A DNA stretch of 64,000 bases from an uncultured Clostridia bacterium (GTDB lineage: Bacteria > Bacillota > Clostridia > Oscillospirales > Oscillospiraceae). Shown piece after piece: positions 1 to 64,000 of the stretch. Under the pieces are notes generated by a model, which made no database searches, had not been told where the DNA came from, and saw only the letters and a program-made list of their open reading frames with translations. Where the stretch lies: NCBI GenBank assembly GCA_945876285.1, contig CAMCNO010000014.1, forward strand, positions 1-64,000. Reading direction: 5' to 3'. A program made the position numbers and the translations under genes. The stretch's first letter is position 1; each line of letters begins with the position of its first letter.

Positions 1-244
1 TATTTAATTCATCCGTTGTTTGGTTCCTTCCTTCGCTTTCAGAATCAATGTTTGATAAGAGCTGCTCAACTCGAATTGAAAATAACGCTCATATACTCAC
101 AAAAAACAATCCATATTGCACCTCATTTCATGGTATTCGGGGAGATGCTGCCATAGATCCATTGTAACTGGTATATTTCCACTCCCCTTGGAATTACGAT
201 GAAATACGCTCAAAAAGGGGAAAACTTATCGACGCAAACCGACA

Positions 245-276
245 GAAAATCCCCCGAAGCGGTTGCTCCGGGGGAT
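245..276 (-). terminator. Rho-independent terminator
   Basis: An 8-bp stem (ATCCCCCG/CGGGGGAT, 249-256 and 269-276) is followed on the minus strand by TTTT, just past the stop of the winged-helix gene. It ends the leftward SPFH operon. Positions 1-244 are AT-richer and show no gene or clear signal. Confidence 0.75.
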
Positions 277-280
277 CGAC

Positions 281-688
281 TTATTCTGGGGCTTCAAATT
301 TGTATCCGCCGCCGATGACTGTGCGGATATATCCGCCTTTCGGATCATCCGGTGTCAGCTTGCGTCGGAGCTGGCTGATAATGTTGGCAACCGCTGTCCC
401 GCAGTTTTCGCCGTCTTCCCGCCAGACCGCTTCGTAAATCTGTTCTGCGGTAAACACCCACTTTGGATGACGGGCAAGGTAGGACAGAGTGGCAAATTCC
501 CGATGGGTCAGAAAGATTTCCCTGTCATCCCTGTAAACAATATGTTCGTTTAATCGGATCTCTATGCCGGGAAAGGACAGGACAGATTCCATAGGCTTAA
601 TCTTGATCAGAGGCTCCTCATCAATAGAAACCAGTACCGTTTCTGTGATTTTTCCGTCCACCTCACGCCGCATTATAATTTCTACCAT
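281..688 (-). CDS. OmpR-type winged-helix DNA-binding protein, no receiver
   Basis: The 135-residue protein is mostly a Trans_reg_C winged helix. The C-terminal half has the usual pattern: LTHREFATLSYLARHP, then AVANIISQLRRKL, then the hairpin IRTVIGGGYKF. No receiver domain precedes it; the first 50 or so residues are a short beta-rich segment. It is probably a transcription factor that is not controlled by phosphorylation, or that partners a separate input protein. An AGGAG lies about 13 bases before the ATG, a long spacing, so the start is moderately sure. It is the last gene of the leftward SPFH/PpiC cluster, 32 bases after the HflK-like gene, and could regulate that cluster (inference). 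Confidence 0.8.
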   Translation of the reverse strand: MVEIIMRREVDGKITETVLVSIDEEPLIKIKPMESVLSFPGIEIRLNEHIVYRDDREIFLTHREFATLSYLARHPKWVFTAEQIYEAVWREDGENCGTAVANIISQLRRKLTPDDPKGGYIRTVIGGGYKFEAPE

Positions 689-720
689 TTGAAAGCATTC
701 ACTCCTGTGGGATCATCGGT

Positions 721-1824
721 TTATCCTTGTGAATTGGCCGTAATAGCCGCTCCGCTTATGCTGGGATCAAAGAGCTTCACATCCACGCTGCCGTCAGAGG
801 AGTCCACGATATACAGCTTGACGGTAGGCAGGATCTTGTCCAGCGTTTCCAGCAGCAGACGGTACTTTGTGGTGTCCGCCGTGTAGATGGAGGAATTGCT
901 CTGATACTCCTTCAGCATACTGAGGAATTTCTCGGTATCGCCGGTGGCGCGGGACACCTGCTCCTGCTTGTAGGCTTCCGCATTGGAGATCATGCGGTTG
1001 GCCTCTGCTCTGGCCTGGGGGATCAGGCTATTGTAATAGCCGTTTGCCTCGTTGATGGAGGTCTCCCGCTCGGACATGGCGTTGGTCACATCCAGAAAGG
1101 CGGAGGAGACGGGGTCGGGCGGCACCACATTCTGAATATTGAAGGCTGTGATCTGGATACCGGCATCGTAGCGGTCCAGCGCCTCCTGCGCCAACTCCAT
1201 CACGCCGTTTTGGGCGGCCACCTTATCAGTGCTGAGGATATTATCCACCGGGACGCTGGCCATGAGCTGCACCAGCGCCGCCTCCACGCTGTACCGCACC
1301 AGCTGCTCACTGTTGCCATTCACATTGTAGAGGAACTTTGCCGCATTGCTCACCCGGTAGTGGACGATGGCCTGAGTGGTGATAATGTTTTCATCGGCGG
1401 TGAGCAGCTGGATCGCCTGGGGCTCGTCATCGGGCTGGTGGATATGCTCCGGCAGGGTCATTCCGATGTCCGCCCGGCGAACTTCAGAAACATTGACGGT
1501 CTGCACCTTGTCAATGGGCCAGGGCAGGCGGTAGTGCAGGCCCTCCGTCACCGTCTGATCCAGTACCGCTCCGAAACGGCGCACCACGGCCTGTTCACCG
1601 GGATTGACGACATAGATGCCGGAGAGCAGGTAGACCGCAATCACGCCGCCCAGCACGCCCAGGCCAGCCTTCTTGGGGTTGATATGCCGGAAAGCGTTTT
1701 TCAGATCATTTCGGACGGAACCTTCTTTCTTGCCGCCCTTTCCACTTCCCTGGGGTATGGCCGCAAGCCGCAGGAAAAAGCGGTTGACGGTTTCCCGCAG
1801 CTGGTCAAGAGAAAATTTCTTCAT
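721..1824 (-). CDS. hflK: HflK-like SPFH/band-7 membrane protein
   Basis: The 367-residue protein has a cytosolic N-terminus, one membrane segment at about residues 53-73, then an SPFH domain starting with VNPGEQAVVRRFG and a coiled-coil region rich in Ala/Glu. HflK/HflC proteins form large membrane cages that modulate the FtsH protease; that role is known for the family and inferred here. AAGGAG stands 8 bases before the ATG. It lies 15 bases behind the HflC-like gene and shares ancestry with the SPFH half of the CDF fusion further upstream. HflK proteins often have Gly-rich N-termini; here there is only a short GSGKGGKK segment. Confidence 0.85.
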   Translation of the reverse strand: MKKFSLDQLRETVNRFFLRLAAIPQGSGKGGKKEGSVRNDLKNAFRHINPKKAGLGVLGGVIAVYLLSGIYVVNPGEQAVVRRFGAVLDQTVTEGLHYRLPWPIDKVQTVNVSEVRRADIGMTLPEHIHQPDDEPQAIQLLTADENIITTQAIVHYRVSNAAKFLYNVNGNSEQLVRYSVEAALVQLMASVPVDNILSTDKVAAQNGVMELAQEALDRYDAGIQITAFNIQNVVPPDPVSSAFLDVTNAMSERETSINEANGYYNSLIPQARAEANRMISNAEAYKQEQVSRATGDTEKFLSMLKEYQSNSSIYTADTTKYRLLLETLDKILPTVKLYIVDSSDGSVDVKLFDPSISGAAITANSQG

Positions 1825-1839
1825 AGACTGTTCTCCTTG

Positions 1840-2736
1840 TTAGTTGCCGCTTCCACCGAGATACTTCAAAATCTCCGAGGTAGAAGGCAGGATCAGCGTC
1901 GTGTTGCCATCAATGGTCTTTTCGTAGGTTTCCAGAGTGCGGATGAACTCATAAAATTCCGGGTCCTTCTGGAACGCTTCGCCGTAAATGCGGATGGCCT
2001 CGGCATCGCCTTCGCCCATGATCTCCTGAACCTTCTGATAGGCTTCCGCCAAAATGAGCTGCTGCTCCTTTTCTGCGTTCGCACGGATGTTAGAGGCTTC
2101 CTCGCTGCCCTCGGAGCGGTAACGCTGCGCCATCTGCTCACGCTCGGCGCTCATACGGTCGTAAACGCTCTGCTTGTTAGCCTCCGGGAAGTTGAGGACC
2201 CGGATCTGGGCGTCCACCACCTCAATGCCGTACTCCGCAGCCCGCTCCTTGGCATAGGCCACGGTATCAGCGATCATGGTGTCCAGCTCCAGTTTCTCCG
2301 CATCTGTATTGACCAACTGCTCCAGCTTATACTGGCCCAACTGGACGCTCAGGCTGGAGGAGAACACATCCAGCAGTCGGGCCTCGGCGCCGATATTGTC
2401 CCGCACCGTCTGCAAAAAGAGAATGGGGTCTACGATCTTCCATGTGCCATAGTAGTCCAGAGAGACATTCAGCCGATCCAGGGTCAGCAGCTCGATGGAC
2501 GAGGTCTGATAGACCTGCACCCGCTTATCCAGCCGCTGGACGGACTGAATGGGATCGGGAAGCTTTATCTTCAAGCCGGCATCCTCCACCACCCGGACAG
2601 GCTGTCCAAACTGGGTGACCACCGCATATTCCGTGCTGTCCACCTGATAGATCACGAGAGTCAGAAGCAACAGAATGATCGCCGCTCCGATACCAAAGAG
2701 AACCGTCTTCTTGGGTGCGCCTTTTGCCTTTGTCAT
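1840..2736 (-). CDS. hflC: HflC-like SPFH/band-7 membrane protein
   Basis: This 298-residue protein has an N-terminal membrane anchor at about residues 11-30 and an SPFH domain beginning VDSTEYAVVTQFG. The C-terminal helical part contains the HflC-type stretch SAEREQMAQRYRSEG, followed by GEGDAEAIRIYGEAF. It is the expected partner of the adjacent HflK-like proteins in a membrane complex that restrains FtsH (family knowledge). GGAGG lies 10 bases before the ATG. It sits 39 bases after the CDF-SPFH fusion and 15 before hflK, which indicates one transcript. Confidence 0.88.
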   Translation of the reverse strand: MTKAKGAPKKTVLFGIGAAIILLLLTLVIYQVDSTEYAVVTQFGQPVRVVEDAGLKIKLPDPIQSVQRLDKRVQVYQTSSIELLTLDRLNVSLDYYGTWKIVDPILFLQTVRDNIGAEARLLDVFSSSLSVQLGQYKLEQLVNTDAEKLELDTMIADTVAYAKERAAEYGIEVVDAQIRVLNFPEANKQSVYDRMSAEREQMAQRYRSEGSEEASNIRANAEKEQQLILAEAYQKVQEIMGEGDAEAIRIYGEAFQKDPEFYEFIRTLETYEKTIDGNTTLILPSTSEILKYLGGSGN

Positions 2737-2775
2737 AAAATCATTCCTCCAAATGATGAAATTGTTCGATGGTGC

Positions 2776-4293
2776 TTATTTGGAACCGTTGCCCAGCCAG
2801 AGTTCCGCATTGTCGACGGAGACATTGCCGCCCAGCAGGAGCTTCTGCACATTGGGCAGGACTTCCTCCATGGCCTCCATATAGAGCCGGAACCGGGTCA
2901 CACGGGGATAGGAGGCGTAGGCTTCCTGCCGCTGGGAGAAGAGGTCGGCATCACCCTGGGCGGTCTTGATGGTTTCCTCCCGGTAGCCCTCGGCCTCAGC
3001 GACCTGCTGGTAGGCGTCGGCCCGCGCCTGGGGGACGATGGTGTTTTGATAGGCTGTGGCTTCGTTGATGTAGATGACGCTGTCCTGCCGGGCGGTGGCC
3101 AGATCCTCAAAGCTGGAAAGCACAGCCTCCGGCGGAGCGGCCTCCACAAGCTGGACGCTTACAATCTCCAAGCCAGTCCCGTTCCTGTCCATCGTCTCCT
3201 GCAGCGCCTGTTGGACGCTCGATTCGATCTCCGGCTTGCCGTCTGTCAAGGTATAGTCGATGGTGTTCTCTCCCACGATCTGCCGGATACTGGTGGTGGC
3301 GCTGGACTGCAGCAGGGCTTCGGAGTTGCTGACATTCAGCAGATAGTCCGCACTGTTTTCTATCTTGTAATGGACAGACAGGTTCACATTGACCAAGTTG
3401 GTATCCCCGGTCAGCAGCTCCTGCACGCCAGTCTCTACCTGGCTCACATTCTCCGCCTTCACCAGCGTCACCGTTTCGATGGGTGCGGGGAGCTTATAGT
3501 GGATGCCTGGTGTAACGGCGTCATTGACCACGCTTCCGAAACGGCGGACAATGCCGCTCTCGTCCATCTGCACCACATAGATGCCGGAGAGCAGCCAGGC
3601 GCACGCCAGTACGCCGCCTATCCCGGCATAGAGCTTTTTGCCTCCGGGGAGTCCATGATGGTGGTGGCCGTGTTCGGCGCCGGTGTCCTCCTCCGGATGG
3701 AGCAGCAGATGGAGGTTGGAAGATAGGATCTCATAACCTGCGATCATCAGCAGCACCATGGCGATAATGGCGGCGATTTTGTCCAGGCTCGGCATCCCGA
3801 ACAGGGAGCCCAGCAGACCTACCAGCACCGCCACGGAACAGTACATATCCATTTTTGAGTGATAGCCGTCCGCAATCAGGCTCTGGGAGCCGGTCTGCTG
3901 GCCTACATAGATTTTATAGCGGGCCATGAAGTAGTTGATTCCGATGCCCAGAAAAGCGCCCGCTGCCGCAAAGGGAACATAGCGCAGCTCCGTTGTCTCG
4001 CCGCTCAGTGCGTCGGACAGGATCTCCAGTCCCATGTAGAAAATGAATACGGCAACAAAGATCGCCAGGATATGCTCCACCTTTTTGCTGGCCAGCCGCA
4101 GTTTTTCCGCACCGTACCGGGCTATCATCAGGCCGATGAACACCACGCTGGTCACGAAGGCGTCGGTCATGGAGTGCCATGCGTTGGCGGCCAGTCCAAC
4201 ACTCCCGGACAGATCAGCCAGGAAAAAGCGCAGAGCGATCAAAATCACATTGGCAATGATCGTAATGAGCAGAGTTTTTTCTTTTCGTCCCAT
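2776..4293 (-). CDS. Cation-efflux (CDF) transporter fused to an HflK-like SPFH domain
   Basis: The first ~200 residues are a cation diffusion facilitator with about six membrane helices. Two metal-site motifs are present: H40-SMT-D44 in TM2 and H145-SKM-D149 in TM5, the HxxxD pattern typical of Zn/Cd carriers. A histidine cluster (HGHHHH, about 208-213) links this to another membrane helix and a full SPFH domain (from MDESGIVRRFG onward). The usual cytoplasmic CDF C-terminal domain is replaced by the SPFH part. The start chosen is the ATG at 4293, 5 bases after AAGGAGG. An upstream ATG at 4308 overlaps the previous stop but would place that RBS inside the gene. A metal-linked role in FtsH control is inference. 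Confidence 0.85.
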   Translation of the reverse strand: MGRKEKTLLITIIANVILIALRFFLADLSGSVGLAANAWHSMTDAFVTSVVFIGLMIARYGAEKLRLASKKVEHILAIFVAVFIFYMGLEILSDALSGETTELRYVPFAAAGAFLGIGINYFMARYKIYVGQQTGSQSLIADGYHSKMDMYCSVAVLVGLLGSLFGMPSLDKIAAIIAMVLLMIAGYEILSSNLHLLLHPEEDTGAEHGHHHHGLPGGKKLYAGIGGVLACAWLLSGIYVVQMDESGIVRRFGSVVNDAVTPGIHYKLPAPIETVTLVKAENVSQVETGVQELLTGDTNLVNVNLSVHYKIENSADYLLNVSNSEALLQSSATTSIRQIVGENTIDYTLTDGKPEIESSVQQALQETMDRNGTGLEIVSVQLVEAAPPEAVLSSFEDLATARQDSVIYINEATAYQNTIVPQARADAYQQVAEAEGYREETIKTAQGDADLFSQRQEAYASYPRVTRFRLYMEAMEEVLPNVQKLLLGGNVSVDNAELWLGNGSK

Positions 4294-4304
4294 ATGGGCC
4301 TCCT

Positions 4305-5210
4305 TCATTGATTTTCAAGCGAATTGCGCAAAGCCGTAATCGCCACCTCCAGCTGTTCCAGCGAAGGCTCTCTGGTGGTGATGTGCTGCAGCCACAGCCC
4401 CGGCGCAGTCAATATACGCAGCAGGAGATTGCCGGGATGTCTCCCGGAGAATCGGATGATCTCATAGCCGACACCGGAAATCACAGGGAAAAAGAGCAGT
4501 TTCGTCAGTACCCGCTCCCAAACACTGTTCCATGAAAAGATTGGGAGCGAGTAAAACAGGATACCGACAAAGATCATCATAAACAGAAAGCTGGTGCCGC
4601 AGCGGGGATGGAACCGGGTATGCCGGGCGGCGTTTTCCGGCGTCAATGGCTCTCCCGCCTCGTAGCAGGCCACCGATTTGTGTTCCGCCCCATGGTATTC
4701 AAATGTCCGGCGCATATCGGGCATCAGAGAGGTCAGGAGCAGATAGGTCAGCAGGACGCATATCCGAACCAGTCCCTCCACGATGTTTTTCAGCCAAACG
4801 CTGTCCAAAGGCAGCAACCGGCCTCCCAGCTTGACGACCGATGCGGGCAAAAGCATAAAAAGCCCCACGCTCAGCACAACGGCAAATATCCAGACAGCGG
4901 CAGTGAACAGCCGTTCCGATACGTGAGAAGCTGTTTGCTCCGGCTCCGGGTCGGTCAATACAACTGAAATGGAAAGGACGCGCTGGCCCAAGGCAAGCAT
5001 TTGACAAAAGTTGATAAAGCCCCGGATGAGCGGAAGTCCTAAAATGGGGTGCCGCTTTCCCAACGGCTGGAACAGAACGAGCTCCGTCTGGATGCTCCCG
5101 TCCGGGCAGCGCACAGAAACTGCGCAGCGGCCCTCCGCTTTCATCATCACGCCGTCCAGTACGGCTTGACCGCCCACGGCTCCCAGCCTCGGATTTTGCG
5201 GATTGCTCAC
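4305..5210 (-). CDS. DUF1385 family multi-pass membrane protein
   Basis: The 301-residue protein carries the DUF1385 signatures GGQAVLDGVMMK near the N-terminus and YHGAEHKSVACYEAGE followed by HPRCGTSFLF in the second half, with four or so membrane helices. The biochemical role of the family is unknown; in clostridia it often lies beside rpmE/prfA, which is not the case here. It starts with GTG overlapping the stop of the PpiC gene (GTGA), with GGGGGCGG as RBS, so the two are translationally coupled. Confidence 0.88.
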   Translation of the reverse strand: MSNPQNPRLGAVGGQAVLDGVMMKAEGRCAVSVRCPDGSIQTELVLFQPLGKRHPILGLPLIRGFINFCQMLALGQRVLSISVVLTDPEPEQTASHVSERLFTAAVWIFAVVLSVGLFMLLPASVVKLGGRLLPLDSVWLKNIVEGLVRICVLLTYLLLTSLMPDMRRTFEYHGAEHKSVACYEAGEPLTPENAARHTRFHPRCGTSFLFMMIFVGILFYSLPIFSWNSVWERVLTKLLFFPVISGVGYEIIRFSGRHPGNLLLRILTAPGLWLQHITTREPSLEQLEVAITALRNSLENQ

Positions 5211-7369
5211 GATGCCGCCCCCTGTTCCGTCTCCTTGACCAGCCGCCGCAGGGTTTTGTCGTAGATCACCAGATTGGCCCGCTCCAGCAGGGTGTTTTGC
5301 ATATCCGCCTCCAGCTGCTCATGCTGCTGGGCCTGCAAATGGGCCTTGATGGTATCGGCTACTTCCTCAAAGGTCTGCTGGCGTTCTTCGGTGCGATCCC
5401 GCACCTGAATGATATAGTAACCGCCGTCGTACTCTACAATGGGACTGGTCTCACCAGCGGCCAGCGGCTCAATGGCCTGCGCCAGCGGCTCGACCAGATC
5501 CTCCGCGTGGAAGGAACCGGAGATCTGCCCGCCGTTGGAGGCGGCGGAGGAGTCATCGGAATACTGCCGCGCAACCGCGGCAAAGTCCATGCCGCCCGTC
5601 AGAGCGTCCAGGGCGCTGTTTGCCTTGGTGCGGGCATCCTCCTTCTTCTCTCCGTTTGTTCCCTGGTCGATCCAGATCAGATTTAACTGGAAGGTAGCGG
5701 GAACGACCATGTCTGCCTGGTTTTCCTCATAGAATTGGCGGACTTCCTCCTCTGTCGGCTCGATCAACTGGTCGTCCACCTCGTCTTGATGCAGGATCTG
5801 AGCCAGATAGCGGATACGAAGTTCCTCCATGCTGTGATCCTCTCCTGTGTCGGAGCCGTCGCCGCTTTTCTCCAAAAGCAGTTCCTGTGCGATAATCTGC
5901 TCCAAAAGCTGCTGTTTCATCTCAAAGCTGGAGAACTGCCGCTGGTAGGCCGGAGACAGCTCCTGAAACTCGGTATAGAAGTCTCCCAGTGTGTAACGGC
6001 GGCTGTGGATGCTGAACAGAGTCTCGGTCTTTCGCGTCTCATATTCACGCGCCGTATTCTCCGATAACAGCGTCCATGTGATCTCTTCCTGGACTTCGGA
6101 CAGGGGCCGCACTCCCGCGCTGGACAACTCCTGCAGCTCCAAAATACTCCAAGTCCCATCGCCGTTGTCAATGGGGTCACTGGTTTGACCGGCTTTCAAC
6201 CGCCATAAGGCGGTTTCCTTTGCCTGCGGACCGGCCCCCTTTTCTATGGAGCCGTCAACCGCACCGCCGTTGGAGGCGGCCACACTGTCAAAGCTCTCGC
6301 CGGAGCGCAGCTTGCGGCCGGCTGCGGTGGCCTGGGATCCAGCATCATCGCCGGAAAATTTGATCTCACGGAATTTTGCGGCAGGGGCCGTTTCATAAGA
6401 GGACTGATTGGCCTGGTAGTAGGCGTCGATCTCCGCCTGTGTAGGCTGGGCCACTTTCAGCAGATCAAAGTTTACCTGCAAGCCCGCCGTTTTCTTCAGC
6501 TCATCCAGATATTCGGCAAAAAAGTCCTCGTCCTTCTGCGCTGCCAGCGTCTGCCGGATCTCGTTCTCCACCTCCGACAGCGTCTTTCCGGCGTATTCGC
6601 TCTGATTGCTGTCGTAGTATTTCTGCACCTCCCAGCTGGAAATGGACTCTGGGGAGATGTTCTCCTCATGGAGCTGGGAGACATATTGGGTGACCATGGC
6701 GTCGTTAAGCAGGTCAGACATCCCATGCCGCACATCGGAACGCTGGGTGATCCCGCTGCTCTCTGCCCAGGAAACGATCATCTGCTCCGTGGCCAGCCTG
6801 GAAACCATCTCCCGATAGCCCTCCAAGGTGTGGACGGGGTGGGCCTCGCACTCCTCGTCCGGCGTACATTTTGAATGGTCATAGCCGTGGGTGGGGCAGA
6901 TGATATGCTCCCGCTCTTTGGCGTTTTCCACTGCGATAAAGGCGTTTAGTTCATCCACCGTGATGATCTTTCCATCATAGGAGGCCACCACATCGGGGCT
7001 GGGTGGTTCCGGCTCCCGCGTGAAAAGGAATCCGGTCCCCACAACGGCCACCGCCGCAACGCCAATCATGGGGAATATCCAGCGCCGCTTTTTTCTGGGG
7101 GGTGGCGGGCTTTTTTTAGGTGAGATCTCTGCGGGAACACTGCTCAGTTCATCGGGTTGTTCCGCCCGGCCCCACTCTGATTCTCTGACTTCCCGCTCCA
7201 GTTGAGTTTCTCCATCTGGAGAAACATCCTCCTCTGTTCCGTCCCGAATGTTCTCCTGCTTGCCGGCACGCTGAGATTTCGATTTGAAGCCCAGCGCCCC
7301 CAGCATATCGGACAGCGCGGAGGGCTGTTCCTCCTCCTGGGGCTGCCGAGGTCTGTTTTTTTCTTCCAT
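5207..7369 (-). CDS. Membrane-anchored foldase with two PpiC (parvulin) domains
   Basis: This 720-residue protein has a charged cytosolic N-terminus, one membrane segment (about 97-117) and a large exported part. Parvulin-type prolyl isomerase domains are visible at roughly 330-425 and 550-675; the second holds DFAAVARQYSDDSSAASNGG. SurA/PrsA-like helices surround them. It should help fold exported proteins. Just outside the membrane it has a Cys/His cluster: C158, H161, H165, C168, C174, H177, H180, which is not a standard part of PrsA and could bind metal or form disulphides. GGAGG precedes the ATG by about 9 bases. It is the first gene of the leftward operon. Confidence 0.88.
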   Translation of the reverse strand: MEEKNRPRQPQEEEQPSALSDMLGALGFKSKSQRAGKQENIRDGTEEDVSPDGETQLEREVRESEWGRAEQPDELSSVPAEISPKKSPPPPRKKRRWIFPMIGVAAVAVVGTGFLFTREPEPPSPDVVASYDGKIITVDELNAFIAVENAKEREHIICPTHGYDHSKCTPDEECEAHPVHTLEGYREMVSRLATEQMIVSWAESSGITQRSDVRHGMSDLLNDAMVTQYVSQLHEENISPESISSWEVQKYYDSNQSEYAGKTLSEVENEIRQTLAAQKDEDFFAEYLDELKKTAGLQVNFDLLKVAQPTQAEIDAYYQANQSSYETAPAAKFREIKFSGDDAGSQATAAGRKLRSGESFDSVAASNGGAVDGSIEKGAGPQAKETALWRLKAGQTSDPIDNGDGTWSILELQELSSAGVRPLSEVQEEITWTLLSENTAREYETRKTETLFSIHSRRYTLGDFYTEFQELSPAYQRQFSSFEMKQQLLEQIIAQELLLEKSGDGSDTGEDHSMEELRIRYLAQILHQDEVDDQLIEPTEEEVRQFYEENQADMVVPATFQLNLIWIDQGTNGEKKEDARTKANSALDALTGGMDFAAVARQYSDDSSAASNGGQISGSFHAEDLVEPLAQAIEPLAAGETSPIVEYDGGYYIIQVRDRTEERQQTFEEVADTIKAHLQAQQHEQLEADMQNTLLERANLVIYDKTLRRLVKETEQGAAS

Positions 7370-7417
7370 ATTGCTCCTCCAAATCCTGGTGGCTTTCTAC
7401 CAGAAAGTTTAAGGAAC

Positions 7418-7468
7418 AAATGTGGGGATTTTATGAGGATGAAAAATCTTCATAAAATCCCCACATTT
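7418..7468. repeat. Long perfect inverted repeat between divergent genes
   Basis: The 19-base arms at 7418-7436 and 7450-7468 are exact inverted complements. The stem continues inward by four more positions with one G-T mismatch, leaving a 5-base loop. It lies between the starts of the leftward PpiC operon and the rightward M23 gene. There is no T-run of more than three on either side, so a simple terminator is unlikely. It could be an operator, a transcript hairpin, or a small non-autonomous repeat. Confidence 0.85.
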
Positions 7469-7586
7469 CGCGGGTAAACTTCAAACCGTACATCCAGGAA
7501 GGGGCGCCCCGCCTCCAGACTGGTATTTTTCTTACAGGTTGATTGTTACCGTTTTGTAACTATTGAAAGGAGGACTTCTCTCGCAT

Positions 7587-8924
7587 ATGCCCTTCAAGAA
7601 AAAGAAATTGATGATCTCGGCAGCTTCCATTGCATCGTTTGCGCTTATAATGACTTTGACCTTCGGACTTCTCTATACGCCTGCCTATGCGGTCAGCATG
7701 GATGGCGAACAGTTGGGCGTTGTATCCGACACGGAGACTGCACAACGGGCTGTGGAATCCGCACAGGCCGAGGTGGAAAATGCCATAGGCGTGTCCGCTG
7801 TCATTACGGATGACATCTCCATCGGCTGGACAATGGCCAGCAAAAATGATCTTGTTTCGGAAGAAGAACTGACCGAGCGCCTGTTGGAGCAGGTGGAGGA
7901 GATCCGGGAGGGCTATGTCCTCTCTGTAGGTGGACAAGCGGTAGGATTTTCCCCAGACCGGGAAACTTTAGATTCCATGCTGGACGAGCTCTCCGCCCCA
8001 TATCAGAATGAAAGTACCAAGGAGGTGCGCTTCGAGCCAGAGGTTTCCATTGAATATGGTCACGCATCCACTGAAATTCCCGATGACCCGGAGCAGATTT
8101 ATGCGGCGCTTACCGCAAACTCTGTGGAGGCGGCCTCTTATACTGTAGCGGCCGGAGACACCTTTTCGGAGATCGCCGCAGGTCTGGATATGCGGCAGAG
8201 GGAGTTGTCCGAACTGAATCCATCCGTTGACCCGGATGTGCTGATGATCGGGGATGTGCTGAATATCCGGCGGGCAGTCCCGTTCCTCGCCGTTGTTACA
8301 GTGGATGAGGTCACCTATACGGAGCCGATCCCGGCTCCGGTAGAGTATGTGGAGGACGATTCCCTCTATGAAGGCGACTCCAATGTACTGTCTGAGGGCG
8401 AGGAAGGCGAGAACTGGATCCGTGCCGAGGTGACTTATCAGAATGGCACGGAGATCGCACGGACGGTTTTGGAGGCCGTGGTCCAGAAAGAGCCGGAAAA
8501 GAAAGTGGTAGCCACTGGGACAAAGGAGCGGCCTGCCACGGCATCCAAAGGCACCTACATCTGGCCGGTAGACGGTACCGTCACCTCGTCCCCTGGCAGT
8601 CGGACTCTGTTTGGAAGCACGAATTATCACTCCGGACTGGACATTGCCGTTCCTTATGGCACGAAGGTCAAGGCCGCTGACGGCGGAACCGTCAGCTTTG
8701 CCGGCTGGAAAGGGGACTACGGCAATCTGGTCATCATTACCCATGACGATGGAACTCAGACCTACTACGCCCACAACTCCAACCTGTTGGTTTCCGAGGG
8801 CGATTCTGTTTATCAGGGACAAGCCATTGCGGAGGCGGGTTCTACCGGGCGCTCCACCGGGAGCCATTGTCATTTTGAGGTGCGGGTGAACGGAGAGGTG
8901 CAAAATCCCTATGATTATCTCTGA
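7587..8924 (+). CDS. Secreted LysM-G5-M23 peptidoglycan endopeptidase
   Basis: The domain order is: signal peptide (about 1-35), an N-terminal region of the YabE/M23-associated kind, LysM (YTVAAGDTFSEIA to LMIGDVLNI), a G5-like segment, and a C-terminal M23 metallopeptidase. The zinc ligands are visible as YHSGLD, an internal His (YYAHNSN) and HCHFEV. It should cut peptidoglycan cross-bridges at the cell surface. AAAGGAGG (7566-7573) points to the ATG at 7587; an in-frame TTG at 7563 lies before this RBS and was not used. It is 17 bases before the PAP2 gene, so probably cotranscribed. Confidence 0.9.
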   Translation: MPFKKKKLMISAASIASFALIMTLTFGLLYTPAYAVSMDGEQLGVVSDTETAQRAVESAQAEVENAIGVSAVITDDISIGWTMASKNDLVSEEELTERLLEQVEEIREGYVLSVGGQAVGFSPDRETLDSMLDELSAPYQNESTKEVRFEPEVSIEYGHASTEIPDDPEQIYAALTANSVEAASYTVAAGDTFSEIAAGLDMRQRELSELNPSVDPDVLMIGDVLNIRRAVPFLAVVTVDEVTYTEPIPAPVEYVEDDSLYEGDSNVLSEGEEGENWIRAEVTYQNGTEIARTVLEAVVQKEPEKKVVATGTKERPATASKGTYIWPVDGTVTSSPGSRTLFGSTNYHSGLDIAVPYGTKVKAADGGTVSFAGWKGDYGNLVIITHDDGTQTYYAHNSNLLVSEGDSVYQGQAIAEAGSTGRSTGSHCHFEVRVNGEVQNPYDYL

Positions 8925-8941
8925 ATGTGAGATGAACAAAA

Positions 8942-9487
8942 ATGGTTTCCTTTGAACTGTCCATTTTGGACTGGATACAGACATCCCTGCGCTCCGGCTT
9001 TGGCGATGTGTTTTTCCCAATCATCACAACTTTTGCGGATGAGGGGATCGGCTGGGTGCTTTTGTGCGGTATCCTGATATTGATCCCGAAAACGAAAAAG
9101 CTGGGCGGTGTCATGTTTCTTGCCATTATCATAGAGGTGCTGGCCTGCAATATCATTCTCAAGCCTCTGGTGGCAAGGCCCCGCCCCTTTATGTTGAACT
9201 CGGCTGTTCAGCTGCTCATTCCCGCTCCAGAGGACTATTCTTTCCCCTCCGGACATACGGCGGTTTCCTTTGCTGCGGCATCTGTGCTGCTGTTTCAAAA
9301 AAGCAAGGGGTGGCTGCCTGCGCTTCTGATGGCCGGACTGATCGCCTTCTCCCGGCTGTACCTCTATGTCCATTTTCCCACAGATGTCATTGCCGGTGCG
9401 GTGATCGGGATCGCGGCCGGGGCGCTGGCCTGCCGGCTGTGGGCATTCTGTGAAAAGCGATTGTCGAAAAAAGTGCAGAGGCGGTGA
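8942..9487 (+). CDS. PAP2-family membrane phosphatase
   Basis: The 181-residue protein with about five membrane helices shows all three PAP2 signatures: KPLVARPRP, PSGHTA, and SRLYLYVHFPTD. Members dephosphorylate undecaprenyl-diphosphate or phosphatidic-acid-type lipids on the outer face of the membrane; the substrate here cannot be told. The neighbouring wall hydrolase fits undecaprenyl-phosphate recycling (inference). Confidence 0.92.
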   Translation: MVSFELSILDWIQTSLRSGFGDVFFPIITTFADEGIGWVLLCGILILIPKTKKLGGVMFLAIIIEVLACNIILKPLVARPRPFMLNSAVQLLIPAPEDYSFPSGHTAVSFAAASVLLFQKSKGWLPALLMAGLIAFSRLYLYVHFPTDVIAGAVIGIAAGALACRLWAFCEKRLSKKVQRR

Positions 9488-9598
9488 TTTTTTGTAATGA
9501 TGAAGATGCTGTAAGCTGGACATTGACATACCGATCCCTACACATCATCTGTTTTGGAAATACTTTTTTCCCTTTTGGAAAGAAGGCATCGTGAAGGA

Positions 9599-9627
9599 TT
9601 GACTTCTTTCCATAAATCCATCATACT
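9599..9627 (+). promoter_or_regulatory. Sigma-70-type promoter for the Cys-His repeat gene
   Basis: TTGACT at 9599-9604 and CATACT at 9622-9627 are 17 bases apart. A short leader hairpin (GAAAAGG/CCTTTTC, 9628-9648) follows, then the RBS AGGAGG about 8 bases before the ATG at 9673. Confidence 0.5.
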
Positions 9628-9672
9628 GAAAAGGGTTTTAGCCTTTTCAAGAATAATTAGGAGGTCCTTTCC

Positions 9673-10065
9673 ATGAAACATAACATCCGGAAGCTTGTGG
9701 TGGTTCCCGCAGCATTGCTTATGACGGCGGCACTTTCTGTCGGTGCTTTTGCAGCAGACGCATCTGCCGGCTACTGCACACAGGATCACGACCACAGTAT
9801 CCACAGCAGCTGTACCTTGGATCACGACCATGCGGCCGATGCCATCTGTACGCTGGAGCATGACCACGCTGTTGACGCCGCCTGCACCTTAAATCATGAT
9901 CATGCGGTGGACGCAAGCTGCTCTGCGGTCCATGACCACGCCACCCATGCGACCTGCACCAAGACACATGACCACAGCGGAGATGGAACGACATCCGGGC
10001 ATCATGGCTCCTCTCACGGAACGAAAACCGGTGGAAGCAGCAGACACGGTGGTTCCCACCACTAA
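9673..10065 (+). CDS. Secreted Cys-His-Asp-His 12-residue repeat protein
   Basis: The 130-residue protein has a signal peptide (to about residue 28) followed by six tandem 12-residue units, each C-[TS]-x-x-H-D-H. The cysteines fall at residues 35, 47, 59, 71, 83 and 95. A tail rich in Gly, Ser and His ends in GGSHH. No known family is recognised. The pattern suggests binding of soft or borderline metals (Zn, Cu, Cd, Ni) outside the cell; that is inference, supported by the nearby CDF and CadA genes. It has its own promoter and a strong terminator, so it is a single-gene unit. Confidence 0.85.
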   Translation: MKHNIRKLVVVPAALLMTAALSVGAFAADASAGYCTQDHDHSIHSSCTLDHDHAADAICTLEHDHAVDAACTLNHDHAVDASCSAVHDHATHATCTKTHDHSGDGTTSGHHGSSHGTKTGGSSRHGGSHH

Positions 10066-10074
10066 GGGAAAACA

Positions 10075-10104
10075 AACAGGCGGGCAGCACTGCCCGCCTG
10101 TTTT
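10075..10104 (+). terminator. Rho-independent terminator
   Basis: A perfect 13-bp stem with a 2-base gap (AACAGGCGGGCAG, 10075-10087; its complement at 10090-10102) directly follows the Cys-His repeat gene and ends in TTTTC. Confidence 0.85.
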
Positions 10105-10145
10105 CGTATCAATTATGTTTCATCCAACGAATGTGAGGAGTTTCC

Positions 10146-11285
10146 ATGAAGTGTTTTAGACGGCTGTTGTCATGGGACAGTTTCTTTGCGGTCTATTTTC
10201 TGGGCTATCTGGCCGCACTATTTTATGTGAGTATTCGCATGGAAAGAGTTTTGGAAGGCTTGTGGGATCTGGGAAGCGTCTGGCCCATATTTGGCGCACA
10301 GCTTATATTTACCGCCTTTTATGCCTCTCAGATGAAACGAGTGGACACAAGCCGGATTGCCAGAGCCGTATCAATGGCTGGATACCTTTATTTCTGCTTC
10401 TTGCTGTATTCCGTTTGCCTGCTGCTCTGCGCTGATCTTTTGAACTTGCTTGCCGGAGCGTTACTCTCCTGCCTTATCGACATCCATGTGTTCCTATGGA
10501 GCATAGCTTTTATAATTGCCGCAGGCGTAACGCTCTATGGCAGCCTCCACGCTCGGCAGTTCCGCCATGTGTCCTACACAATACCTTGTGGAGCCCGCTT
10601 AGACAACTCTTGCAGGATCGTGCTGTTGAGCGACCTCCACATCGGACTATTTGTGGGAACCCGGCATATTGCAAAAATGGTGGATGAAGTCAATGGATTG
10701 CACCCGGAGCTGGTCGTGATCGCCGGGGACATTTTCAATAATGGCTCTGTCGGGGAGTGCTGGGAACTGGAGAGCATCTGCGGCAGTCTTCAAAACCTCC
10801 GGACAACACAGGGCGTATTTGCCGTTCTGGGAAATCATGATCCATCTCCAGCGGACAAGCAGCTTCAAGCATTTTTCAAAAACGCCGGGATCCATTTACT
10901 TCTGGATGACAGCGTGGAATTACCGGAGATCTGTCTCGTTGGGCGGGATGATCTCTTGCGGAGCGGCGGGAAGCGTTTGCCGCTGGCTGAACTGCTGGCC
11001 TCTGTCACAGGAGATAAACCGGTGGTCGTTATGGATCACAGTCCAGACGGCTTTGAGGAAGCGGCTCAGTGTGGAGCCAGCATGGTTTTGAGTGGCCACA
11101 CCCACCGGGGCCAGTTTTTCCCCGTGACCTTGCTCACAAAGCTGTTTCATCCGCCAGGGCATTTCTATGGGCATACCCAGTTGAGAAACACACATGGCAT
11201 TATCTCAGCCGGAACTGGTTATTTTCAACTGCCCATCCGTGTCGGAACAGACAGTGAAATCGTCACAATAGAACTAATACCATAA
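10146..11285 (+). CDS. Membrane-anchored metallophosphoesterase (YkuE/YaeI-like)
   Basis: Four N-terminal membrane helices (to about residue 135) precede a calcineurin-like phosphoesterase. The dinuclear metal motifs are complete: SDLHIG, VIAGDIF, LGNHD, MDHSPDG and LSGHTHRGQ. Relatives include YkuE/YaeI (UDP-2,3-diacylglucosamine hydrolase-like); the substrate here is not known. The gene runs convergently into the ArsR gene with only a 9-base gap and no obvious terminator. Confidence 0.9.
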   Translation: MKCFRRLLSWDSFFAVYFLGYLAALFYVSIRMERVLEGLWDLGSVWPIFGAQLIFTAFYASQMKRVDTSRIARAVSMAGYLYFCFLLYSVCLLLCADLLNLLAGALLSCLIDIHVFLWSIAFIIAAGVTLYGSLHARQFRHVSYTIPCGARLDNSCRIVLLSDLHIGLFVGTRHIAKMVDEVNGLHPELVVIAGDIFNNGSVGECWELESICGSLQNLRTTQGVFAVLGNHDPSPADKQLQAFFKNAGIHLLLDDSVELPEICLVGRDDLLRSGGKRLPLAELLASVTGDKPVVVMDHSPDGFEEAAQCGASMVLSGHTHRGQFFPVTLLTKLFHPPGHFYGHTQLRNTHGIISAGTGYFQLPIRVGTDSEIVTIELIP

Positions 11286-11294
11286 TTCTATCCA

Positions 11295-11609
11295 CTATTT
11301 CTCCGCAAGATGGGACAACCCTGTTTCAATGATCGGCCATATATTCTGCTCAGGCAGAGAATAGAATATCTGTCTGCCAACCCTGCGCTGTGCCACTATT
11401 TTGTGGGCCTTCAAAATGTTCAGCTGGTGGGAAACCGCCGATTGCGTCATCCGTAACCGCTCTGCAAGCTCCGTCACGCAAGTTTCCTGCTCATGGAGGA
11501 TAGCAATCAGTCGGATGCGGGTGGGGTCGCCCAACACACGGAAAAAATCTGCCATCGCCGGCACAAACTTAGGATCGCAAGGGCAGTGATGTTCCTTCTG
11601 ATGATTCAT
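11295..11609 (-). CDS. ArsR/SmtB-family metal-responsive repressor (cad operon)
   Basis: The 104-residue product from the ATG at 11609 has an ArsR winged helix (FRVLGDPTRIRLIAIL, then MTQSAVSHQLNILK). Possible ligands are the N-terminal HHCPC and the Cys in QETCVTELA, much like CadC. The in-frame start at 11702 would overlap the ATPase gene, so 11609 is preferred, though no good RBS is visible there. It follows cadA on the same strand across a strong hairpin. Confidence 0.85.
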   Translation of the reverse strand: MNHQKEHHCPCDPKFVPAMADFFRVLGDPTRIRLIAILHEQETCVTELAERLRMTQSAVSHQLNILKAHKIVAQRRVGRQIFYSLPEQNIWPIIETGLSHLAEK

Positions 11610-11623
11610 TTGATGGTTGATGG

Positions 11624-11658
11624 AAAGGGCGCGGCCAAAGTAGTGGCCCGCGCCCTTT
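11624..11658 (-). terminator. Hairpin between cadA and the ArsR gene
   Basis: 11-bp arms (AAAGGGCGCGG, 11624-11634; complement at 11648-11658) lie between the cadA stop and the ArsR start. The U-tract on the minus strand is only three bases, so it may attenuate or process the transcript rather than stop it fully. Confidence 0.55.
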
Positions 11659-11667
11659 CTCTCCTTT

Positions 11668-13551
11668 TTACAGATTATGAACCCGCAGGGCTCTAATCGC
11701 ATTCAAGACCGCGATCACGGTGACGCCCACATCGGCAAAAATCGCCATCCACATATTGGCCCGGCCTATCGCACCCAGAGCAAGGCAGATAAACTTGACC
11801 ACCAGAGCCAGAGTGATGTTCTGATAGACGATGGAGATGCACTTCCGGGAGATCTTGATGCCCTTTGCGATTTTCATGGGGTCATCATCCATCAGAACCA
11901 CATCCGCCGCCTCAATAGCCGCATCAGAGCCCATAGCGCCCATGGCGATGCCGATGTCCGCCCGCCCCAGCACGGGGGCGTCGTTGATGCCGTCGCCCAC
12001 AAAGGCCAGCTTCGCCTTCGGCGGCTTTGCGGCCAGCAGCTTCTCCACTTGGGTCACCTTGTCGCCGGGGAGCAACTCGCTGTGAACCTCGTCCACGCCC
12101 AAATCGGCTGCCACACGGTCCGCCACCCGCTTGGCATCGCCGGTGAGCATGACGGTCTTTTCCACTCCGGCCTTTTTCAGTGCGGAGATAGCTGCCTTGG
12201 AGTTGGGCTTCTCGATGTCGGAGATCAGGATGTGTCCGGCGTATTCGCCGTTGATGGCCACATGGATGATGGTGCCAACCGAGCTGCAATCCGCATAGGG
12301 GATGGCCAGACGCTGCATCAGCTTCGCATTGCCGGCGGCAACCTCAACGCCGTCCACCTTGGCGATCAGTCCATGACCGCTGATCTCCTCGATATCGGTC
12401 ACACGGCTGCGGTCGATTTCTTTCCCGTAGGCTCTCTGCAGGCTCTTGCTGATGGGATGGGAGGAGGAACACTCGGCCAACGCCGCGTATTCCAGCAGCT
12501 TTTCTTCCTCCATGGTGTTGTGGTGGATGCCGTTGACCTCAAACACGCCCTGAGTCAGAGTGCCGGTCTTGTCAAACACCACCACCTTGGTCTGGGACAG
12601 GGTCTCCATATAGTTGGAGCCCTTGATCAGAACGCCCTCCTTGCTGGCGCCGCCAATACCGGCGAAGAAGCTGAGGGGAACGCTGACCACCAGAGCGCAG
12701 GGGCAGCTGATGACCAGGAAGGTCAGGGCGCTATAGATCCAGTTAGCCCAGTTAGCGGGATTGCCCATCAGCATATTTCCGATGGGGGGCAGCACCGCCA
12801 ACAGCAACGCGGCGATACAGACCAACGGCGTGTAGACCTTGGCGAACTTGGAGATAAAGTCCTCCGACTTGGATTTCCGGGAGCTGGATTCCTCTACCAG
12901 TTCCAGAATCTTGGATACAGTAGACTCACCAAACTCCTTGGTGGTTCGGATCTTCAGAACACCGGTCATATTGATGCAGCCGCTGATGACCTCGTCATCC
13001 ACAGCGGCCTCACGGGGCAGACTTTCACCAGTCAGTGCGGAGGTGTTCAAGGCGGAATTACCCTCAATGATGATGCCGTCAATGGGGACTTTTTCGCCGG
13101 GCTGCACCACGATCACAGTGCCGATCTCCACTTCGTCCGGATCTACCTTTTCCAGCTGTCCGTTCCGCTCAATATTGGCGTAGTCCGGTCGAATGTCCAT
13201 GAGAGCGGTAATGTTTCTACGGCTCTTTCCTACGGCATAGCTCTGGAACAGCTCACCCACCTGATAGAACAGCATGACGGCGATGGCCTCGTTGTAGTCG
13301 CCGCTCTTTTCATAGATGGCCAGTGCGATGGCGCCGATGGTGGCCACCGCCATCAGAAAGTTTTCGTCAAACACCTGGCCGTTCAGGATGCCCTTCACGG
13401 CCTTCCTCAAAATGTCATAGCCGATAATTAGGTAAGCGGCCATATAAAGCGCCGTTGAGAGTCCCATGGGCAGCGCCAGGAAATTCAACGCAATCATCAT
13501 TGCCGCCGCAATCAAGATGCGTACCAGCATGATCGTTTGCTTTTTTGTCAC
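11668..13551 (-). CDS. cadA: Cd/Zn/Pb-exporting P1B-type ATPase
   Basis: The 627-residue pump has TALTGES-type actuator residues, the CPC metal-site motif (283-285), the phosphorylation motif DKTGTLT (Asp327), SSSHP, and the hinge GDGINDAP. The CPC motif with these surroundings is that of P1B-2 (Zn/Cd/Pb) exporters. There is no N-terminal heavy-metal domain; that function is supplied by the separate HMA protein encoded just upstream. It starts with GTG after AAAGGGGG. The TGATTG/CAATCA repeat 23-36 bases upstream of the start is a likely ArsR site. Confidence 0.93.
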   Translation of the reverse strand: MTKKQTIMLVRILIAAAMMIALNFLALPMGLSTALYMAAYLIIGYDILRKAVKGILNGQVFDENFLMAVATIGAIALAIYEKSGDYNEAIAVMLFYQVGELFQSYAVGKSRRNITALMDIRPDYANIERNGQLEKVDPDEVEIGTVIVVQPGEKVPIDGIIIEGNSALNTSALTGESLPREAAVDDEVISGCINMTGVLKIRTTKEFGESTVSKILELVEESSSRKSKSEDFISKFAKVYTPLVCIAALLLAVLPPIGNMLMGNPANWANWIYSALTFLVISCPCALVVSVPLSFFAGIGGASKEGVLIKGSNYMETLSQTKVVVFDKTGTLTQGVFEVNGIHHNTMEEEKLLEYAALAECSSSHPISKSLQRAYGKEIDRSRVTDIEEISGHGLIAKVDGVEVAAGNAKLMQRLAIPYADCSSVGTIIHVAINGEYAGHILISDIEKPNSKAAISALKKAGVEKTVMLTGDAKRVADRVAADLGVDEVHSELLPGDKVTQVEKLLAAKPPKAKLAFVGDGINDAPVLGRADIGIAMGAMGSDAAIEAADVVLMDDDPMKIAKGIKISRKCISIVYQNITLALVVKFICLALGAIGRANMWMAIFADVGVTVIAVLNAIRALRVHNL

Positions 13552-13573
13552 GGTATAACCCCCTTTAATTTAT

Positions 13574-13587
13574 TGATTGCTCAATCA
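13574..13587 (-). promoter_or_regulatory. ArsR-type operator upstream of cadA
   Basis: TGATTG-CT-CAATCA is an exact inverted repeat in the short gap between the HMA gene and cadA. Its half-site resembles the larger repeat at 13899-13922. Confidence 0.4.
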
Positions 13588-13647
13588 TTTAATACTTTCT
13601 GTGAAAGACGCGCCCCTTTCGCCTGATGCGTCCGGGGCGCTTGCGGG

Positions 13648-13866
13648 TCAAAGTTCAATCTCGCAGTCAGGCTCCACCTTCTTGCAGGCTTTCAGGACTG
13701 CCTGCATGACCTCCTTCGGCTCCTGGCCATCCTGAAACTCCACGATCATCTTCTGGGTCATGAAGTTAACGGTGGCGGCGGCGACGCCGGGGGTCTTTCT
13801 GGCGGCGTCCTCCATCAGATTGGCGCAGTTGGCGCAGTCAACTTCGATCTTATAGGTCTTTTTCAT
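13648..13866 (-). CDS. Heavy-metal-associated (HMA) domain metallochaperone
   Basis: This 72-residue ferredoxin-like protein contains the metal-binding motif DCANCANLME, the form found in CadA N-terminal domains. It probably hands Cd/Zn to the separate ATPase. GAGGAG lies 7 bases before the ATG at 13866; a longer upstream reading has no RBS. It is the first gene of the cad transcript. Confidence 0.9.
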   Translation of the reverse strand: MKKTYKIEVDCANCANLMEDAARKTPGVAAATVNFMTQKMIVEFQDGQEPKEVMQAVLKACKKVEPDCEIEL

Positions 13867-13898
13867 CGGAATAGCTCCTCTCGAAATTGTTGGATTTA

Positions 13899-13922
13899 TC
13901 AATCAAGCACTTGTTTAATTGA
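13899..13922. promoter_or_regulatory. Operator for ArsR-type repressor in the divergent cad promoter region
   Basis: A 24-base imperfect palindrome (9 of 12 positions match between arms; ends TCAAT/ATTGA) lies between the divergent HMA and second ArsR genes. The form agrees with known ArsR/CadC operators, so it could control both directions. Confidence 0.55.
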
Positions 13923-14034
13923 TGTGATTGTAGTATGATGGATTCGCGGCGGGAAGTCAATGCCTTACGCTGCCTTTCTTCCAAACCGGCAAAAAGCATT
14001 TCCAAAACGGACAATTTTCAAGGAGGGATATGTG

Positions 14035-14400
14035 ATGTCTGACTTGCAGCTCCCCCATCACCACGGCGAGGGACAGAATACGGAGTTTTTGAAGGCGCAG
14101 TTGGCAAAGCCGGAAACATTCCAGACCGTTGCCGGGACATTCAAGCTTTTGGATGATTCCAGCCGGCTGCGGATCTTCTGGCTGCTGTGTCACTGCGAGG
14201 AGTGCGTCATCAACATCTCCGCTATGGTGGAGATGACAAGCCCTGCTGTGTCCCACCATCTGCGGCAGTTAAAAGACCGTGGATTGATTGTCAGTCGCCG
14301 TGAGGGGAAAGAGGTCTACTATAAAGCGGCGGAGACGGAGCAGAGCGTTTTGCTCCATCAGGTCATCGAGAAGATCATGAAGATATCCTGCCCGGATTAG
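14035..14400 (+). CDS. ArsR-family repressor divergent from the cad operon
   Basis: A 121-residue ArsR winged helix (TFKLLDDSSRLRIFWLL; SPAVSHHLRQLK). LLCHCEECVIN in the region equivalent to the CadC alpha-3 site, plus an N-terminal His cluster (PHHHGE), offer metal ligands. AAGGAGG precedes the ATG at 14035, so the longer upstream reading was dropped. It is divergent from the HMA/cadA genes around a shared palindrome and is followed 26 bases later by an AraC regulator. Confidence 0.88.
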   Translation: MSDLQLPHHHGEGQNTEFLKAQLAKPETFQTVAGTFKLLDDSSRLRIFWLLCHCEECVINISAMVEMTSPAVSHHLRQLKDRGLIVSRREGKEVYYKAAETEQSVLLHQVIEKIMKISCPD

Positions 14401-14425
14401 GCAGGAGGAAAACGGAGGGATCGGC

Positions 14426-15439
14426 TTGTATCATCAGCATCTTCCAAAAATTCAAACTGCATTGGCTGATGTTCCGGACGGCCTGCTTCTGGAGGAGCAT
14501 CATCCCGTTGCAGACGGGAAAGGTGGTGTGAGGCACACGGAGGCCATTCCAGGAGGAAAAGGACAAAAAACCTCTTGGGAAGTATTCCCCGGCTGTACCC
14601 TTGTTTTTCAGGACTTTCTGGCGGGGCAGGTTTCCTGCCAGCATGGAGCGGAGCGCGACCTTCTGGAGATCAACTACTGCCGCTACGGGCGTGTTGGCTG
14701 GAACATGAAAGACGGCAGTTCGATTTACCTTGGCCCCGGCGATTTTTCCCTGCACACCAGACAGCTCTGCGCCGGTTCGGTCATGACATTCCCAGTGGGG
14801 CACTATGAGGGGCTGGCCATCTGGCTGGATCTGTCCAAATTTGATATGGCTCTGCCTGACTTCCTTGGCGGAACAGGCGTGACCGCACAGGCATTGGCAG
14901 AAAAGTTCTGTGCCGGAGGGACATCTGCGACGCTTACGGGAAACGAGAAAACAGAGCCTATTTTCGGCGGTTTCTATGGGCAGCCGGAACCGCTTCAGCA
15001 GGCGTATTTCCGTTTGAAGGTCATGGAACTGCTGCTCCATCTCAGTGCGGTTTCTTTATCACCCAAACGGGAAGCGGACAAATACCAGACGGAGCAGGTG
15101 GAGATCGCCCGCAGCGTCCACGATTATATTTTGCAGCACATGGAGCAGCGGGTCACCATTCAGGAGCTGTCTCAGCGGTATCTGATCAACCCCACCACAT
15201 TGAAAGCTGTGTTCAAGGCGGTTTATGGCGATTCCCTTGCCGCCCACATGAATGAACACCGAATGGAGAAAGCGGCCCTGCTGCTGACGCAGACCAAGGA
15301 TAGTATCGCCCAAATTGCCCAAGCTGTGGGCTACGAGAGCCAGAGCCGCTTTTCCGTGGTATTCCGGGAAACCTATGAGATGTCACCCCTGGAATATCGG
15401 AAATTGCATGGGAAAAGCCGAATCGATGGGAACAAATAA
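14426..15439 (+). CDS. AraC-family transcriptional regulator
   Basis: The 337-residue protein ends in a double AraC helix-turn-helix: VTIQELSQRYLINPTTLK, then IAQIAQAVGYESQSRF with FRETYEMSPLEYRK. The N-terminal 220 residues resemble a cupin-like sensing domain. It starts at TTG 7 bases after GGAGG. Its place right behind the metal-sensing ArsR gene hints at a role in metal uptake or siderophore control (inference). Confidence 0.87.
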   Translation: MYHQHLPKIQTALADVPDGLLLEEHHPVADGKGGVRHTEAIPGGKGQKTSWEVFPGCTLVFQDFLAGQVSCQHGAERDLLEINYCRYGRVGWNMKDGSSIYLGPGDFSLHTRQLCAGSVMTFPVGHYEGLAIWLDLSKFDMALPDFLGGTGVTAQALAEKFCAGGTSATLTGNEKTEPIFGGFYGQPEPLQQAYFRLKVMELLLHLSAVSLSPKREADKYQTEQVEIARSVHDYILQHMEQRVTIQELSQRYLINPTTLKAVFKAVYGDSLAAHMNEHRMEKAALLLTQTKDSIAQIAQAVGYESQSRFSVVFRETYEMSPLEYRKLHGKSRIDGNK

Positions 15440-15442
15440 AGA

Positions 15443-15475
15443 AGCGGCGGGCCAGTTCAAAACCGGCCTGCCGCT
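15443..15475. terminator. Bidirectional terminator between AraC and histidine kinase genes
   Basis: The stem AGCGGC-GGCC type (15443-15453 with 15465-15475) lies between convergent genes. On the minus strand it is followed by TTCTTTATTT, so it mainly ends the kinase transcript. Confidence 0.7.
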
Positions 15476-15479
15476 CTCG

Positions 15480-16883
15480 TTATACGCTTTGCAGCGGAAT
15501 GCAAATGGTAAACTTTGAGCCTTTCCCGATGACGCTCTCTGCCGTGATGGTTCCCCCATGTGCCTCAACGATGGACTTTGTAATAGCCAGCCCGATCCCC
15601 ATGCCGCCGGTCTGCTGGCTTCTGGATGGGTCTACCCGGTAAAACCGCTCGAACAGCTGAGAAAGGTGCTCCTCTGGAATGCCTTCGCCCGTATCCGACA
15701 CAGATAACTGGATCAAGTCTTTTTCCTGCCGGCCTTCCAGCCGGACGATCCCGCTCTCCGGCGTGGCCCGCAGCGCATTGGAGACAAGGTTGGTCAAACA
15801 TTGCTTGATGCGATCCTGATCGCATACCATGGCAAGTCCTTCTGGAGTGGTATCTAACTCAAAGGCGACCCCTTTGTTCTGAAATCTGGCAAGAAAATCA
15901 AGGCGAATGTCCTCTAACAATTCCGCAACAGACATTGGTTCCAGATGTAGTATGATCTGTCCGCTTTCCAGATTGGACAATTCCTGAAGCTGCTCCACCA
16001 GCCGTGTCAGCCGCAAAATCTCCTCCCGATAGCCCTGAAACAGCTCCGGGGACGGCTCCCATATCCCGTCGATGACCGCCTCCACATGGCTTTGCAGATT
16101 GGTTAGTGGTGTTCTCAGCTCATGGGCCACATCCGCAGTCATCCGGCGCTTTTGCTGTTCCCTCAGTTTTAGCGTTTCAGACATCTCGTTGACCGACTGC
16201 ATGAGGGACGCCAGCTCTTTGGTTTTCGTCTTTGTTTCAATTTTTCGCCCATAGTCCCCCTCCGCGATACTGCGGGTCACCTCGACTGTCGCCGAGATCG
16301 GTCGGGCGATGCGTCTGGCCGCAAAGAAGGCAAGCACCATGGCCACAAGCAGAAAAGCAATACCCAGCCCCAGCGTTACTCGATTGAGCGTATTCAGTAA
16401 TATCAATGCGTCATCGTCCAACGCATAGGGACCGTAATATCCAACCGTCAGATAGCCCGTCAGCGTTCCATCGCTGGAGAGATCGTATGTGGTTTCTGAA
16501 TAAGCACCGTTAAAAGAGGGATAGCGGCTGTGCATATTCTCCTCTGCATGCTGCAGTGCGATTTGGCACTCTTGTGCTTTATGTATGGAGATATCCCAGT
16601 CCACCTCTCCGTTGCGCGTCTGCACATGGACAATCAGGCCGTTTTGCAGCGCCGCATTACCGATCACCTCTACTGCGTCAATGTTATAGCTTTGGCTTTC
16701 TGGCAGGTACTGCTCCTCGACCTGCTCAATGATCTGCTGTATCTGGCGCTGGCGTTGGTCGTTGGCATAGTGCGCAAACAGGTTGTCCAGAGTCAGGTTA
16801 AACAGGAGCGTCATTGCGCCAAGAGAGAATATTAGCAGGGCGGAGAAGTAAACAGTCAACTTCGCCTTCAGGGAATGTACCAT
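15480..16883 (-). CDS. Membrane sensor histidine kinase (BaeS-like)
   Basis: The 467-residue kinase has two membrane segments (about 10-30 and 168-188) flanking a 135-residue extracellular sensor, then HAMP, an H-box AHELRTPL with His254, and an ATPase domain with NLVSNALRA, DTGEGI and GMGIGLA. It should autophosphorylate and pass phosphate to the response regulator encoded 15 bases upstream. The signal is unknown; adjacent cad and envelope genes make metal or envelope stress plausible. Confidence 0.93.
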   Translation of the reverse strand: MVHSLKAKLTVYFSALLIFSLGAMTLLFNLTLDNLFAHYANDQRQRQIQQIIEQVEEQYLPESQSYNIDAVEVIGNAALQNGLIVHVQTRNGEVDWDISIHKAQECQIALQHAEENMHSRYPSFNGAYSETTYDLSSDGTLTGYLTVGYYGPYALDDDALILLNTLNRVTLGLGIAFLLVAMVLAFFAARRIARPISATVEVTRSIAEGDYGRKIETKTKTKELASLMQSVNEMSETLKLREQQKRRMTADVAHELRTPLTNLQSHVEAVIDGIWEPSPELFQGYREEILRLTRLVEQLQELSNLESGQIILHLEPMSVAELLEDIRLDFLARFQNKGVAFELDTTPEGLAMVCDQDRIKQCLTNLVSNALRATPESGIVRLEGRQEKDLIQLSVSDTGEGIPEEHLSQLFERFYRVDPSRSQQTGGMGIGLAITKSIVEAHGGTITAESVIGKGSKFTICIPLQSV

Positions 16884-16898
16884 TTGCTCTCCCTCCCA

Positions 16899-17591
16899 TC
16901 AGCCTTGGAACTGATAGCCCACACCATGCACAGTGACAATAAACTCCGGGTCATGTCTGTCTGGTTCGATTTTGCTGCGGAGGCTTTTAATGTAGGTATC
17001 AACACTTCGGTTATAGCCGTCGTAATCATCTCCCAGCGCATAGGAGATCAGCTGTTCTCTGGTAAAGATCCGTTTCGGCGCTTTGGCAAGTGTCCGCAGT
17101 ATTTGATACTCCGATGGCGTCAGGTGGATGGGCGCCCCTTCCTTCAAAACGGTTTTGTTCTGAAAGTCGATCACCAGATATCCGTCCCGATAGGAGACTG
17201 GAACGCTCAACAACTCGTCGCTCTCCGTCCTCCGCAATACCGCTCCCACTTTGGCTACCACAACACGGGGGCTGAATGGCTTTGTCAGATAATCGTCCGC
17301 ACCGACCTCTAAACCATCCAGAATGTCCTGCTCCTGGCTCTTGGCTGTAAGCATGATGATGGGGATGCGGTACTGTGCGCGGATCTGCCCGCATAATGTC
17401 TCTCCCGGTATATCCGGCAGCATTAAGTCCAGCAGGATCAGATTGACCGGATGAAGCCGCAGCAACTCCAGCGCGGTTTCCCCGTCATGGGCCGACATGG
17501 TTCGATATCCCGCCTTTTCCAGATAGGCGGCCAGGACTTGTGTGATCTTGACTTCATCATCCACAAGGAGAATCAGTTTCTGTGTTTGCAT
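16899..17591 (-). CDS. OmpR-family response regulator
   Basis: The receiver domain has acidic residues D11-D12, phosphoacceptor Asp55 (LILLDLMLPD) and a conserved Lys (MLTAKS); the C-terminal winged helix runs from about 130 to the end (LTPSEYQILRTL, then VDTYIKSLRSKI). The ATG at 17591 fits receiver domains best; a TTG at 17627 adds 12 residues and neither has a strong RBS. It is first in the operon with the kinase. Confidence 0.92.
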   Translation of the reverse strand: MQTQKLILLVDDEVKITQVLAAYLEKAGYRTMSAHDGETALELLRLHPVNLILLDLMLPDIPGETLCGQIRAQYRIPIIMLTAKSQEQDILDGLEVGADDYLTKPFSPRVVVAKVGAVLRRTESDELLSVPVSYRDGYLVIDFQNKTVLKEGAPIHLTPSEYQILRTLAKAPKRIFTREQLISYALGDDYDGYNRSVDTYIKSLRSKIEPDRHDPEFIVTVHGVGYQFQG

Positions 17592-17706
17592 GGCAGTTTT
17601 GTTCCAATCTACGAGTTGTAAATGCAAAGGCTTTCTTGCTTTTGACCACGATCATTATACTACATGGATGGCAGTGCTTCAACTACGAGAAGTAAAGCCA
17701 AGGACA

Positions 17707-18261
17707 CTATGACTCAGCAGAGGCATCCATAGAAACCCTTGCGTTGTCTGGATGGATCAATATGACAGACACCCCCTTTTTTCTGGCATAGTTGACCGTC
17801 ATGCCTGTTCCGCTGCGGATTGAGCGGTCATTGTCATACACGGCCAGAAGTATATCGGCGTGATCCACCATGTAGTAATTACGCCGCTTATAGCAGACCG
17901 CAAGCACCTCTGCCTTTGTCCCAATTACCACGGTTTCCGTGCTGTGTTGAATTAAGACCTTTAGACGGCCCCGGCTGCGGCTGTCCCAGTCAGCATCATG
18001 CCCCTCAAAGGGCAGGGCGATAAACAACTCAATATCGTTGTACTCTGGTTGTTCCTTCAGTTGGAGCAGTATTTCCCCGGCCCACATATCCACACCTAAT
18101 GCACCGCCAACATAAAAGCGGCGGACTCCCTGCTCATAGAGCGCCACGATCTGATCCCGCAGCCGTTTTTTCAACCGCTTGCAGCCGGTGTTATTCTCCT
18201 TGTATTTCCACTTGAACCGGGCAGGGCGATGGCCAGTGATGGCACATGATTTTATACTCAT
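17707..18261 (-). CDS. YpsA-type SLOG (DUF1273) protein
   Basis: 184 residues with the DUF1273/SLOG signatures AITGHRP at the N-terminus, YVGGALGVDMWAGE and a late SGTGMTVNYARKKG. SLOG proteins bind nucleotide-derived ligands; several accompany mobile elements and defence systems. GGAG lies 7 bases before the ATG at 18261. It is divergent from the XRE repressor gene, which may control it. Confidence 0.88.
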   Translation of the reverse strand: MSIKSCAITGHRPARFKWKYKENNTGCKRLKKRLRDQIVALYEQGVRRFYVGGALGVDMWAGEILLQLKEQPEYNDIELFIALPFEGHDADWDSRSRGRLKVLIQHSTETVVIGTKAEVLAVCYKRRNYYMVDHADILLAVYDNDRSIRSGTGMTVNYARKKGVSVILIHPDNARVSMDASAES

Positions 18262-18372
18262 GATGAACTCCATTTCATTGGGTGAATTGAATTTATCCGG
18301 TTTTTGTAATATGCCTATAAGGTCTATTGCGCTTTTAGATTATTATAACATGGCCAGATTGCACATACAATA

Positions 18373-18401
18373 CAAGTATCAAGGCTGGCGGAGGATACTT
18401 G
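18373..18401 (+). promoter_or_regulatory. Inverted repeat flanking the RBS of the XRE repressor gene
   Basis: CAAGTATC (18373-18380) and GATACTTG (18394-18401) are perfect complements separated by 13 bases that contain the GGCGGAGG ribosome site; the ATG is at 18406. This could be the operator for autorepression or an RNA hairpin that presents the RBS in its loop. Confidence 0.6.
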
Positions 18402-18405
18402 CAGT

Positions 18406-18756
18406 ATGGTCGATTATAAAACGCTCGGCTCCCGGATCAGGGCAGTTCGTTTGGAAAAGAAAATGACACAAGAGCAGTTGGCAGAGGCGGTCGGAGTGGG
18501 CGTTACCCACATCAGCCACATCGAGACCGGCAACAGTATCCCAAGCCTTCAGGTCATGCTGGATATTATCAATGCTTTGGGGTGTTCAGCGGATGAGCTT
18601 TTCTGTATGGAGATCGATCAAGCCCGTCCGCTGATGAACAGCTGGCTGAGTGAGCTTGTGGCGGATTGCAGCAATATGGAGATCAAGCTGATCACCGATA
18701 TGGTGCTTTCCCTGAAGAGTTCACTGCGCCGTTTGCGGCTTGACGATCCAACCTGA
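18406..18756 (+). CDS. XRE-family (Cro/CI-like) transcriptional regulator
   Basis: The 116-residue protein has an N-terminal HTH_3 domain (LGSRIRAVRLEKKMTQEQLA, followed by THISHIETGNSIPS) and a helical C-terminal tail. Such proteins commonly hold mobile-element genes silent. It is divergent from the SLOG gene and has a strong terminator right behind it. Confidence 0.9.
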   Translation: MVDYKTLGSRIRAVRLEKKMTQEQLAEAVGVGVTHISHIETGNSIPSLQVMLDIINALGCSADELFCMEIDQARPLMNSWLSELVADCSNMEIKLITDMVLSLKSSLRRLRLDDPT

Positions 18757-18773
18757 CAGCTATCCTGACAAAC

Positions 18774-18819
18774 AAAAACGAGACGCAGCCCATCCTGTAT
18801 GTGGTGCGTCTCGCTTTTT
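18774..18819. terminator. Terminator after the XRE gene
   Basis: A perfect 9-bp stem CGAGACGCA (18779-18787) / TGCGTCTCG (18805-18813) with AAAAA before and CTTTTTG after; works in both directions. A second GC-rich palindrome at 18845-18876 without a T-run lies between this and the YolD stop. Confidence 0.8.
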
Positions 18820-18896
18820 GATATGTATAATACGATTTTTTATGTACGGCGCTGTGGTTATATCCACGGCGCCGTATTCCGTTCCCAGAGCGATTT

Positions 18897-19331
18897 TCAG
18901 AATTCATCCCGAAACGCACCTGGGAGCTGTTTGCTTTCGATACCGACGATGTCATCCAGCGGGATCCTTGTGCCGTCCGTCAGGAGCATAACACGCTCAA
19001 CGCCGTCCGTCCTTTTCAATTTTCCCGTAACAGTAACATAGCTGCCGCCATCCTTGCGCTCATCCGGTTGGAACCATGTGACCGTGACCTCCGGCTGCTG
19101 GCCGATGATCTCCTCTAGATACCGTTGTTTCTCGTCCAGGACGGCCCTGCTGTCCTCGTCCAGTTCGATCTTCCGGTCAGTCAGCCGGGCCGTCTCCACG
19201 ATGGCCGCTCCGTGGCCTGTCAGTGCGGCGAAGGGGCTGAAAATGGCGGCCCGATCACTGAGAGGCATCCTGGGATGCTTGGCCGAGGTCGGATGGGGCA
19301 GGCCAATGATGTCGTTATATCTGTTCGTCAT
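18897..19331 (-). CDS. YolD-like protein (partner of UvrX polymerase)
   Basis: The 144-residue protein starts with the YolD-like pattern (YNDIIGLPHPTSAKHPRMP, then RAAIFSPFAALTGH). Such genes are almost always paired with Y-family polymerases on plasmids, phages and ICEs. The start ATG overlaps the polymerase stop (ATGA), so the two are translationally coupled. Confidence 0.88.
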   Translation of the reverse strand: MTNRYNDIIGLPHPTSAKHPRMPLSDRAAIFSPFAALTGHGAAIVETARLTDRKIELDEDSRAVLDEKQRYLEEIIGQQPEVTVTWFQPDERKDGGSYVTVTGKLKRTDGVERVMLLTDGTRIPLDDIVGIESKQLPGAFRDEF

Positions 19332-20851
19332 TCATGGTGGCCCCCAATCGTCTTATTCCGCTCCCTGGCGGTAGCGCCCTCCTCCAGATTCATGCCTTTG
19401 AGGATGGCGTTTTTGCCGAATTTCTTCTTGATGCCCAGCATGGCCTCCTGCACCTTCCGCTCACGGACCAGGGCAGCGTCCTCCTTTTTCCGGCGTTCCT
19501 CCTGGGCGGCGTAGTCAGTGAACAAGTCCAACTGCTCCGCCGCAGGCTCTTTGGGCGCGTCTGCCTCGCAAATCAGACGGTTGGCGGAAATGCTCAGCCG
19601 CCGCACCAGCAGGTTTTTGTCCACGATGCGGTCAAACAGCTCCAGCACCGCCCGAATGATCTCGTTGGTGGAGGAGCTGTACCTGTCCAGATTGATGGTG
19701 CCGGTGGCGTGCTTGGGAACCTTTCGGCCATAGCGGTCTGTGGTGACCGGGCCTTTGTAGCTTTTGCTCCGCTGGGGATCGTCCAGATTCTCCCGGTCAT
19801 AGCCAACTGTCAGTACAAGCTGGTTGGTCACCAGCCCCTTATCCACCAGATCAAGGGCCAGTGCGTCCGCCATTTCCCGCATTACCAGCTTTGCCTTTTC
19901 AAACTGATATGGGCATTGCAGGACCTGCCCGGAAACGATGCTCTTATTTTCTGGCTTGTACGCTTTCACGTCCGCGATAGTGCAAGGTTCCCAGCCCCAG
20001 GCGTGATCCACTAAGATTTCCGCATTGACGCCGAACAGCTTGTAGAGCAGCTCCTCGTTATAATAATCGGTTTCCTTGCCGATGGAGCAGCGGGCGATGT
20101 CGCCCATGGTGTAGAGCCCATTGGCCTCCAGCTTCCGGGCATAGCCGGGGCCTACCCGCCAGAAATCCGTCAGCGGACGGTGATCCCACAGCAGACGGCG
20201 GTAGGTCATCTCGTCCAGCTTGGCGATCCGCACGCCGTCCTTGTCCGGATGGATATGCTTGGACACAATATCCATGGCGATCTTGGCAAGGTACAAATTG
20301 CTACCCATCCCCGCCGTGGCGGTGATGCCAGTAGTCTCCAGCACATCCAGAATGATCTTTCGAGCCAGCTCACGGGCCGTCAGATGATAGGTGTCCAGAT
20401 AGTTCGTCACATCCATGAACACCTCGTCGATGCTGTACGGAAATATATCCTCCGGGGCCAGATACTTCAAATAGACGCTGTATATCCGGGTGCTCCACTC
20501 AATATAATGGGCCATCCGGGGCGGGGCCACAATGTAGTCCAGCTCCATCTCAGGATGATTTTTCAGTTCCGGATCGTTCCATGAGGAACCGGTAAACTGC
20601 CCACTGGGGGCATTGCGCCGCCGCTGGGCGTTGACTTCCTTCACCCTCTGGACAACTTCAAACAGTCTTGCCCGACCGGAGATGCCATGGGCTTTGAGGG
20701 AAGGAGACACGGCGAGGCAGATGGTCTTTTCCGTGCGGCTCTCGTCCGCCACCACCAGATTGGTGGTCATGGGGTCAAGCCCCCGCTCCACGCACTCCAC
20801 CGAGGCGTAAAACGATTTCAGATCCACGCAGAGATAAGTCCTGTTTTTCAT
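19328..20851 (-). CDS. Y-family DNA polymerase (UvrX/UmuC-like)
   Basis: The 507-residue protein begins with the Y-polymerase fold (VDLKSFYASVECVERG), has the catalytic YSIDEVFMD motif, a helix-hairpin-helix region (WRVGPGYARKLEANGLYTM) and a little-finger domain. It should copy past damaged bases. GGAGG lies about 10 bases before the ATG. UvrX-type genes on conjugative elements are usually SOS controlled; no clear LexA box was found in the 55 bases upstream. Confidence 0.93.
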   Translation of the reverse strand: MKNRTYLCVDLKSFYASVECVERGLDPMTTNLVVADESRTEKTICLAVSPSLKAHGISGRARLFEVVQRVKEVNAQRRRNAPSGQFTGSSWNDPELKNHPEMELDYIVAPPRMAHYIEWSTRIYSVYLKYLAPEDIFPYSIDEVFMDVTNYLDTYHLTARELARKIILDVLETTGITATAGMGSNLYLAKIAMDIVSKHIHPDKDGVRIAKLDEMTYRRLLWDHRPLTDFWRVGPGYARKLEANGLYTMGDIARCSIGKETDYYNEELLYKLFGVNAEILVDHAWGWEPCTIADVKAYKPENKSIVSGQVLQCPYQFEKAKLVMREMADALALDLVDKGLVTNQLVLTVGYDRENLDDPQRSKSYKGPVTTDRYGRKVPKHATGTINLDRYSSSTNEIIRAVLELFDRIVDKNLLVRRLSISANRLICEADAPKEPAAEQLDLFTDYAAQEERRKKEDAALVRERKVQEAMLGIKKKFGKNAILKGMNLEEGATARERNKTIGGHHE

Positions 20852-20906
20852 ACCCCGGTCGCCTCCTTGCCTTAGTATGCCTGGTACCAGTGGAAATTAT
20901 GGGTGG

Positions 20907-21629
20907 TCAGCCCAGCACTACATCCAGCTCTATTTTCCCCGTCTCCGGGAAGTTCTTCTGTACCTGCTGGCGAATCAGTTCCCTTGACTCTGCTGGTTCA
21001 GCAGAATAGGCGGAGGCGATGTGCTCATAGCCCCACAGGGCCTCCGGCGTGGAGTAGACGGAGATGGGCCAGCCATACTCCAAGCCCTTCTTATTGATGC
21101 GCCTGCGGAAGTCCCGGATCAGCAGATAGCTCTGCATCTGGAGGTCTGTCACCGTCCCCTCAAAGTTCTTCTCTCCATCCTTGCCGAAACCGGCTAACCG
21201 TTTCAGCTCGAAGGAAAACAGCTCGTCCTTGCTTTCAAACTGGTCCATGATCCGTTTGCAGCGCATACTGGCCAGTTCTTCATCCCAACGGCTGTCGAAG
21301 TCATAGCCGTCCCGCCGGTAGTTGGCAAAGTGGGGAAACCACTCTCTGGAGATAAAGCCCGCCTTTTTGCCGAAGAATTTGCCATAGGCCACCTGGCCGC
21401 TCCGGGCGATCAGTTCCCGCCACTCCCACGGGTCCTGCTCCTCGTCCCCAGTCCACCAGTACAGGTCGGAGGTATGTTCCTCCACTGAGAAACCGGGAAT
21501 CTCATTTTTGAACAGCGGGAGAAAGCCGACCTCATTGATCCAGCCAATTAACTCCTCCCAGCTTCGGATGCGGCTGGGATCGTCCCAGTCCAGTCCCCGC
21601 ATGATCCATTCGCCGTTCTCGATCGCCAT
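20907..21629 (-). CDS. Conserved protein resembling AlkZ-related DNA-repair accessory proteins
   Basis: 240 residues, rich in aromatic residues in the first half (WWTGDEEQDPWEWRELIARS, then YGKFFGKKAGFIS). I think it matches proteins annotated AlkZ-related, often seen next to Y-family polymerases, but this is recall rather than a search. No catalytic motif can be named. GGGAGG lies 8 bases before the ATG. It precedes uvrX by 55 bases, so the three genes probably form one damage-tolerance operon. Confidence 0.6.
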   Translation of the reverse strand: MAIENGEWIMRGLDWDDPSRIRSWEELIGWINEVGFLPLFKNEIPGFSVEEHTSDLYWWTGDEEQDPWEWRELIARSGQVAYGKFFGKKAGFISREWFPHFANYRRDGYDFDSRWDEELASMRCKRIMDQFESKDELFSFELKRLAGFGKDGEKNFEGTVTDLQMQSYLLIRDFRRRINKKGLEYGWPISVYSTPEALWGYEHIASAYSAEPAESRELIRQQVQKNFPETGKIELDVVLG

Positions 21630-21653
21630 ACTGACACCTCCCGCCTATGGCTT

Positions 21654-21670
21654 TGTGTTATTATAACACA
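21654..21670 (-). promoter_or_regulatory. Palindrome over a TATAAT -10 box
   Basis: TGTGTTAT-T-ATAACACA is a perfect 8-bp palindrome with a one-base centre, and read on the minus strand it contains TATAAT, 30 or so bases before the start of the AlkZ-like/uvrX/yolD operon. No good -35 is seen, so it may be a repressor- or activator-controlled promoter. Confidence 0.5.
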
Positions 21671-21782
21671 GTGGATCCCAAGATTCTATCAGGATGAATG
21701 TTCTTTCTCTGCTCTAAACTTTCTTGGAGTGGGTCCTTCTGGATGGTTCATCATGGACCGAGGCTCGGTTCACAAAATGCGC

Positions 21783-21808
21783 GGACTCTCCCCTTGGCGG
21801 GAGAGTCC
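21783..21808 (-). terminator. Terminator at the end of the ICE relaxase-VirD4 operon
   Basis: A 10-bp stem GGACTCTCCC (21783-21792) with its complement (21799-21808) lies just past the stop of the small HTH gene. T-runs are modest on both strands. Confidence 0.55.
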
Positions 21809-21818
21809 GTTTCTATGC

Positions 21819-22073
21819 TCAGAGGAGCCGGTACAGATTGGAACTGAGGCTTCCGTTCTCCCGCCAGCGCGGGCTTTTGGCAATCAGTCCCGCTTTGCAT
21901 AGATCGTCCAGCGCCCGTTTGACAGTGCTTCTGGAGAGTTTCAGTTCGGCGGCAATAGTCCTGATTCCCGGCCAGCACTGGCCGTCCTTGTCAGCATGGT
22001 CCTTCAGGTACATATAGACCGCCCGCGCCCGGTGAGAAAGCTCGGAGCGGTAGATCATCTCAAAATATCCCAC
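21819..22073 (-). CDS. Small helix-turn-helix protein
   Basis: The 84-residue protein is a winged HTH of the kind seen in replication initiators and GntR-like regulators: ARAVYMYLKDHADKDG, then AAELKLSRSTVKRALDDL. It starts with GTG 2 bases after the VirD4 stop, with GGAGGG inside the end of virD4. It may regulate transfer or element replication (inference). Confidence 0.82.
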   Translation of the reverse strand: MGYFEMIYRSELSHRARAVYMYLKDHADKDGQCWPGIRTIAAELKLSRSTVKRALDDLCKAGLIAKSPRWRENGSLSSNLYRLL

Positions 22074-22075
22074 GG

Positions 22076-23965
22076 CTATTTTCCCTCCATGCCGGTACGT
22101 AAATCTGGGTTTCGCTGCGGCCTGCCGTGGGGCCGTCTGTCCCGCGCCTGTGCCATGCCGCCAGCGGGTGGCGTGTTCTGCGGGACCGGGGGCGGCGCAT
22201 CCTCGACGATCTGTGTGTAGTGGTGTTCCAGGATGGCCCGCTCCAACTCCTGCTTGCTGGCATAGGCCACAGAACGGGCGGCCTTCTCCGGGATGGTATA
22301 TGGCTCCTCAAAGGTGATGCCCCAATCCAGAAACAGCCGCAGCCGGGTCTGCATGGGATGGGAGCCGGTCTTCATGACGATAAACTGCCCCTTGGGGATA
22401 GACTTCAGCTCGTCGGCGGTCATGAGGGGCCGCTCGATCATCTGCAAGCTCTGGCTGGGGTCGTTCTTTCCTTTGCTGATGGAGCCAGATAGGACGGTGC
22501 GGCTGCCCAGGGCCTTGGAGAGTACCTCGGCAGTCTGGCTGTTGGGGGCAAAGCCGCCGAAGATCGTGTCCTGCACATTGTCCTGGATGATCTCCGCGCC
22601 CTCTTTGCCGTAGTTCTTTTCAAGCTGCGCCAGCGACTGGATAATCGGCACCAGCGTCAGTTTGCGGGAGCGCCCCGCGCTGAACAGGGGCAGGATGTCA
22701 AAGGCGGGCATGGTGCCCAACTCATCACAGAACAGCACCACCCGGTTCTTCAGCTTGCCGCCGTTCTCGTCGGCCACGGCAAACAGCTCGCGGGAGAGGG
22801 TCTGGATCATGAGTCCAGCCATGAAGTTCTTGCTGGGATCTTCTTCCGGGAGGATCAGGAAGATGGCGGACTTCCGGGAGGCGAAGGTCTCCGCGTCGAT
22901 GGCGCTGTCGAAGCACAGCACCTGCTCCAGTTCTGAGTCCAGGAAAGCGTTGAGCCGGGAGAGTACGGTGGACATGACGGAGGCCATGGCCTGATCCGCG
23001 CTGTTGAGGGCAGCGCCGGCAAACCACCGGGCCTTGTGCGTTTCCGGCAGGCGGTTCATCAACATCTGAAACCCATTCTTGCCCTTGACGGTCTTGCTGG
23101 GGGCCAGCAGATCCTGCACCAGCTTGAACACGCTGACGATGTGCCGCTTCTCCCGCTTGTCCCGGTCATTCGGCGGCAGATACTCCGCCAGCAGGAGGAT
23201 GACGGCGGTGAGCAGTCCCTCCGCGGCGTCGTAAAAAAACGCGTTCTGCCCGTAGTTGGAGGCGTCCCCCTCCGGGTTGACGATGGTCTTGGAGAGGATC
23301 TTGGCATACTTCTCCGCCTTGGCGCGGGCAGCGAGGTTTTTCTCATCCTCCCGGCAGATATCCATGTAGTGGTTGATGAGGGTCAGCAGATTGTAGCCGT
23401 CCGAGCGGGTGGGGTTACGCAGGTCGATGACCGCCACCTGATAGCCGTAGTACCTGGACGCTATCGTGCCGTAATTCCGCGCCAGATCCCCCTTGGTATC
23501 CAGCGCCAGGAAGCTCATGCCGCTGGCACAGGCATATTCCAAGTTTGGGTAAAGGAAGAAGGCGGTCTTGCCCACACCGGACGCGCCGATCATGAGGCAA
23601 TGGATATCGTCTGTGTCCACGATGGCCTTGAGGGGGTGGCGCTCCTTCTTCGATTTCGATTTGGGCGGCTTCTTGTTTTTCCTGGGCTTTTTCGGAAAGC
23701 TGCCGCCCTCGCAGCCCAGCACCAGCCCCTGGGCCTGGGGCAGCTCTTTGCCAGAGCGCCACTGGGAAGGCTGGAACGGGATATGCCGGTAGGTCTGCTC
23801 GATCTCCTTTTTGGTTGCCCACCGGGCCGTTCCGTGCTGGCCATCGCCCACGGTCTTGGACTTGATGTTGTTCAGGGAGCCCTGACCGGAGAAGTGTGTG
23901 GCGGCGGCCACGATCAGGAGCATCCCGCCCGCCAGCGCAAGAAGTAAAATCGTTTGGATCGGCAT
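22076..23965 (-). CDS. virD4: VirD4/TraG-type conjugation coupling protein
   Basis: The 629-residue ATPase from the ATG at 23965 has an N-terminal membrane helix (IQTILLLALAGGMLLIVAAA), the TraG-like GTARWATKKEI segment, Walker A GASGVGKTAFF and Walker B VVLFCDELGTMP. It links the relaxosome to the type IV secretion channel and powers DNA entry. A longer reading to 24031 would overlap the upstream gene deeply and was rejected. Only one membrane helix is visible, where many VirD4 proteins have two. Confidence 0.93.
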   Translation of the reverse strand: MPIQTILLLALAGGMLLIVAAATHFSGQGSLNNIKSKTVGDGQHGTARWATKKEIEQTYRHIPFQPSQWRSGKELPQAQGLVLGCEGGSFPKKPRKNKKPPKSKSKKERHPLKAIVDTDDIHCLMIGASGVGKTAFFLYPNLEYACASGMSFLALDTKGDLARNYGTIASRYYGYQVAVIDLRNPTRSDGYNLLTLINHYMDICREDEKNLAARAKAEKYAKILSKTIVNPEGDASNYGQNAFFYDAAEGLLTAVILLLAEYLPPNDRDKREKRHIVSVFKLVQDLLAPSKTVKGKNGFQMLMNRLPETHKARWFAGAALNSADQAMASVMSTVLSRLNAFLDSELEQVLCFDSAIDAETFASRKSAIFLILPEEDPSKNFMAGLMIQTLSRELFAVADENGGKLKNRVVLFCDELGTMPAFDILPLFSAGRSRKLTLVPIIQSLAQLEKNYGKEGAEIIQDNVQDTIFGGFAPNSQTAEVLSKALGSRTVLSGSISKGKNDPSQSLQMIERPLMTADELKSIPKGQFIVMKTGSHPMQTRLRLFLDWGITFEEPYTIPEKAARSVAYASKQELERAILEHHYTQIVEDAPPPVPQNTPPAGGMAQARDRRPHGRPQRNPDLRTGMEGK

Positions 23966-23969
23966 AGGC

Positions 23970-24893
23970 TCACCCCATCTGCTGTGTGACCGGAGCAAGT
24001 GCCTGTGCCTCTGTGATCTCGGCCAGATCATCGTTCCAGTCCTTGTTCTGTGGGATCAGCCGGTCTGAGGCGATCCCGAACTGTTCCGCAACTCTCTCCG
24101 CGATCCGCAGGCAGGCGGTGTGTCCGGCCTTGTCGTTGTCCAGACACAGGAACACCTCGCGCAGTGCGGGATTCTGCTCCATCATCTGGAGCACAGGCTG
24201 GCTGGATGTTCCGCAGCAGGCCACATAGCTGTGCTCCTGCCAGCCCTCCGGGTACAGTGTTACAAAAGACAGCAGGTCAATAGGGGCCTCGAACACATAC
24301 AGCCGGTTGCTGGTACCGGTCCAGTGGAAGCTGTACCGAGGGTCGCTGCCCGCCACATTGATGCGGAAGGTCTTGCCCAGATCGTTGGTGCTTCGCTTAT
24401 GGGCATGACGGACAACGCCGTGTTCGTCTTTTCCGACAAACACGGCGTTGTGATATTCTGCGTCCTCATAGATGAGTCCTGCTCGGACGAAGGTATTCAG
24501 CACCTCCCGGTCGATGTGCCGTTTCTTCAGCAGGTATGCATAGAGACGGCGCATCGAATGGTTGGCGGGCGGCTGGATGAATTCTCTTATGGGTTCTTCC
24601 TTCGGCTTTTGCGCCGGTGCATACGGCTGCCCCTGTTCGCCATCCAGCAGGCGGGTGACCGCCTCCGGGTAACTGAGATGATAGAAATTCTGAACGAAGG
24701 AGACGGGGCCACCGCCTTCCCCGGTGGCGTGGTCGTACCACTCATTGCCCCGGACAGTGACGCTGTGGTCGCTGGTCATGCGATACTCCGGGCCGGAGCG
24801 GATGAGTTTCTCTCCCTGGCGGCGCAGGAACTCAACGAGGTCAACAGAGCCAGCCCGGAGCTTCTGCTCCTCGGTAAAATGAATATAGGGCAT
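23970..24893 (-). CDS. DUF3991/Toprim primase-like protein
   Basis: The 307-residue protein has a CHC2-like N-terminal part without a clear zinc site (EWYDHATGEGGGPVSFVQ), a DUF3991 middle part, and a C-terminal Toprim domain with FEAPIDLLS and CLDNDKAG acidic motifs. Such proteins may prime or process the transferred strand. GGAGGTGA stands 6 bases before the ATG. It sits between relaxase and VirD4, all closely spaced. Confidence 0.88.
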   Translation of the reverse strand: MPYIHFTEEQKLRAGSVDLVEFLRRQGEKLIRSGPEYRMTSDHSVTVRGNEWYDHATGEGGGPVSFVQNFYHLSYPEAVTRLLDGEQGQPYAPAQKPKEEPIREFIQPPANHSMRRLYAYLLKKRHIDREVLNTFVRAGLIYEDAEYHNAVFVGKDEHGVVRHAHKRSTNDLGKTFRINVAGSDPRYSFHWTGTSNRLYVFEAPIDLLSFVTLYPEGWQEHSYVACCGTSSQPVLQMMEQNPALREVFLCLDNDKAGHTACLRIAERVAEQFGIASDRLIPQNKDWNDDLAEITEAQALAPVTQQMG

Positions 24894-24908
24894 TTTATCT
24901 CACCTCCA

Positions 24909-26753
24909 CTAAATTTGCTGCATTCGTTCTTCGTAATCGTCCGCCTTATGGCCCATGGCAATCTTCTTTTCCCTAATCCGCTGGCGCAGCTTTTTATCCG
25001 TAAACGAGATCGTTCTGGCAGGTCCCTTTGGCGTCTGCTCCTGAAAGATCCGGCTCATGTGGCGCAGGAGCCGGGTGGCACAGGAGAACAGGGATGGCCC
25101 CCGAAAGTCATCCATGTGGTCAAGGAAATATTGAGCATACTCGCTGCCCTGCGCCGCCGCCAGCGTGAACCAGCGGACGGCGGCGTCCCCGTCCTTCGGA
25201 ATCTCCTTGCCCAGCAGATAGAGCTTGCCCAGGGCATACTGGGCGTATTGGTTCCCCCGTTCAGCGGAGGCGGTCAGCCAGCGGACGCCCTCGGCGGTAT
25301 CCTTTGAGACATTCTCTCCTTGGAGCAGGAGTTTACCCAGCCGATACTGAGAAAATTGGTTTCCAGCTTCCGCAGACTGTTTGAGCCACTCCACAGCGGC
25401 AGGAATATCCCGCCGCAGACCGTCGCCGCCGTTGAGGAGCAGCTTGGCCAGAGCGTATGCGGCGGAGTCATTTCCCCGCGCAGCGGCCTTTTGAAACAAT
25501 GCCGCAGCCATCAGTGCGTCCTGCTCCACGCCATGGCCGTCCCGGTAGGCTTTGCCGAGGGCGTATTGCTTGTCGGAATCCAACTCAGGTTCATCTGTTT
25601 CTTCCGGCTCGGGCGGCGCGAACACAGCGGACAGCTCGCCCAGCCGCACCGCCTCCTGGATGACCAGATTCTTGATCCGCTTGAACTCTTTCTGCTGGGA
25701 TAGCGGAAGGCGTGGCGGCAGATCGTCCTTGTAGGTGTGGAGTACTTCTTCCCGTAACTCATACCATAGGTCATACGCCTGCGCGACGCGCCCGTCCTTT
25801 GCCAGCTCGTCCACGATCTCGTCCACCACCGACTTCAGCGGCGCTTTCAGATAGCCGTACTGCTTTTTGCCGGAGATGGTTTGCAGTTTCCCGGCCAGCT
25901 GCTCCATGAGCTGCTCGATACGCGGGTTGTCCAGCGTACTATCTTTCATCTGCTCCGTAAGCTGGCGCATGACCTCGCTGGCCTCCTGAGTGAGCGCGTC
26001 CCGCCGCTGGGTCTGCCGCTCATAGAGCGACACAAGGTCCTGCTGGAAGATCCGCTTGGCCAGCCCGGACTTGATCTGGGCGATGCCCGTTTTGGTCAGG
26101 TAGCCGGACTTGCCGTCCGCGCTGTAGCAGACCATGTGCAGATGCGGGTGGTGGGCCTCATCGTGAAAGGCGGCGTACCAGCGAAACTGCTCCCACGGGA
26201 TCTTCATGGCCGCCGCCATCTCCACCGCATAGCTGTTGAGCAGTTCCCTCCACCGTGCCGCGTCCTCATAGCCCAGCCGGGCGGCGTCCTCCCGCCGCAG
26301 GGAGATGATGGGCAGCCACACATTGCCGGGATGGTGCGCCACCTCGTCCGCGATCTGGGACAGCGTCAGCGGATCGTCCGAGCCGGTGAACAGAGCGTGC
26401 GCCCCGGTGCGCTGGGCACGGGGACGGCTGGCGATGTAGCTGATGTAGTTTTCCTTTTTCGCCAGCGAGTCGTAGTTGTCCTCCAGCGCACGGGTGATGA
26501 ACTCCGAGGCGTTGCCGCGGGTGGGCGAGGCCAGATAGTCCTCGTACTCGAACAGTCCCCGGCTCAGCGGGAAGTCTCGGATGAGCTGCTCCACCATCTC
26601 CCGCTGTTTTTTCGTGGCGGGCAGTCCCGCCGCGTCAGGGGCGATGCGCTGCGCACCCTTGCGGGTGGCCATGTAGCGGACGTAGTTTCCCAGGTGTGCG
26701 GCCTGCGCCGCGCCGCCCTTGAGATAGGGGCACTTGAAGATGACGCGAGGCAT
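24909..26753 (-). CDS. MobP-type relaxase with C-terminal Sel1 repeats
   Basis: The N-terminal half is a relaxase of the MobP group found on Firmicutes ICEs, with the HUH metal motif in FHDEAHHPHLHM and an N-terminal region beginning VIFKCPYLKGG. It should nick oriT and pilot the strand. From about residue 397 to 550 there are four Sel1-like repeats (for example YALGKAYRDGHGVEQD and YRLGKLLLQGENVSKD), which usually bind proteins. RBS is weak (GGCGGTGA). The upstream gene is a ribbon-helix-helix accessory protein. Confidence 0.88.
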   Translation of the reverse strand: MPRVIFKCPYLKGGAAQAAHLGNYVRYMATRKGAQRIAPDAAGLPATKKQREMVEQLIRDFPLSRGLFEYEDYLASPTRGNASEFITRALEDNYDSLAKKENYISYIASRPRAQRTGAHALFTGSDDPLTLSQIADEVAHHPGNVWLPIISLRREDAARLGYEDAARWRELLNSYAVEMAAAMKIPWEQFRWYAAFHDEAHHPHLHMVCYSADGKSGYLTKTGIAQIKSGLAKRIFQQDLVSLYERQTQRRDALTQEASEVMRQLTEQMKDSTLDNPRIEQLMEQLAGKLQTISGKKQYGYLKAPLKSVVDEIVDELAKDGRVAQAYDLWYELREEVLHTYKDDLPPRLPLSQQKEFKRIKNLVIQEAVRLGELSAVFAPPEPEETDEPELDSDKQYALGKAYRDGHGVEQDALMAAALFQKAAARGNDSAAYALAKLLLNGGDGLRRDIPAAVEWLKQSAEAGNQFSQYRLGKLLLQGENVSKDTAEGVRWLTASAERGNQYAQYALGKLYLLGKEIPKDGDAAVRWFTLAAAQGSEYAQYFLDHMDDFRGPSLFSCATRLLRHMSRIFQEQTPKGPARTISFTDKKLRQRIREKKIAMGHKADDYEERMQQI

Positions 26754-26768
26754 GAAGCGTCACCGCCG

Positions 26769-27176
26769 TCAGTCCGCGCCGCGCTGATACGCCACCGCGT
26801 TCTCCAGCGTGATGCCGCCGTTGGTCTTTTTCACATTTTGGACGCACCGGCCCCGCAGTTCCCGCAGCTGCTCCTCCGGAATTTCCATGCCCGCGGCCAG
26901 GATGTTCATCATCATGTCCATCTCCACCGCCAGCTTGAACAGGATGCGGCAGATATGTGTCTCGCTGCTCTGCACGGTGGCACGGATGGCGGACACCAGC
27001 ATGGGCGGCAGTACGGAGAAGCAATCCTGGGAGGCCAGGTAGTCGCAGTAGAACCGTAAGGCGTTCTCCACGAACTCGTTTTGACTGCGGACATTTGCCA
27101 GCGGCATGGCTGTTTTAATCTTGCGGTCAGTATCAGAATCGATCCGCATCAGAAATTTTACTTTTTCTTCTGTCAT
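26769..27176 (-). CDS. Ribbon-helix-helix relaxosome accessory protein (MobC-like)
   Basis: A 135-residue protein with an N-terminal RHH (VKFLMRIDSDTDRKIKTAMP, then SQNEFVENALRFYCDYL) and a helical C-terminal part. It is immediately upstream of the relaxase gene and next to the repeat-rich intergenic region, which matches an oriT-binding accessory factor. GGAGGT lies 8 bases before the ATG. Confidence 0.8.
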   Translation of the reverse strand: MTEEKVKFLMRIDSDTDRKIKTAMPLANVRSQNEFVENALRFYCDYLASQDCFSVLPPMLVSAIRATVQSSETHICRILFKLAVEMDMMMNILAAGMEIPEEQLRELRGRCVQNVKKTNGGITLENAVAYQRGAD

Positions 27177-27210
27177 TCAGAATACCTCCGATATAAACTG
27201 AAAATAGCTG

Positions 27211-27307
27211 TGATAGCATTTTTGAAACTGCAAACACCGCTGGAACTGTCGGGATTTTTGGCAGGTTCATATCAGATTTGATAGCATCGGCAAAGAAGTG
27301 ATAACAC
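27211..27307. repeat. Three near-identical TGATAGCAT-type repeats
   Basis: TGATAGCAT at 27211-27219 and 27279-27287 and TGATAACAC at 27299-27307 are in the same orientation upstream of the RHH accessory gene. They may be binding sites for that protein or for autoregulation. Confidence 0.45.
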
Positions 27308-27576
27308 TGGGTTTAGCAAAAAGGTACCGAAAAACTGTCGTGACCAGCCTAAAAAGCGTATCTCCGACCCGCATTGCGGGGCGGTGTGATACAGGGTGAT
27401 TGCACCCTTTTATCCAGCACTTTTTTCGTCCCCCCGCAAAGCGGCCATTTGTGCCTTCCCGTTTCCCGCCACACGCTGGCAACACGGCGCTTTGCCGCGC
27501 CAGTGGGCTGGGACGCTGCCCACCCCCGCAAAGCGGCACACAGGGCGGGACAGGGGCAACGGCGGGGAGAACAGTA

Positions 27577-27604
27577 GGGGCGCTCCATCGCAATGGAGCG
27601 CCCC
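27577..27604. terminator. Strong hairpin after the 27.6-28.1 kb gene
   Basis: A perfect 12-bp stem GGGGCGCTCCAT (27577-27588) and its complement (27593-27604) with a 4-base loop lies just past the stop at 27621. The T-runs are weak, so the function as terminator is likely but not certain. Confidence 0.6.
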
Positions 27605-27620
27605 CTGTTTGGGCTGCCAA

Positions 27621-28091
27621 TCAGCCGGCTGTGATCTCAGGTAACTCCCGCTCCGCGGGCGTCTTCTCGATCCAGTCCAGCAGGTTCTGGCACTCCGCCA
27701 GTTCATCGGCCAGCTTGAACATCGCTGCGCGCTGCTCCCAGTTGTCCAGCCGGACGGCGGTTTCGAACAGGTCCCACACGTTGTCCAGTGTTTCCATCCC
27801 GCTGGCGTTCATGGGCAGTTCTTCTTCCGGCAGGATATGGTTGACATTCTCGCCGGCCGCGATCCTGCGGAGGACATCCTTCTCCCTCTGGATGAGGCCG
27901 AGGTTCTCAGCGGTGGCCTCAGCGGGGAGGCCCCACGCCTTACCAATCAGGGTGACGGCCTCCTCGTAGTGGGCCAGGCTGATGTCCTCCTCACTGGGGG
28001 CGTCGCTGACGCTCTCACCGTGGATGATCATCAAAGCCAGAGCCTCCTCGGTGATCCTCATTTGAAATTCCTGCGCTCTCTCAGTTGTCAT
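27621..28091 (-). CDS. Hypothetical ICE protein, helical and acidic
   Basis: 156 residues from the ATG at 28091 (AGGAGGAA 8 bases upstream). It is predicted to be helical and acidic, with no recognised motif. The in-frame extension to 28154 contains CHCVCK but lacks an RBS. Its leader is nearly identical to that of the stalk-protein gene at 51684 over the RBS and spacer (finding below). It forms its own unit between the oriT region and the hypothetical gene at 28216. Confidence 0.7.
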   Translation of the reverse strand: MTTERAQEFQMRITEEALALMIIHGESVSDAPSEEDISLAHYEEAVTLIGKAWGLPAEATAENLGLIQREKDVLRRIAAGENVNHILPEEELPMNASGMETLDNVWDLFETAVRLDNWEQRAAMFKLADELAECQNLLDWIEKTPAERELPEITAG

Positions 28092-28163
28092 ATCGTTGTT
28101 CCTCCTGTTGTTATTTTGTGCCGCTCCTGGCGGCTTGCAAACACAATGGCACACCTTCGCCGG

Positions 28164-28196
28164 AAAAGCTATTCAGCAAAGCCAACGAAAAATAGC
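28164..28196 (-). promoter_or_regulatory. Leader element shared with the gene at 39371
   Basis: 33 bases here match 39423-39455 at all but about six positions (shared AAAAGCTATTCA and CCAACGAA). Both lie 50-75 bases upstream of a minus-strand start. In this copy the ends form GCTATT/AATAGC. Probably a promoter or regulator site. Confidence 0.45.
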
Positions 28197-28215
28197 ACCA
28201 GCAGATTGACATAGA

Positions 28216-29253
28216 TCACATTGCAGGGCCGATGGGCGGCGCCATATCCTCCGCCATGCACTGTGCGCTGTAGTCAGCAAGGCTCATGCCCGTCTGCTGC
28301 TGGCAGTAGTCCTCCATCTTCGGAAGGAGGAGCGCCTGCTCCTCCTCGCTGAGACAGTACTTGTAGTCCTGCTCGCTGCCATCGCCATGCACCAGGAACA
28401 CTTCCAGCGTGTCGCAGACGCGGCGGTGCTCCATATCGTAGTTGGCATAGATGTTCAGCCAGTCATCATTCTCATCGGTGCAGACGTGTGTGCCGAATAC
28501 TTTGTCGACGTCGAAAGCGGTATCCAGATAGAACTCCAGCAGGTTTTCGTTCTGCTCGATGTCCCCGCTGAAGGAGATGTCCCCGGTTCGGAGCATCCGG
28601 CTGCCGGTGAGATATCCAGGCTCAATTTCCTGGGTGAGCTGTTTTCCATCGAGATGGTTGAGGAACACCTTCCACCGCTCCTCCAACGACGTATAGGCTC
28701 TCTTATTTGCATAGTAGGCGGCGCTGCTGACATCCCTGATTCGGAAACACTGCCAGCCGTCCATGATATGGAGCGCGTTGAAGCGGCCGGAGTCCAGGTC
28801 GATGTCGAATGCCCCGGTCACCCGTCCGGTGTTCTCCAGCCGCTCCGACACATAGTCATTGAACTGCTCACGGGAGATCTTCTCCCCGCGGGAAAACATT
28901 CCGGTGAACCGTGCGGGAGAGTTCTCAGGGGGCTTGCGGAGATAGCTGCGCAGCCGGGCGGCCACCTGGAGCATCTCCAGATTCTCCTCGGCCACGAAGT
29001 AGGTATCGCCGCCGTCCTCCGTCACATGGAACACGGCGAAGCGGCGGGCGGCTTCCTGCGCCTGCTTGTTCTCCTGCTCCTCCTGCCAGATCTCCTGGCT
29101 GATGCGGCTGTACTCCGTGTCCGGGATCAGGGCGTTGATGAGCTCGTCCAGGTGCTCATTGAGCTTGTCCTCCACTGTCTCACCTTTCAGCTGGCGGCTC
29201 AGCGCGTCGTACCATCGCCCGTCGAGCCATAGGGTGATTTCTCTACTGTTCAT
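28216..29253 (-). CDS. Hypothetical ICE cargo protein
   Basis: 345 residues from the ATG at 29253; AAGGAGG is 9 bases before it and the ATG at 29262 is too close to that site. No family recognised. It contains a helical region with KQAQEAARRF and a mixed part with GAFDIDLDSGRFNALHI. The C-terminus ends PPIGPAM, in keeping with Met-containing tails on other ICE proteins. It overlaps the DUF6103-like gene end by 11 bases, so it is coupled to it. Confidence 0.72.
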   Translation of the reverse strand: MNSREITLWLDGRWYDALSRQLKGETVEDKLNEHLDELINALIPDTEYSRISQEIWQEEQENKQAQEAARRFAVFHVTEDGGDTYFVAEENLEMLQVAARLRSYLRKPPENSPARFTGMFSRGEKISREQFNDYVSERLENTGRVTGAFDIDLDSGRFNALHIMDGWQCFRIRDVSSAAYYANKRAYTSLEERWKVFLNHLDGKQLTQEIEPGYLTGSRMLRTGDISFSGDIEQNENLLEFYLDTAFDVDKVFGTHVCTDENDDWLNIYANYDMEHRRVCDTLEVFLVHGDGSEQDYKYCLSEEEQALLLPKMEDYCQQQTGMSLADYSAQCMAEDMAPPIGPAM

Positions 29254-29518
29254 TGCGTGCATCCTCCTTCTGCGCAAGTGGTGCAACAGGACGCGGTTCC
29301 TGCTTCGGCTGGCTTGGCCGCGTCGGACGCTTGGGACGAACTGGCGCGGCTTTTCTGTCCAGAAACTCCCGCACCGGTTCAGGTACAGCCTGTTCATAGA
29401 GCTGCCGCAGGGCCTCCTCCATGCGTTTCTGGACGCTGGAATGCTCCTTCCCCAAATAGAACTCCAGCGCCTCCAGCCGCTCACAGTCGAAGCTGATTGT
29501 GATTTCACTTTTTTCCAT
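29243..29518 (-). CDS. DUF6103-like small ICE protein
   Basis: 91 residues from the ATG at 29518 (GGAGG 8 bases before). The N-terminal SEITISFDCERLEALEFYLG, followed by SVQKRMEEALRQLYEQAVP, resembles the RHH-like DUF6103 proteins of Firmicutes ICEs (by recall). The C-terminal 35 residues are Pro/Arg/Lys-rich and look disordered. Cotranscribed with its neighbours. Confidence 0.7.
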   Translation of the reverse strand: MEKSEITISFDCERLEALEFYLGKEHSSVQKRMEEALRQLYEQAVPEPVREFLDRKAAPVRPKRPTRPSQPKQEPRPVAPLAQKEDARNEQ

Positions 29519-29535
29519 GGTGACAGCCTCCAATC

Positions 29536-30339
29536 TTATTGCATCGTCATTGTCATGGCGGGGCTGTCCGCGACCCGCATTTCGTAGGGACCTCCAGCCC
29601 AGCGGATCCCAGGCAAATTCAGAAAGCAGTCGCCGGCCTCGTTCATGATCGCCAGATCGAACTCTGACGCGTCCACCACACCCATGGGGTTATCCAGCCC
29701 AGCGCCGTTGTAGACCACGCAGAGCGCGGGCCAATCGGTTACCTCTGGATACCGCTCAGAGAGTTTCCTGAACAGCAGTGTATCCGTGACTTCTTCCGGC
29801 GTGGTCACCGCGCCGGATACATAGGCGCTCTCGCAGGGGCCGGTCTCCCAGCCCAGAAGGATACGGGTGAACCGAATGGGCATCCGGGCGGTCATGTGGC
29901 GGAGCATGGACGCCGACTGGTCATAGGCGTCGTGCAGCCCATTTGACACGCCGGCCCACGGCAGATGGGAGGCCATGTCCTCCAGCAAATCCCGGACAAC
30001 GGCAATCTGCCGCCTGCGGTCATCGCCGGCTGCTTCCACCGCAGAGAGGTAGCATTGCAGTTCCCGGATCGTCTCTTTCTGCGATTGAACTGTGGCAGGC
30101 TCTGCGGCAAAGCTGCCGCGGGCCTGTGCCAGCCGCTGGTCGAACCGCTCCATCTGCTTTGGGTCAGGCCGCACTCCATCCAGCCGGGCCATGCCCTGAA
30201 GGATCGCGTCGATCCAGAACCGGCGTGTTTCCGACCAGGGCGGTTCGTCCTGCCGTTGGTGACGCTCGATTCCATTCTGCCGTTCTATGGCATAGGCGGT
30301 GAGGCCCTCTTCTGCAAGAGCAATATTAAAACTTGACAT
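29536..30339 (-). CDS. Hypothetical ICE cargo protein with MTMTMQ tail
   Basis: 267 residues from the ATG at 30339, 8 bases after AAGGAG. The central part is helical (AQARGSFAAEP, LQCYLSAVEAAG) and the C-terminal third has a mixed fold. No function is recognised. It ends SPAMTMTMQ, one of the Met-rich tails shared by unrelated proteins here; its downstream RBS lies after the stop, so the tail is not a by-product of the RBS. An in-frame extension to 30492 reads through a region better explained by a small gene in another frame. Confidence 0.68.
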   Translation of the reverse strand: MSSFNIALAEEGLTAYAIERQNGIERHQRQDEPPWSETRRFWIDAILQGMARLDGVRPDPKQMERFDQRLAQARGSFAAEPATVQSQKETIRELQCYLSAVEAAGDDRRRQIAVVRDLLEDMASHLPWAGVSNGLHDAYDQSASMLRHMTARMPIRFTRILLGWETGPCESAYVSGAVTTPEEVTDTLLFRKLSERYPEVTDWPALCVVYNGAGLDNPMGVVDASEFDLAIMNEAGDCFLNLPGIRWAGGPYEMRVADSPAMTMTMQ

Positions 30340-30341
30340 GG

Positions 30342-30482
30342 TCATCTCTCCTTCATCGTTATCTGGGGAGCATCTGTCTGCGCCTCCGCCTGCTGGGTGT
30401 TCCAGCTTGCCTCGACCTCCCGCAGATAGGCCGGCCAAGTCCTGGTTCTCACCAAACAGGGGGCGCACATGGGGGAAGCCAT
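30342..30482 (-). CDS. Possible 46-residue protein with CAPC motif
   Basis: A short frame from ATG 30482 to TGA 30342 encodes MASPMCAPCLVRT followed by a charged helix (YLREVEASWNTQQAEAQ) and the end ITMKER. It fills the gap between two cargo genes and stops 2 bases before the next start, with the next RBS in its last codons. Its composition looks more natural than the Gly/Pro-rich reading of the same DNA in the neighbouring frame. There is a GGGGGCGG 17 bases upstream, which is too far for comfort. Confidence 0.4.
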   Translation of the reverse strand: MASPMCAPCLVRTRTWPAYLREVEASWNTQQAEAQTDAPQITMKER

Positions 30483-30508
30483 AACTGTCCATGAGTCTGC
30501 CGCCCCCT

Positions 30509-31552
30509 TTATTGAATGAATTTCATGCTCTGAGCCTCCGGCTTATAGGCATCGAGGACAGAGCGGAACTGCTCCAGCCGTTCCGGCTTCACGCCGTCAA
30601 TCACGATCTCCGTGCCGTCCTCCCCGGCGCGGGTCTCCAGAACGCGGGCGTCCAGCACATCGGAGAAGCGTTTTCGCTCCGCACGGGTCAGTTCCTCCTC
30701 CTGTTCAAGGAATATCGGTTCTCCACCCTGGGTGTGGACGAGAGACAGATCCTCGGCCAGCTCGTACTGGAGAATGTCCCGCAGAGAGATATCAGAGTTT
30801 TCCGGCAGGGCTATGACGGCACCCGCGGCCAGCATGGCCTCGACGGTGAGGTATCCGCGTGCCAGGATCTCCTCATTCGGCATTTGCAGGCCGTCGTGAA
30901 GAGTGGAGTAGATACCTTCACTTTCAAAAAGCTCACAGAACACCTCTACCGCGTCATAGAAAAGCCGGGTCTTCTGTTCCTCCGGAAGTTTGGCGAAGTA
31001 GCACGGTTTCTGGCCTTGAATCCTGGGACAGAAACTGGGGTGGTACGCTATGTCGAGCCCTGTATCGGTCAGTACCGCCGAGGCTATCTCTCTGCGGCGT
31101 GTGAGCACATCCAGCAGCATCCCGTCCAGGCCGTTTCCTCTGCGGATCGTGATCCCGGTCCGCTTCTCCAGCTCCTCGAAACTGACGCCCCAGTTCCCGT
31201 TCTCTGTGGCCTCCGTACCCTGCCGGACGATGAAGTCCGCCGCCCGCTCCAGTCTGGCGTTGAGGATATCCCGCATCCCCGGCAGATAGGCGGCGAGGCG
31301 TGGGTAATCATAGCCGTCGGAATAGACCAGCACACCGTCCTCGCTGCCCTGGCCCAGCGCCAGCAGGCAGTGGATGGCTCTGTTGTCGACGAACATCCGG
31401 CTTTTGTTCTCCGCAATGAACGGCTGATTTGTGAGCGGTGTGATCACCAGCGCGGAAAACTCCGCCGTTGATAACTCCACCACCTTCTCGATTTGACAAT
31501 CATCCATCTGAAAATTGTTGGGTCTGTTCAAGAGATTTGCTTTGATTTTCAT
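30509..31552 (-). CDS. Hypothetical ICE cargo protein
   Basis: 347 residues; no family recognised with confidence. A central region contains DGMLLDVLTRRREIASAVL and the C-terminal part SLRDILQYELAEDLSLVH and EEELTRAERKRFSDVLDARV. It ends in EAQSMKFIQ. The ATG at 31552 follows AAAGGAA; a GTG sits one codon earlier. It follows the M23 gene by 21 bases, so it is part of the long leftward operon. Confidence 0.72.
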   Translation of the reverse strand: MKIKANLLNRPNNFQMDDCQIEKVVELSTAEFSALVITPLTNQPFIAENKSRMFVDNRAIHCLLALGQGSEDGVLVYSDGYDYPRLAAYLPGMRDILNARLERAADFIVRQGTEATENGNWGVSFEELEKRTGITIRRGNGLDGMLLDVLTRRREIASAVLTDTGLDIAYHPSFCPRIQGQKPCYFAKLPEEQKTRLFYDAVEVFCELFESEGIYSTLHDGLQMPNEEILARGYLTVEAMLAAGAVIALPENSDISLRDILQYELAEDLSLVHTQGGEPIFLEQEEELTRAERKRFSDVLDARVLETRAGEDGTEIVIDGVKPERLEQFRSVLDAYKPEAQSMKFIQ

Positions 31553-31573
31553 CACATTTTCCTTTCCTCTGCC

Positions 31574-32641
31574 CTATGGCAGATAGCTGCGCGGGTTCGT
31601 CCGCTCCCCGTTGACCCGCACCTCGAAGTGGAGGTGCGGACCGGTGGACCGTCCGGTGGAGCCGGACAGGGCGACCACATCCCCTGCCTCCACCGTCCGG
31701 CCCGCCGAGGCCAGCAGTTGGGAACAGTGGCCGTATAGAGTGGACAGGCCATCGCCGTGGTCGATGATGATATAGTAGCCGTACCCGCCCTGGTTGTAGG
31801 CGGAGACTGTCACCGTCCCCGGCAGGGCGGCGCGGATCGGCGTGCCGGTGGGTACCGCCAGGTCCATGCCGGTATGTCCCCGGCGCTCTCCCGTGATGGG
31901 GTCGATACGATTGCCGAACTCCGAGGTGACCACGCTCCGCCAGTTCTCCCCGATGGGAGAGCAGAAGCCGTCCGCCCCGATGAACGGCACATCCGAACCG
32001 GAAAAGCCGCTGCCGCTCCCGGTGTAGCCATAGCGGATCAGACTGTAGACGCTGTCCGCATTGGCTTGTTGATCATCGGTGGACTCTGTGCCCAGCACGG
32101 CGTAGATGTTCTTGTAGACCTGTGCCAGATCCTCGATAGGTACTGCCACGGTATAGGTTTCTTCTTCCTCTGTGGTAGTTCCATCTTCATTCGCTATGAT
32201 TACGGTGCGGGTGCGCTCCTCATAGGTGACGAAGCAGTCCGCAAACGCCCGGCAGTCCTGGCGGCTGGGACTTTCCGCGCCGAAGTACAGAGCATAAAAG
32301 ATGGCCTTGACACGGATACCGTCAAGGCCATTTTCATCCTCTGCCTGTGCGTTGATTTCAGCGATGGCTCCATCCAGCAAAGCGAAACAGGTCTGCATCT
32401 CTCCGATATAGGCACGGTACTCGTCCGGGAGTTCCGCAGGAATCGTCCCGCCGTAGAAGCACAGCTCCACCACAGAGAGGTTGTGGGAGGCGGAGCCCGA
32501 ACCCAGAGAGCATAAAAAGGCGATGAGCAGGATCACCGGAGAGAGGATGGCCACCAGCACCCAGCCCAGCTTCTTCCGGGTATTTTCATCCGAGAGGGCG
32601 GCGATGGCCGCTTTGACTACCGCGGCGGCTGTGGCGCTCAT
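31574..32641 (-). CDS. Conjugation-associated M23 peptidoglycan endopeptidase
   Basis: The 355-residue protein has an N-terminal membrane segment (WVLVAILSPVILLIAFLCSL) and a C-terminal M23 domain with ligands in RGHTGMDLAVP, TLYGHCSQ and PHLHFEVRVNG. In Gram-positive type IV systems such hydrolases open the wall for the channel (a VirB1-like role). The ATG at 32641 overlaps the stop of the upstream gene (ATGA), which rules out the longer reading to 32764. Confidence 0.9.
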   Translation of the reverse strand: MSATAAAVVKAAIAALSDENTRKKLGWVLVAILSPVILLIAFLCSLGSGSASHNLSVVELCFYGGTIPAELPDEYRAYIGEMQTCFALLDGAIAEINAQAEDENGLDGIRVKAIFYALYFGAESPSRQDCRAFADCFVTYEERTRTVIIANEDGTTTEEEETYTVAVPIEDLAQVYKNIYAVLGTESTDDQQANADSVYSLIRYGYTGSGSGFSGSDVPFIGADGFCSPIGENWRSVVTSEFGNRIDPITGERRGHTGMDLAVPTGTPIRAALPGTVTVSAYNQGGYGYYIIIDHGDGLSTLYGHCSQLLASAGRTVEAGDVVALSGSTGRSTGPHLHFEVRVNGERTNPRSYLP

Positions 32642-34032
32642 AGACTCATGCCGCCCATGGCTGGGCCGTCCTGCTGTGGGCCGCTTTGCAGTTCTGACCA
32701 GTATTCGGACAGCGCATCCATGGTTTCCGCATGGCCGTCGCTCCTGCCGTAGGCCGCATCCCACAGGCGGTACTGCTCCAGATCCATGCCGCGATCCAGC
32801 AGCAGCTTGGCCGTATCCACCGCGTCATTTTGAATGCAGGCAGAGAGGGCGGCATAATCATCCAGTTCCACCGGCATCCCTGCTTTCAAAAGCCGCTCTG
32901 CCATCCATTCCAGATGACCAGAGAGCAAAGGACGGAGCACCTGGGAAATGTGACGGTCCGGCTGCGCCCCCTTTTCCACCAGCACCATGGCAGTTTGGAA
33001 ATCCTGCCGCATGGCGGCCATGGGCAGCAGGCTTGGCGGTGCGGCGGCAATCTGCTCCGGGGTGCATCGCCGGAGCAGGTCTTTGGCGATCTCCTGATGA
33101 TCGTGTCCATAGGCGTACTGGATGACCTCGCCGGGGAGCGTGGGACGCGGCTCTGAGAGCCGGCTTTTCATCTGCTCCACCAGAGTCTGCACCCGCTGGC
33201 TGTCTCCCGTATCCACCGCCCGCTTGCAGGCGGTGAGGTAGGCTTCCGGCGAAATACTCCTTGCGTCGGCCAGCAATGTCAGAACCATCTTCCGTCCAAC
33301 TATCCCCGGCCGTCCAGCCGCCTCCGCCAGCAGACTGTCCGCCTGATTCGGCACCTTGGGGTAAAACTGCTTGAATGTTTCCAACTCGCCGTCCCGGATG
33401 GCCAGTACTGTTTTGTCATAGTCGCTCATGCGCAGGGGCCGCTGACCAGCCGTGTCCATATAGGCGGTGATGCTCCCGGTCATGCGCCGTAGAAGCTGCT
33501 CGGTCTGGGACATGGCAGCCTCCTGTCGTTCCCGCTGCTCTGCCAGCGCCTGGATGATGGTACGCTGTTCCGCGGGATCCAGGTGGACGATCATGTCCTC
33601 TGGCTCCGGTCGTTCCCCCAACCGCATATACCGGGCATAGGTGCCGCCATCCCCGTGGAACGCCTTGGTGATGGCGGAGGAGATGAGAAACATCCGGTCA
33701 AGGTCCGCGCCGGTATCGCCCAGGGTCTTGCCGGTGATGAAGCTCCTGGTGACCGGCTGGCCGTTTTCATACCACTTCAGGTACACATCCAGATAGACGC
33801 CCTCGCTGCCGCCATAGTCGGTGGTACAGAAGATGTCTGCGTCCTGGGGGATCTCCCGGCCATTTTCCCACTCCTGAGCCAGCAGAAAATACTCGTCCGG
33901 CAGATAGCCCATGCCCTCCAGCCGGTATTTCAGTTCCTCGAAAACCTCCTGGGCTGTGCGCTGTCCGGCACACTTCAGCTTGCGGGGGTCTTCCTCGGAA
34001 GGCTCCCATTTGTCCAATTCAATGGTTTTCAT
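32638..34032 (-). CDS. Ankyrin-repeat-like ICE protein with AMGGMSL tail
   Basis: The 464-residue protein has an N-terminal mixed domain and a C-terminal half of helix-pair repeats that look ankyrin-like (FQTAMVLVEKGAQPDRHISQ; MAERLLKAGMPVELDDYAAL; TAKLLLDRGMDLEQYRL). It probably binds another protein. The C-terminus PAMGGMSL belongs to the shared tail group. GGAAAGGAG is 10 bases before the ATG. It is coupled to the M23 gene by overlapping stop and start. Confidence 0.72.
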   Translation of the reverse strand: MKTIELDKWEPSEEDPRKLKCAGQRTAQEVFEELKYRLEGMGYLPDEYFLLAQEWENGREIPQDADIFCTTDYGGSEGVYLDVYLKWYENGQPVTRSFITGKTLGDTGADLDRMFLISSAITKAFHGDGGTYARYMRLGERPEPEDMIVHLDPAEQRTIIQALAEQRERQEAAMSQTEQLLRRMTGSITAYMDTAGQRPLRMSDYDKTVLAIRDGELETFKQFYPKVPNQADSLLAEAAGRPGIVGRKMVLTLLADARSISPEAYLTACKRAVDTGDSQRVQTLVEQMKSRLSEPRPTLPGEVIQYAYGHDHQEIAKDLLRRCTPEQIAAAPPSLLPMAAMRQDFQTAMVLVEKGAQPDRHISQVLRPLLSGHLEWMAERLLKAGMPVELDDYAALSACIQNDAVDTAKLLLDRGMDLEQYRLWDAAYGRSDGHAETMDALSEYWSELQSGPQQDGPAMGGMSL

Positions 34033-34050
34033 CTGATCAATACTCCTTTC

Positions 34051-34839
34051 CTATCCTCCGTCATAGCAGCCGCAGGGCATATCATGTTCCGGGAACATCC
34101 AGCACATGGCCATCTGATTTTTATCCGCCTCCACAAAGTCCCGCCAGGACCAGTTCCGCCCCAGGCCCTTGACACTGATGAGGTTGGGCTGGGCGTTGTC
34201 CTCGATGGCGATGGCCCGGTCAAAGAGATCCCGGTGGTTGTGGTAGAGGGTGCGGATCTCATGGTGCTTCATCGCGGGGCAGAAAAAGCAGGAGGACTTG
34301 CCGGGCAGCGGCAGGCCCTCCTGCTGGATGGCGGCAACGCAGTCCTCCCGCCCCCAGCCCCAGTCGATCAGGGGATATTCCATCTGGTATTTCTTATCCT
34401 GTATATCATAGACATAGGCGTGGGTCCTGCGCTGCTCCTCGTCGGCGTCATAGCCAATGAACTTGACTACCTTCTCGCCTCTGGCCCACACCTCCCGGCA
34501 GGGCGGATAGTTGTTGCAGAATTTTTCTTGCGGACCGGCCTTGTGCTTCAGGGAACACCTCTTGTAGCCATAGGCCAGAGCGGGGAGGGTGCCGGAACGG
34601 AGGCACTCCTGCTCCAGTGTCAGGCGGTCCCCATTCATGTCCATGTATTCTACCACTGTGATCTTCGGCATCCCGTGATTTATCAGCCACTGGTCCATGA
34701 CGGACAGGTACTCATAGGTGTGGGGCTGCTCGCAGCCTGTATCCGCAAAGAGAATGAGGTCGGCGGGGATATTTTTGTGGTACATTCCAATCAGCATAGC
34801 GGTACTGTTTGTGCCGCCGCCATAAGAGATGACATTCAT
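34051..34839 (-). CDS. PP-loop ATPase / PAPS reductase-like enzyme
   Basis: 262 residues with an N-terminal PP-loop SYGGGTNSTAMLI, cysteines in YKRCSLKHK, KFCNNYPPC and SSCFFCPAMKHHE that could bind a metal or Fe-S cluster, and a C-terminal CGC. It belongs with phage- and ICE-borne PAPS reductase/sulphurtransferase-like proteins; real PAPS reduction is doubtful because no other sulphate-assimilation gene is present. It may thiolate DNA, RNA or a cofactor (inference). GGGAG precedes the ATG at 34839. Confidence 0.8.
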   Translation of the reverse strand: MNVISYGGGTNSTAMLIGMYHKNIPADLILFADTGCEQPHTYEYLSVMDQWLINHGMPKITVVEYMDMNGDRLTLEQECLRSGTLPALAYGYKRCSLKHKAGPQEKFCNNYPPCREVWARGEKVVKFIGYDADEEQRRTHAYVYDIQDKKYQMEYPLIDWGWGREDCVAAIQQEGLPLPGKSSCFFCPAMKHHEIRTLYHNHRDLFDRAIAIEDNAQPNLISVKGLGRNWSWRDFVEADKNQMAMCWMFPEHDMPCGCYDGG

Positions 34840-34849
34840 AGCTGGCTCC

Positions 34850-42514: not shown

Positions 42515-43650
42515 CCCATGGCCATCCCCATCCCCTCTGTATGCGAGAGCTCCGTGGACTGGATCTCCTCCGTGCTGACGCTCCGCACGGGGATGCCGAA
42601 ACGCTCCGCCAGTTCTTTTTCTCCCGTCATGCCGGGGCTGATCCGGTCCCCGCACAGCCAAAGCTCGTCGCACCGTTTCAGCATCCGGTTTCCCATGGCA
42701 ATGCCGAGCTGCCGTTCCTCCGGGGCGCTGTCATCCAGCATCTGGGTGTAGAGCAAACGTGGCGCAAAGGGCGTTACGCCTTGGGAGATGGCATACCGGC
42801 ACGCCTGCCGGGCAAACTGGAGGTTCTGTTCCACATCCCCGGACAAGGGGGAAGCGATGTAGACCACCGCGCCAGGGGCATTTTCCTGTGTCTCTGAGCG
42901 GAAGAGATAGGCCGGGTCGTTGACCACCACACCCTCTCTGCCGAATTCCACCGCGTGTTCATTTGCCGCGGCCCAGTCCAGATATTCCGGATCGGCGGCC
43001 TGGCGGTACACCTCCGGCAGCCATTTTGCCGGGATCCTGAGCAGTCCGGAGGTGTGTTCCAGCTCCTTGTCCATGGTGTAGGCGACAGCTTCCCGAACAG
43101 CGGGGAGCAGAGGGCCCAAGTCCTCCGGGGTGTGATCCCAGAAGCTGATCTCCCGCAGGACCACATCCTCATACCGCTCCCAGCTCCCGCTGTCATCCTC
43201 GTTCCACACATAGTCGGCTGAGGTGATGGTCACACCCTCATCATTGCAGTTGATCCAAATAGTCTTATCCAGTTCCGGGAGCCGCACGGCCAGCGTCCCC
43301 ACCATGCATCCGCCTCCGGTGTTGCCATAGATACGGTCTATGACTGCATACCGCATGACTCCGGGGTCTGGCGTTGTATCAAGAGCCTTGATCAATTCAG
43401 CCTGAACACTCCGCTCTATATCATGGCCGCCTGGATACTCCACACATTGGTACTTTACAGCGGGATGACGGTTGAGACGGAGCGCCTCCATATCCCAAAG
43501 CTTCTGTTTCGCGCTCCCACACTCAGTAAAGAACAGGCGCTGGCCGTTCTCAGATAAAAAGCCGGAGAGCCCCGCCATGGGACTCTCCGGCCTCGCTTCC
43601 ACCCAGATCGCGTAGATTTTAGGTGGACGGTTTTCTTTTCCTTCTGTCAT
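42511..43650 (-). CDS. ICE cargo protein with C-terminal DUF4406-like domain
   Basis: 379 residues from the ATG at 43650 (AGGAGGAG 8 bases before). The N-terminal 250 residues are unrecognised. The C-terminal part (VVYIASPLSGDVEQNLQFAR, then DELWLCGDRISPGMTGE) resembles DUF4406/deoxyribosyltransferase-like proteins, which act on nucleotides. The end EGMGMAMG belongs to the Met-rich tail group, although here the G-rich codons could also serve as the RBS of the next gene. Confidence 0.75.
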   Translation of the reverse strand: MTEGKENRPPKIYAIWVEARPESPMAGLSGFLSENGQRLFFTECGSAKQKLWDMEALRLNRHPAVKYQCVEYPGGHDIERSVQAELIKALDTTPDPGVMRYAVIDRIYGNTGGGCMVGTLAVRLPELDKTIWINCNDEGVTITSADYVWNEDDSGSWERYEDVVLREISFWDHTPEDLGPLLPAVREAVAYTMDKELEHTSGLLRIPAKWLPEVYRQAADPEYLDWAAANEHAVEFGREGVVVNDPAYLFRSETQENAPGAVVYIASPLSGDVEQNLQFARQACRYAISQGVTPFAPRLLYTQMLDDSAPEERQLGIAMGNRMLKRCDELWLCGDRISPGMTGEKELAERFGIPVRSVSTEEIQSTELSHTEGMGMAMG

Positions 43651-43665
43651 ATACAACGCTCCTCC

Positions 43666-44571
43666 TTATTTCGGCGCCACCGCCTGCACAACGGTGCGGG
43701 TGGTGTTGACGGCGGCCTGTGCGGTGTAGACTGCGCTCATGATATTGGCCCTTGTCGTGGTGTCCAGCCCGAAGGTCCCGGCAATCCGGGGCACTTCTCC
43801 CGCGGAGAGCATGAGGCCCAGCCCCAGCAGGGCGTGGTCCTTGAAGACCATAAGCCCAGCCACAAGGATGGTGGATTGCAGGAAGGCCGTCAGGCACAGG
43901 CCGATGACCTGCTTGATCCACTGGGTGAACCCGTCCACATATCCGCGGGGGATGCTGAACATATAGAGACTCCCCACGGCGATCTGGATGAGCAGGATGC
44001 CGCCCCGCTTCAGATTGGCGAAGAACACCTTGATCACCGCGTAGGCCATGAGGATGATGCAGAACAGGAGCATGATGGGGCTGGTGATCAGGCCGATGCC
44101 GAAGTCCAGCGTCACCTGCGTCATATCCGCGATGCTCTCCACGCTGTTCAGGTCCGTGATGATCTGCTGCCCCACATCCCCGATGCTGGTCCCATAGCCG
44201 GTGATCCCGGCGCTGAGCCGCCCTTGCAGCGATACGGAAAGGGCATAGAGCCGGATGGGTACCGTCGTGAACAGGCTGACCGCCAGGAAGCCCTTGATGG
44301 CGTTGAGGGCGGTGTGCTGGAGATTGGCCCGGCCGGTGGTGTACTCGATGCCGAACTCAAAGGCGCATACCACCAGGCTCACGCCAAACAGCGCCCAGCC
44401 AAGCTGGGAAAAGAACAGCACGATGGCCTGCACCCACTCCAGCTCGAACAGCTCCACGCCCATGTTGCCCATGGCCGAGAAGAAGTTGCCGAGAAAGCCC
44501 ACCACCTGGCCATAGAACCAGTCGATGAGGTTGTCCATGATGGTGGCGGCTACAAAGTCCCAGATGAACAA
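43666..44571 (-). CDS. VirB6/TrbL-type conjugation channel protein
   Basis: The 301-residue protein has about six membrane helices and a typical N-terminus FIWDFVAATIMDNLIDWFYG. It forms the inner part of the type IV secretion channel. GAGGTGA is 8 bases before TTG 44571, which restores the expected start; GTG at 44583 lies on top of the RBS. It is 94 bases downstream of the 44.7-45.1 kb gene, past a hairpin. Confidence 0.87.
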   Translation of the reverse strand: MFIWDFVAATIMDNLIDWFYGQVVGFLGNFFSAMGNMGVELFELEWVQAIVLFFSQLGWALFGVSLVVCAFEFGIEYTTGRANLQHTALNAIKGFLAVSLFTTVPIRLYALSVSLQGRLSAGITGYGTSIGDVGQQIITDLNSVESIADMTQVTLDFGIGLITSPIMLLFCIILMAYAVIKVFFANLKRGGILLIQIAVGSLYMFSIPRGYVDGFTQWIKQVIGLCLTAFLQSTILVAGLMVFKDHALLGLGLMLSAGEVPRIAGTFGLDTTTRANIMSAVYTAQAAVNTTRTVVQAVAPK

Positions 44572-44622
44572 TGAATGACTCACCTCGTTTCAAAGGCCGT
44601 ATCATCCGTTTCTGGGACAGTC

Positions 44623-44651
44623 AAGGGGCCGCACAGATGGTACGGCCCCTT
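44623..44651. terminator. Hairpin upstream of the VirB6 gene
   Basis: Arms AAGGGGCCG (44623-44631) and CGGCCCCTT (44643-44651). It has a better T-run on the plus strand; on the minus strand it may attenuate. Confidence 0.45.
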
Positions 44652-44658
44652 CGTTTGT

Positions 44659-45075
44659 TTACATGGTCTGCTGCCACTGCTGGGCGGCGGTCTGCTCCTG
44701 GAATACTTCCAGATAGCTGGAGACTGCGTTGGTCAGCGTTTCATAGTCCGCCGCTGTAGGGCGGTAGGCGTACCAGTCGGTCTGCCCATTATCCGTCCAT
44801 GCGTAGGGACCGCTCCGCCGAATGTAGGGGTTATCCGTCTGCCCCTTGCCCCAGAGGTCCGCAAAGCGCAGGCGCAGGGCGTCCACCTGCCCGTCGTTGC
44901 GGTTCAGGATGGTCATCTGGATCGCCTCATAGCGATCCGCCATGCCGCAGGTGACGAACTGCAGCTTGGCCCGGTTCATCTCGCTCAGGCGGACATAGCA
45001 GGCCCGGCCCACAAATACCGCGTCGGGATAGATGGGCTGCACGATCTTTCGCAGCTCCCGTTCAAAAAAGGTCAT
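44659..45075 (-). CDS. Hypothetical conjugation-module protein
   Basis: 138 residues from ATG 45075. The N-terminal TFFERELRKIVQPIYPDAVF resembles small proteins seen between the pilin and TrbL genes of Tn1549-like ICEs; function is not known. It is rich in Tyr and Trp (AWTDNGQTDWYAYRPT) and ends AAQQWQQTM. It lies 9 bases after the VirB2-like gene. Confidence 0.75.
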   Translation of the reverse strand: MTFFERELRKIVQPIYPDAVFVGRACYVRLSEMNRAKLQFVTCGMADRYEAIQMTILNRNDGQVDALRLRFADLWGKGQTDNPYIRRSGPYAWTDNGQTDWYAYRPTAADYETLTNAVSSYLEVFQEQTAAQQWQQTM

Positions 45076-45084
45076 ATGCATGCC

Positions 45085-45417
45085 TCAGATCCCGATGATG
45101 CCCCAGATGTAGAGGGGCGCGGTGAGGGTAAAGACCAGACAGGCGAACAGGATCACCGGGCCGGTCCACTCGAACTGGCCATGCTTTCTATAGTCGAAGT
45201 ACGCCATGGCCAGTTTGGTGAAGAACGCAATGGCGAGGATCATATCCAGCGCCGGGAAGACCACATTGTCCACCACGGTCTTGATCTGCGCCGCCGCGTC
45301 CTTCCAGGTGCTCTCCACGGCGGAGGCCACATCCCCCGCGGCAAAGGCGGGGACGCAGCAGACCAGCGTCAGGGCAAGAACAAGGGTCAGGGCGCGGATG
45401 ATTTTCTTGTGCTTCAT
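45085..45417 (-). CDS. VirB2/TrbC-like pilin
   Basis: The 110-residue protein has a signal peptide ending in AFA, then two hydrophobic helices (PALDMILAIAFFTKLAMAYF; TGPVILFACLVFTLTAPLYI), the form of type IV pilins and of Maff2-type proteins of clostridial ICEs. AGGAGG is 8 bases before ATG 45417; the longer reading lacks an RBS. Confidence 0.82.
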   Translation of the reverse strand: MKHKKIIRALTLVLALTLVCCVPAFAAGDVASAVESTWKDAAAQIKTVVDNVVFPALDMILAIAFFTKLAMAYFDYRKHGQFEWTGPVILFACLVFTLTAPLYIWGIIGI

Positions 45418-45440
45418 CTTGAAAACCTCCTGTGCGTTTA

Positions 45441-45476
45441 TAAAGTGGGAGCGCCGCCTTGTTAGGACGGCGCTCC
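45441..45476 (-). terminator. Hairpin after the adhesin gene
   Basis: Arms GGAGCGCCG (45448-45456) and CGGCGCTCC (45468-45476) lie between the adhesin stop and the pilin gene. The T-run is short (ACTTTAT), so part of the transcript may read through into the pilin gene. Confidence 0.5.
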
Positions 45477-45497
45477 TGGTGAAATGAGATGGAACGA

Positions 45498-48400
45498 TCA
45501 ATAGCCGGTGCGGGGCAGGGGCTTGGAGGGCTTATAGACCCTGGTCACCCAGCGGGTGGTTGCCATGATCCACTGGCCGTCGTAAACGCCGCCCGCGTCC
45601 GCCTGGTTGGTGAACTGGGTACCGCCGGTGAGCCAGGAAACCACATTGCAGTACACCTTGGGTGCCTCCACCTGCCGGAAGTTGGCGGGGACAACGCCGA
45701 AGGAGACCATGAACTCCGTCACATACTCGTTGGAGGCCAGCCCCAGCGCGGCGGGAGAGGCGTCCAGCATATAGTTCTGCATGGTGCTCAGGTTGTCGTA
45801 CATGGTGCGGTACTCGCCGTTCAGGTTGGTCTTGAAGACTACCTTGTAATTGCCCTGCACATTGTAGGTGCCGGTGACGATCTTATCCAGCCGCACTGCC
45901 TGCACGGGCAGGGTATCCCTCCAATAAAAACTGGTCAGGCTGGTGGTGGAGTTGTTGGCGATGCCGGAAAAGTCATAGCGGATGGACTGGCCGGGCATGA
46001 CCTCGGTGTAGCCTGTTTTCTTGATGCTGACATTGGTATACAGGCTCTTGTTGGTCATGGCCGCCTTAACGATCTGGCCGGCGAACTCGATCTCCACATC
46101 AATGGGCGTCTGATCCAGGCCATAGAAGTCCGCACTCTGGGATTCGATCACCTGGTAGCGGCCCAAGGGGAGGGGCTTGCTGACGGCAACGCCGTTTTTC
46201 CCTGTTTTGATCGTGTCCACCAGCTTGCCCGTCCTGTAGTTATAGATTTCAAAGATGGTGTTGGGGATGGGCGTCCCAGCAGGCCAGCCGTTCATACTGT
46301 TGTAGTCCGCGGAGGTCTTGGTCACTTGGATTTGGCCGGTGATAGGTGTATTCTCCCATTCGATTTCCGTGGTCGTCCCCGCGGTGACATAGACGGTCTT
46401 GAGCTGCGTATCCGGGACATATCCCTCATTTTCCAGCTCCCGCAGGTAAAACCGCCCGGAGCCGGGGAGATCATCGATATAGACATAGCCGTCCTGGTCA
46501 CTGGTGTACTGGCCGATGGGGTTCTTGTTCGCATCGTAGAGCAGGAAGGTCACGCCATAGATCCCGGAGCCGTCCGCCGTTGAGACCTTGTGGATCAAAA
46601 TACCGGAAATAGGCGCGTTGGTCACGGTCAGCGGTGGACAGCTCCCGTCCTTCACGGTGAAATAGTGGGGTGTGGAATCCAGTTTGAAGCCCTCGGCGCT
46701 CTCGGTCTCTACCGCATAGTAGCTGTCATCCGGTAGTGTCACAAAGACGCTGCCGGTTTTCCCGGTGGTCACGGTGTCCACCAGAGCGTCATCCGATACC
46801 CTGCGAATTTCAAAGGTGGTGTTGGGGATGCGCTCGGTCTTGTCCGCTGAACTGATCTTGATGATCTCCACGCCGCCCACTGCGTTGTTGTAAAAACGGA
46901 TAGTCTGGGTGTCGTTGGGATTCACGGTAACGGTTTGGCTGCGGCTGTTCTCGTCAATGGTATAGCCAGACACACTTTCCAGTTCAGTCACGACCACCGT
47001 GCCTGTAATTCCGGGGAGGATGATCTGCCCGCTGGCATTGGTATAGTAGATGCCTTTGGAGGAAAGAGTGCCGCCGGCGGCGTCCACATAGCGGCCATCC
47101 GCGTATTTGATCTCGAACTTCACGCCCTCCAGGGGAACGGTCTTTGTGCTATTCCGCCCCAGTTTCTCAATGATTAGATTTCCCAGAGGCTGGTTGCGGA
47201 ACTCCACGGTGACGGTCTGGCCCGCCTTGACCTGAACGGTCTGGGGGGTGTCATCCAGCAGGAACCCCGATTTTCCTCTGGTCTCCTTGATGACCATCGT
47301 GGTGCCGGGATCGACATTCTCCACCAGAAAAGTCCCGGCGCTGTCGGTCACGAACTTGCCGTTGGCGTCGCCCACCACGGCCCCGTCCGAGGTCGTTACC
47401 AAGAACTCCACATCGCTCAAAGGCGTATTGTCGGCGCTGGACACCTTTTTTACCAGAACGGCCCCCTTGGGACTGTTGCCGAAGTAGACGGGAACGACCT
47501 CCTGCTCCTGGCCGGAGAGGTACACTGTCTGGGGCGGGGTGTCGATCACATGGGAGCCATCGCTGGAGAGCTCCTCGATGATATAAGTGCCAGCCTTGCA
47601 ATTTGTGACCGTGAAAGAGCCGTTGGCCGAGGTGCGGTAGGTGCCGATGACAGTGCCCCCTGTGCCGCTGGTATTGCCGCTCAAATAACGGACTTGGAAC
47701 CAGCAGTCAGATAAGGCGGCCCCGGTCTTGGAGTCATATTTCCATACACAGATAGCGGAGAGAGGTGTGTTCTCAAACAAGAAGGTGTGGCCCTTGCCCG
47801 CCTGAACAAATGCCTCCTGGGTATCGCTGTCCTTGATGGAGAACCCGGTGGGCGGTGCCAACTCCTTCACCCGGAACCACCCGTCCCGCAGGCCATTAGC
47901 CGGGCCGGTCAGCTCAATGCGGCCATTCTCGTCCGTTGTGAAGATGCCCAGGTCGTTGAACTCCCCGGTGCTGGTGTTGTTGCTGGCATACCAAACCTGG
48001 AACCGCACATTAGAGAGTCGGTCATGGGTGACGGAATTTTCCTTGATGATCTCGATAGACGGACGCTTGAAATTCTCGAAATAGACGTCACGGTCCCGGT
48101 TGGGGTACATCGTTACAAGCTGCGACTCCTCTGCCAGCAGGTAAGGCTCCGGGACGGATTTCTCGATGACCTCCACCACCGAGGGCAGGAGGTTGGGCAC
48201 CACGGCAACGCCGTTCTCGTCCGTCTCCACCTCCGCGATGGAGTGGCCGTCCGCGCCTCTGACCAAATAGACCGTTCCGGGGATCGGTTCGCTGGTATCG
48301 CCGTCCCGTTTATGGATATACAAATTGGAGCGGCGGTCATTGGTCAGCACCTTGGTGCTGGTCTTGCCAGGAAACAGCTCGATGTGGTATTCTCTGAGGT

Positions 48401-50705
48401 CGAGGATGTGATCCGATCTTGTGGAAATTTCAGACAGGGAATAGACGCCGGGTTCCAGGCCCTCCCAGAGAATTTCTCCTGTCGGGCCAGAGGTGCGGTC
48501 CAGATAATAGCTGCCGTCCTCGATCTTAGCCAGCCGGAAGGAAACGCCCTCCAGCGGTGTGCCGTCAGAGCTCTGCTTGATGAGCAGCAGCGAGGGCAGC
48601 CTGGAGTTGGTGAACACATACTCGGCGTCCACATTGGGGCCAAGGTAGACGATGCGCTGGGCGTCGTCCACCACATAGCCGGCACAGGACTTCTCCGTGA
48701 CCACATAAGAGCCCGCGGGGAGGTTCTCGTTGGTCAGGTCGATCTCGCCCTTGGCGTTGGTTCGGAACTCCTCCGGGCCGTAGCTGCCGTCCACGGCCTT
48801 GATCTCGAAGACCGCGTTGGGAATGACTTTAGAGGGATCGGCGGAATCCACCTTGGTGAGCCGCAAGCCGGGTGTCCGGTCATTGAAGAACAGCAGCTCC
48901 CGGATACCGTCCCCGGCTTGGAGCTCCACCTCCTGGGGCGTGGCGTCCAGGATCAGGCCGGGATCCCCTGTGTCCACCTCCACGGCCCGGTAAGTGCCCG
49001 GTTCCTGATCGGTGAGTAGGATCTCCCCAAATTCATCGGTGCGGAACCTGCCCAGGGATACGCCGTCCCGGAAAATCTCGAAGGTGACGTCGGGCATAGC
49101 CACCTTGTTTTTTCGATCATACTTGATGATCCGGATCCCCGGCAGCTCTCGGTTGATCAGCAGGAAATCGGAGACCTCCCCGGCCACAACGGTGGTATTG
49201 TAGGTGGCATCGTCCTTCAGCCAGCCCACCGGGGCGGTCCGCTCCAAAATTTCGTATGCACCCGGCTTGATCCGGTCGAAGAAAGCGCAGCCCGCGAAGT
49301 TCGTTTCCTGTACATAGGTGGTGCCGCTCTCGATGTGCCTGATCTGCACCACCGCGCCGGGCAGCAGGTCGCCGGTATCGCTGCGCTTCTCCACCCGGAG
49401 GGAGCCGTAGGCGTCGTTGTAAAAGGTGACCTCAGCCACCTTCCCGTACTCCACGTTGACATTCTGCACATCCGGGGTGCTGATCAGGTGATCCGGGGCA
49501 GGTTCCCGTTCAATGACCGTATAATTTCCACAGAGGGTCAGGTCGAGGAGCACCTCGCCGGAGCTGTTGGAGGAGAAGGTGCCCACGCTGGCGCCGTTGG
49601 GGTCGATGACCTCGAACAGGGCCCCGCTGAGCCGCTTTTCGCTCCCCGTCTCCTTTTTGATGATGCGCAGCCCGGTGTCCGGGGTGTCCTCCGGTTCATC
49701 GCTGTAATTGCTCTGGGCAGACAGACGGATGGGGGTGGTGGGGTCGGTGTCGCAGATGTAGTTCTGGAGCTCCCCGTACTTGCCCTGCTCCGCGCAGACC
49801 GCGTAATAGATGGCGTACTGGTACACATTGCAGGAGAAGGCCAGCTGGACGCTGCCGCTCTTGCCCTCCACGCTGCCGGCCGGGTACAGCACCTTTACCT
49901 GCCCGGCATAGCCGTCCCCGGTGCCGCTGGTGGTGATGGCGGTAATGTCATTGTTGTTCGTATCCACCAGCCGGGTACCCTCCGGCACCTCGTCGGGGTT
50001 GGCGAAGGACACATTGATATCGTAATCGCAGACCCAGGTATCGCTTTTGATGGTGAATACCTGCTGGAGATACTTCGTCCCGTTGATGGTGACGGGATAG
50101 GCTGTGTCCTGATCCACCGTGCTGGTCAGCCTGGGGGACTGGGTGCGGCTCCACGCGGTGCCGCGGACATAGATGTTCTTGGCGGCAGCCAGGATCGCCT
50201 GCGCCCGCTGCAGCTCCACGCCCGTCAGGTTGGGATTGACCTTGAGGTTGTTAATGTCCCAATTGGGGAGCAGATAGCACCAGAGGGCCATCTTGGTGGC
50301 GTAGTAGGCGTGATATTTGTTCTCCAGCTTGAGCTCACTAAGCCCTCTGGTGGGGTAGCCGTTAGCCACGATGCCCATGACCTTGGGGTCACTGGTCTTC
50401 TCCTCGGCCAGATACTCGATGCTCTCGCCGGGGGCCACCGTCTGAGGGACGCCCTTGGTGTTGGGATTGACGCAGTAAGCCGGGATCTCTTTCACCTGCC
50501 CGGTGCTGGAAACATAATTATAATAGGTATAGATCTGCTCCCTGATCCGCCCGTTGATGGACAGATAGGACATTGCCGTGCCGCCGTTGAAGATGTTCAC
50601 CTCACCGAGCGCCTCCTCCTCGGAGCTGGCGGCGGAGGCGAAGCCGGTGCAGAGGCTCAGGAGCGTCACGAGGCAGAGGAGCAGGGATAGGAATCGTTTT
50701 TTCAT
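45498..50705 (-). CDS. Giant surface adhesin: thioester-like domain plus ~13 SpaA/Cna-B domains
   Basis: 1735 residues. A signal peptide is followed by a thioester-adhesin-like domain; Cys78 is present (AYCVNP), but the usual Gln is Lys138 (ATKMALW). About 13 SpaA/Cna-B domains follow, each starting with a xIxxxK strand (GLRIIKKETG, GSLRVEKRSD, GIRIIKYDRK and others) and having a Glu late in the domain (NYTVIERE, AYEILERT), as needed for Lys-Glu isopeptide bonds. A last 200-residue domain ends with KPLPRTGY at the very C-terminus, without the usual hydrophobic anchor. It probably promotes contact between mating cells. RBS AGGAGG is 6 bases before ATG 50705 and lies within a stem. Confidence 0.88.
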   Translation of the reverse strand: MKKRFLSLLLCLVTLLSLCTGFASAASSEEEALGEVNIFNGGTAMSYLSINGRIREQIYTYYNYVSSTGQVKEIPAYCVNPNTKGVPQTVAPGESIEYLAEEKTSDPKVMGIVANGYPTRGLSELKLENKYHAYYATKMALWCYLLPNWDINNLKVNPNLTGVELQRAQAILAAAKNIYVRGTAWSRTQSPRLTSTVDQDTAYPVTINGTKYLQQVFTIKSDTWVCDYDINVSFANPDEVPEGTRLVDTNNNDITAITTSGTGDGYAGQVKVLYPAGSVEGKSGSVQLAFSCNVYQYAIYYAVCAEQGKYGELQNYICDTDPTTPIRLSAQSNYSDEPEDTPDTGLRIIKKETGSEKRLSGALFEVIDPNGASVGTFSSNSSGEVLLDLTLCGNYTVIEREPAPDHLISTPDVQNVNVEYGKVAEVTFYNDAYGSLRVEKRSDTGDLLPGAVVQIRHIESGTTYVQETNFAGCAFFDRIKPGAYEILERTAPVGWLKDDATYNTTVVAGEVSDFLLINRELPGIRIIKYDRKNKVAMPDVTFEIFRDGVSLGRFRTDEFGEILLTDQEPGTYRAVEVDTGDPGLILDATPQEVELQAGDGIRELLFFNDRTPGLRLTKVDSADPSKVIPNAVFEIKAVDGSYGPEEFRTNAKGEIDLTNENLPAGSYVVTEKSCAGYVVDDAQRIVYLGPNVDAEYVFTNSRLPSLLLIKQSSDGTPLEGVSFRLAKIEDGSYYLDRTSGPTGEILWEGLEPGVYSLSEISTRSDHILDLREYHIELFPGKTSTKVLTNDRRSNLYIHKRDGDTSEPIPGTVYLVRGADGHSIAEVETDENGVAVVPNLLPSVVEVIEKSVPEPYLLAEESQLVTMYPNRDRDVYFENFKRPSIEIIKENSVTHDRLSNVRFQVWYASNNTSTGEFNDLGIFTTDENGRIELTGPANGLRDGWFRVKELAPPTGFSIKDSDTQEAFVQAGKGHTFLFENTPLSAICVWKYDSKTGAALSDCWFQVRYLSGNTSGTGGTVIGTYRTSANGSFTVTNCKAGTYIIEELSSDGSHVIDTPPQTVYLSGQEQEVVPVYFGNSPKGAVLVKKVSSADNTPLSDVEFLVTTSDGAVVGDANGKFVTDSAGTFLVENVDPGTTMVIKETRGKSGFLLDDTPQTVQVKAGQTVTVEFRNQPLGNLIIEKLGRNSTKTVPLEGVKFEIKYADGRYVDAAGGTLSSKGIYYTNASGQIILPGITGTVVVTELESVSGYTIDENSRSQTVTVNPNDTQTIRFYNNAVGGVEIIKISSADKTERIPNTTFEIRRVSDDALVDTVTTGKTGSVFVTLPDDSYYAVETESAEGFKLDSTPHYFTVKDGSCPPLTVTNAPISGILIHKVSTADGSGIYGVTFLLYDANKNPIGQYTSDQDGYVYIDDLPGSGRFYLRELENEGYVPDTQLKTVYVTAGTTTEIEWENTPITGQIQVTKTSADYNSMNGWPAGTPIPNTIFEIYNYRTGKLVDTIKTGKNGVAVSKPLPLGRYQVIESQSADFYGLDQTPIDVEIEFAGQIVKAAMTNKSLYTNVSIKKTGYTEVMPGQSIRYDFSGIANNSTTSLTSFYWRDTLPVQAVRLDKIVTGTYNVQGNYKVVFKTNLNGEYRTMYDNLSTMQNYMLDASPAALGLASNEYVTEFMVSFGVVPANFRQVEAPKVYCNVVSWLTGGTQFTNQADAGGVYDGQWIMATTRWVTRVYKPSKPLPRTGY

Positions 50706-50710
50706 GATTA

Positions 50711-50736
50711 CCTCCTGTAGGGGCCGTGACAGGAGG
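50711..50736 (-). promoter_or_regulatory. RBS-sequestering stem before the adhesin gene
   Basis: The RBS half ACAGGAGG (complement of 50711-50718) is exactly paired by CCTCCTGT (complement of 50729-50736) with a 10-base loop. In the mRNA this would mask the ribosome site of the adhesin, so translation may need a helper or a condition that opens the stem. Confidence 0.6.
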
Positions 50737-50811
50737 GTCATTCAAATCATGTATTTTAGGTCGTGACTACACCTGGCACGGCCTGATGATCGGTTGTTTT
50801 TGAAAAATGGG

Positions 50812-50852
50812 CGCAAAAAAAGAGGCGGCAGTATGGGTGTCATACTGCCGCC
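50812..50852 (-). terminator. Rho-independent terminator after the stalk-protein gene
   Basis: A perfect 12-bp stem GGCGGCAGTATG (50824-50835) and complement (50841-50852), followed on the minus strand by CTCTTTTTTTGCGCCC. Confidence 0.9.
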
Positions 50853-50865
50853 GTCCCGCTGGGGG

Positions 50866-51684
50866 TCAGATGGCGTGGAGCTTGTACTCGGTGTACATGT
50901 ACACGCCGTTGCGGAACACATCCCAGGCTTCCATGGAGTAGGTCCCCGGAGGACAGGAATTGAAGAGGTCCTCCAGCTCGCTTTCCCGCCAGGGCCAGAA
51001 GGAGTGCGCCGTCAGGCTGGGGTCTATGGTCAGCCGGATACGGACGGCGGGGGTACCCTTGGCGCCGTATTTCAGCTGACCGTTCTGGCTGGTGTCTGGA
51101 TGGTTCCCCGCCAGGTTTTGGAGGGTGTACTGCATCCTGCGGGTCTCATAGAGGTTGCGGATAAAGAGGTAGTCGCCTGCTTCCAGATTGAAGTGGCGGG
51201 CCTCCGGCTCCGGCAGCTCCACCTCCGGGAAACTGCTCCAGTCGCAGGTGGGCGCGGGCAGTTCCCCCAGCGGGCCGCTGGCGAACAGGCTCTTGTCGTA
51301 CCGGCTGACGTCGGTGATGGTGTAGTCCGTGCCGTCGTTGCAGCGGATCACATCGCCCGCCTGGGGGATGTAGCGGGAGCCATCCGCGGGGAGCTGGACG
51401 GTCCCATCCGCCTGGGCCTGTCCGGTGGAGATATGGACGGAGTTGTCGCTGGCCCGGTAGGTCACCGTGACGCCCAGCAGTTCGCCCAGCTCCACAAGCT
51501 GGATGTAGTTACGCCCGTTGATGGCATACGCCTCCAGCGCCACCTGCGCTCCGTCCAGATAGAAGCTCTGGGCGCTGGGCAGAGCTTTGAGGTACTCCGC
51601 CGCGGCATGGGCGGCGGGGCCGGTCATGGTGACGCCGGCCAGGATACCCGCCGTGACCAGCAGCATATTTTTCTTTCTGCTCAT
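50866..51684 (-). CDS. Secreted stalk protein with copper-amine-oxidase-N-like domain
   Basis: 272 residues from ATG 51684 (AGGAGGACAACGAT before it). A signal peptide (VTAGILAGVTMTGPAAHA) is followed by a Cu_amine_oxidN1-type stalk (FYLDGAQVALEAYAINGRNY, then IQLVELGELLG), which in Firmicutes is a wall-associated module and not an oxidase. The C-terminal half is beta-rich and unrecognised. It lies between adhesin and sortase genes, so it probably belongs to the same surface structure. Confidence 0.8.
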   Translation of the reverse strand: MSRKKNMLLVTAGILAGVTMTGPAAHAAAEYLKALPSAQSFYLDGAQVALEAYAINGRNYIQLVELGELLGVTVTYRASDNSVHISTGQAQADGTVQLPADGSRYIPQAGDVIRCNDGTDYTITDVSRYDKSLFASGPLGELPAPTCDWSSFPEVELPEPEARHFNLEAGDYLFIRNLYETRRMQYTLQNLAGNHPDTSQNGQLKYGAKGTPAVRIRLTIDPSLTAHSFWPWRESELEDLFNSCPPGTYSMEAWDVFRNGVYMYTEYKLHAI

Positions 51685-51834
51685 ATCGTTGTCCTCCTCA
51701 TTTTCAGATATTGTGGGGCTTTTGCAAGCAACACAATACCGTAAGGATGGCACAAAGTCGAGCGGAAAGAAGCGGGAAAGATGGAGAAATCAAAGGGTGT
51801 AAACGAAGCAGAATGGACAAGCCGGGGCTTGTGC

Positions 51835-52629
51835 TTATTTCTCCACGGCCTGGACGCACCAGCGGTACTCCCGCTGGTCACGGACGCAGGTATACAGGGT
51901 GAGCATATTCTCCGTGGAGGAGGCGAGGGCGCTGCGGTCTGTCTCAGACACCTTGGACACAGAGATCACCTTGTAGGTGCGGGTACCCAGCTTGGTGGTC
52001 AGGGTGATAGTATCACCCACCTCCAGCGTATGGATCTGACCGAAGTAGGCGTTGACGCCCCGGTTGTGGGCCGCCAAGGCCACATTTCCATCCCAGATGG
52101 AAGTTTCCTCAAAGTGGCCCGCGCCCTTTTTCAGCGTGGAACTTCCGGTACCCTCATAGATCTTGACGGTCAGGTCGATGGCCGGGATCTTCAGGGTGCC
52201 AAGATGCCCGCCGCTGTAGTAGAGGTCGTCCGTCACCTCGGTGTAGCCCGTGGAGGTGACTGTGCCGGAAGAAGTGCCGGGCATCGTGCTGCCGGGGACC
52301 ACCACAGGAGAGCCGGTCCCGTTGATTACCGTACCAGTGGCGGCCATACCGCTGGGGGCCAGGTTGGGCGTCAGGTAAGTTCCCGTCCCCTTGGTGTCCG
52401 CACTGGGGCTGCCGAAGGCAGGCGGGATGAGGGCGGCGTTCTTGCTGACATCCTCATTCTTCCTGGCCCCGCCGTCCACCGTATGCACCACTTCGACAGA
52501 GGTGGGCGTGCCATAGTCCGGGCCGTCCGGCGCGTCGATGGTATATTCCAGCGGCTCCGCCGCGCTGGCGCCCACCGTGAGGGAGGCGGTCAGGCACAGG
52601 AGCAGGACAGCCGTTCTCAGCTTTTTCAT
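51835..52629 (-). CDS. Exported class D/E-type sortase
   Basis: The 264-residue protein has a signal peptide, a ~110-residue low-complexity Thr/Gly/Ser linker, then a sortase domain with catalytic His188 (ALAAHNRG), Cys248 (TLYTC) and Arg256 or Arg253. No membrane anchor is evident beyond the signal peptide, so it may act as a soluble or signal-anchored enzyme. Its likely substrate is the LPRTG sequence of the giant adhesin. The ATG overlaps the stop of the upstream gene (ATGA). Confidence 0.88.
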   Translation of the reverse strand: MKKLRTAVLLLCLTASLTVGASAAEPLEYTIDAPDGPDYGTPTSVEVVHTVDGGARKNEDVSKNAALIPPAFGSPSADTKGTGTYLTPNLAPSGMAATGTVINGTGSPVVVPGSTMPGTSSGTVTSTGYTEVTDDLYYSGGHLGTLKIPAIDLTVKIYEGTGSSTLKKGAGHFEETSIWDGNVALAAHNRGVNAYFGQIHTLEVGDTITLTTKLGTRTYKVISVSKVSETDRSALASSTENMLTLYTCVRDQREYRWCVQAVEK

Positions 52630-53540
52630 TCAGCGTCACCTCCGCTTTCATCAGACTCACGGCGGCGTTTGAGGAACAGGGCGATGCCGACGCCGCCGCC
52701 AGCCGCCGCGACAACGCCCAGCGGGACCAGCACATAGGCCCAGTTGAACTGCTTCGGAGCTTCCAATACATCGGGCAGTTCCACGGCAGGCTCCACCGGG
52801 ACGATGGCAGTCCCCTCAAAGATGGCCACATACCGGGTCTTGTTCAGGGCGATGCGGCTGACGGTGCCGGTGTAGTCGGCGGTAACGGTGTAGCCCTTCA
52901 CATAGCTGCTGGTGGCGCTGCCCGTATAGGTGGCGACAGCGGTAAAGCGGTCCCCCAGGGCATAGCCGTCCGTGCTGGCGGTGTTGTCCGTCTGCCAGTC
53001 GATGCTCTGGAGCGTCAGGGTGCGGCCATTGTCCTCAATGGTCTTGGGGATGTACTGGGTGTCCTGTCCGGCCAGGTTGGGATAGCTCCGGGTGGCCTGG
53101 ACTTCCTTTGTGGAACTGCCGTACCCGGCCACCTCCACCTGCACGGTATCCAGCTGGAGCGTCAGGGTCCCTGTCAGGCCATCATCGGTGATGAACTCCC
53201 GTTCCTGGGGCAGCAGGGCCAGCACCGAGGCCATGTCCTTGCTCTTGCTTTCCAGGGACACCGTCTCCGTGTGCTGCCGCTCCTCATATTCGGGGAGCTC
53301 CTGCTTGAGCAGGTCCGTCAGGGTGTAACGGAACCCGTCCTGCTCGAAGTCCGACCGGGGGATGCCCGCGGGATCGTCCGTGGGAGACAGGTCATAGATC
53401 TTCCTAATCTCACCCCCATCCTCGCTGCGGGTGATGGAGGTGGGATAGCACACCGCCACCGTTTCCGCGGCGGCAGCCTGGACGGGAAGGGCCATGGCCA
53501 GCGTCAGCGCCATGGCGCAAAGGGCAAATACTCGTTTCAT
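52626..53540 (-). CDS. Membrane-anchored exoprotein of the ICE surface module
   Basis: 304 residues: a signal peptide, an exported beta-rich domain (RYTLTDLLKQELPEYEERQ; GTLTLQLDTVQVEVAGYGSS), then a C-terminal membrane helix (WAYVLVPLGVVAAAGGGVGI) and the basic stop-transfer KRRR. No family was recognised. It is translationally coupled to the sortase, so it may present or anchor the adhesin. AGGAGGAAG precedes the ATG. Confidence 0.78.
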   Translation of the reverse strand: MKRVFALCAMALTLAMALPVQAAAAETVAVCYPTSITRSEDGGEIRKIYDLSPTDDPAGIPRSDFEQDGFRYTLTDLLKQELPEYEERQHTETVSLESKSKDMASVLALLPQEREFITDDGLTGTLTLQLDTVQVEVAGYGSSTKEVQATRSYPNLAGQDTQYIPKTIEDNGRTLTLQSIDWQTDNTASTDGYALGDRFTAVATYTGSATSSYVKGYTVTADYTGTVSRIALNKTRYVAIFEGTAIVPVEPAVELPDVLEAPKQFNWAYVLVPLGVVAAAGGGVGIALFLKRRRESDESGGDAE

Positions 53541-53555
53541 GGGGTCTTCCTCCTC

Positions 53556-53939
53556 TTACATCGTCATGCCCATGTCCTGGGCGGGGGTAGCCTGCGCGGT
53601 CTGCTGCCGCTGGGGGAGCTGGGTCAGGGCCTGCTGGTAGGCGTCCAGCACCGCCTGATGGAACTGCTGGTGGAACTCCTGGGTGCAAGGGAAACAGATA
53701 TCCCTGTACTCACCGCCTGACTTGTAGCTGGGCATGGAGACGAAGGGCCCTTTCTCGCTGTCTATCACCTTCACGCCCCGGATGGCGAAGCAGCCGTTGA
53801 GATTGACCGAGGCGTTGGCCAGGACCGGGCCGTCCGTGCGCAGGGTGTTGATCTTCACATCCACCTTCATGGGGAGCTGCTCCCGCTGGGCAGGCTGGCC
53901 CTGCGCGGAAACAGGGGCGGGTGCGCTTGCTTTTTTCAT
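53556..53939 (-). CDS. spoVG: SpoVG-family regulator
   Basis: A 127-residue protein with the SpoVG core (MKVDVKINTLRTDGPVLANA; GCFAIRGVKVIDSEKGPFVS; MPSYKSGGEYRDICFP). SpoVG binds nucleic acid and affects envelope, virulence and division genes. An N-terminal Ala/Pro/Gln segment and a Gln-rich C-terminus ending DMGMTM are additions not found in chromosomal SpoVG. RBS AGGAGGAA. The tail is separate from the next RBS, which lies after the stop. Confidence 0.88.
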   Translation of the reverse strand: MKKASAPAPVSAQGQPAQREQLPMKVDVKINTLRTDGPVLANASVNLNGCFAIRGVKVIDSEKGPFVSMPSYKSGGEYRDICFPCTQEFHQQFHQAVLDAYQQALTQLPQRQQTAQATPAQDMGMTM

Positions 53940-53966
53940 GCTGGGTTCCTCCTCATCATATAGAAT

Positions 53967-54320
53967 TCAACGCGGATAAGCCGCCATGGGAACGGGGCGG
54001 TCATGGATGTGCAGAACCGAGACACAGGCGCTGGCGGCTTCCGCTGCCGCCCTGACCTCCCTCCAGAGTGGAAACGCCCGGTAGTCCGATGCCAGCACAT
54101 CCATTCCCGCTTTTTCGTCCTGCGGAGGGATATGCCGCACCAGCTCCAGCACATGAACGCCGTCTGTCAGGCCAAAGGCTTTGACCCCGGAATCCGGCAA
54201 GGAGCGGTAGTGCTCCAATGCGTCGGCCAGGGATAAGAACCGGGACAGCCGCCAGCCGGTCACGCCTCTGGGGTCGCGGCCCAGCCGGAGATCGTCGATG
54301 GTATAATAGGAACACCTCAT
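53967..54320 (-). CDS. Hypothetical ICE protein
   Basis: 117 residues; N-terminal CSYYTIDDLRLGRDPRGVT and a middle LADALEHYRSLPDSGVKAFG. No family recognised with certainty. RBS GGGTGA 7 bases before the ATG. It lies 12 bases after the AbrB-like gene and 27 before spoVG, so is in the same transcript. Confidence 0.72.
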   Translation of the reverse strand: MRCSYYTIDDLRLGRDPRGVTGWRLSRFLSLADALEHYRSLPDSGVKAFGLTDGVHVLELVRHIPPQDEKAGMDVLASDYRAFPLWREVRAAAEAASACVSVLHIHDRPVPMAAYPR

Positions 54321-54332
54321 TTTTTGTCACCC

Positions 54333-54836
54333 TTACCCGCCATAGACGGTATCCCCCACGATCAGCCGCTCCTCCAGCTCCCCGACACAGATTCCGGTCG
54401 CTCTGAACATTTCCAGCACCTCCTCGGGCACATCCCGCAGGTCATGGTCATAGTCCGCCTCGGAGATGGTCACCGTGTGCTCCTCATCGTCTACCCAGGC
54501 GCACAGCTTGGCGTCCGCGGGGATACCGGCTTCCTCCCGCAGGTACTCCGGCAGGCCGATCTCGTCCTCATCCCGCGTCTCAAAGGGGCATTCCCCCTCG
54601 CAGCCGTCACAGGGGCCGCAGACCTTTGCCAGATGGGTGTGCAGTTCCACGGCCATCTGCTGGAGGGACTGGGCGGCGCGGAGCAGTTCCATAGCGGTCA
54701 TCCGGCCCTTCAGCGCCACCAGCGCGTTCTCAGCCGTGTGGAGCTCCACCTTTTCTCCCGCCTCAAAGCCGCAGAGGTTCAGGGCCGCTCTGGGGATGTG
54801 GAGGCCCTTGTCAGTAGGTTCCTTCAAAAATTTCAT
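54333..54836 (-). CDS. AbrB-like N-terminal domain protein of the ICE
   Basis: 167 residues from ATG 54836 (AGGAGG 9 bases before). The first 45 residues (LHIPRAALNLCGFEAGEKVE) look like a SpoVT/AbrB swapped-hairpin. A Cys cluster (CGPCDGCEGEC) could bind zinc; the C-terminal part is acidic. It may be a transcription regulator. It overlaps the adenine-methyltransferase end by 26 bases. Confidence 0.74.
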   Translation of the reverse strand: MKFLKEPTDKGLHIPRAALNLCGFEAGEKVELHTAENALVALKGRMTAMELLRAAQSLQQMAVELHTHLAKVCGPCDGCEGECPFETRDEDEIGLPEYLREEAGIPADAKLCAWVDDEEHTVTISEADYDHDLRDVPEEVLEMFRATGICVGELEERLIVGDTVYGG

Positions 54837-55677
54837 CGTCATCTTCCTCCTTTTCATAGTCAAACAGGTTTAACTGGACCGAGGCCCGCTCACGCTCATG
54901 CATATCGTAGTTGGCAATGAGCAGCTCGGAAAATTGACAGTTGGGATCGTACCGCTGCCGGATATTGTTCAGCCGGGTCACCGGCTCGATCCGGATGCCG
55001 GGCGCGTCGTACAGCTCCCGGATGAATTCGTCATCGTTGTAGGACAGCAGGAACTTCCCCTGCATGGACAGCAGCGTGTCCCGCAGGCGGATGTGGTCTT
55101 TCTCTGTAAAGCCGTCCTCTCCAATGTTCTGGTAATACCCCTCCGTGGCGTGGTAGGGCGGGTCGCAGTAGAACAGGCTCACAGGCCGGTCATACTGGCG
55201 GACGAGCTTTTCAAAGTCTTTGTTCTCCACCACCACTCTGGCAAGCCGCCGGTGGGCCTGCTCGATCAGCGGGAAGTTGGCCCGCATATCGTGGGGCTGG
55301 CTGCCATAGCTGGTGAGGGCCGAGGCGTAGCTGTACCGGATGATCTGATAGAACAAGGCCGCTTTCCGCACGGCGTCCATGGGACTGTCGCGGGCGAGGG
55401 CGGTCCTGGCCCGCTCAAAGTCCTCACGGGAATTGAGGACATACCGCAGGGCGGCGATCAGCTCCTCCGGCTTGTCCCGGACGCAGCGGTACAGATTGAC
55501 GAGCAGGCTGTTGAAATCGTTGTAGACCTCAAAATCGTTGCCGGGATCTTTATGGAACAGCACCCAGCCGCCACCGCCGAACACCTCGATGTACCGCTCA
55601 TAGTAGATGGGGAACCGCCGCACCACCTCCTCCCGCAGCGCCTTCTTGCCGCCCACCCAGCTCATGAAGCTGTTCAC
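54811..55677 (-). CDS. D12-class adenine-specific DNA methyltransferase
   Basis: 288 residues from GTG 55677, which overlaps the stop of the previous gene (GTGA). Motifs: SWVGGKKAL (SAM pocket), IEVFGGGGWVL, YNDFNSLLVNLY and the catalytic DPPY in FYCDPPYHATEG. It methylates adenine at a site that cannot be predicted here. As no cognate nuclease is visible, it is probably an orphan anti-restriction or regulatory enzyme. The long reading upstream is a shadow of the neighbouring gene. Confidence 0.92.
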   Translation of the reverse strand: MNSFMSWVGGKKALREEVVRRFPIYYERYIEVFGGGGWVLFHKDPGNDFEVYNDFNSLLVNLYRCVRDKPEELIAALRYVLNSREDFERARTALARDSPMDAVRKAALFYQIIRYSYASALTSYGSQPHDMRANFPLIEQAHRRLARVVVENKDFEKLVRQYDRPVSLFYCDPPYHATEGYYQNIGEDGFTEKDHIRLRDTLLSMQGKFLLSYNDDEFIRELYDAPGIRIEPVTRLNNIRQRYDPNCQFSELLIANYDMHERERASVQLNLFDYEKEEDDDEIFEGTY

Positions 55678-56006
55678 GGGCCGCCGCCTCCCTCCAGTGG
55701 GAGCCTGGTCTGGGCAGTGTCGAACCGCTCCAGCGACCGGGACAGGCCCCGGATCGCCGCGGCGATGCCGCTGATGCGGTGGGTCATGTGGGCGATGGTG
55801 GCCCGCACCTCCTGCTCCGTGGCGGCGTAGAAGTAGCCGTTTCCGTTGCTGGCAATGGGGACGCCCTGCCGCCGCAGGCCGTTCACCGCGTCCCGCAGGT
55901 CCTTGCCCCGGACGCCGAAGGCACACTCCAGCTCCCAGCTGGTGGCGGCGTTAGCGGCGCCCAGGTGATACCGTTCCAGGTACTCCGCCAGCCGTTCTTT
56001 CTCCAT
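55674..56006 (-). CDS. Small winged-helix-like ICE protein
   Basis: 110 residues from ATG 56006 (AAAGGAG 6 bases before). The sequence ATSWELECAFGVRGKDLRDA then VNGLRRQGVPIASNGNGYFY has the shape of a winged HTH, as in phage and ICE regulators. The C-terminal LEGGGGP is encoded by the G-rich RBS of the methyltransferase. It may regulate or partner that enzyme. Confidence 0.76.
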   Translation of the reverse strand: MEKERLAEYLERYHLGAANAATSWELECAFGVRGKDLRDAVNGLRRQGVPIASNGNGYFYAATEQEVRATIAHMTHRISGIAAAIRGLSRSLERFDTAQTRLPLEGGGGP

Positions 56007-56045
56007 TTGCGCTCCTTTCCGGGGCCATTTTCCCGAAAAAGGGCG

Positions 56046-56088
56046 CAAAAAAAGAAGGGGCCGTTGTCCCTTTCGGAAAAACGGCCCC
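56046..56088 (-). terminator. Rho-independent terminator after the first ArdA-like gene
   Basis: Stem GGGGCCGTT (56057-56065) with AACGGCCCC (56080-56088), followed on the minus strand by TTCTTTTTTTGCGCCC. Layout is similar to the terminators at 50.8 and 63.5 kb. Confidence 0.9.
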
Positions 56089-56101
56089 AATTCTCGATTT
56101 T

Positions 56102-57121
56102 TTACTGCTGTTCCATCGTCATCCCCGCCTCCTCCGGGGCGCTGCGCTCATAGATAAACTCCCGGCTGTTCCGGGTGATGTAGGCGCTTTCAGCGGCGGT
56201 CAGCACATAGCCCGCTTCCTCCAGCAGATCCGCCGCGTACCCCTCCAGATCGATGCAGCCGGAGGAGAGCAGTTCCTCAGCCACCCCCGCCTCCAGCAGC
56301 TTTCGCCTGCCAAATTCCTTCAGGCTGTCACAGGGGATCCACTCATAGCAGTGGAGATTCTGGATGATGTCCAGGGCAAAGCGCAGGTCATGGCAGTTCT
56401 CAAATTCCAGGGCAGCGGCAAACCTCTCCAGAAAGCGGGGCGTTCCCTGGCCCTGTTCCTCCAGCGCATAGCCCAGGTCGCTGCCGTCGTTGACCAGCTC
56501 CAGAGCGTCTGCATATTGCTCCATCAGGTCCCCCAACTGGGGCCGGCCGCACCGGGCGTCCATCAGGACACAGTCCTCCAGACTTCGGACATTCAGCTCG
56601 TCCAGGGCCAGGGCCACCTCGTCCGGCTGGCCGCTTACGGCGGAGTGATCCGGCAGGCGCAGCCATACCCCCTCCGGTATTGTGGGGGAGGCCAGCTTCA
56701 CCTTGACGCTCCAGCCGTCATCCTCCGGAATGAGCCCCTGGCCGGTGTAGCGGAGAGGGACGGGGCCGGACGGATAGGCCACATAGCAGCTCCCGATGAA
56801 CAGGCCGGGGTGTCGGTCCTCATACATCATGCCGATCCGTTCCAGATCCGCGTAGTACATAGTGCGTTCCGGCAGATGGGCTTCGTGCCGGAGATAAAAG
56901 CTCCCCAGCTGTGCGTAGCTTCCCGCGGGAAAGCACACCCCATAGTCCTCCATGGAGAGCAGCTGATTGATGGCCTCCGCCATGGATTCCGGTCGCGCGC
57001 TGATGACAATGGCGCTGACAATGTGCTTTTCCTTCTTGCTCAATGTGGACAACCGCTCCGCCAGCCAGTCCCGTTCCTGTTCTGTTCCCGGAAGTATCAT
57101 CAGTTCCTCAAATTCCCACAT
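56102..57121 (-). CDS. ardA: ArdA-like antirestriction protein 1 (double domain), AGMTMEQQ tail
   Basis: The 339-residue protein resembles ArdA, the DNA mimic that blocks type I restriction enzymes. The C-terminal ArdA pattern occurs in LGSFYLRHE with YYADLERIGMMYEDRHPG and CYVAYPSG, and again more weakly in the second half (FGRRKLLEAG; LEGYAADLLEEAGYVLT). It is strongly acidic. It ends in EEAGMTMEQQ. Its start overlaps the stop of the next paralogue by one base (TAATG), with GGAG before. Confidence 0.7.
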   Translation of the reverse strand: MWEFEELMILPGTEQERDWLAERLSTLSKKEKHIVSAIVISARPESMAEAINQLLSMEDYGVCFPAGSYAQLGSFYLRHEAHLPERTMYYADLERIGMMYEDRHPGLFIGSCYVAYPSGPVPLRYTGQGLIPEDDGWSVKVKLASPTIPEGVWLRLPDHSAVSGQPDEVALALDELNVRSLEDCVLMDARCGRPQLGDLMEQYADALELVNDGSDLGYALEEQGQGTPRFLERFAAALEFENCHDLRFALDIIQNLHCYEWIPCDSLKEFGRRKLLEAGVAEELLSSGCIDLEGYAADLLEEAGYVLTAAESAYITRNSREFIYERSAPEEAGMTMEQQ

Positions 57122-58266
57122 TACATCATCTCCATTCCGCCCCGCTGGGGCTGTTCTGCCATGACCTGGCCGTCCCGCCTCTCTACCAGGCCGTACTCAG
57201 TCACTGTACTGCCGTACTTCTGGAGCAGAGCCTCCCCATACCGCCAAAGGGTCACATGGGGGAGCAGAAGCTCCGCCGCTTCGTCACCAAGGATGATCCG
57301 AAGTTCATTCTCCGCCACCTCCGGCATGGTGCGCACATCCGGCTCCACCATATATTCGTCCAGCTGTCCGGCCAGCCGGGACGCCTCATTGATATCTGAG
57401 GGATCCTCTGCTATGAGGATTGCTTTGTACTTTGTCAGTTCCTCCGGTCCAAGCCGCGCCAGATGCTGCGCCAGCCGGTTGACATGGGTGATGCTGACGG
57501 CCTCGTCCACCAGATCCTTCAGGGCGGGTGCCGCGCAGTCCAGACAGCGGAATCGGATATTCTGCCACGCTTCCGCTCCAATGGACTTTAGCTTGTTATC
57601 AATCATCAGGTGTGACGCTGGCAGCGGCAGCGAAACATTGTGTTCGCCATTTGTCAGTTCCATCAGAACCGCATAGTCCGGCCTGCGGAGGCGGAGGTCA
57701 AGGGTATCATAGACCTGCTCCAAGTCTGAGTCCTGCGTCACATAACCATGGCTGGTGAATACGCCGCCCTCATCCATGCGGGCCTTTCTGCCCAGCATTT
57801 CAAAATCCAGCATTTGAAACACGCTGTCAGGGATGGCGTCAAGCTCCGGCATAAAACCGTTTTCCGCATAAAACCTGCCGAGCTGGGAGTCGTTCTGCAC
57901 CTCACTCAGCACATGGCAGCAGTCCGTGCTGTAGGCCAGGTCGATGATCGTGGATATCTGGATCGGACCATACTTTTTGGAGACCTCCACCTGGAACAGC
58001 CCCTCGAACGCGGCTTTCTGCCGTTCATCCAGCCGCGCCAGCCTGTCTGCCAGTGCATTGAGCTGAAATAGATCGCATTCATCCGTCAGATGAATATGGA
58101 GATACGGAAAGTCGTTATACTCGAGGATATCCCAGTCCGGCTTGCCGTCCATGGGCATTTGCAGCCGCTCCAGCGCGTCCAGCAGTTCATAGGGGGCGGC
58201 GGGAAGCTCCAGTTCGCAGTAACAGCCGTTGCCTCCAGACAGTTCTACCCGAAACACCTTATTCAA
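57121..58266 (-). CDS. ardA: ArdA-like antirestriction protein 2 (double domain), GGMEMM tail
   Basis: 381 acidic residues. Each half has the ArdA order: a beta-rich start (CYCELELPAAPYELLDALER), a helix (LNALADRLARLDERQKAAFE) and an end like YAENGFMPELDA with MLGRKARMDEGGVFTSHGYV. The C-terminal half repeats this (VNRLAQHLARLGPEELTKYK; HVTLWRYGEALLQKYGST). It should sequester restriction enzymes in the recipient. The GGMEMM end overlaps the RBS and start of the next gene. Confidence 0.75.
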   Translation of the reverse strand: MNKVFRVELSGGNGCYCELELPAAPYELLDALERLQMPMDGKPDWDILEYNDFPYLHIHLTDECDLFQLNALADRLARLDERQKAAFEGLFQVEVSKKYGPIQISTIIDLAYSTDCCHVLSEVQNDSQLGRFYAENGFMPELDAIPDSVFQMLDFEMLGRKARMDEGGVFTSHGYVTQDSDLEQVYDTLDLRLRRPDYAVLMELTNGEHNVSLPLPASHLMIDNKLKSIGAEAWQNIRFRCLDCAAPALKDLVDEAVSITHVNRLAQHLARLGPEELTKYKAILIAEDPSDINEASRLAGQLDEYMVEPDVRTMPEVAENELRIILGDEAAELLLPHVTLWRYGEALLQKYGSTVTEYGLVERRDGQVMAEQPQRGGMEMM

Positions 58267-59245
58267 GCGTCAACCCTCCTGTCTTCGGCTGAAAATCTTC
58301 CAGATACTTGGCAGGGTCAGCACCGGGACATCCCCAGCCGCACATACTGCCCACCTCCATGGCCTTGCGCTGCCACATGGTCACGCCAAGCTGCTCATTG
58401 AGCTGGTCCGCCAGCTCCACATTCCGTTCCTTGTCACCGGTGTCCCAGTCGGAGGGGTAGTAACCGGTCTCGCCCCGCTTGATGCAGATCAATTCGCCGG
58501 TGGTCAGGATGGTGGAGAAGCACAGCTCCGGCAATCCCTCCGCAATTTTAGGACTGAACCGCTCCTCCTCGGTCTGGATGCTCCAGTTGTTCCAATTCCA
58601 GAGATGGACATACAACTCACCGCCATCTGCCTCGATCTCCCGCTGCTCAAAGCCCTCACCCCAGCCGTCTGAAGCCTGTCCGGAGACATACTCCTTGAGC
58701 GTGTCCAGTTCTTCCGGGGTGAGGGTGCCGACCACCCGACACTCCGCCACGCCCCAAAGCTGGCCGTTCCGCTCCTCAGCAGTGAATACCACAGACCTGA
58801 CCTTGTCATCCACACTGTCATTTTTGCCGTACCAGTGCATGATCCCGCGCTCGGTTTCCTCCGGCATCCGGTTCTTCACCAATGCGGCAAGGATATCCCC
58901 TTCATAGGTCCGCAGCTCCCTGCCGTCCAACGGAGTACCTTCCTCCTCCATATCGCCCCATTCGTTCCGCTCATAGAGGTCAGCGGTCAGGGGCATATAG
59001 AGTTTCATGGTGGTGGGTTCGGGCGGCAGGACGGTAAAGCTGTCCTCACCAATGACCAGCGACAATGTTCTTCCGTTGTCCCACCTCATGTGGAAGTGGC
59101 CGGCGTCGTCGATGAAGTCCAGCGTTCCCATGGCTCCAGAAGAAATTGGATCTGGATCGGTTTTCATCTCTCTGAGCTTGATTCGGCTGCCCGCGGGGTA
59201 CTGCTCCCGCAGGAAAGCCAGCCACTCTTTCGGAATACTGTTCAT
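58259..59245 (-). CDS. DUF4314-domain ICE cargo protein
   Basis: 328 residues. The first 75 match DUF4314 (EQYPAGSRIKLREM, GTLDFIDDAGHFHMRWDNG), a small beta-barrel domain of unknown role on ICEs and phages. The remaining part, with many Trp residues (YVHLWNWNNWSIQ), is unrecognised. The RBS GGGGGA and ATG overlap the preceding gene's end. The C-terminus is PKTGGLTLE. Confidence 0.8.
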   Translation of the reverse strand: MNSIPKEWLAFLREQYPAGSRIKLREMKTDPDPISSGAMGTLDFIDDAGHFHMRWDNGRTLSLVIGEDSFTVLPPEPTTMKLYMPLTADLYERNEWGDMEEEGTPLDGRELRTYEGDILAALVKNRMPEETERGIMHWYGKNDSVDDKVRSVVFTAEERNGQLWGVAECRVVGTLTPEELDTLKEYVSGQASDGWGEGFEQREIEADGGELYVHLWNWNNWSIQTEEERFSPKIAEGLPELCFSTILTTGELICIKRGETGYYPSDWDTGDKERNVELADQLNEQLGVTMWQRKAMEVGSMCGWGCPGADPAKYLEDFQPKTGGLTLE

Positions 59246-60261
59246 GACAATCCCCCCATCGTCATGCCCTCATCGGGCGTATTTTGATAGTCCTCCAACA
59301 GGCGGGGGTTTTCCTCGCCGTAGAGGTCGTACAGGATATCGTCCACCTGCTTGCGGACTGTGGGGTCATCGGTCAGCGTTTCATACCGGAAGCCGGTGGC
59401 CGGATGGTCTGGCAGCTCCTCCCGGATGCACTGGAGATATGCCTCCGCATCCGTGTACTCCACCTGTTCGCCGCTGGCAAAGGTCACCCGCCCCACCACC
59501 GGCTTATCTGTCATATTCTGTCTCTGGACACGGAGGTCAAAGGCGGTCAGATAGGCTTGATACTCACCGGCTACGGGGTTGCACCGCAGGCAGTAGCGAT
59601 AGTTCTCTGTCTCCACGATATAACCGTAGTTCTGTACCCAGCCGCCGCTGATCTCTCCGCCATGGCCCCGGCAGTAGCCAGCCATGGCGGAGAAGTTCTT
59701 CAGGACGTTATTTCGCAGCTCATCCACCACATCCTGCAATTCGGACTTGAATTCCGGGGAGTTCAGCTCCTCCGGGCCTCTCGGCCACCAGGTGTGCCAG
59801 AACTCCGTGCCGCTCCGTCCGAAATCCATGCGGACATAGCCGACGCAGCCGAATTTCGCATCTTCCTCCGGACTCATGGCGTAGAAAAAGCCCGCTTCCT
59901 CGGGTGAAGCGGGCCGAATGGCAAATGTTTGATTGTGAAAGGGATATTCCAGGCTGTTGTTCCGGCAGTAGTCTCGCAGTGTCATGGTCTCTCCAAGCAG
60001 GAGGAACTGCCTGTTCACTCTGCGGGATATTGTGTCGGCCCGTTTCAGGGGAACGGGGGAAAGGACAGAGCCAATGGGATTTATACGGGCGCGGTCTGAC
60101 AGTGCGATGGGCTTTTTGGCATTGCGGACGCTGCCTCTCAGTTCGTAGTAATACCAGCCTTCCGGGACATCCTCCCGCGGGATACGCTGGGGAGTGAACA
60201 GTACCGGCCTGCCGAACAATATGGCTGATCGCAGGGGATCGGTTTTGATATTGATACTCAT
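59242..60261 (-). CDS. LPD28-like ICE cargo protein, GMTMGGLS tail
   Basis: The 339-residue protein starts with a segment like the LPD28 domain of polyvalent proteins (ILFGRPVLFTPQRI, WYYYELRGSVRN); the middle has WYY/WHTWWPRGPEE aromatic patches; the C-terminal part contains KPVVGRVTFASGEQVEYTDA. Polyvalent proteins are thought to enter the recipient with the DNA. The tail EGMTMGGLS combines both tail motifs; GGLS also encodes the RBS of the next gene. RBS AAGGAGG. Confidence 0.76.
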   Translation of the reverse strand: MSINIKTDPLRSAILFGRPVLFTPQRIPREDVPEGWYYYELRGSVRNAKKPIALSDRARINPIGSVLSPVPLKRADTISRRVNRQFLLLGETMTLRDYCRNNSLEYPFHNQTFAIRPASPEEAGFFYAMSPEEDAKFGCVGYVRMDFGRSGTEFWHTWWPRGPEELNSPEFKSELQDVVDELRNNVLKNFSAMAGYCRGHGGEISGGWVQNYGYIVETENYRYCLRCNPVAGEYQAYLTAFDLRVQRQNMTDKPVVGRVTFASGEQVEYTDAEAYLQCIREELPDHPATGFRYETLTDDPTVRKQVDDILYDLYGEENPRLLEDYQNTPDEGMTMGGLS

Positions 60262-60339
60262 AGCGTGCCTCCTTCGCTTTTTGGTAACGGGAACAATACC
60301 ACGCTGATTCTCGAAAGTCCATACTTATTTTCCTTAACA

Positions 60340-60420
60340 CTAACTGCGGCGGAAACCCACCAGGACCTGCCGAGCTATAATTCTGCACCCAGCGGCTTGG
60401 CTCATTTCCTGCAAGGGCAA
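60340..60420 (-). CDS. Possible 26-residue leader peptide
   Basis: TTG 60420 lies 6 bases after a perfect AGGAGG (60427-60432) in the gap between ArdA-like gene 3 and the LPD28-like gene; the frame encodes MPLQEMSQAAGCRIIARQ and eight more residues to TAG. Apart from this RBS there is no support. Confidence 0.25.
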   Translation of the reverse strand: MPLQEMSQAAGCRIIARQVLVGFRRS

Positions 60421-60440
60421 TTTTGACCTCCTATTATAGA

Positions 60441-61556
60441 CTACATGCTTTGCTGGGACTGCGTCTGATTTGGAAAGGGCGTACTGATGCGTCGCACAAA
60501 GCCAAATTCGGTTTGCTGGACATCGTCCTCCTCCATGTAAGCCTCACCGAGCCGCTCGAAATCCGTGTAGAGTTCAAGAATATCGAGAACGTCTTCATCG
60601 ACGCCGAATCGCCGCAGAACCTGCTTTCCATATTCCTCCTGGTCGTCAGGGACACGCTCATAATCGTCCAGCTCCAGCGCCAGATCCAGAGCGGCGGGAA
60701 AGTCCTCCGGCTGCTCCGCTGACAGGACGGCAAGGTATTTCAGCAGCTCGCCGTCTGTCTGTCCCATCTCCCGCACGGCCATCGCCAGCTCGTTGGCGGA
60801 CTCCACGCTGACGCAGTCCACAGGAATATGTTCTTCCAGATAAGGGACGAGAAATTCAACCGCTTCGATCCTGGCCTCCGCGAAGTCCGTGATCCCAAGC
60901 TGTGCTTTTGCGGCGTCCAACTCTGTTTCCTCTGCGGGAAGATGCAGAACGCAGACTGTCCCGGTGGTTTCCAGCTGGAGCCGGATCACCGAATCCTCCT
61001 TTTGTTCAGGCTCTGCTGACTGTTTGCGCAGGACATAGCCGCTGTAGGTATAAGCGCCGCCTCGGTCGGCATAATACTCTGCGCCGATCTTGGCAAAATC
61101 CAAATACGGCCATGCTTTTTCCGGAAACCGGGGATCGCCGTGGAGCAGTCCGGCAGCAGCCACATATTTACCAAGATCGGTATCCGAGCTCACATTGGGG
61201 ATGATGGTATATTCCTCCAGCGACTCTGAGACACGAAGCACATCATCCAGCCCGTTGACGCTTTCGGCATCCAACGCTCCGGCGAAGATATCCCGCTGAC
61301 GCTTGCTCATCCCGCCGATCCTTTCGGCCAGCGTGTTGAGCTTTTGCATGTCCTCTCTGCTGTTCAGGTCCGCATAGCGGACATACTGCCCGATATTGGC
61401 AACCGGGCTTTTGACATCCAGGATTCTGACATCCCCGGCATAGCGGCTGACTGTATCCAGCAGGGCGAACGCCTCGCCGATCTCCGCGGGTGTTGTGGGA
61501 AAGCGCAGGCGGACGCCCTCCTGGTTATCCCCGCGGGTCAGATGCAGTTCGATCAT
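60441..61556 (-). CDS. ardA: ArdA-like antirestriction protein 3 (double domain)
   Basis: 371 acidic residues with two ArdA-like units. Unit one: VRLRFPTTPAEIGEAFALLD, LNTLAERIGGMSKRQRD, LGKYVAAAGLL and LDFAKIGAEYYADRGGAYTY. Unit two: VLHLPAEETELDAAKAQLG, YGKQVLRRFGVDED and TDFERLGEAYMEEDD. It ends in SQSQQSM. Its ATG overlaps the stop of paralogue 4, with the RBS GGGAGG in that gene's last codons. Confidence 0.76.
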   Translation of the reverse strand: MIELHLTRGDNQEGVRLRFPTTPAEIGEAFALLDTVSRYAGDVRILDVKSPVANIGQYVRYADLNSREDMQKLNTLAERIGGMSKRQRDIFAGALDAESVNGLDDVLRVSESLEEYTIIPNVSSDTDLGKYVAAAGLLHGDPRFPEKAWPYLDFAKIGAEYYADRGGAYTYSGYVLRKQSAEPEQKEDSVIRLQLETTGTVCVLHLPAEETELDAAKAQLGITDFAEARIEAVEFLVPYLEEHIPVDCVSVESANELAMAVREMGQTDGELLKYLAVLSAEQPEDFPAALDLALELDDYERVPDDQEEYGKQVLRRFGVDEDVLDILELYTDFERLGEAYMEEDDVQQTEFGFVRRISTPFPNQTQSQQSM

Positions 61557-62761
61557 GACAAGCCTCCCATCTGCGGGCCCTGCTCCATCTGCTCTGTTGG
61601 GATGTTCCGGGCCACAATCTCGCTGATCTCCTGCGCTGTCCCCAGGTAGGCCACATAGCCCCGGTCTCCAAAAAGCCCGCCCTCCTCCCGGATACGGCGC
61701 TCTCCGTAGCTCTGGTAGTTGATATAGTCCTCCAGATTTGGGTCCACCTCAAAATGGCCGGACTCCTGGATCATATAACGCCCATATTCCTCCGCGGTGC
61801 TGATGTCCGGCACCACCGTAAACTCGTGAAGATTTTCCGCCAGGGCCAGGATCTCCTCCGGCGTCTGGGGCCAGACTGTATCGAAAACAGTATGGAAGTT
61901 CTCCATTGCCTGCCCGTCGAACTTTCGCAGGTGCCGGGTCAGGGCGTTCAGGGCAGCCAGATGCTCATTCAGAGGATATTCACGCTCAAAGACGCTCCGG
62001 ACCGCGTCGCTGAGTTCGGCGGTATCCAAGACTGCAATACACTGCTCCGGCCTGTCCGCGCCCAGCCGCCGCACCGCGCGGGCGATCTTGCTCTCCGCGC
62101 AGGGGAAATAGAGCGTTTCCTGCTGCTCCGGCTTTCCGATCACCGAAAGCGTTACAGAGGCCGCGCAGTCCTCGTAGAAAAACTCCGGGAGATGGCGGCC
62201 GTCATAGATACTGGACAGCCGCATGCCGTTGTCATACACCACGCCATAGGGTGTGACTGTCCCGCCTCCGCCCTCAATGAGCAGCAGCGCAGTCTCATAT
62301 CCGTCCAGAGCGTCCAGTTCTTCCGTCCTGGCGCAGCCGCCATGCAGGTTCATGTAGTGGTCACGGCCTATGGCCTCCAGATCGGAGAAGTCCGTGATCA
62401 CCGTGGCCTGCTGGCAGCAGAAGGTCAGGTTGATAAAGTCTGTCATATCCCGAAGATCCAGCTTTTCCGCCATGGCCTGAAACTGCGCGGCCTCACCAAC
62501 ATCAAAGCTGTCCAGCCGCTTTGCCAGGTAGTCCAGCTCGTCCAGATTGACGGTGAGCATCTCCATTCGCTTTAACACGGGAAAACTGCTGCTGATCTCC
62601 ATGACCTGACAATCCCGGTGGACGGGATCGCCGATCTCCAGTGCGGATAGAAGCTCAACACAGTGGTCATATTCCTCGTTGGGGATGGGGAATGGGATGG
62701 TGGCCACGCCATATTCAGGATGCTCCTGATTGGCCAACACCGCCTGCACCAAGGGAGCCAT
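61553..62761 (-). CDS. ardA: ArdA-like antirestriction protein 4 (double domain), QMGGLS tail
   Basis: The 402-residue protein is the clearest ArdA relative: its C-terminal unit has EEYGRYMIQESGHFEVDPNL and YINYQSYGERRIREEGGLF, which align by eye with Tn916 ArdA (NYIDYQAYGR). The N-terminal unit has IPFPIPNEEYDHCVELLSAL, LDELDYLAKRLDSF and GRDHYMNLHGGCARTEEL. GGGAGGTGA precedes the ATG. It ends QMGGLS, overlapping the RBS for the next gene. Confidence 0.85.
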   Translation of the reverse strand: MAPLVQAVLANQEHPEYGVATIPFPIPNEEYDHCVELLSALEIGDPVHRDCQVMEISSSFPVLKRMEMLTVNLDELDYLAKRLDSFDVGEAAQFQAMAEKLDLRDMTDFINLTFCCQQATVITDFSDLEAIGRDHYMNLHGGCARTEELDALDGYETALLLIEGGGGTVTPYGVVYDNGMRLSSIYDGRHLPEFFYEDCAASVTLSVIGKPEQQETLYFPCAESKIARAVRRLGADRPEQCIAVLDTAELSDAVRSVFEREYPLNEHLAALNALTRHLRKFDGQAMENFHTVFDTVWPQTPEEILALAENLHEFTVVPDISTAEEYGRYMIQESGHFEVDPNLEDYINYQSYGERRIREEGGLFGDRGYVAYLGTAQEISEIVARNIPTEQMEQGPQMGGLS

Positions 62762-63471
62762 CAGACCTCACCTCCCGTTCCGCCGATGGTGAACATGGCC
62801 TTGCCGTAGTGGGCGATCAGCATCGCGTCCAGGATCAGCGTCAGGGCGGTATCATCCACCAGCTCTCGGTCGCATAGTTCCTGGAATGAGATGTACTGGT
62901 GGTTTTGATAGAGCCCCTTTGCCGCCTGATAGAGCACATATTCCTGCTCACTCATCGCCCGCACGGTGTCCCACCCGCTGAGGCGGATGCTCCAGAGGCC
63001 AAAGATATTCGGTACGGCGCGGCAGAGCGATTCTGTGGCGGTCAGCAGGTACATGGTAGCCAGACGGCGCCGGCCTGTGTCATCGCCATGATGACGGAGC
63101 AGATAGGGATAATAGAACAGGAAGCGGGAGGTGTGGGCGGCGTCATAGTAGGCGACTGCTTTCTTGTTGGAGAGCAGCTCCGCGATCCGCTCTCCCAGCC
63201 TGCCGCTCTGCCAGTTCCGATAATAGTCAGCCGCCAGGGAGGAATAGGTGACCGCCCCCGCCTCCGCACGCTCCTCGATCCAAGGGCATACCGGCATGGT
63301 GCATTGCTTTCTTCTGTATTTGGTGCAGTGCTTGCAGGCCACATCCTCGGGCCGGTAGCGAAACCGGCAGAGGATCATTTGGCCTCCGCCGCGAGGGGAG
63401 AAGTGGGGCGGCGTCATCATCTGCCGCTCCAGCCCCGCCAGAGGGGTGTCTCGCAGGAAGTATTTCGTCAC
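62761..63471 (-). CDS. Hypothetical ICE protein with Cys-rich zinc-finger-like motif
   Basis: 236 residues from GTG 63471 (GGAAAGGA 7 bases before). The N-terminal quarter has CKHC-x7-C-x4-C (CKHCTKYRRKQCTMPVC), a likely zinc site, followed by a mainly helical domain (YLLTATESLCRAVPNIFG). No family recognised. The longer reading to 63534 runs through a terminator and was dropped. It is first in the ArdA operon. Confidence 0.74.
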   Translation of the reverse strand: MTKYFLRDTPLAGLERQMMTPPHFSPRGGGQMILCRFRYRPEDVACKHCTKYRRKQCTMPVCPWIEERAEAGAVTYSSLAADYYRNWQSGRLGERIAELLSNKKAVAYYDAAHTSRFLFYYPYLLRHHGDDTGRRRLATMYLLTATESLCRAVPNIFGLWSIRLSGWDTVRAMSEQEYVLYQAAKGLYQNHQYISFQELCDRELVDDTALTLILDAMLIAHYGKAMFTIGGTGGEV

Positions 63472-63512
63472 GTGCTGTCCTTTCCGGATGGGACCTTTAT
63501 CCCGAAAGGGCG

Positions 63513-63549
63513 GCAAAAAAGGCCGGCGTCCCAAACGGGATACGGCCTT
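63513..63549 (-). terminator. Rho-independent terminator after the window-end gene
   Basis: Arms AAGGCCG (63519-63525) and CGGCCTT (63543-63549), with inner pairing TCCC/GGGA, followed on the minus strand by TTTTTTGCCG. The sequence beyond it to the next RBS resembles that at 56010-56050. Confidence 0.85.
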
Positions 63550-63568
63550 GTCCTGTGTTGATGATGAT

Positions 63569-64000
63569 TTAGAATTGCTGGGTCATGCCCTGATATTCCG
63601 TATCTTCTGCTGCCTCCAATTCCTTCTGATTTGACTGGCTGACCAGCTCTGCCAGGGCAGGAACCGCACATTCGATCTGCGCCGCCACGCCCTCCAGCAG
63701 CTTTTGGCGTTCCGCGGTGATGGGATAATGATTCTCCAGCGTTTCGTGGACGCAGCGGTAGACCTCCGCAAGCTGCTCCTTAGAAAAAAGCTGGTGCTTG
63801 TCCAGCAGGCCGGAGCGGATGGCAAAGTCCCGCTTTGCCGCCTGATAGTCATTTCCAGCATAATGACCTTGCCACAGGCTGGTACGCTCATTGATCCACG
63901 CCCAGGTGGTGAATTGAACGCCGTGTTTGCCGGGGAGGGCGGCAAGCACAACATCATTGAACTCCGCCAGTACTTGATATGGTTCGTGCAGGCTGTCCGC
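63569..64000 (-). CDS. Hypothetical ICE protein, 5' end beyond window, QGMTQQF tail
   Basis: The open frame continues to the right edge, so only the last 143 residues are seen; GTG 63949 is internal. The visible part has EFNDVVLAALPGKHGVQF, TTWAWINERTSLWQGHY and helices with Cys-containing AAQIECAVPALAELV. No family recognised. It ends in EYQGMTQQF, part of the tail group. Confidence 0.7.
   Translation of the reverse strand, partial: ADSLHEPYQVLAEFNDVVLAALPGKHGVQFTTWAWINERTSLWQGHYAGNDYQAAKRDFAIRSGLLDKHQLFSKEQLAEVYRCVHETLENHYPITAERQKLLEGVAAQIECAVPALAELVSQSNQKELEAAEDTEYQGMTQQF

Follow-up and report, generated by a model that had tools for sequence, protein, structure and literature searches.

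Why should proteins of different fold, encoded by a single clostridial ICE, end in similar short tails rich in methionine and glycine? The question is raised by the window, a 64,000-nucleotide stretch of contig CAMCNO010000014.1 (assembly GCA_945876285.1) from an uncultured member of the Oscillospiraceae, which holds an element with VirD4, VirB4-like, TrbL and TrbC/DUF3852 homologues. To our knowledge, the proteins that travel with the DNA in Gram-positive conjugation are largely unknown.

Met/Gly-rich endings in the window and in related loci

All nine tails listed in a preliminary description of the window were found again at their stop codons on the minus strand (Table 1), and weaker related endings absent from that list were seen at 58259 (TGGLTLE), 23970 (TQQMG), 60441 (QQSM) and 28216 (IGPAM). 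A typical tail consists of a Q/E/P-rich linker followed by a short Met/Gly motif such as GGMTL, GMTMGGM or MTM; methionine occupies position -4 in 51% of tails, and the mean charge of the last 20 residues is -1.93. NCBIfam had no family for ten window proteins. PDB sequence searches gave no match for the ArdA-domain protein at 57121 and SpoVG structures only for the protein at 53556. As for the ankyrin-like protein at 32638, each of the two A. colihominis ICEs has a gene of equal length at the equivalent place, one ending in SPMKGMNL and the other in SPMGGMSL (compared unaligned).

Table 1. Tails and associated transfer genes of the window. Endings stand directly before the stop codon; family counts for DUF4314, LPD28, SpoVG and the ArdA groups at 57121 and 61553 are of unique members.
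Feature	Ending	Positions	Strand	Family members with tail	Remark
Unnamed family	TEYQGMTQQF	63569..63601	-		No operon gene at coupling distance past the stop
ArdA-domain protein	EQGPQMGGLS	61553..61585	-	43/51	
ArdA-domain protein	SQQSM	60441..60473	-	13/28	Weak end; mixed family
LPD28-domain protein	DEGMTMGGLS	59242..59274	-	42/49	
DUF4314 protein	KTGGLTLE	58259..58291	-	54/63	
ArdA-domain protein	QRGGMEMM	57121..57153	-	45/48	
Unnamed family	EEAGMTMEQQ	56102..56134	-	27/39	
SpoVG-domain protein	AQDMGMTM	53556..53588	-	21/23	
DUF7768 protein adjoining TrbL	HTEGMGMAMG	42511..42543	-		Identical ending in sister element L036
Ankyrin-like protein	GPAMGGMSL	32638..32670	-		Pfam match under cut-off
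Unnamed protein	SPAMTMTMQ	29536..29568	-		Identical ending in sister element L037
MobL relaxase of the ICE	GHKADDYEERMQQI	24909..26753	-		Degenerate tail
Toprim/DUF3991 primase-like protein	PVTQQMG	23970..24893	-		Between relaxase and VirD4
VirD4-type coupling protein		22076..23923	-		Proposed tail reader, itself untailed

The comparison set comprised the window and 85 related loci, five of them from viral contigs, with the proteins of the loci made unique by their last 40 residues (n=1267); 651 proteins from stretches of two genomes served as control. The enrichment check proposed in the preliminary description came out positive with its own motif ([GA]MTM or MGG[LM]S within the last 12 residues), which was found in 6/62 window proteins and 77/1267 from the related loci, against 0/651 in the control (Fisher p of 3e-7 and 1e-14, respectively; family members are kin, so the counts are not independent events). 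A looser pattern, defined after inspection of the data (M.M, GGM, MGG, GM.[MLF] or MM within the last 10 residues), was matched by 372/1267 proteins of the related loci versus 6/651 in the control, and within the window by 8/41 proteins of the ICE part and 0/21 of the remainder. Across 13 tailed families this pattern occurred at 317/391 C-termini versus 126/10023 internal 10-residue windows. More ICEs, with VirD4 60-66% identical and GC content down to 31%, gave 35/217 ICE-side genes (a count that includes a few membrane ends, which are no true tails) versus 1/78 elsewhere. Chromosomal background as the source of the tails is ruled out by the control counts.

Conservation by family, codons and ribosome sites

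Most families in the window and the related loci were either tailed or untailed, with a few mixed. No tails were detected among unique members of the D12 methylase (0/46), 52626 (0/28), sortase (0/26), pilin-like DUF3852 (0/10), TrbL (0/9) and VirB4 (0/4) families. A minority or about half of the members were tailed in the families at 60441, 53967 (1/15) and 63569 (10/38 unique members by the loose pattern), and SpoVG lacked the tail in two G031 loci. The family counts thus show conservation among homologues, the absence of which the preliminary description had named as grounds for rejecting its proposal. That description had also called the codons alike, which is partly true: glycine codons are shifted to GGA (46% in tails versus 18% in gene bodies), while threonine codons are used as in the bodies. 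A DNA-level repeat is ruled out by this equal threonine codon use together with the varying synonymous codons.

That the tails arise as a side effect of Shine-Dalgarno sites and of start codons overlapping the end of the preceding gene is extremely improbable, even though part of the evidence points that way. In several GGLS, GGMEMM and GGM-plus-stop endings, the codons do coincide with a GGAGG-like stretch and with a junction of the form ATGA or TAATG, and the GGA enrichment is as such sites would have it. The overlap of GGLS and GGMEMM endings with the ribosome site or start of the next gene, already suspected, was confirmed for those genes: at 61553 the codons GGA GGC TTG TCA TGA run into the next start, and at 59242 the final tail codons also serve as Shine-Dalgarno site and start. 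These endings nevertheless belong to the same tail family. Elsewhere the two are separate. The Shine-Dalgarno site of the gene after 53556 sits past the stop; the tail at 56102 has about 95 nt to the next gene in an identical copy (L056), and 31/39 members of its family have either a distant next gene or none; and at 32638 the glycine codons are GGC GGC, which form no Shine-Dalgarno site. Among members of tail families with the next gene far or absent, 103/135 were tailed, so the tail is not found only over a downstream ribosome site, the other outcome that had been named as fatal. The figure divides into 77/104 where the next same-strand start is at least 40 nt away and 26/31 where no same-strand gene follows; the same two classes gave 18/277 and 1/218 in other families, and 4/223 and 1/195 in the control. 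Since tails are retained with no gene close behind, ribosome sites are not what produces them. Moreover, members of other families in these loci that overlap the next gene show a tail in 11/236 cases, a ribosome site needs neither methionine nor threonine, and the tailed MobL relaxases described below have their next gene at least 69 nt away. The spacing counts refute a Shine-Dalgarno origin as the full cause; some codons do double duty. Still less credible is the idea that the common endings came from 3' gene ends passed on by descent or recombination and have no function in themselves. A GHKxDDH segment with a Met-type end on both MobL and some PF03432 relaxases means that 3' ends have moved or converged, but domain-to-tail linkers vary while the tail is constant, synonymous codon choice is not fixed (GGM has 13 encodings in 177 cases, GGMT 27 in 56), and a DUF4314 protein without its last conserved segment (L043:828) still ends in LGGMVLG.

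Relaxases, the coupling protein and a second ICE class

In 11 of the 12 tail loci tested, a VirD4 69-100% identical to that of the window shares contig and strand with the locus, at a distance of no more than about 66 kb. In the genome of L062, a locus that keeps its tails, no member of this VirD4 family was detected at E 1e-30. Relatives of the primase-like protein have variable endings (ITMRME, GPAMTME, QQEMG, EGGMSLAL and others). Within the ICE class of the window, methionine is among the last five residues in 12 of the 15 readable ends, and 3/15 match the loose pattern (counted by eye). Another ICE class has a homologue (30% identity) that is untailed and ends in KEDWSR.

The key new observation is that MobL relaxases away from this VirD4 carry the canonical tail. 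Of 20 stretches fetched as MobL, two (L236, L237) were repeat matches only and were dropped; among the remaining 18, a count that excludes weaker and fragmentary MobL places, 17 had the canonical tail and all 18 had methionine in the last three residues, with 13 distinct endings. Ten neighbourhoods, covering 11 of the 18 plus one 250-aa MobL piece, were examined by blastp with 18 window proteins, and MobL was the only match; no window-type T4SS gene was detected there, as expected for mobilizable elements. Among genes within 9 kb in these neighbourhoods, none but the relaxase had a real tail. One integrase end nearby matches the loose pattern and is not tail-like in character. The ICEs' own MobL proteins had the canonical tail in 0/17 unique cases and methionine in the last three residues in 11/17. 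MobL without a Met end was also found in four more distant genomes that encode this VirD4 (G337, HGLKP; G298, AIGLKF; G311, HGLKQ; G289, NPQFKG), and three of these four ICEs have tailed accessory proteins. Among PF03432 relaxases of the same genome set, 4/26 ends were Met-type, three of these preceded by a DDH segment resembling the one in MobL, and 17 of the other 22 finish in Arg or Glu. In a plasmid search, the matches listed (25 of 173 records) included one full-length MobL record, from S. variabile (37.5% identity, ending NDFEPQM), and a MobP3 relaxase without a tail; the others listed were repeat matches.

In two of the same genomes, stretches of another ICE class were read; their 96 proteins gave three matches to the loose pattern, and not one was tail-like. 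In related genomes, 33/62 proteins of a second ICE class end in arginine, versus 56/651 in the control; the difference was noticed after looking, and the 62 include some homologous copies. This second class may have a different, Arg-ended tag, in which case a tail could assign its protein to a particular T4SS, in the manner of a barcode.

A candidate recruitment signal and its relation to known systems

Judged from sequence, the tail is probably a C-terminal recruitment or translocation signal of one clostridial ICE class, read via the VirD4-type coupling protein, and would in the simplest view address proteins to the transfer channel of the element. The C-terminal T4SS or VirD4-docking signal suggested in the preliminary description is thereby supported by sequence comparison, as both outcomes named against it failed to appear and the canonical tail on MobL apart from VirD4, like the untailed primase homologue, agrees with it. 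Evidence on the other side comes from the ICEs' own MobL relaxases, which as obligatory substrates would be expected to carry the tail and show degenerate ends instead, from the Met-less MobL ends of the four more distant genomes, from the mixed families, the untailed SpoVG of the G031 loci and the few canonical primase ends, and from L062 with its tails in a genome where no matching VirD4 was detected. The linker (Q/E/P- or D/E-rich, negatively charged and presumably flexible) would present a terminal motif of approximately [G/P]-G-M-[T/S/E/Q]-[M/L/F]-(G or GGM), made of small and sulphur-containing or hydrophobic residues, and VirD4 would bind it directly or through an adaptor. Tailed proteins would thus be brought to the channel, enter the recipient along with the DNA strand and act there. 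The putative cargo includes the relaxases of hitch-hiking elements, the primase, antirestriction ArdA proteins, and LPD28, YodL, DUF3849, DUF4314 and SpoVG proteins; the untailed set would be the channel builders and expected donor workers, namely VirB4, TrbL, pilin-like DUF3852, sortase, the SpaA adhesin and the D12 methylase.

Two other functions could be imagined for such a tail. Short hydrophobic C-termini are frequent protease signals, and a stability or degradation tag (a protease-adaptor signal, for example) timing the turnover of early-transfer proteins would account for tails on many unrelated accessory proteins. We consider this unlikely: the relaxase is the sole truly tailed protein in the MobL neighbourhoods, which fits recruitment better than turnover, and no tails are seen in the other ICE class that two of the genomes also contain, although housekeeping proteases are common to both. 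Equally doubtful is that the tail serves for docking inside the donor, on a common partner (the relaxosome, an adaptor, the membrane or the pole), with no move of the proteins to the recipient. Tails on relaxases and primase would agree with this, but channel parts are untailed, and the set includes ArdA and YodL domains, which Iyer et al. 2017 discuss, with LPD-type domains of conjugative elements, as early-phase effectors (PMC5512222).

Returning to the recruitment signal, we give about even chances to a broader reading in which it is a class-specific C-terminal tag on a protein kit (primase, antirestriction, YodL, LPD28, SpoVG and many unnamed families), exported by the coupling protein and copied by mobilizable elements, which would put it on their relaxases and so hijack the channel; tails could then be T4SS barcodes. 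If a 10-residue tag of this kind is real, the list of DNA co-travellers could be read from sequence, many unnamed proteins would become candidate first-minute anti-defence factors, and mobilizable elements could be tied to the helper that moves them. This type of coupling protein occurs across gut Oscillospiraceae and families related to them, and the tail offers a directly testable motif for it.

By title or abstract start, the openly licensed literature yielded no paper on methionine-rich tails in conjugation, and T4SS effectors have no consensus signal in common according to a review (PMC10025392). Polyvalent proteins have their domains fused in multidomain proteins, whereas here separate proteins have one tail each, and no such tail is named in the accessible text (PMC5512222). 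The F-like plasmid pED208 co-transfers ParA, ParB1, ParB2, SSB, PsiA and PsiB to recipients (PMC8406263); there plasmid-coded maintenance proteins are delivered with or beside DNA, as is proposed here, but unlike the tailed proteins these substrates have no common C-terminal motif described in the portion of that article at hand. The tail is common to several unrelated proteins of one system, as looked for in a C-terminal signal, and in this is like the Arg signal of the Agrobacterium VirB/D4 system (PMC10025392). The hallmark of that signal is positive charge, whereas no positive cluster was found near the end here and Lys/Arg is depleted across the last eight positions (0-6% versus 12-21% in the control). 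The Dot/Icm system of Legionella uses a C-terminal signal with an E-block (PMC10025392), and the two share an extreme C-terminal position, a Glu-rich block, small and polar residues and many unrelated carriers. Gln and Glu pooled peak at -8 to -15 (29-38% in tails versus 10-13% in the control), a likeness of form only; the tail differs in its Met/Gly motif, with Gln and Pro besides Glu, and in that its carriers are Gram-positive mobile-element proteins including relaxases rather than eukaryote-directed effectors. Finally, the TSA and TSB signals of TraI and those of TrwC recruit relaxases to the coupling protein, as is proposed for the tail, but they are internal and usually larger (PMC8406263, PMC10025392), while the tail comprises some 10 terminal residues and is common to relaxases and accessory proteins alike.

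Distribution of the tails among ICE proteins

Related loci were collected with the DUF4314 protein of the window as query (alignment A1). The best 80 of 329 relatives in a species collection, taken as loci of up to ~21 kb, and 5 further loci from viral contigs gave 85 related loci. With our own gene caller, 1780 genes were called in these loci and the window. Label propagation on blastp hits then sorted the proteins that were 60 aa or longer and had a sufficient coding score into 494 families. The 651 control proteins came from 39 stretches of genomes G118 and G000. The motif of the preliminary description, [GA]MTM or MGG[LM]S in the last 12 residues, was fixed beforehand, and a looser expression (M.M, GGM, MGG, GM.[MLF] or MM in the last 10 residues) was defined after examples had been seen. 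In this sample, which was selected through one tailed protein (DUF4314), the fixed motif was enriched (77/1267 unique loci proteins versus 0/651 controls), and the looser expression matched 372/1267 versus 6/651. All nine tails originally described in the window were also found where they had been placed. Among 13 tail-bearing families, 317 of 391 C-termini matched the looser expression, as opposed to 126 of 10023 internal windows from the same proteins. Counts by family are listed in the table.

Features of the window and proportion of unique family members with a tail (number-named families carry the stop coordinate of the window protein)
Feature	Position in window	Tailed/unique members
ICE	~22 kb to window end
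Protein inside the T4SS region with S-layer homology domain and sub-threshold match to Pfam ATLF domain	34850-35950
Segment compared with sister element L036 (G118:C12)	45498-57121
DUF4314		54/63
LPD28		42/49
SpoVG		21/23
ArdA groups		45/48; 43/51; 13/28
DUF3849 (family 7; Pfam name from one member)		32/45
YodL (family 18; Pfam name from one member)		8/9
56102 family	56102	27/39
63569 family	63569	10/38
D12 methylase		0/46
Sortase		0/26
DUF3852		0/10
TrbL		0/9
VirB4		0/4
55674 family	55674	0/44
52626 family	52626	0/28
54333 family	54333	0/21
62761 family	62761	0/13
53967 family	53967	1/15

The genome that includes the window (contig C14) measures 2.29 Mb in 94 contigs, and identical copies of the window's DUF4314 protein occur in records under the names Clostridia bacterium, Dysosmobacter and Flavonifractor. 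The ICE of the window encodes VirD4, a MobL relaxase, a Toprim primase, a VirB4-like ATPase, TrbL and a DUF3852/TrbC pilin-like protein, together with a SpaA adhesin, sortase, SpoVG, D12 methylase, DUF4314, LPD28 and three ArdA-domain proteins. A second, divergent partial copy (L002, L035; G000:C58) lies on a 9.4 kb contig of the same genome, with tails that include APAMGGMTMK and TMSMKMK. The sister element L036 seems to lack a stretch of window sequence; there, a 730-aa open frame that ends like the SpaA adhesin (RTGY) contains the match to residues 1-225 of the 56102 protein, and the tail of that protein is therefore gone.

The tail locus shares its contig (contigs paired by length) and strand with a VirD4 69-100% identical to that of the window in 11 of the 12 genomes tested, the distance never exceeding ~66 kb; the twelfth, that of L062, had no such VirD4. 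Seven further ICE stretches with a VirD4 60-66% identical (GC 31-54%) gave matches in 35/217 genes within 8 kb of recognised ICE genes versus 1/78 elsewhere, with more acidic linkers (e.g. DEDAGFCMKM, ESESPSMSM, DEAPVMRM), and one short stretch among them had none in 11 genes. In the A. colihominis ICEs (L180-L187), several short proteins encoded close to the pilin-like gene end in a weaker acidic-plus-hydrophobic pattern (GPKLEM, VPELTM, GPVLTM); because these are missed by the expression, more proteins may be tagged than were counted.

Stretches of another ICE class (VirD4 27% identical) from two of the same genomes gave 3 matches in 96 proteins, none of them tail-like, and its primase homologue ends KEDWSR. 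In this class, as read in related genomes (L049, L050, L055, L188-L192; VirD4 identity as above where tested), 33 of 62 proteins, some homologous copies included, end in Arg versus 56/651 controls, using CGN as well as AGR codons; among proteins whose next gene is far, 10 of 27 do so. The Arg end may be that class's own tag; it is also possible that it is partly a ribosome-site effect.

Form of the tail and the level of selection

Counted back from the stop in 408 proteins of 17 tail families, Gln plus Glu make up 29-38% at -8 to -15 (control, 10-13%), Pro reaches 22% at -9, Gly 34-39% at -6 and -5, and Met 51% at -4 and about one third at -2 and at -1. Leu, Phe, Ile and Val are depleted from -5 to -14. 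Lys and Arg are depleted too, and the mean charge of the last 20 residues is -1.93 versus -0.17 in the control. In DUF4314 proteins the conserved domain closes with PGADP and is followed by a linker that varies, then mostly by [MT]GGM[TS][LF][GEA]; the protein of L043 lacks the last conserved segment, yet ends QLGGMVLG.

The preliminary description had raised the possibility that some of the tails are by-products of the next gene's ribosome-binding site. In the 17 families a tail was present in 122/137 genes overlapping the next gene, in 77/104 with the next same-strand start at least 40 nt off and in 26/31 without a same-strand next gene; as these families were chosen for having tails, the absolute rates are no test, and what is informative is that tails remain frequent where no gene lies downstream. 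The corresponding figures were 11/236, 18/277 and 1/218 for other families of the same loci and 1/108, 4/223 and 1/195 for the control. As a complete explanation, the by-product reading was rejected. Thr codons (ACA/ACC/ACG/ACT) are used alike in tails (19/41/29/11%) and bodies (18/44/27/10%). Gly codons are shifted to GGA (46% in tails versus 18% in bodies), as would be expected if, in coupled genes, the GG codons double as Shine-Dalgarno sites. Given the rate without a downstream gene and the Thr codons, the target of selection is the peptide, the DNA being doubly used in operons.

Relaxases within and outside the ICEs

MobL relaxases were located in 12 genomes behind the loci. Twenty stretches at MobL places not beside a VirD4 of the window family were read, and two with repeat matches only were dropped. 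Of the remaining 18 relaxases, 17 matched the looser expression and all had Met in the last three residues, with 13 distinct endings (e.g. DDHEEEQNQGGMVMGGM, DDHEEQQPEMTM, DDHEEYQGPSMSM, DDHEETPRQDMGGMTMGW); one (L225) lies ~33 kb from an ICE of the window class, on the opposite strand. For 11 of these 18 relaxases, and for a 250-aa MobL piece ending GMTMGGM, neighbourhoods spanning 20 to 60 kb were read. When 18 window proteins were compared with them by blastp, MobL alone was matched, with no VirB4, TrbL, VirD4 or pilin of the window type, and no other protein within 9 kb of MobL had a real tail. Pfam searches of two neighbourhoods identified tyrosine integrases and, in one, an HTH_17 protein. 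The neighbourhoods would fit candidate integrative mobilizable elements. A Subdoligranulum variabile plasmid (L268; OY725859.1, 8097 bases), typed non-mobilizable in a plasmid database, nevertheless encodes a protein 37.5% identical to the MobL relaxase and ending NDFEPQM; further proteins of it end ESVPAPGLSL and EEEVRMGFC.

A DNA pattern for GHKxDDH, the segment preceding the tail, hit 22 places across five genomes and none when reversed as a control; by coordinates, 17 of these coincide with the ends of MobL and 5 fall within PF03432 relaxase frames (end read for two). From 62 PF03432 places in ten genomes, 30 loci were obtained, including four copies, since G118 and G160 give identical places. 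Among the 26 ends read, four were Met-type (DDHEEEQTWQQTM, DDHTNEQTQTWQQTM, DDHEEEPTWQQTMS, SHSQSMSM), one of them matching the looser expression; 13 ended in Arg and 4 in Glu.

Ends of SpoVG and ArdA homologues elsewhere were also read. One SpoVG (L290) ends GGDGED, two from G031 are tailless and four others are tailed. The ArdA homologues L299 and L300 (174 aa), which we take to resemble the Tn916 protein, and L301 have no tail, and those of three more distant genomes have weak Q/M ends.

The tail as a candidate secretion signal

Evidence against a signal comes from the ICEs' own MobL relaxases, those beside a VirD4 of the window class, which lack the canonical tail. None of 17 unique ends matches the looser expression, although 11 have Met in the last three residues (PEMQL, YQQTM, TMSL, RMN and similar); that of the window ends ERMQQI, and MobL ends lack Met as well in four more distant genomes that have this VirD4. 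The primase next to these relaxases, or some other partner with a tail, could possibly recruit them; a looser signal would be another possibility. Among primase relatives, only 3 of 15 readable ends match the expression (judged by eye), although 12 have Met in the last five residues. It is also possible that the tail docks proteins without export, or that it is a stability tag. Recruitment to the T4SS is nonetheless the best explanation and, on the pattern of protein ends, a probable one, because of the kinds of carriers, the tailed relaxases outside the ICEs and the kinds of non-carriers, which build the channel or are expected to act in the donor. Among the carriers are proteins of kinds whose transfer in conjugation is known or proposed, primase included. 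ArdA and YodL are among those named in PMC5512222, and transfer of other plasmid proteins is described in PMC8406263.
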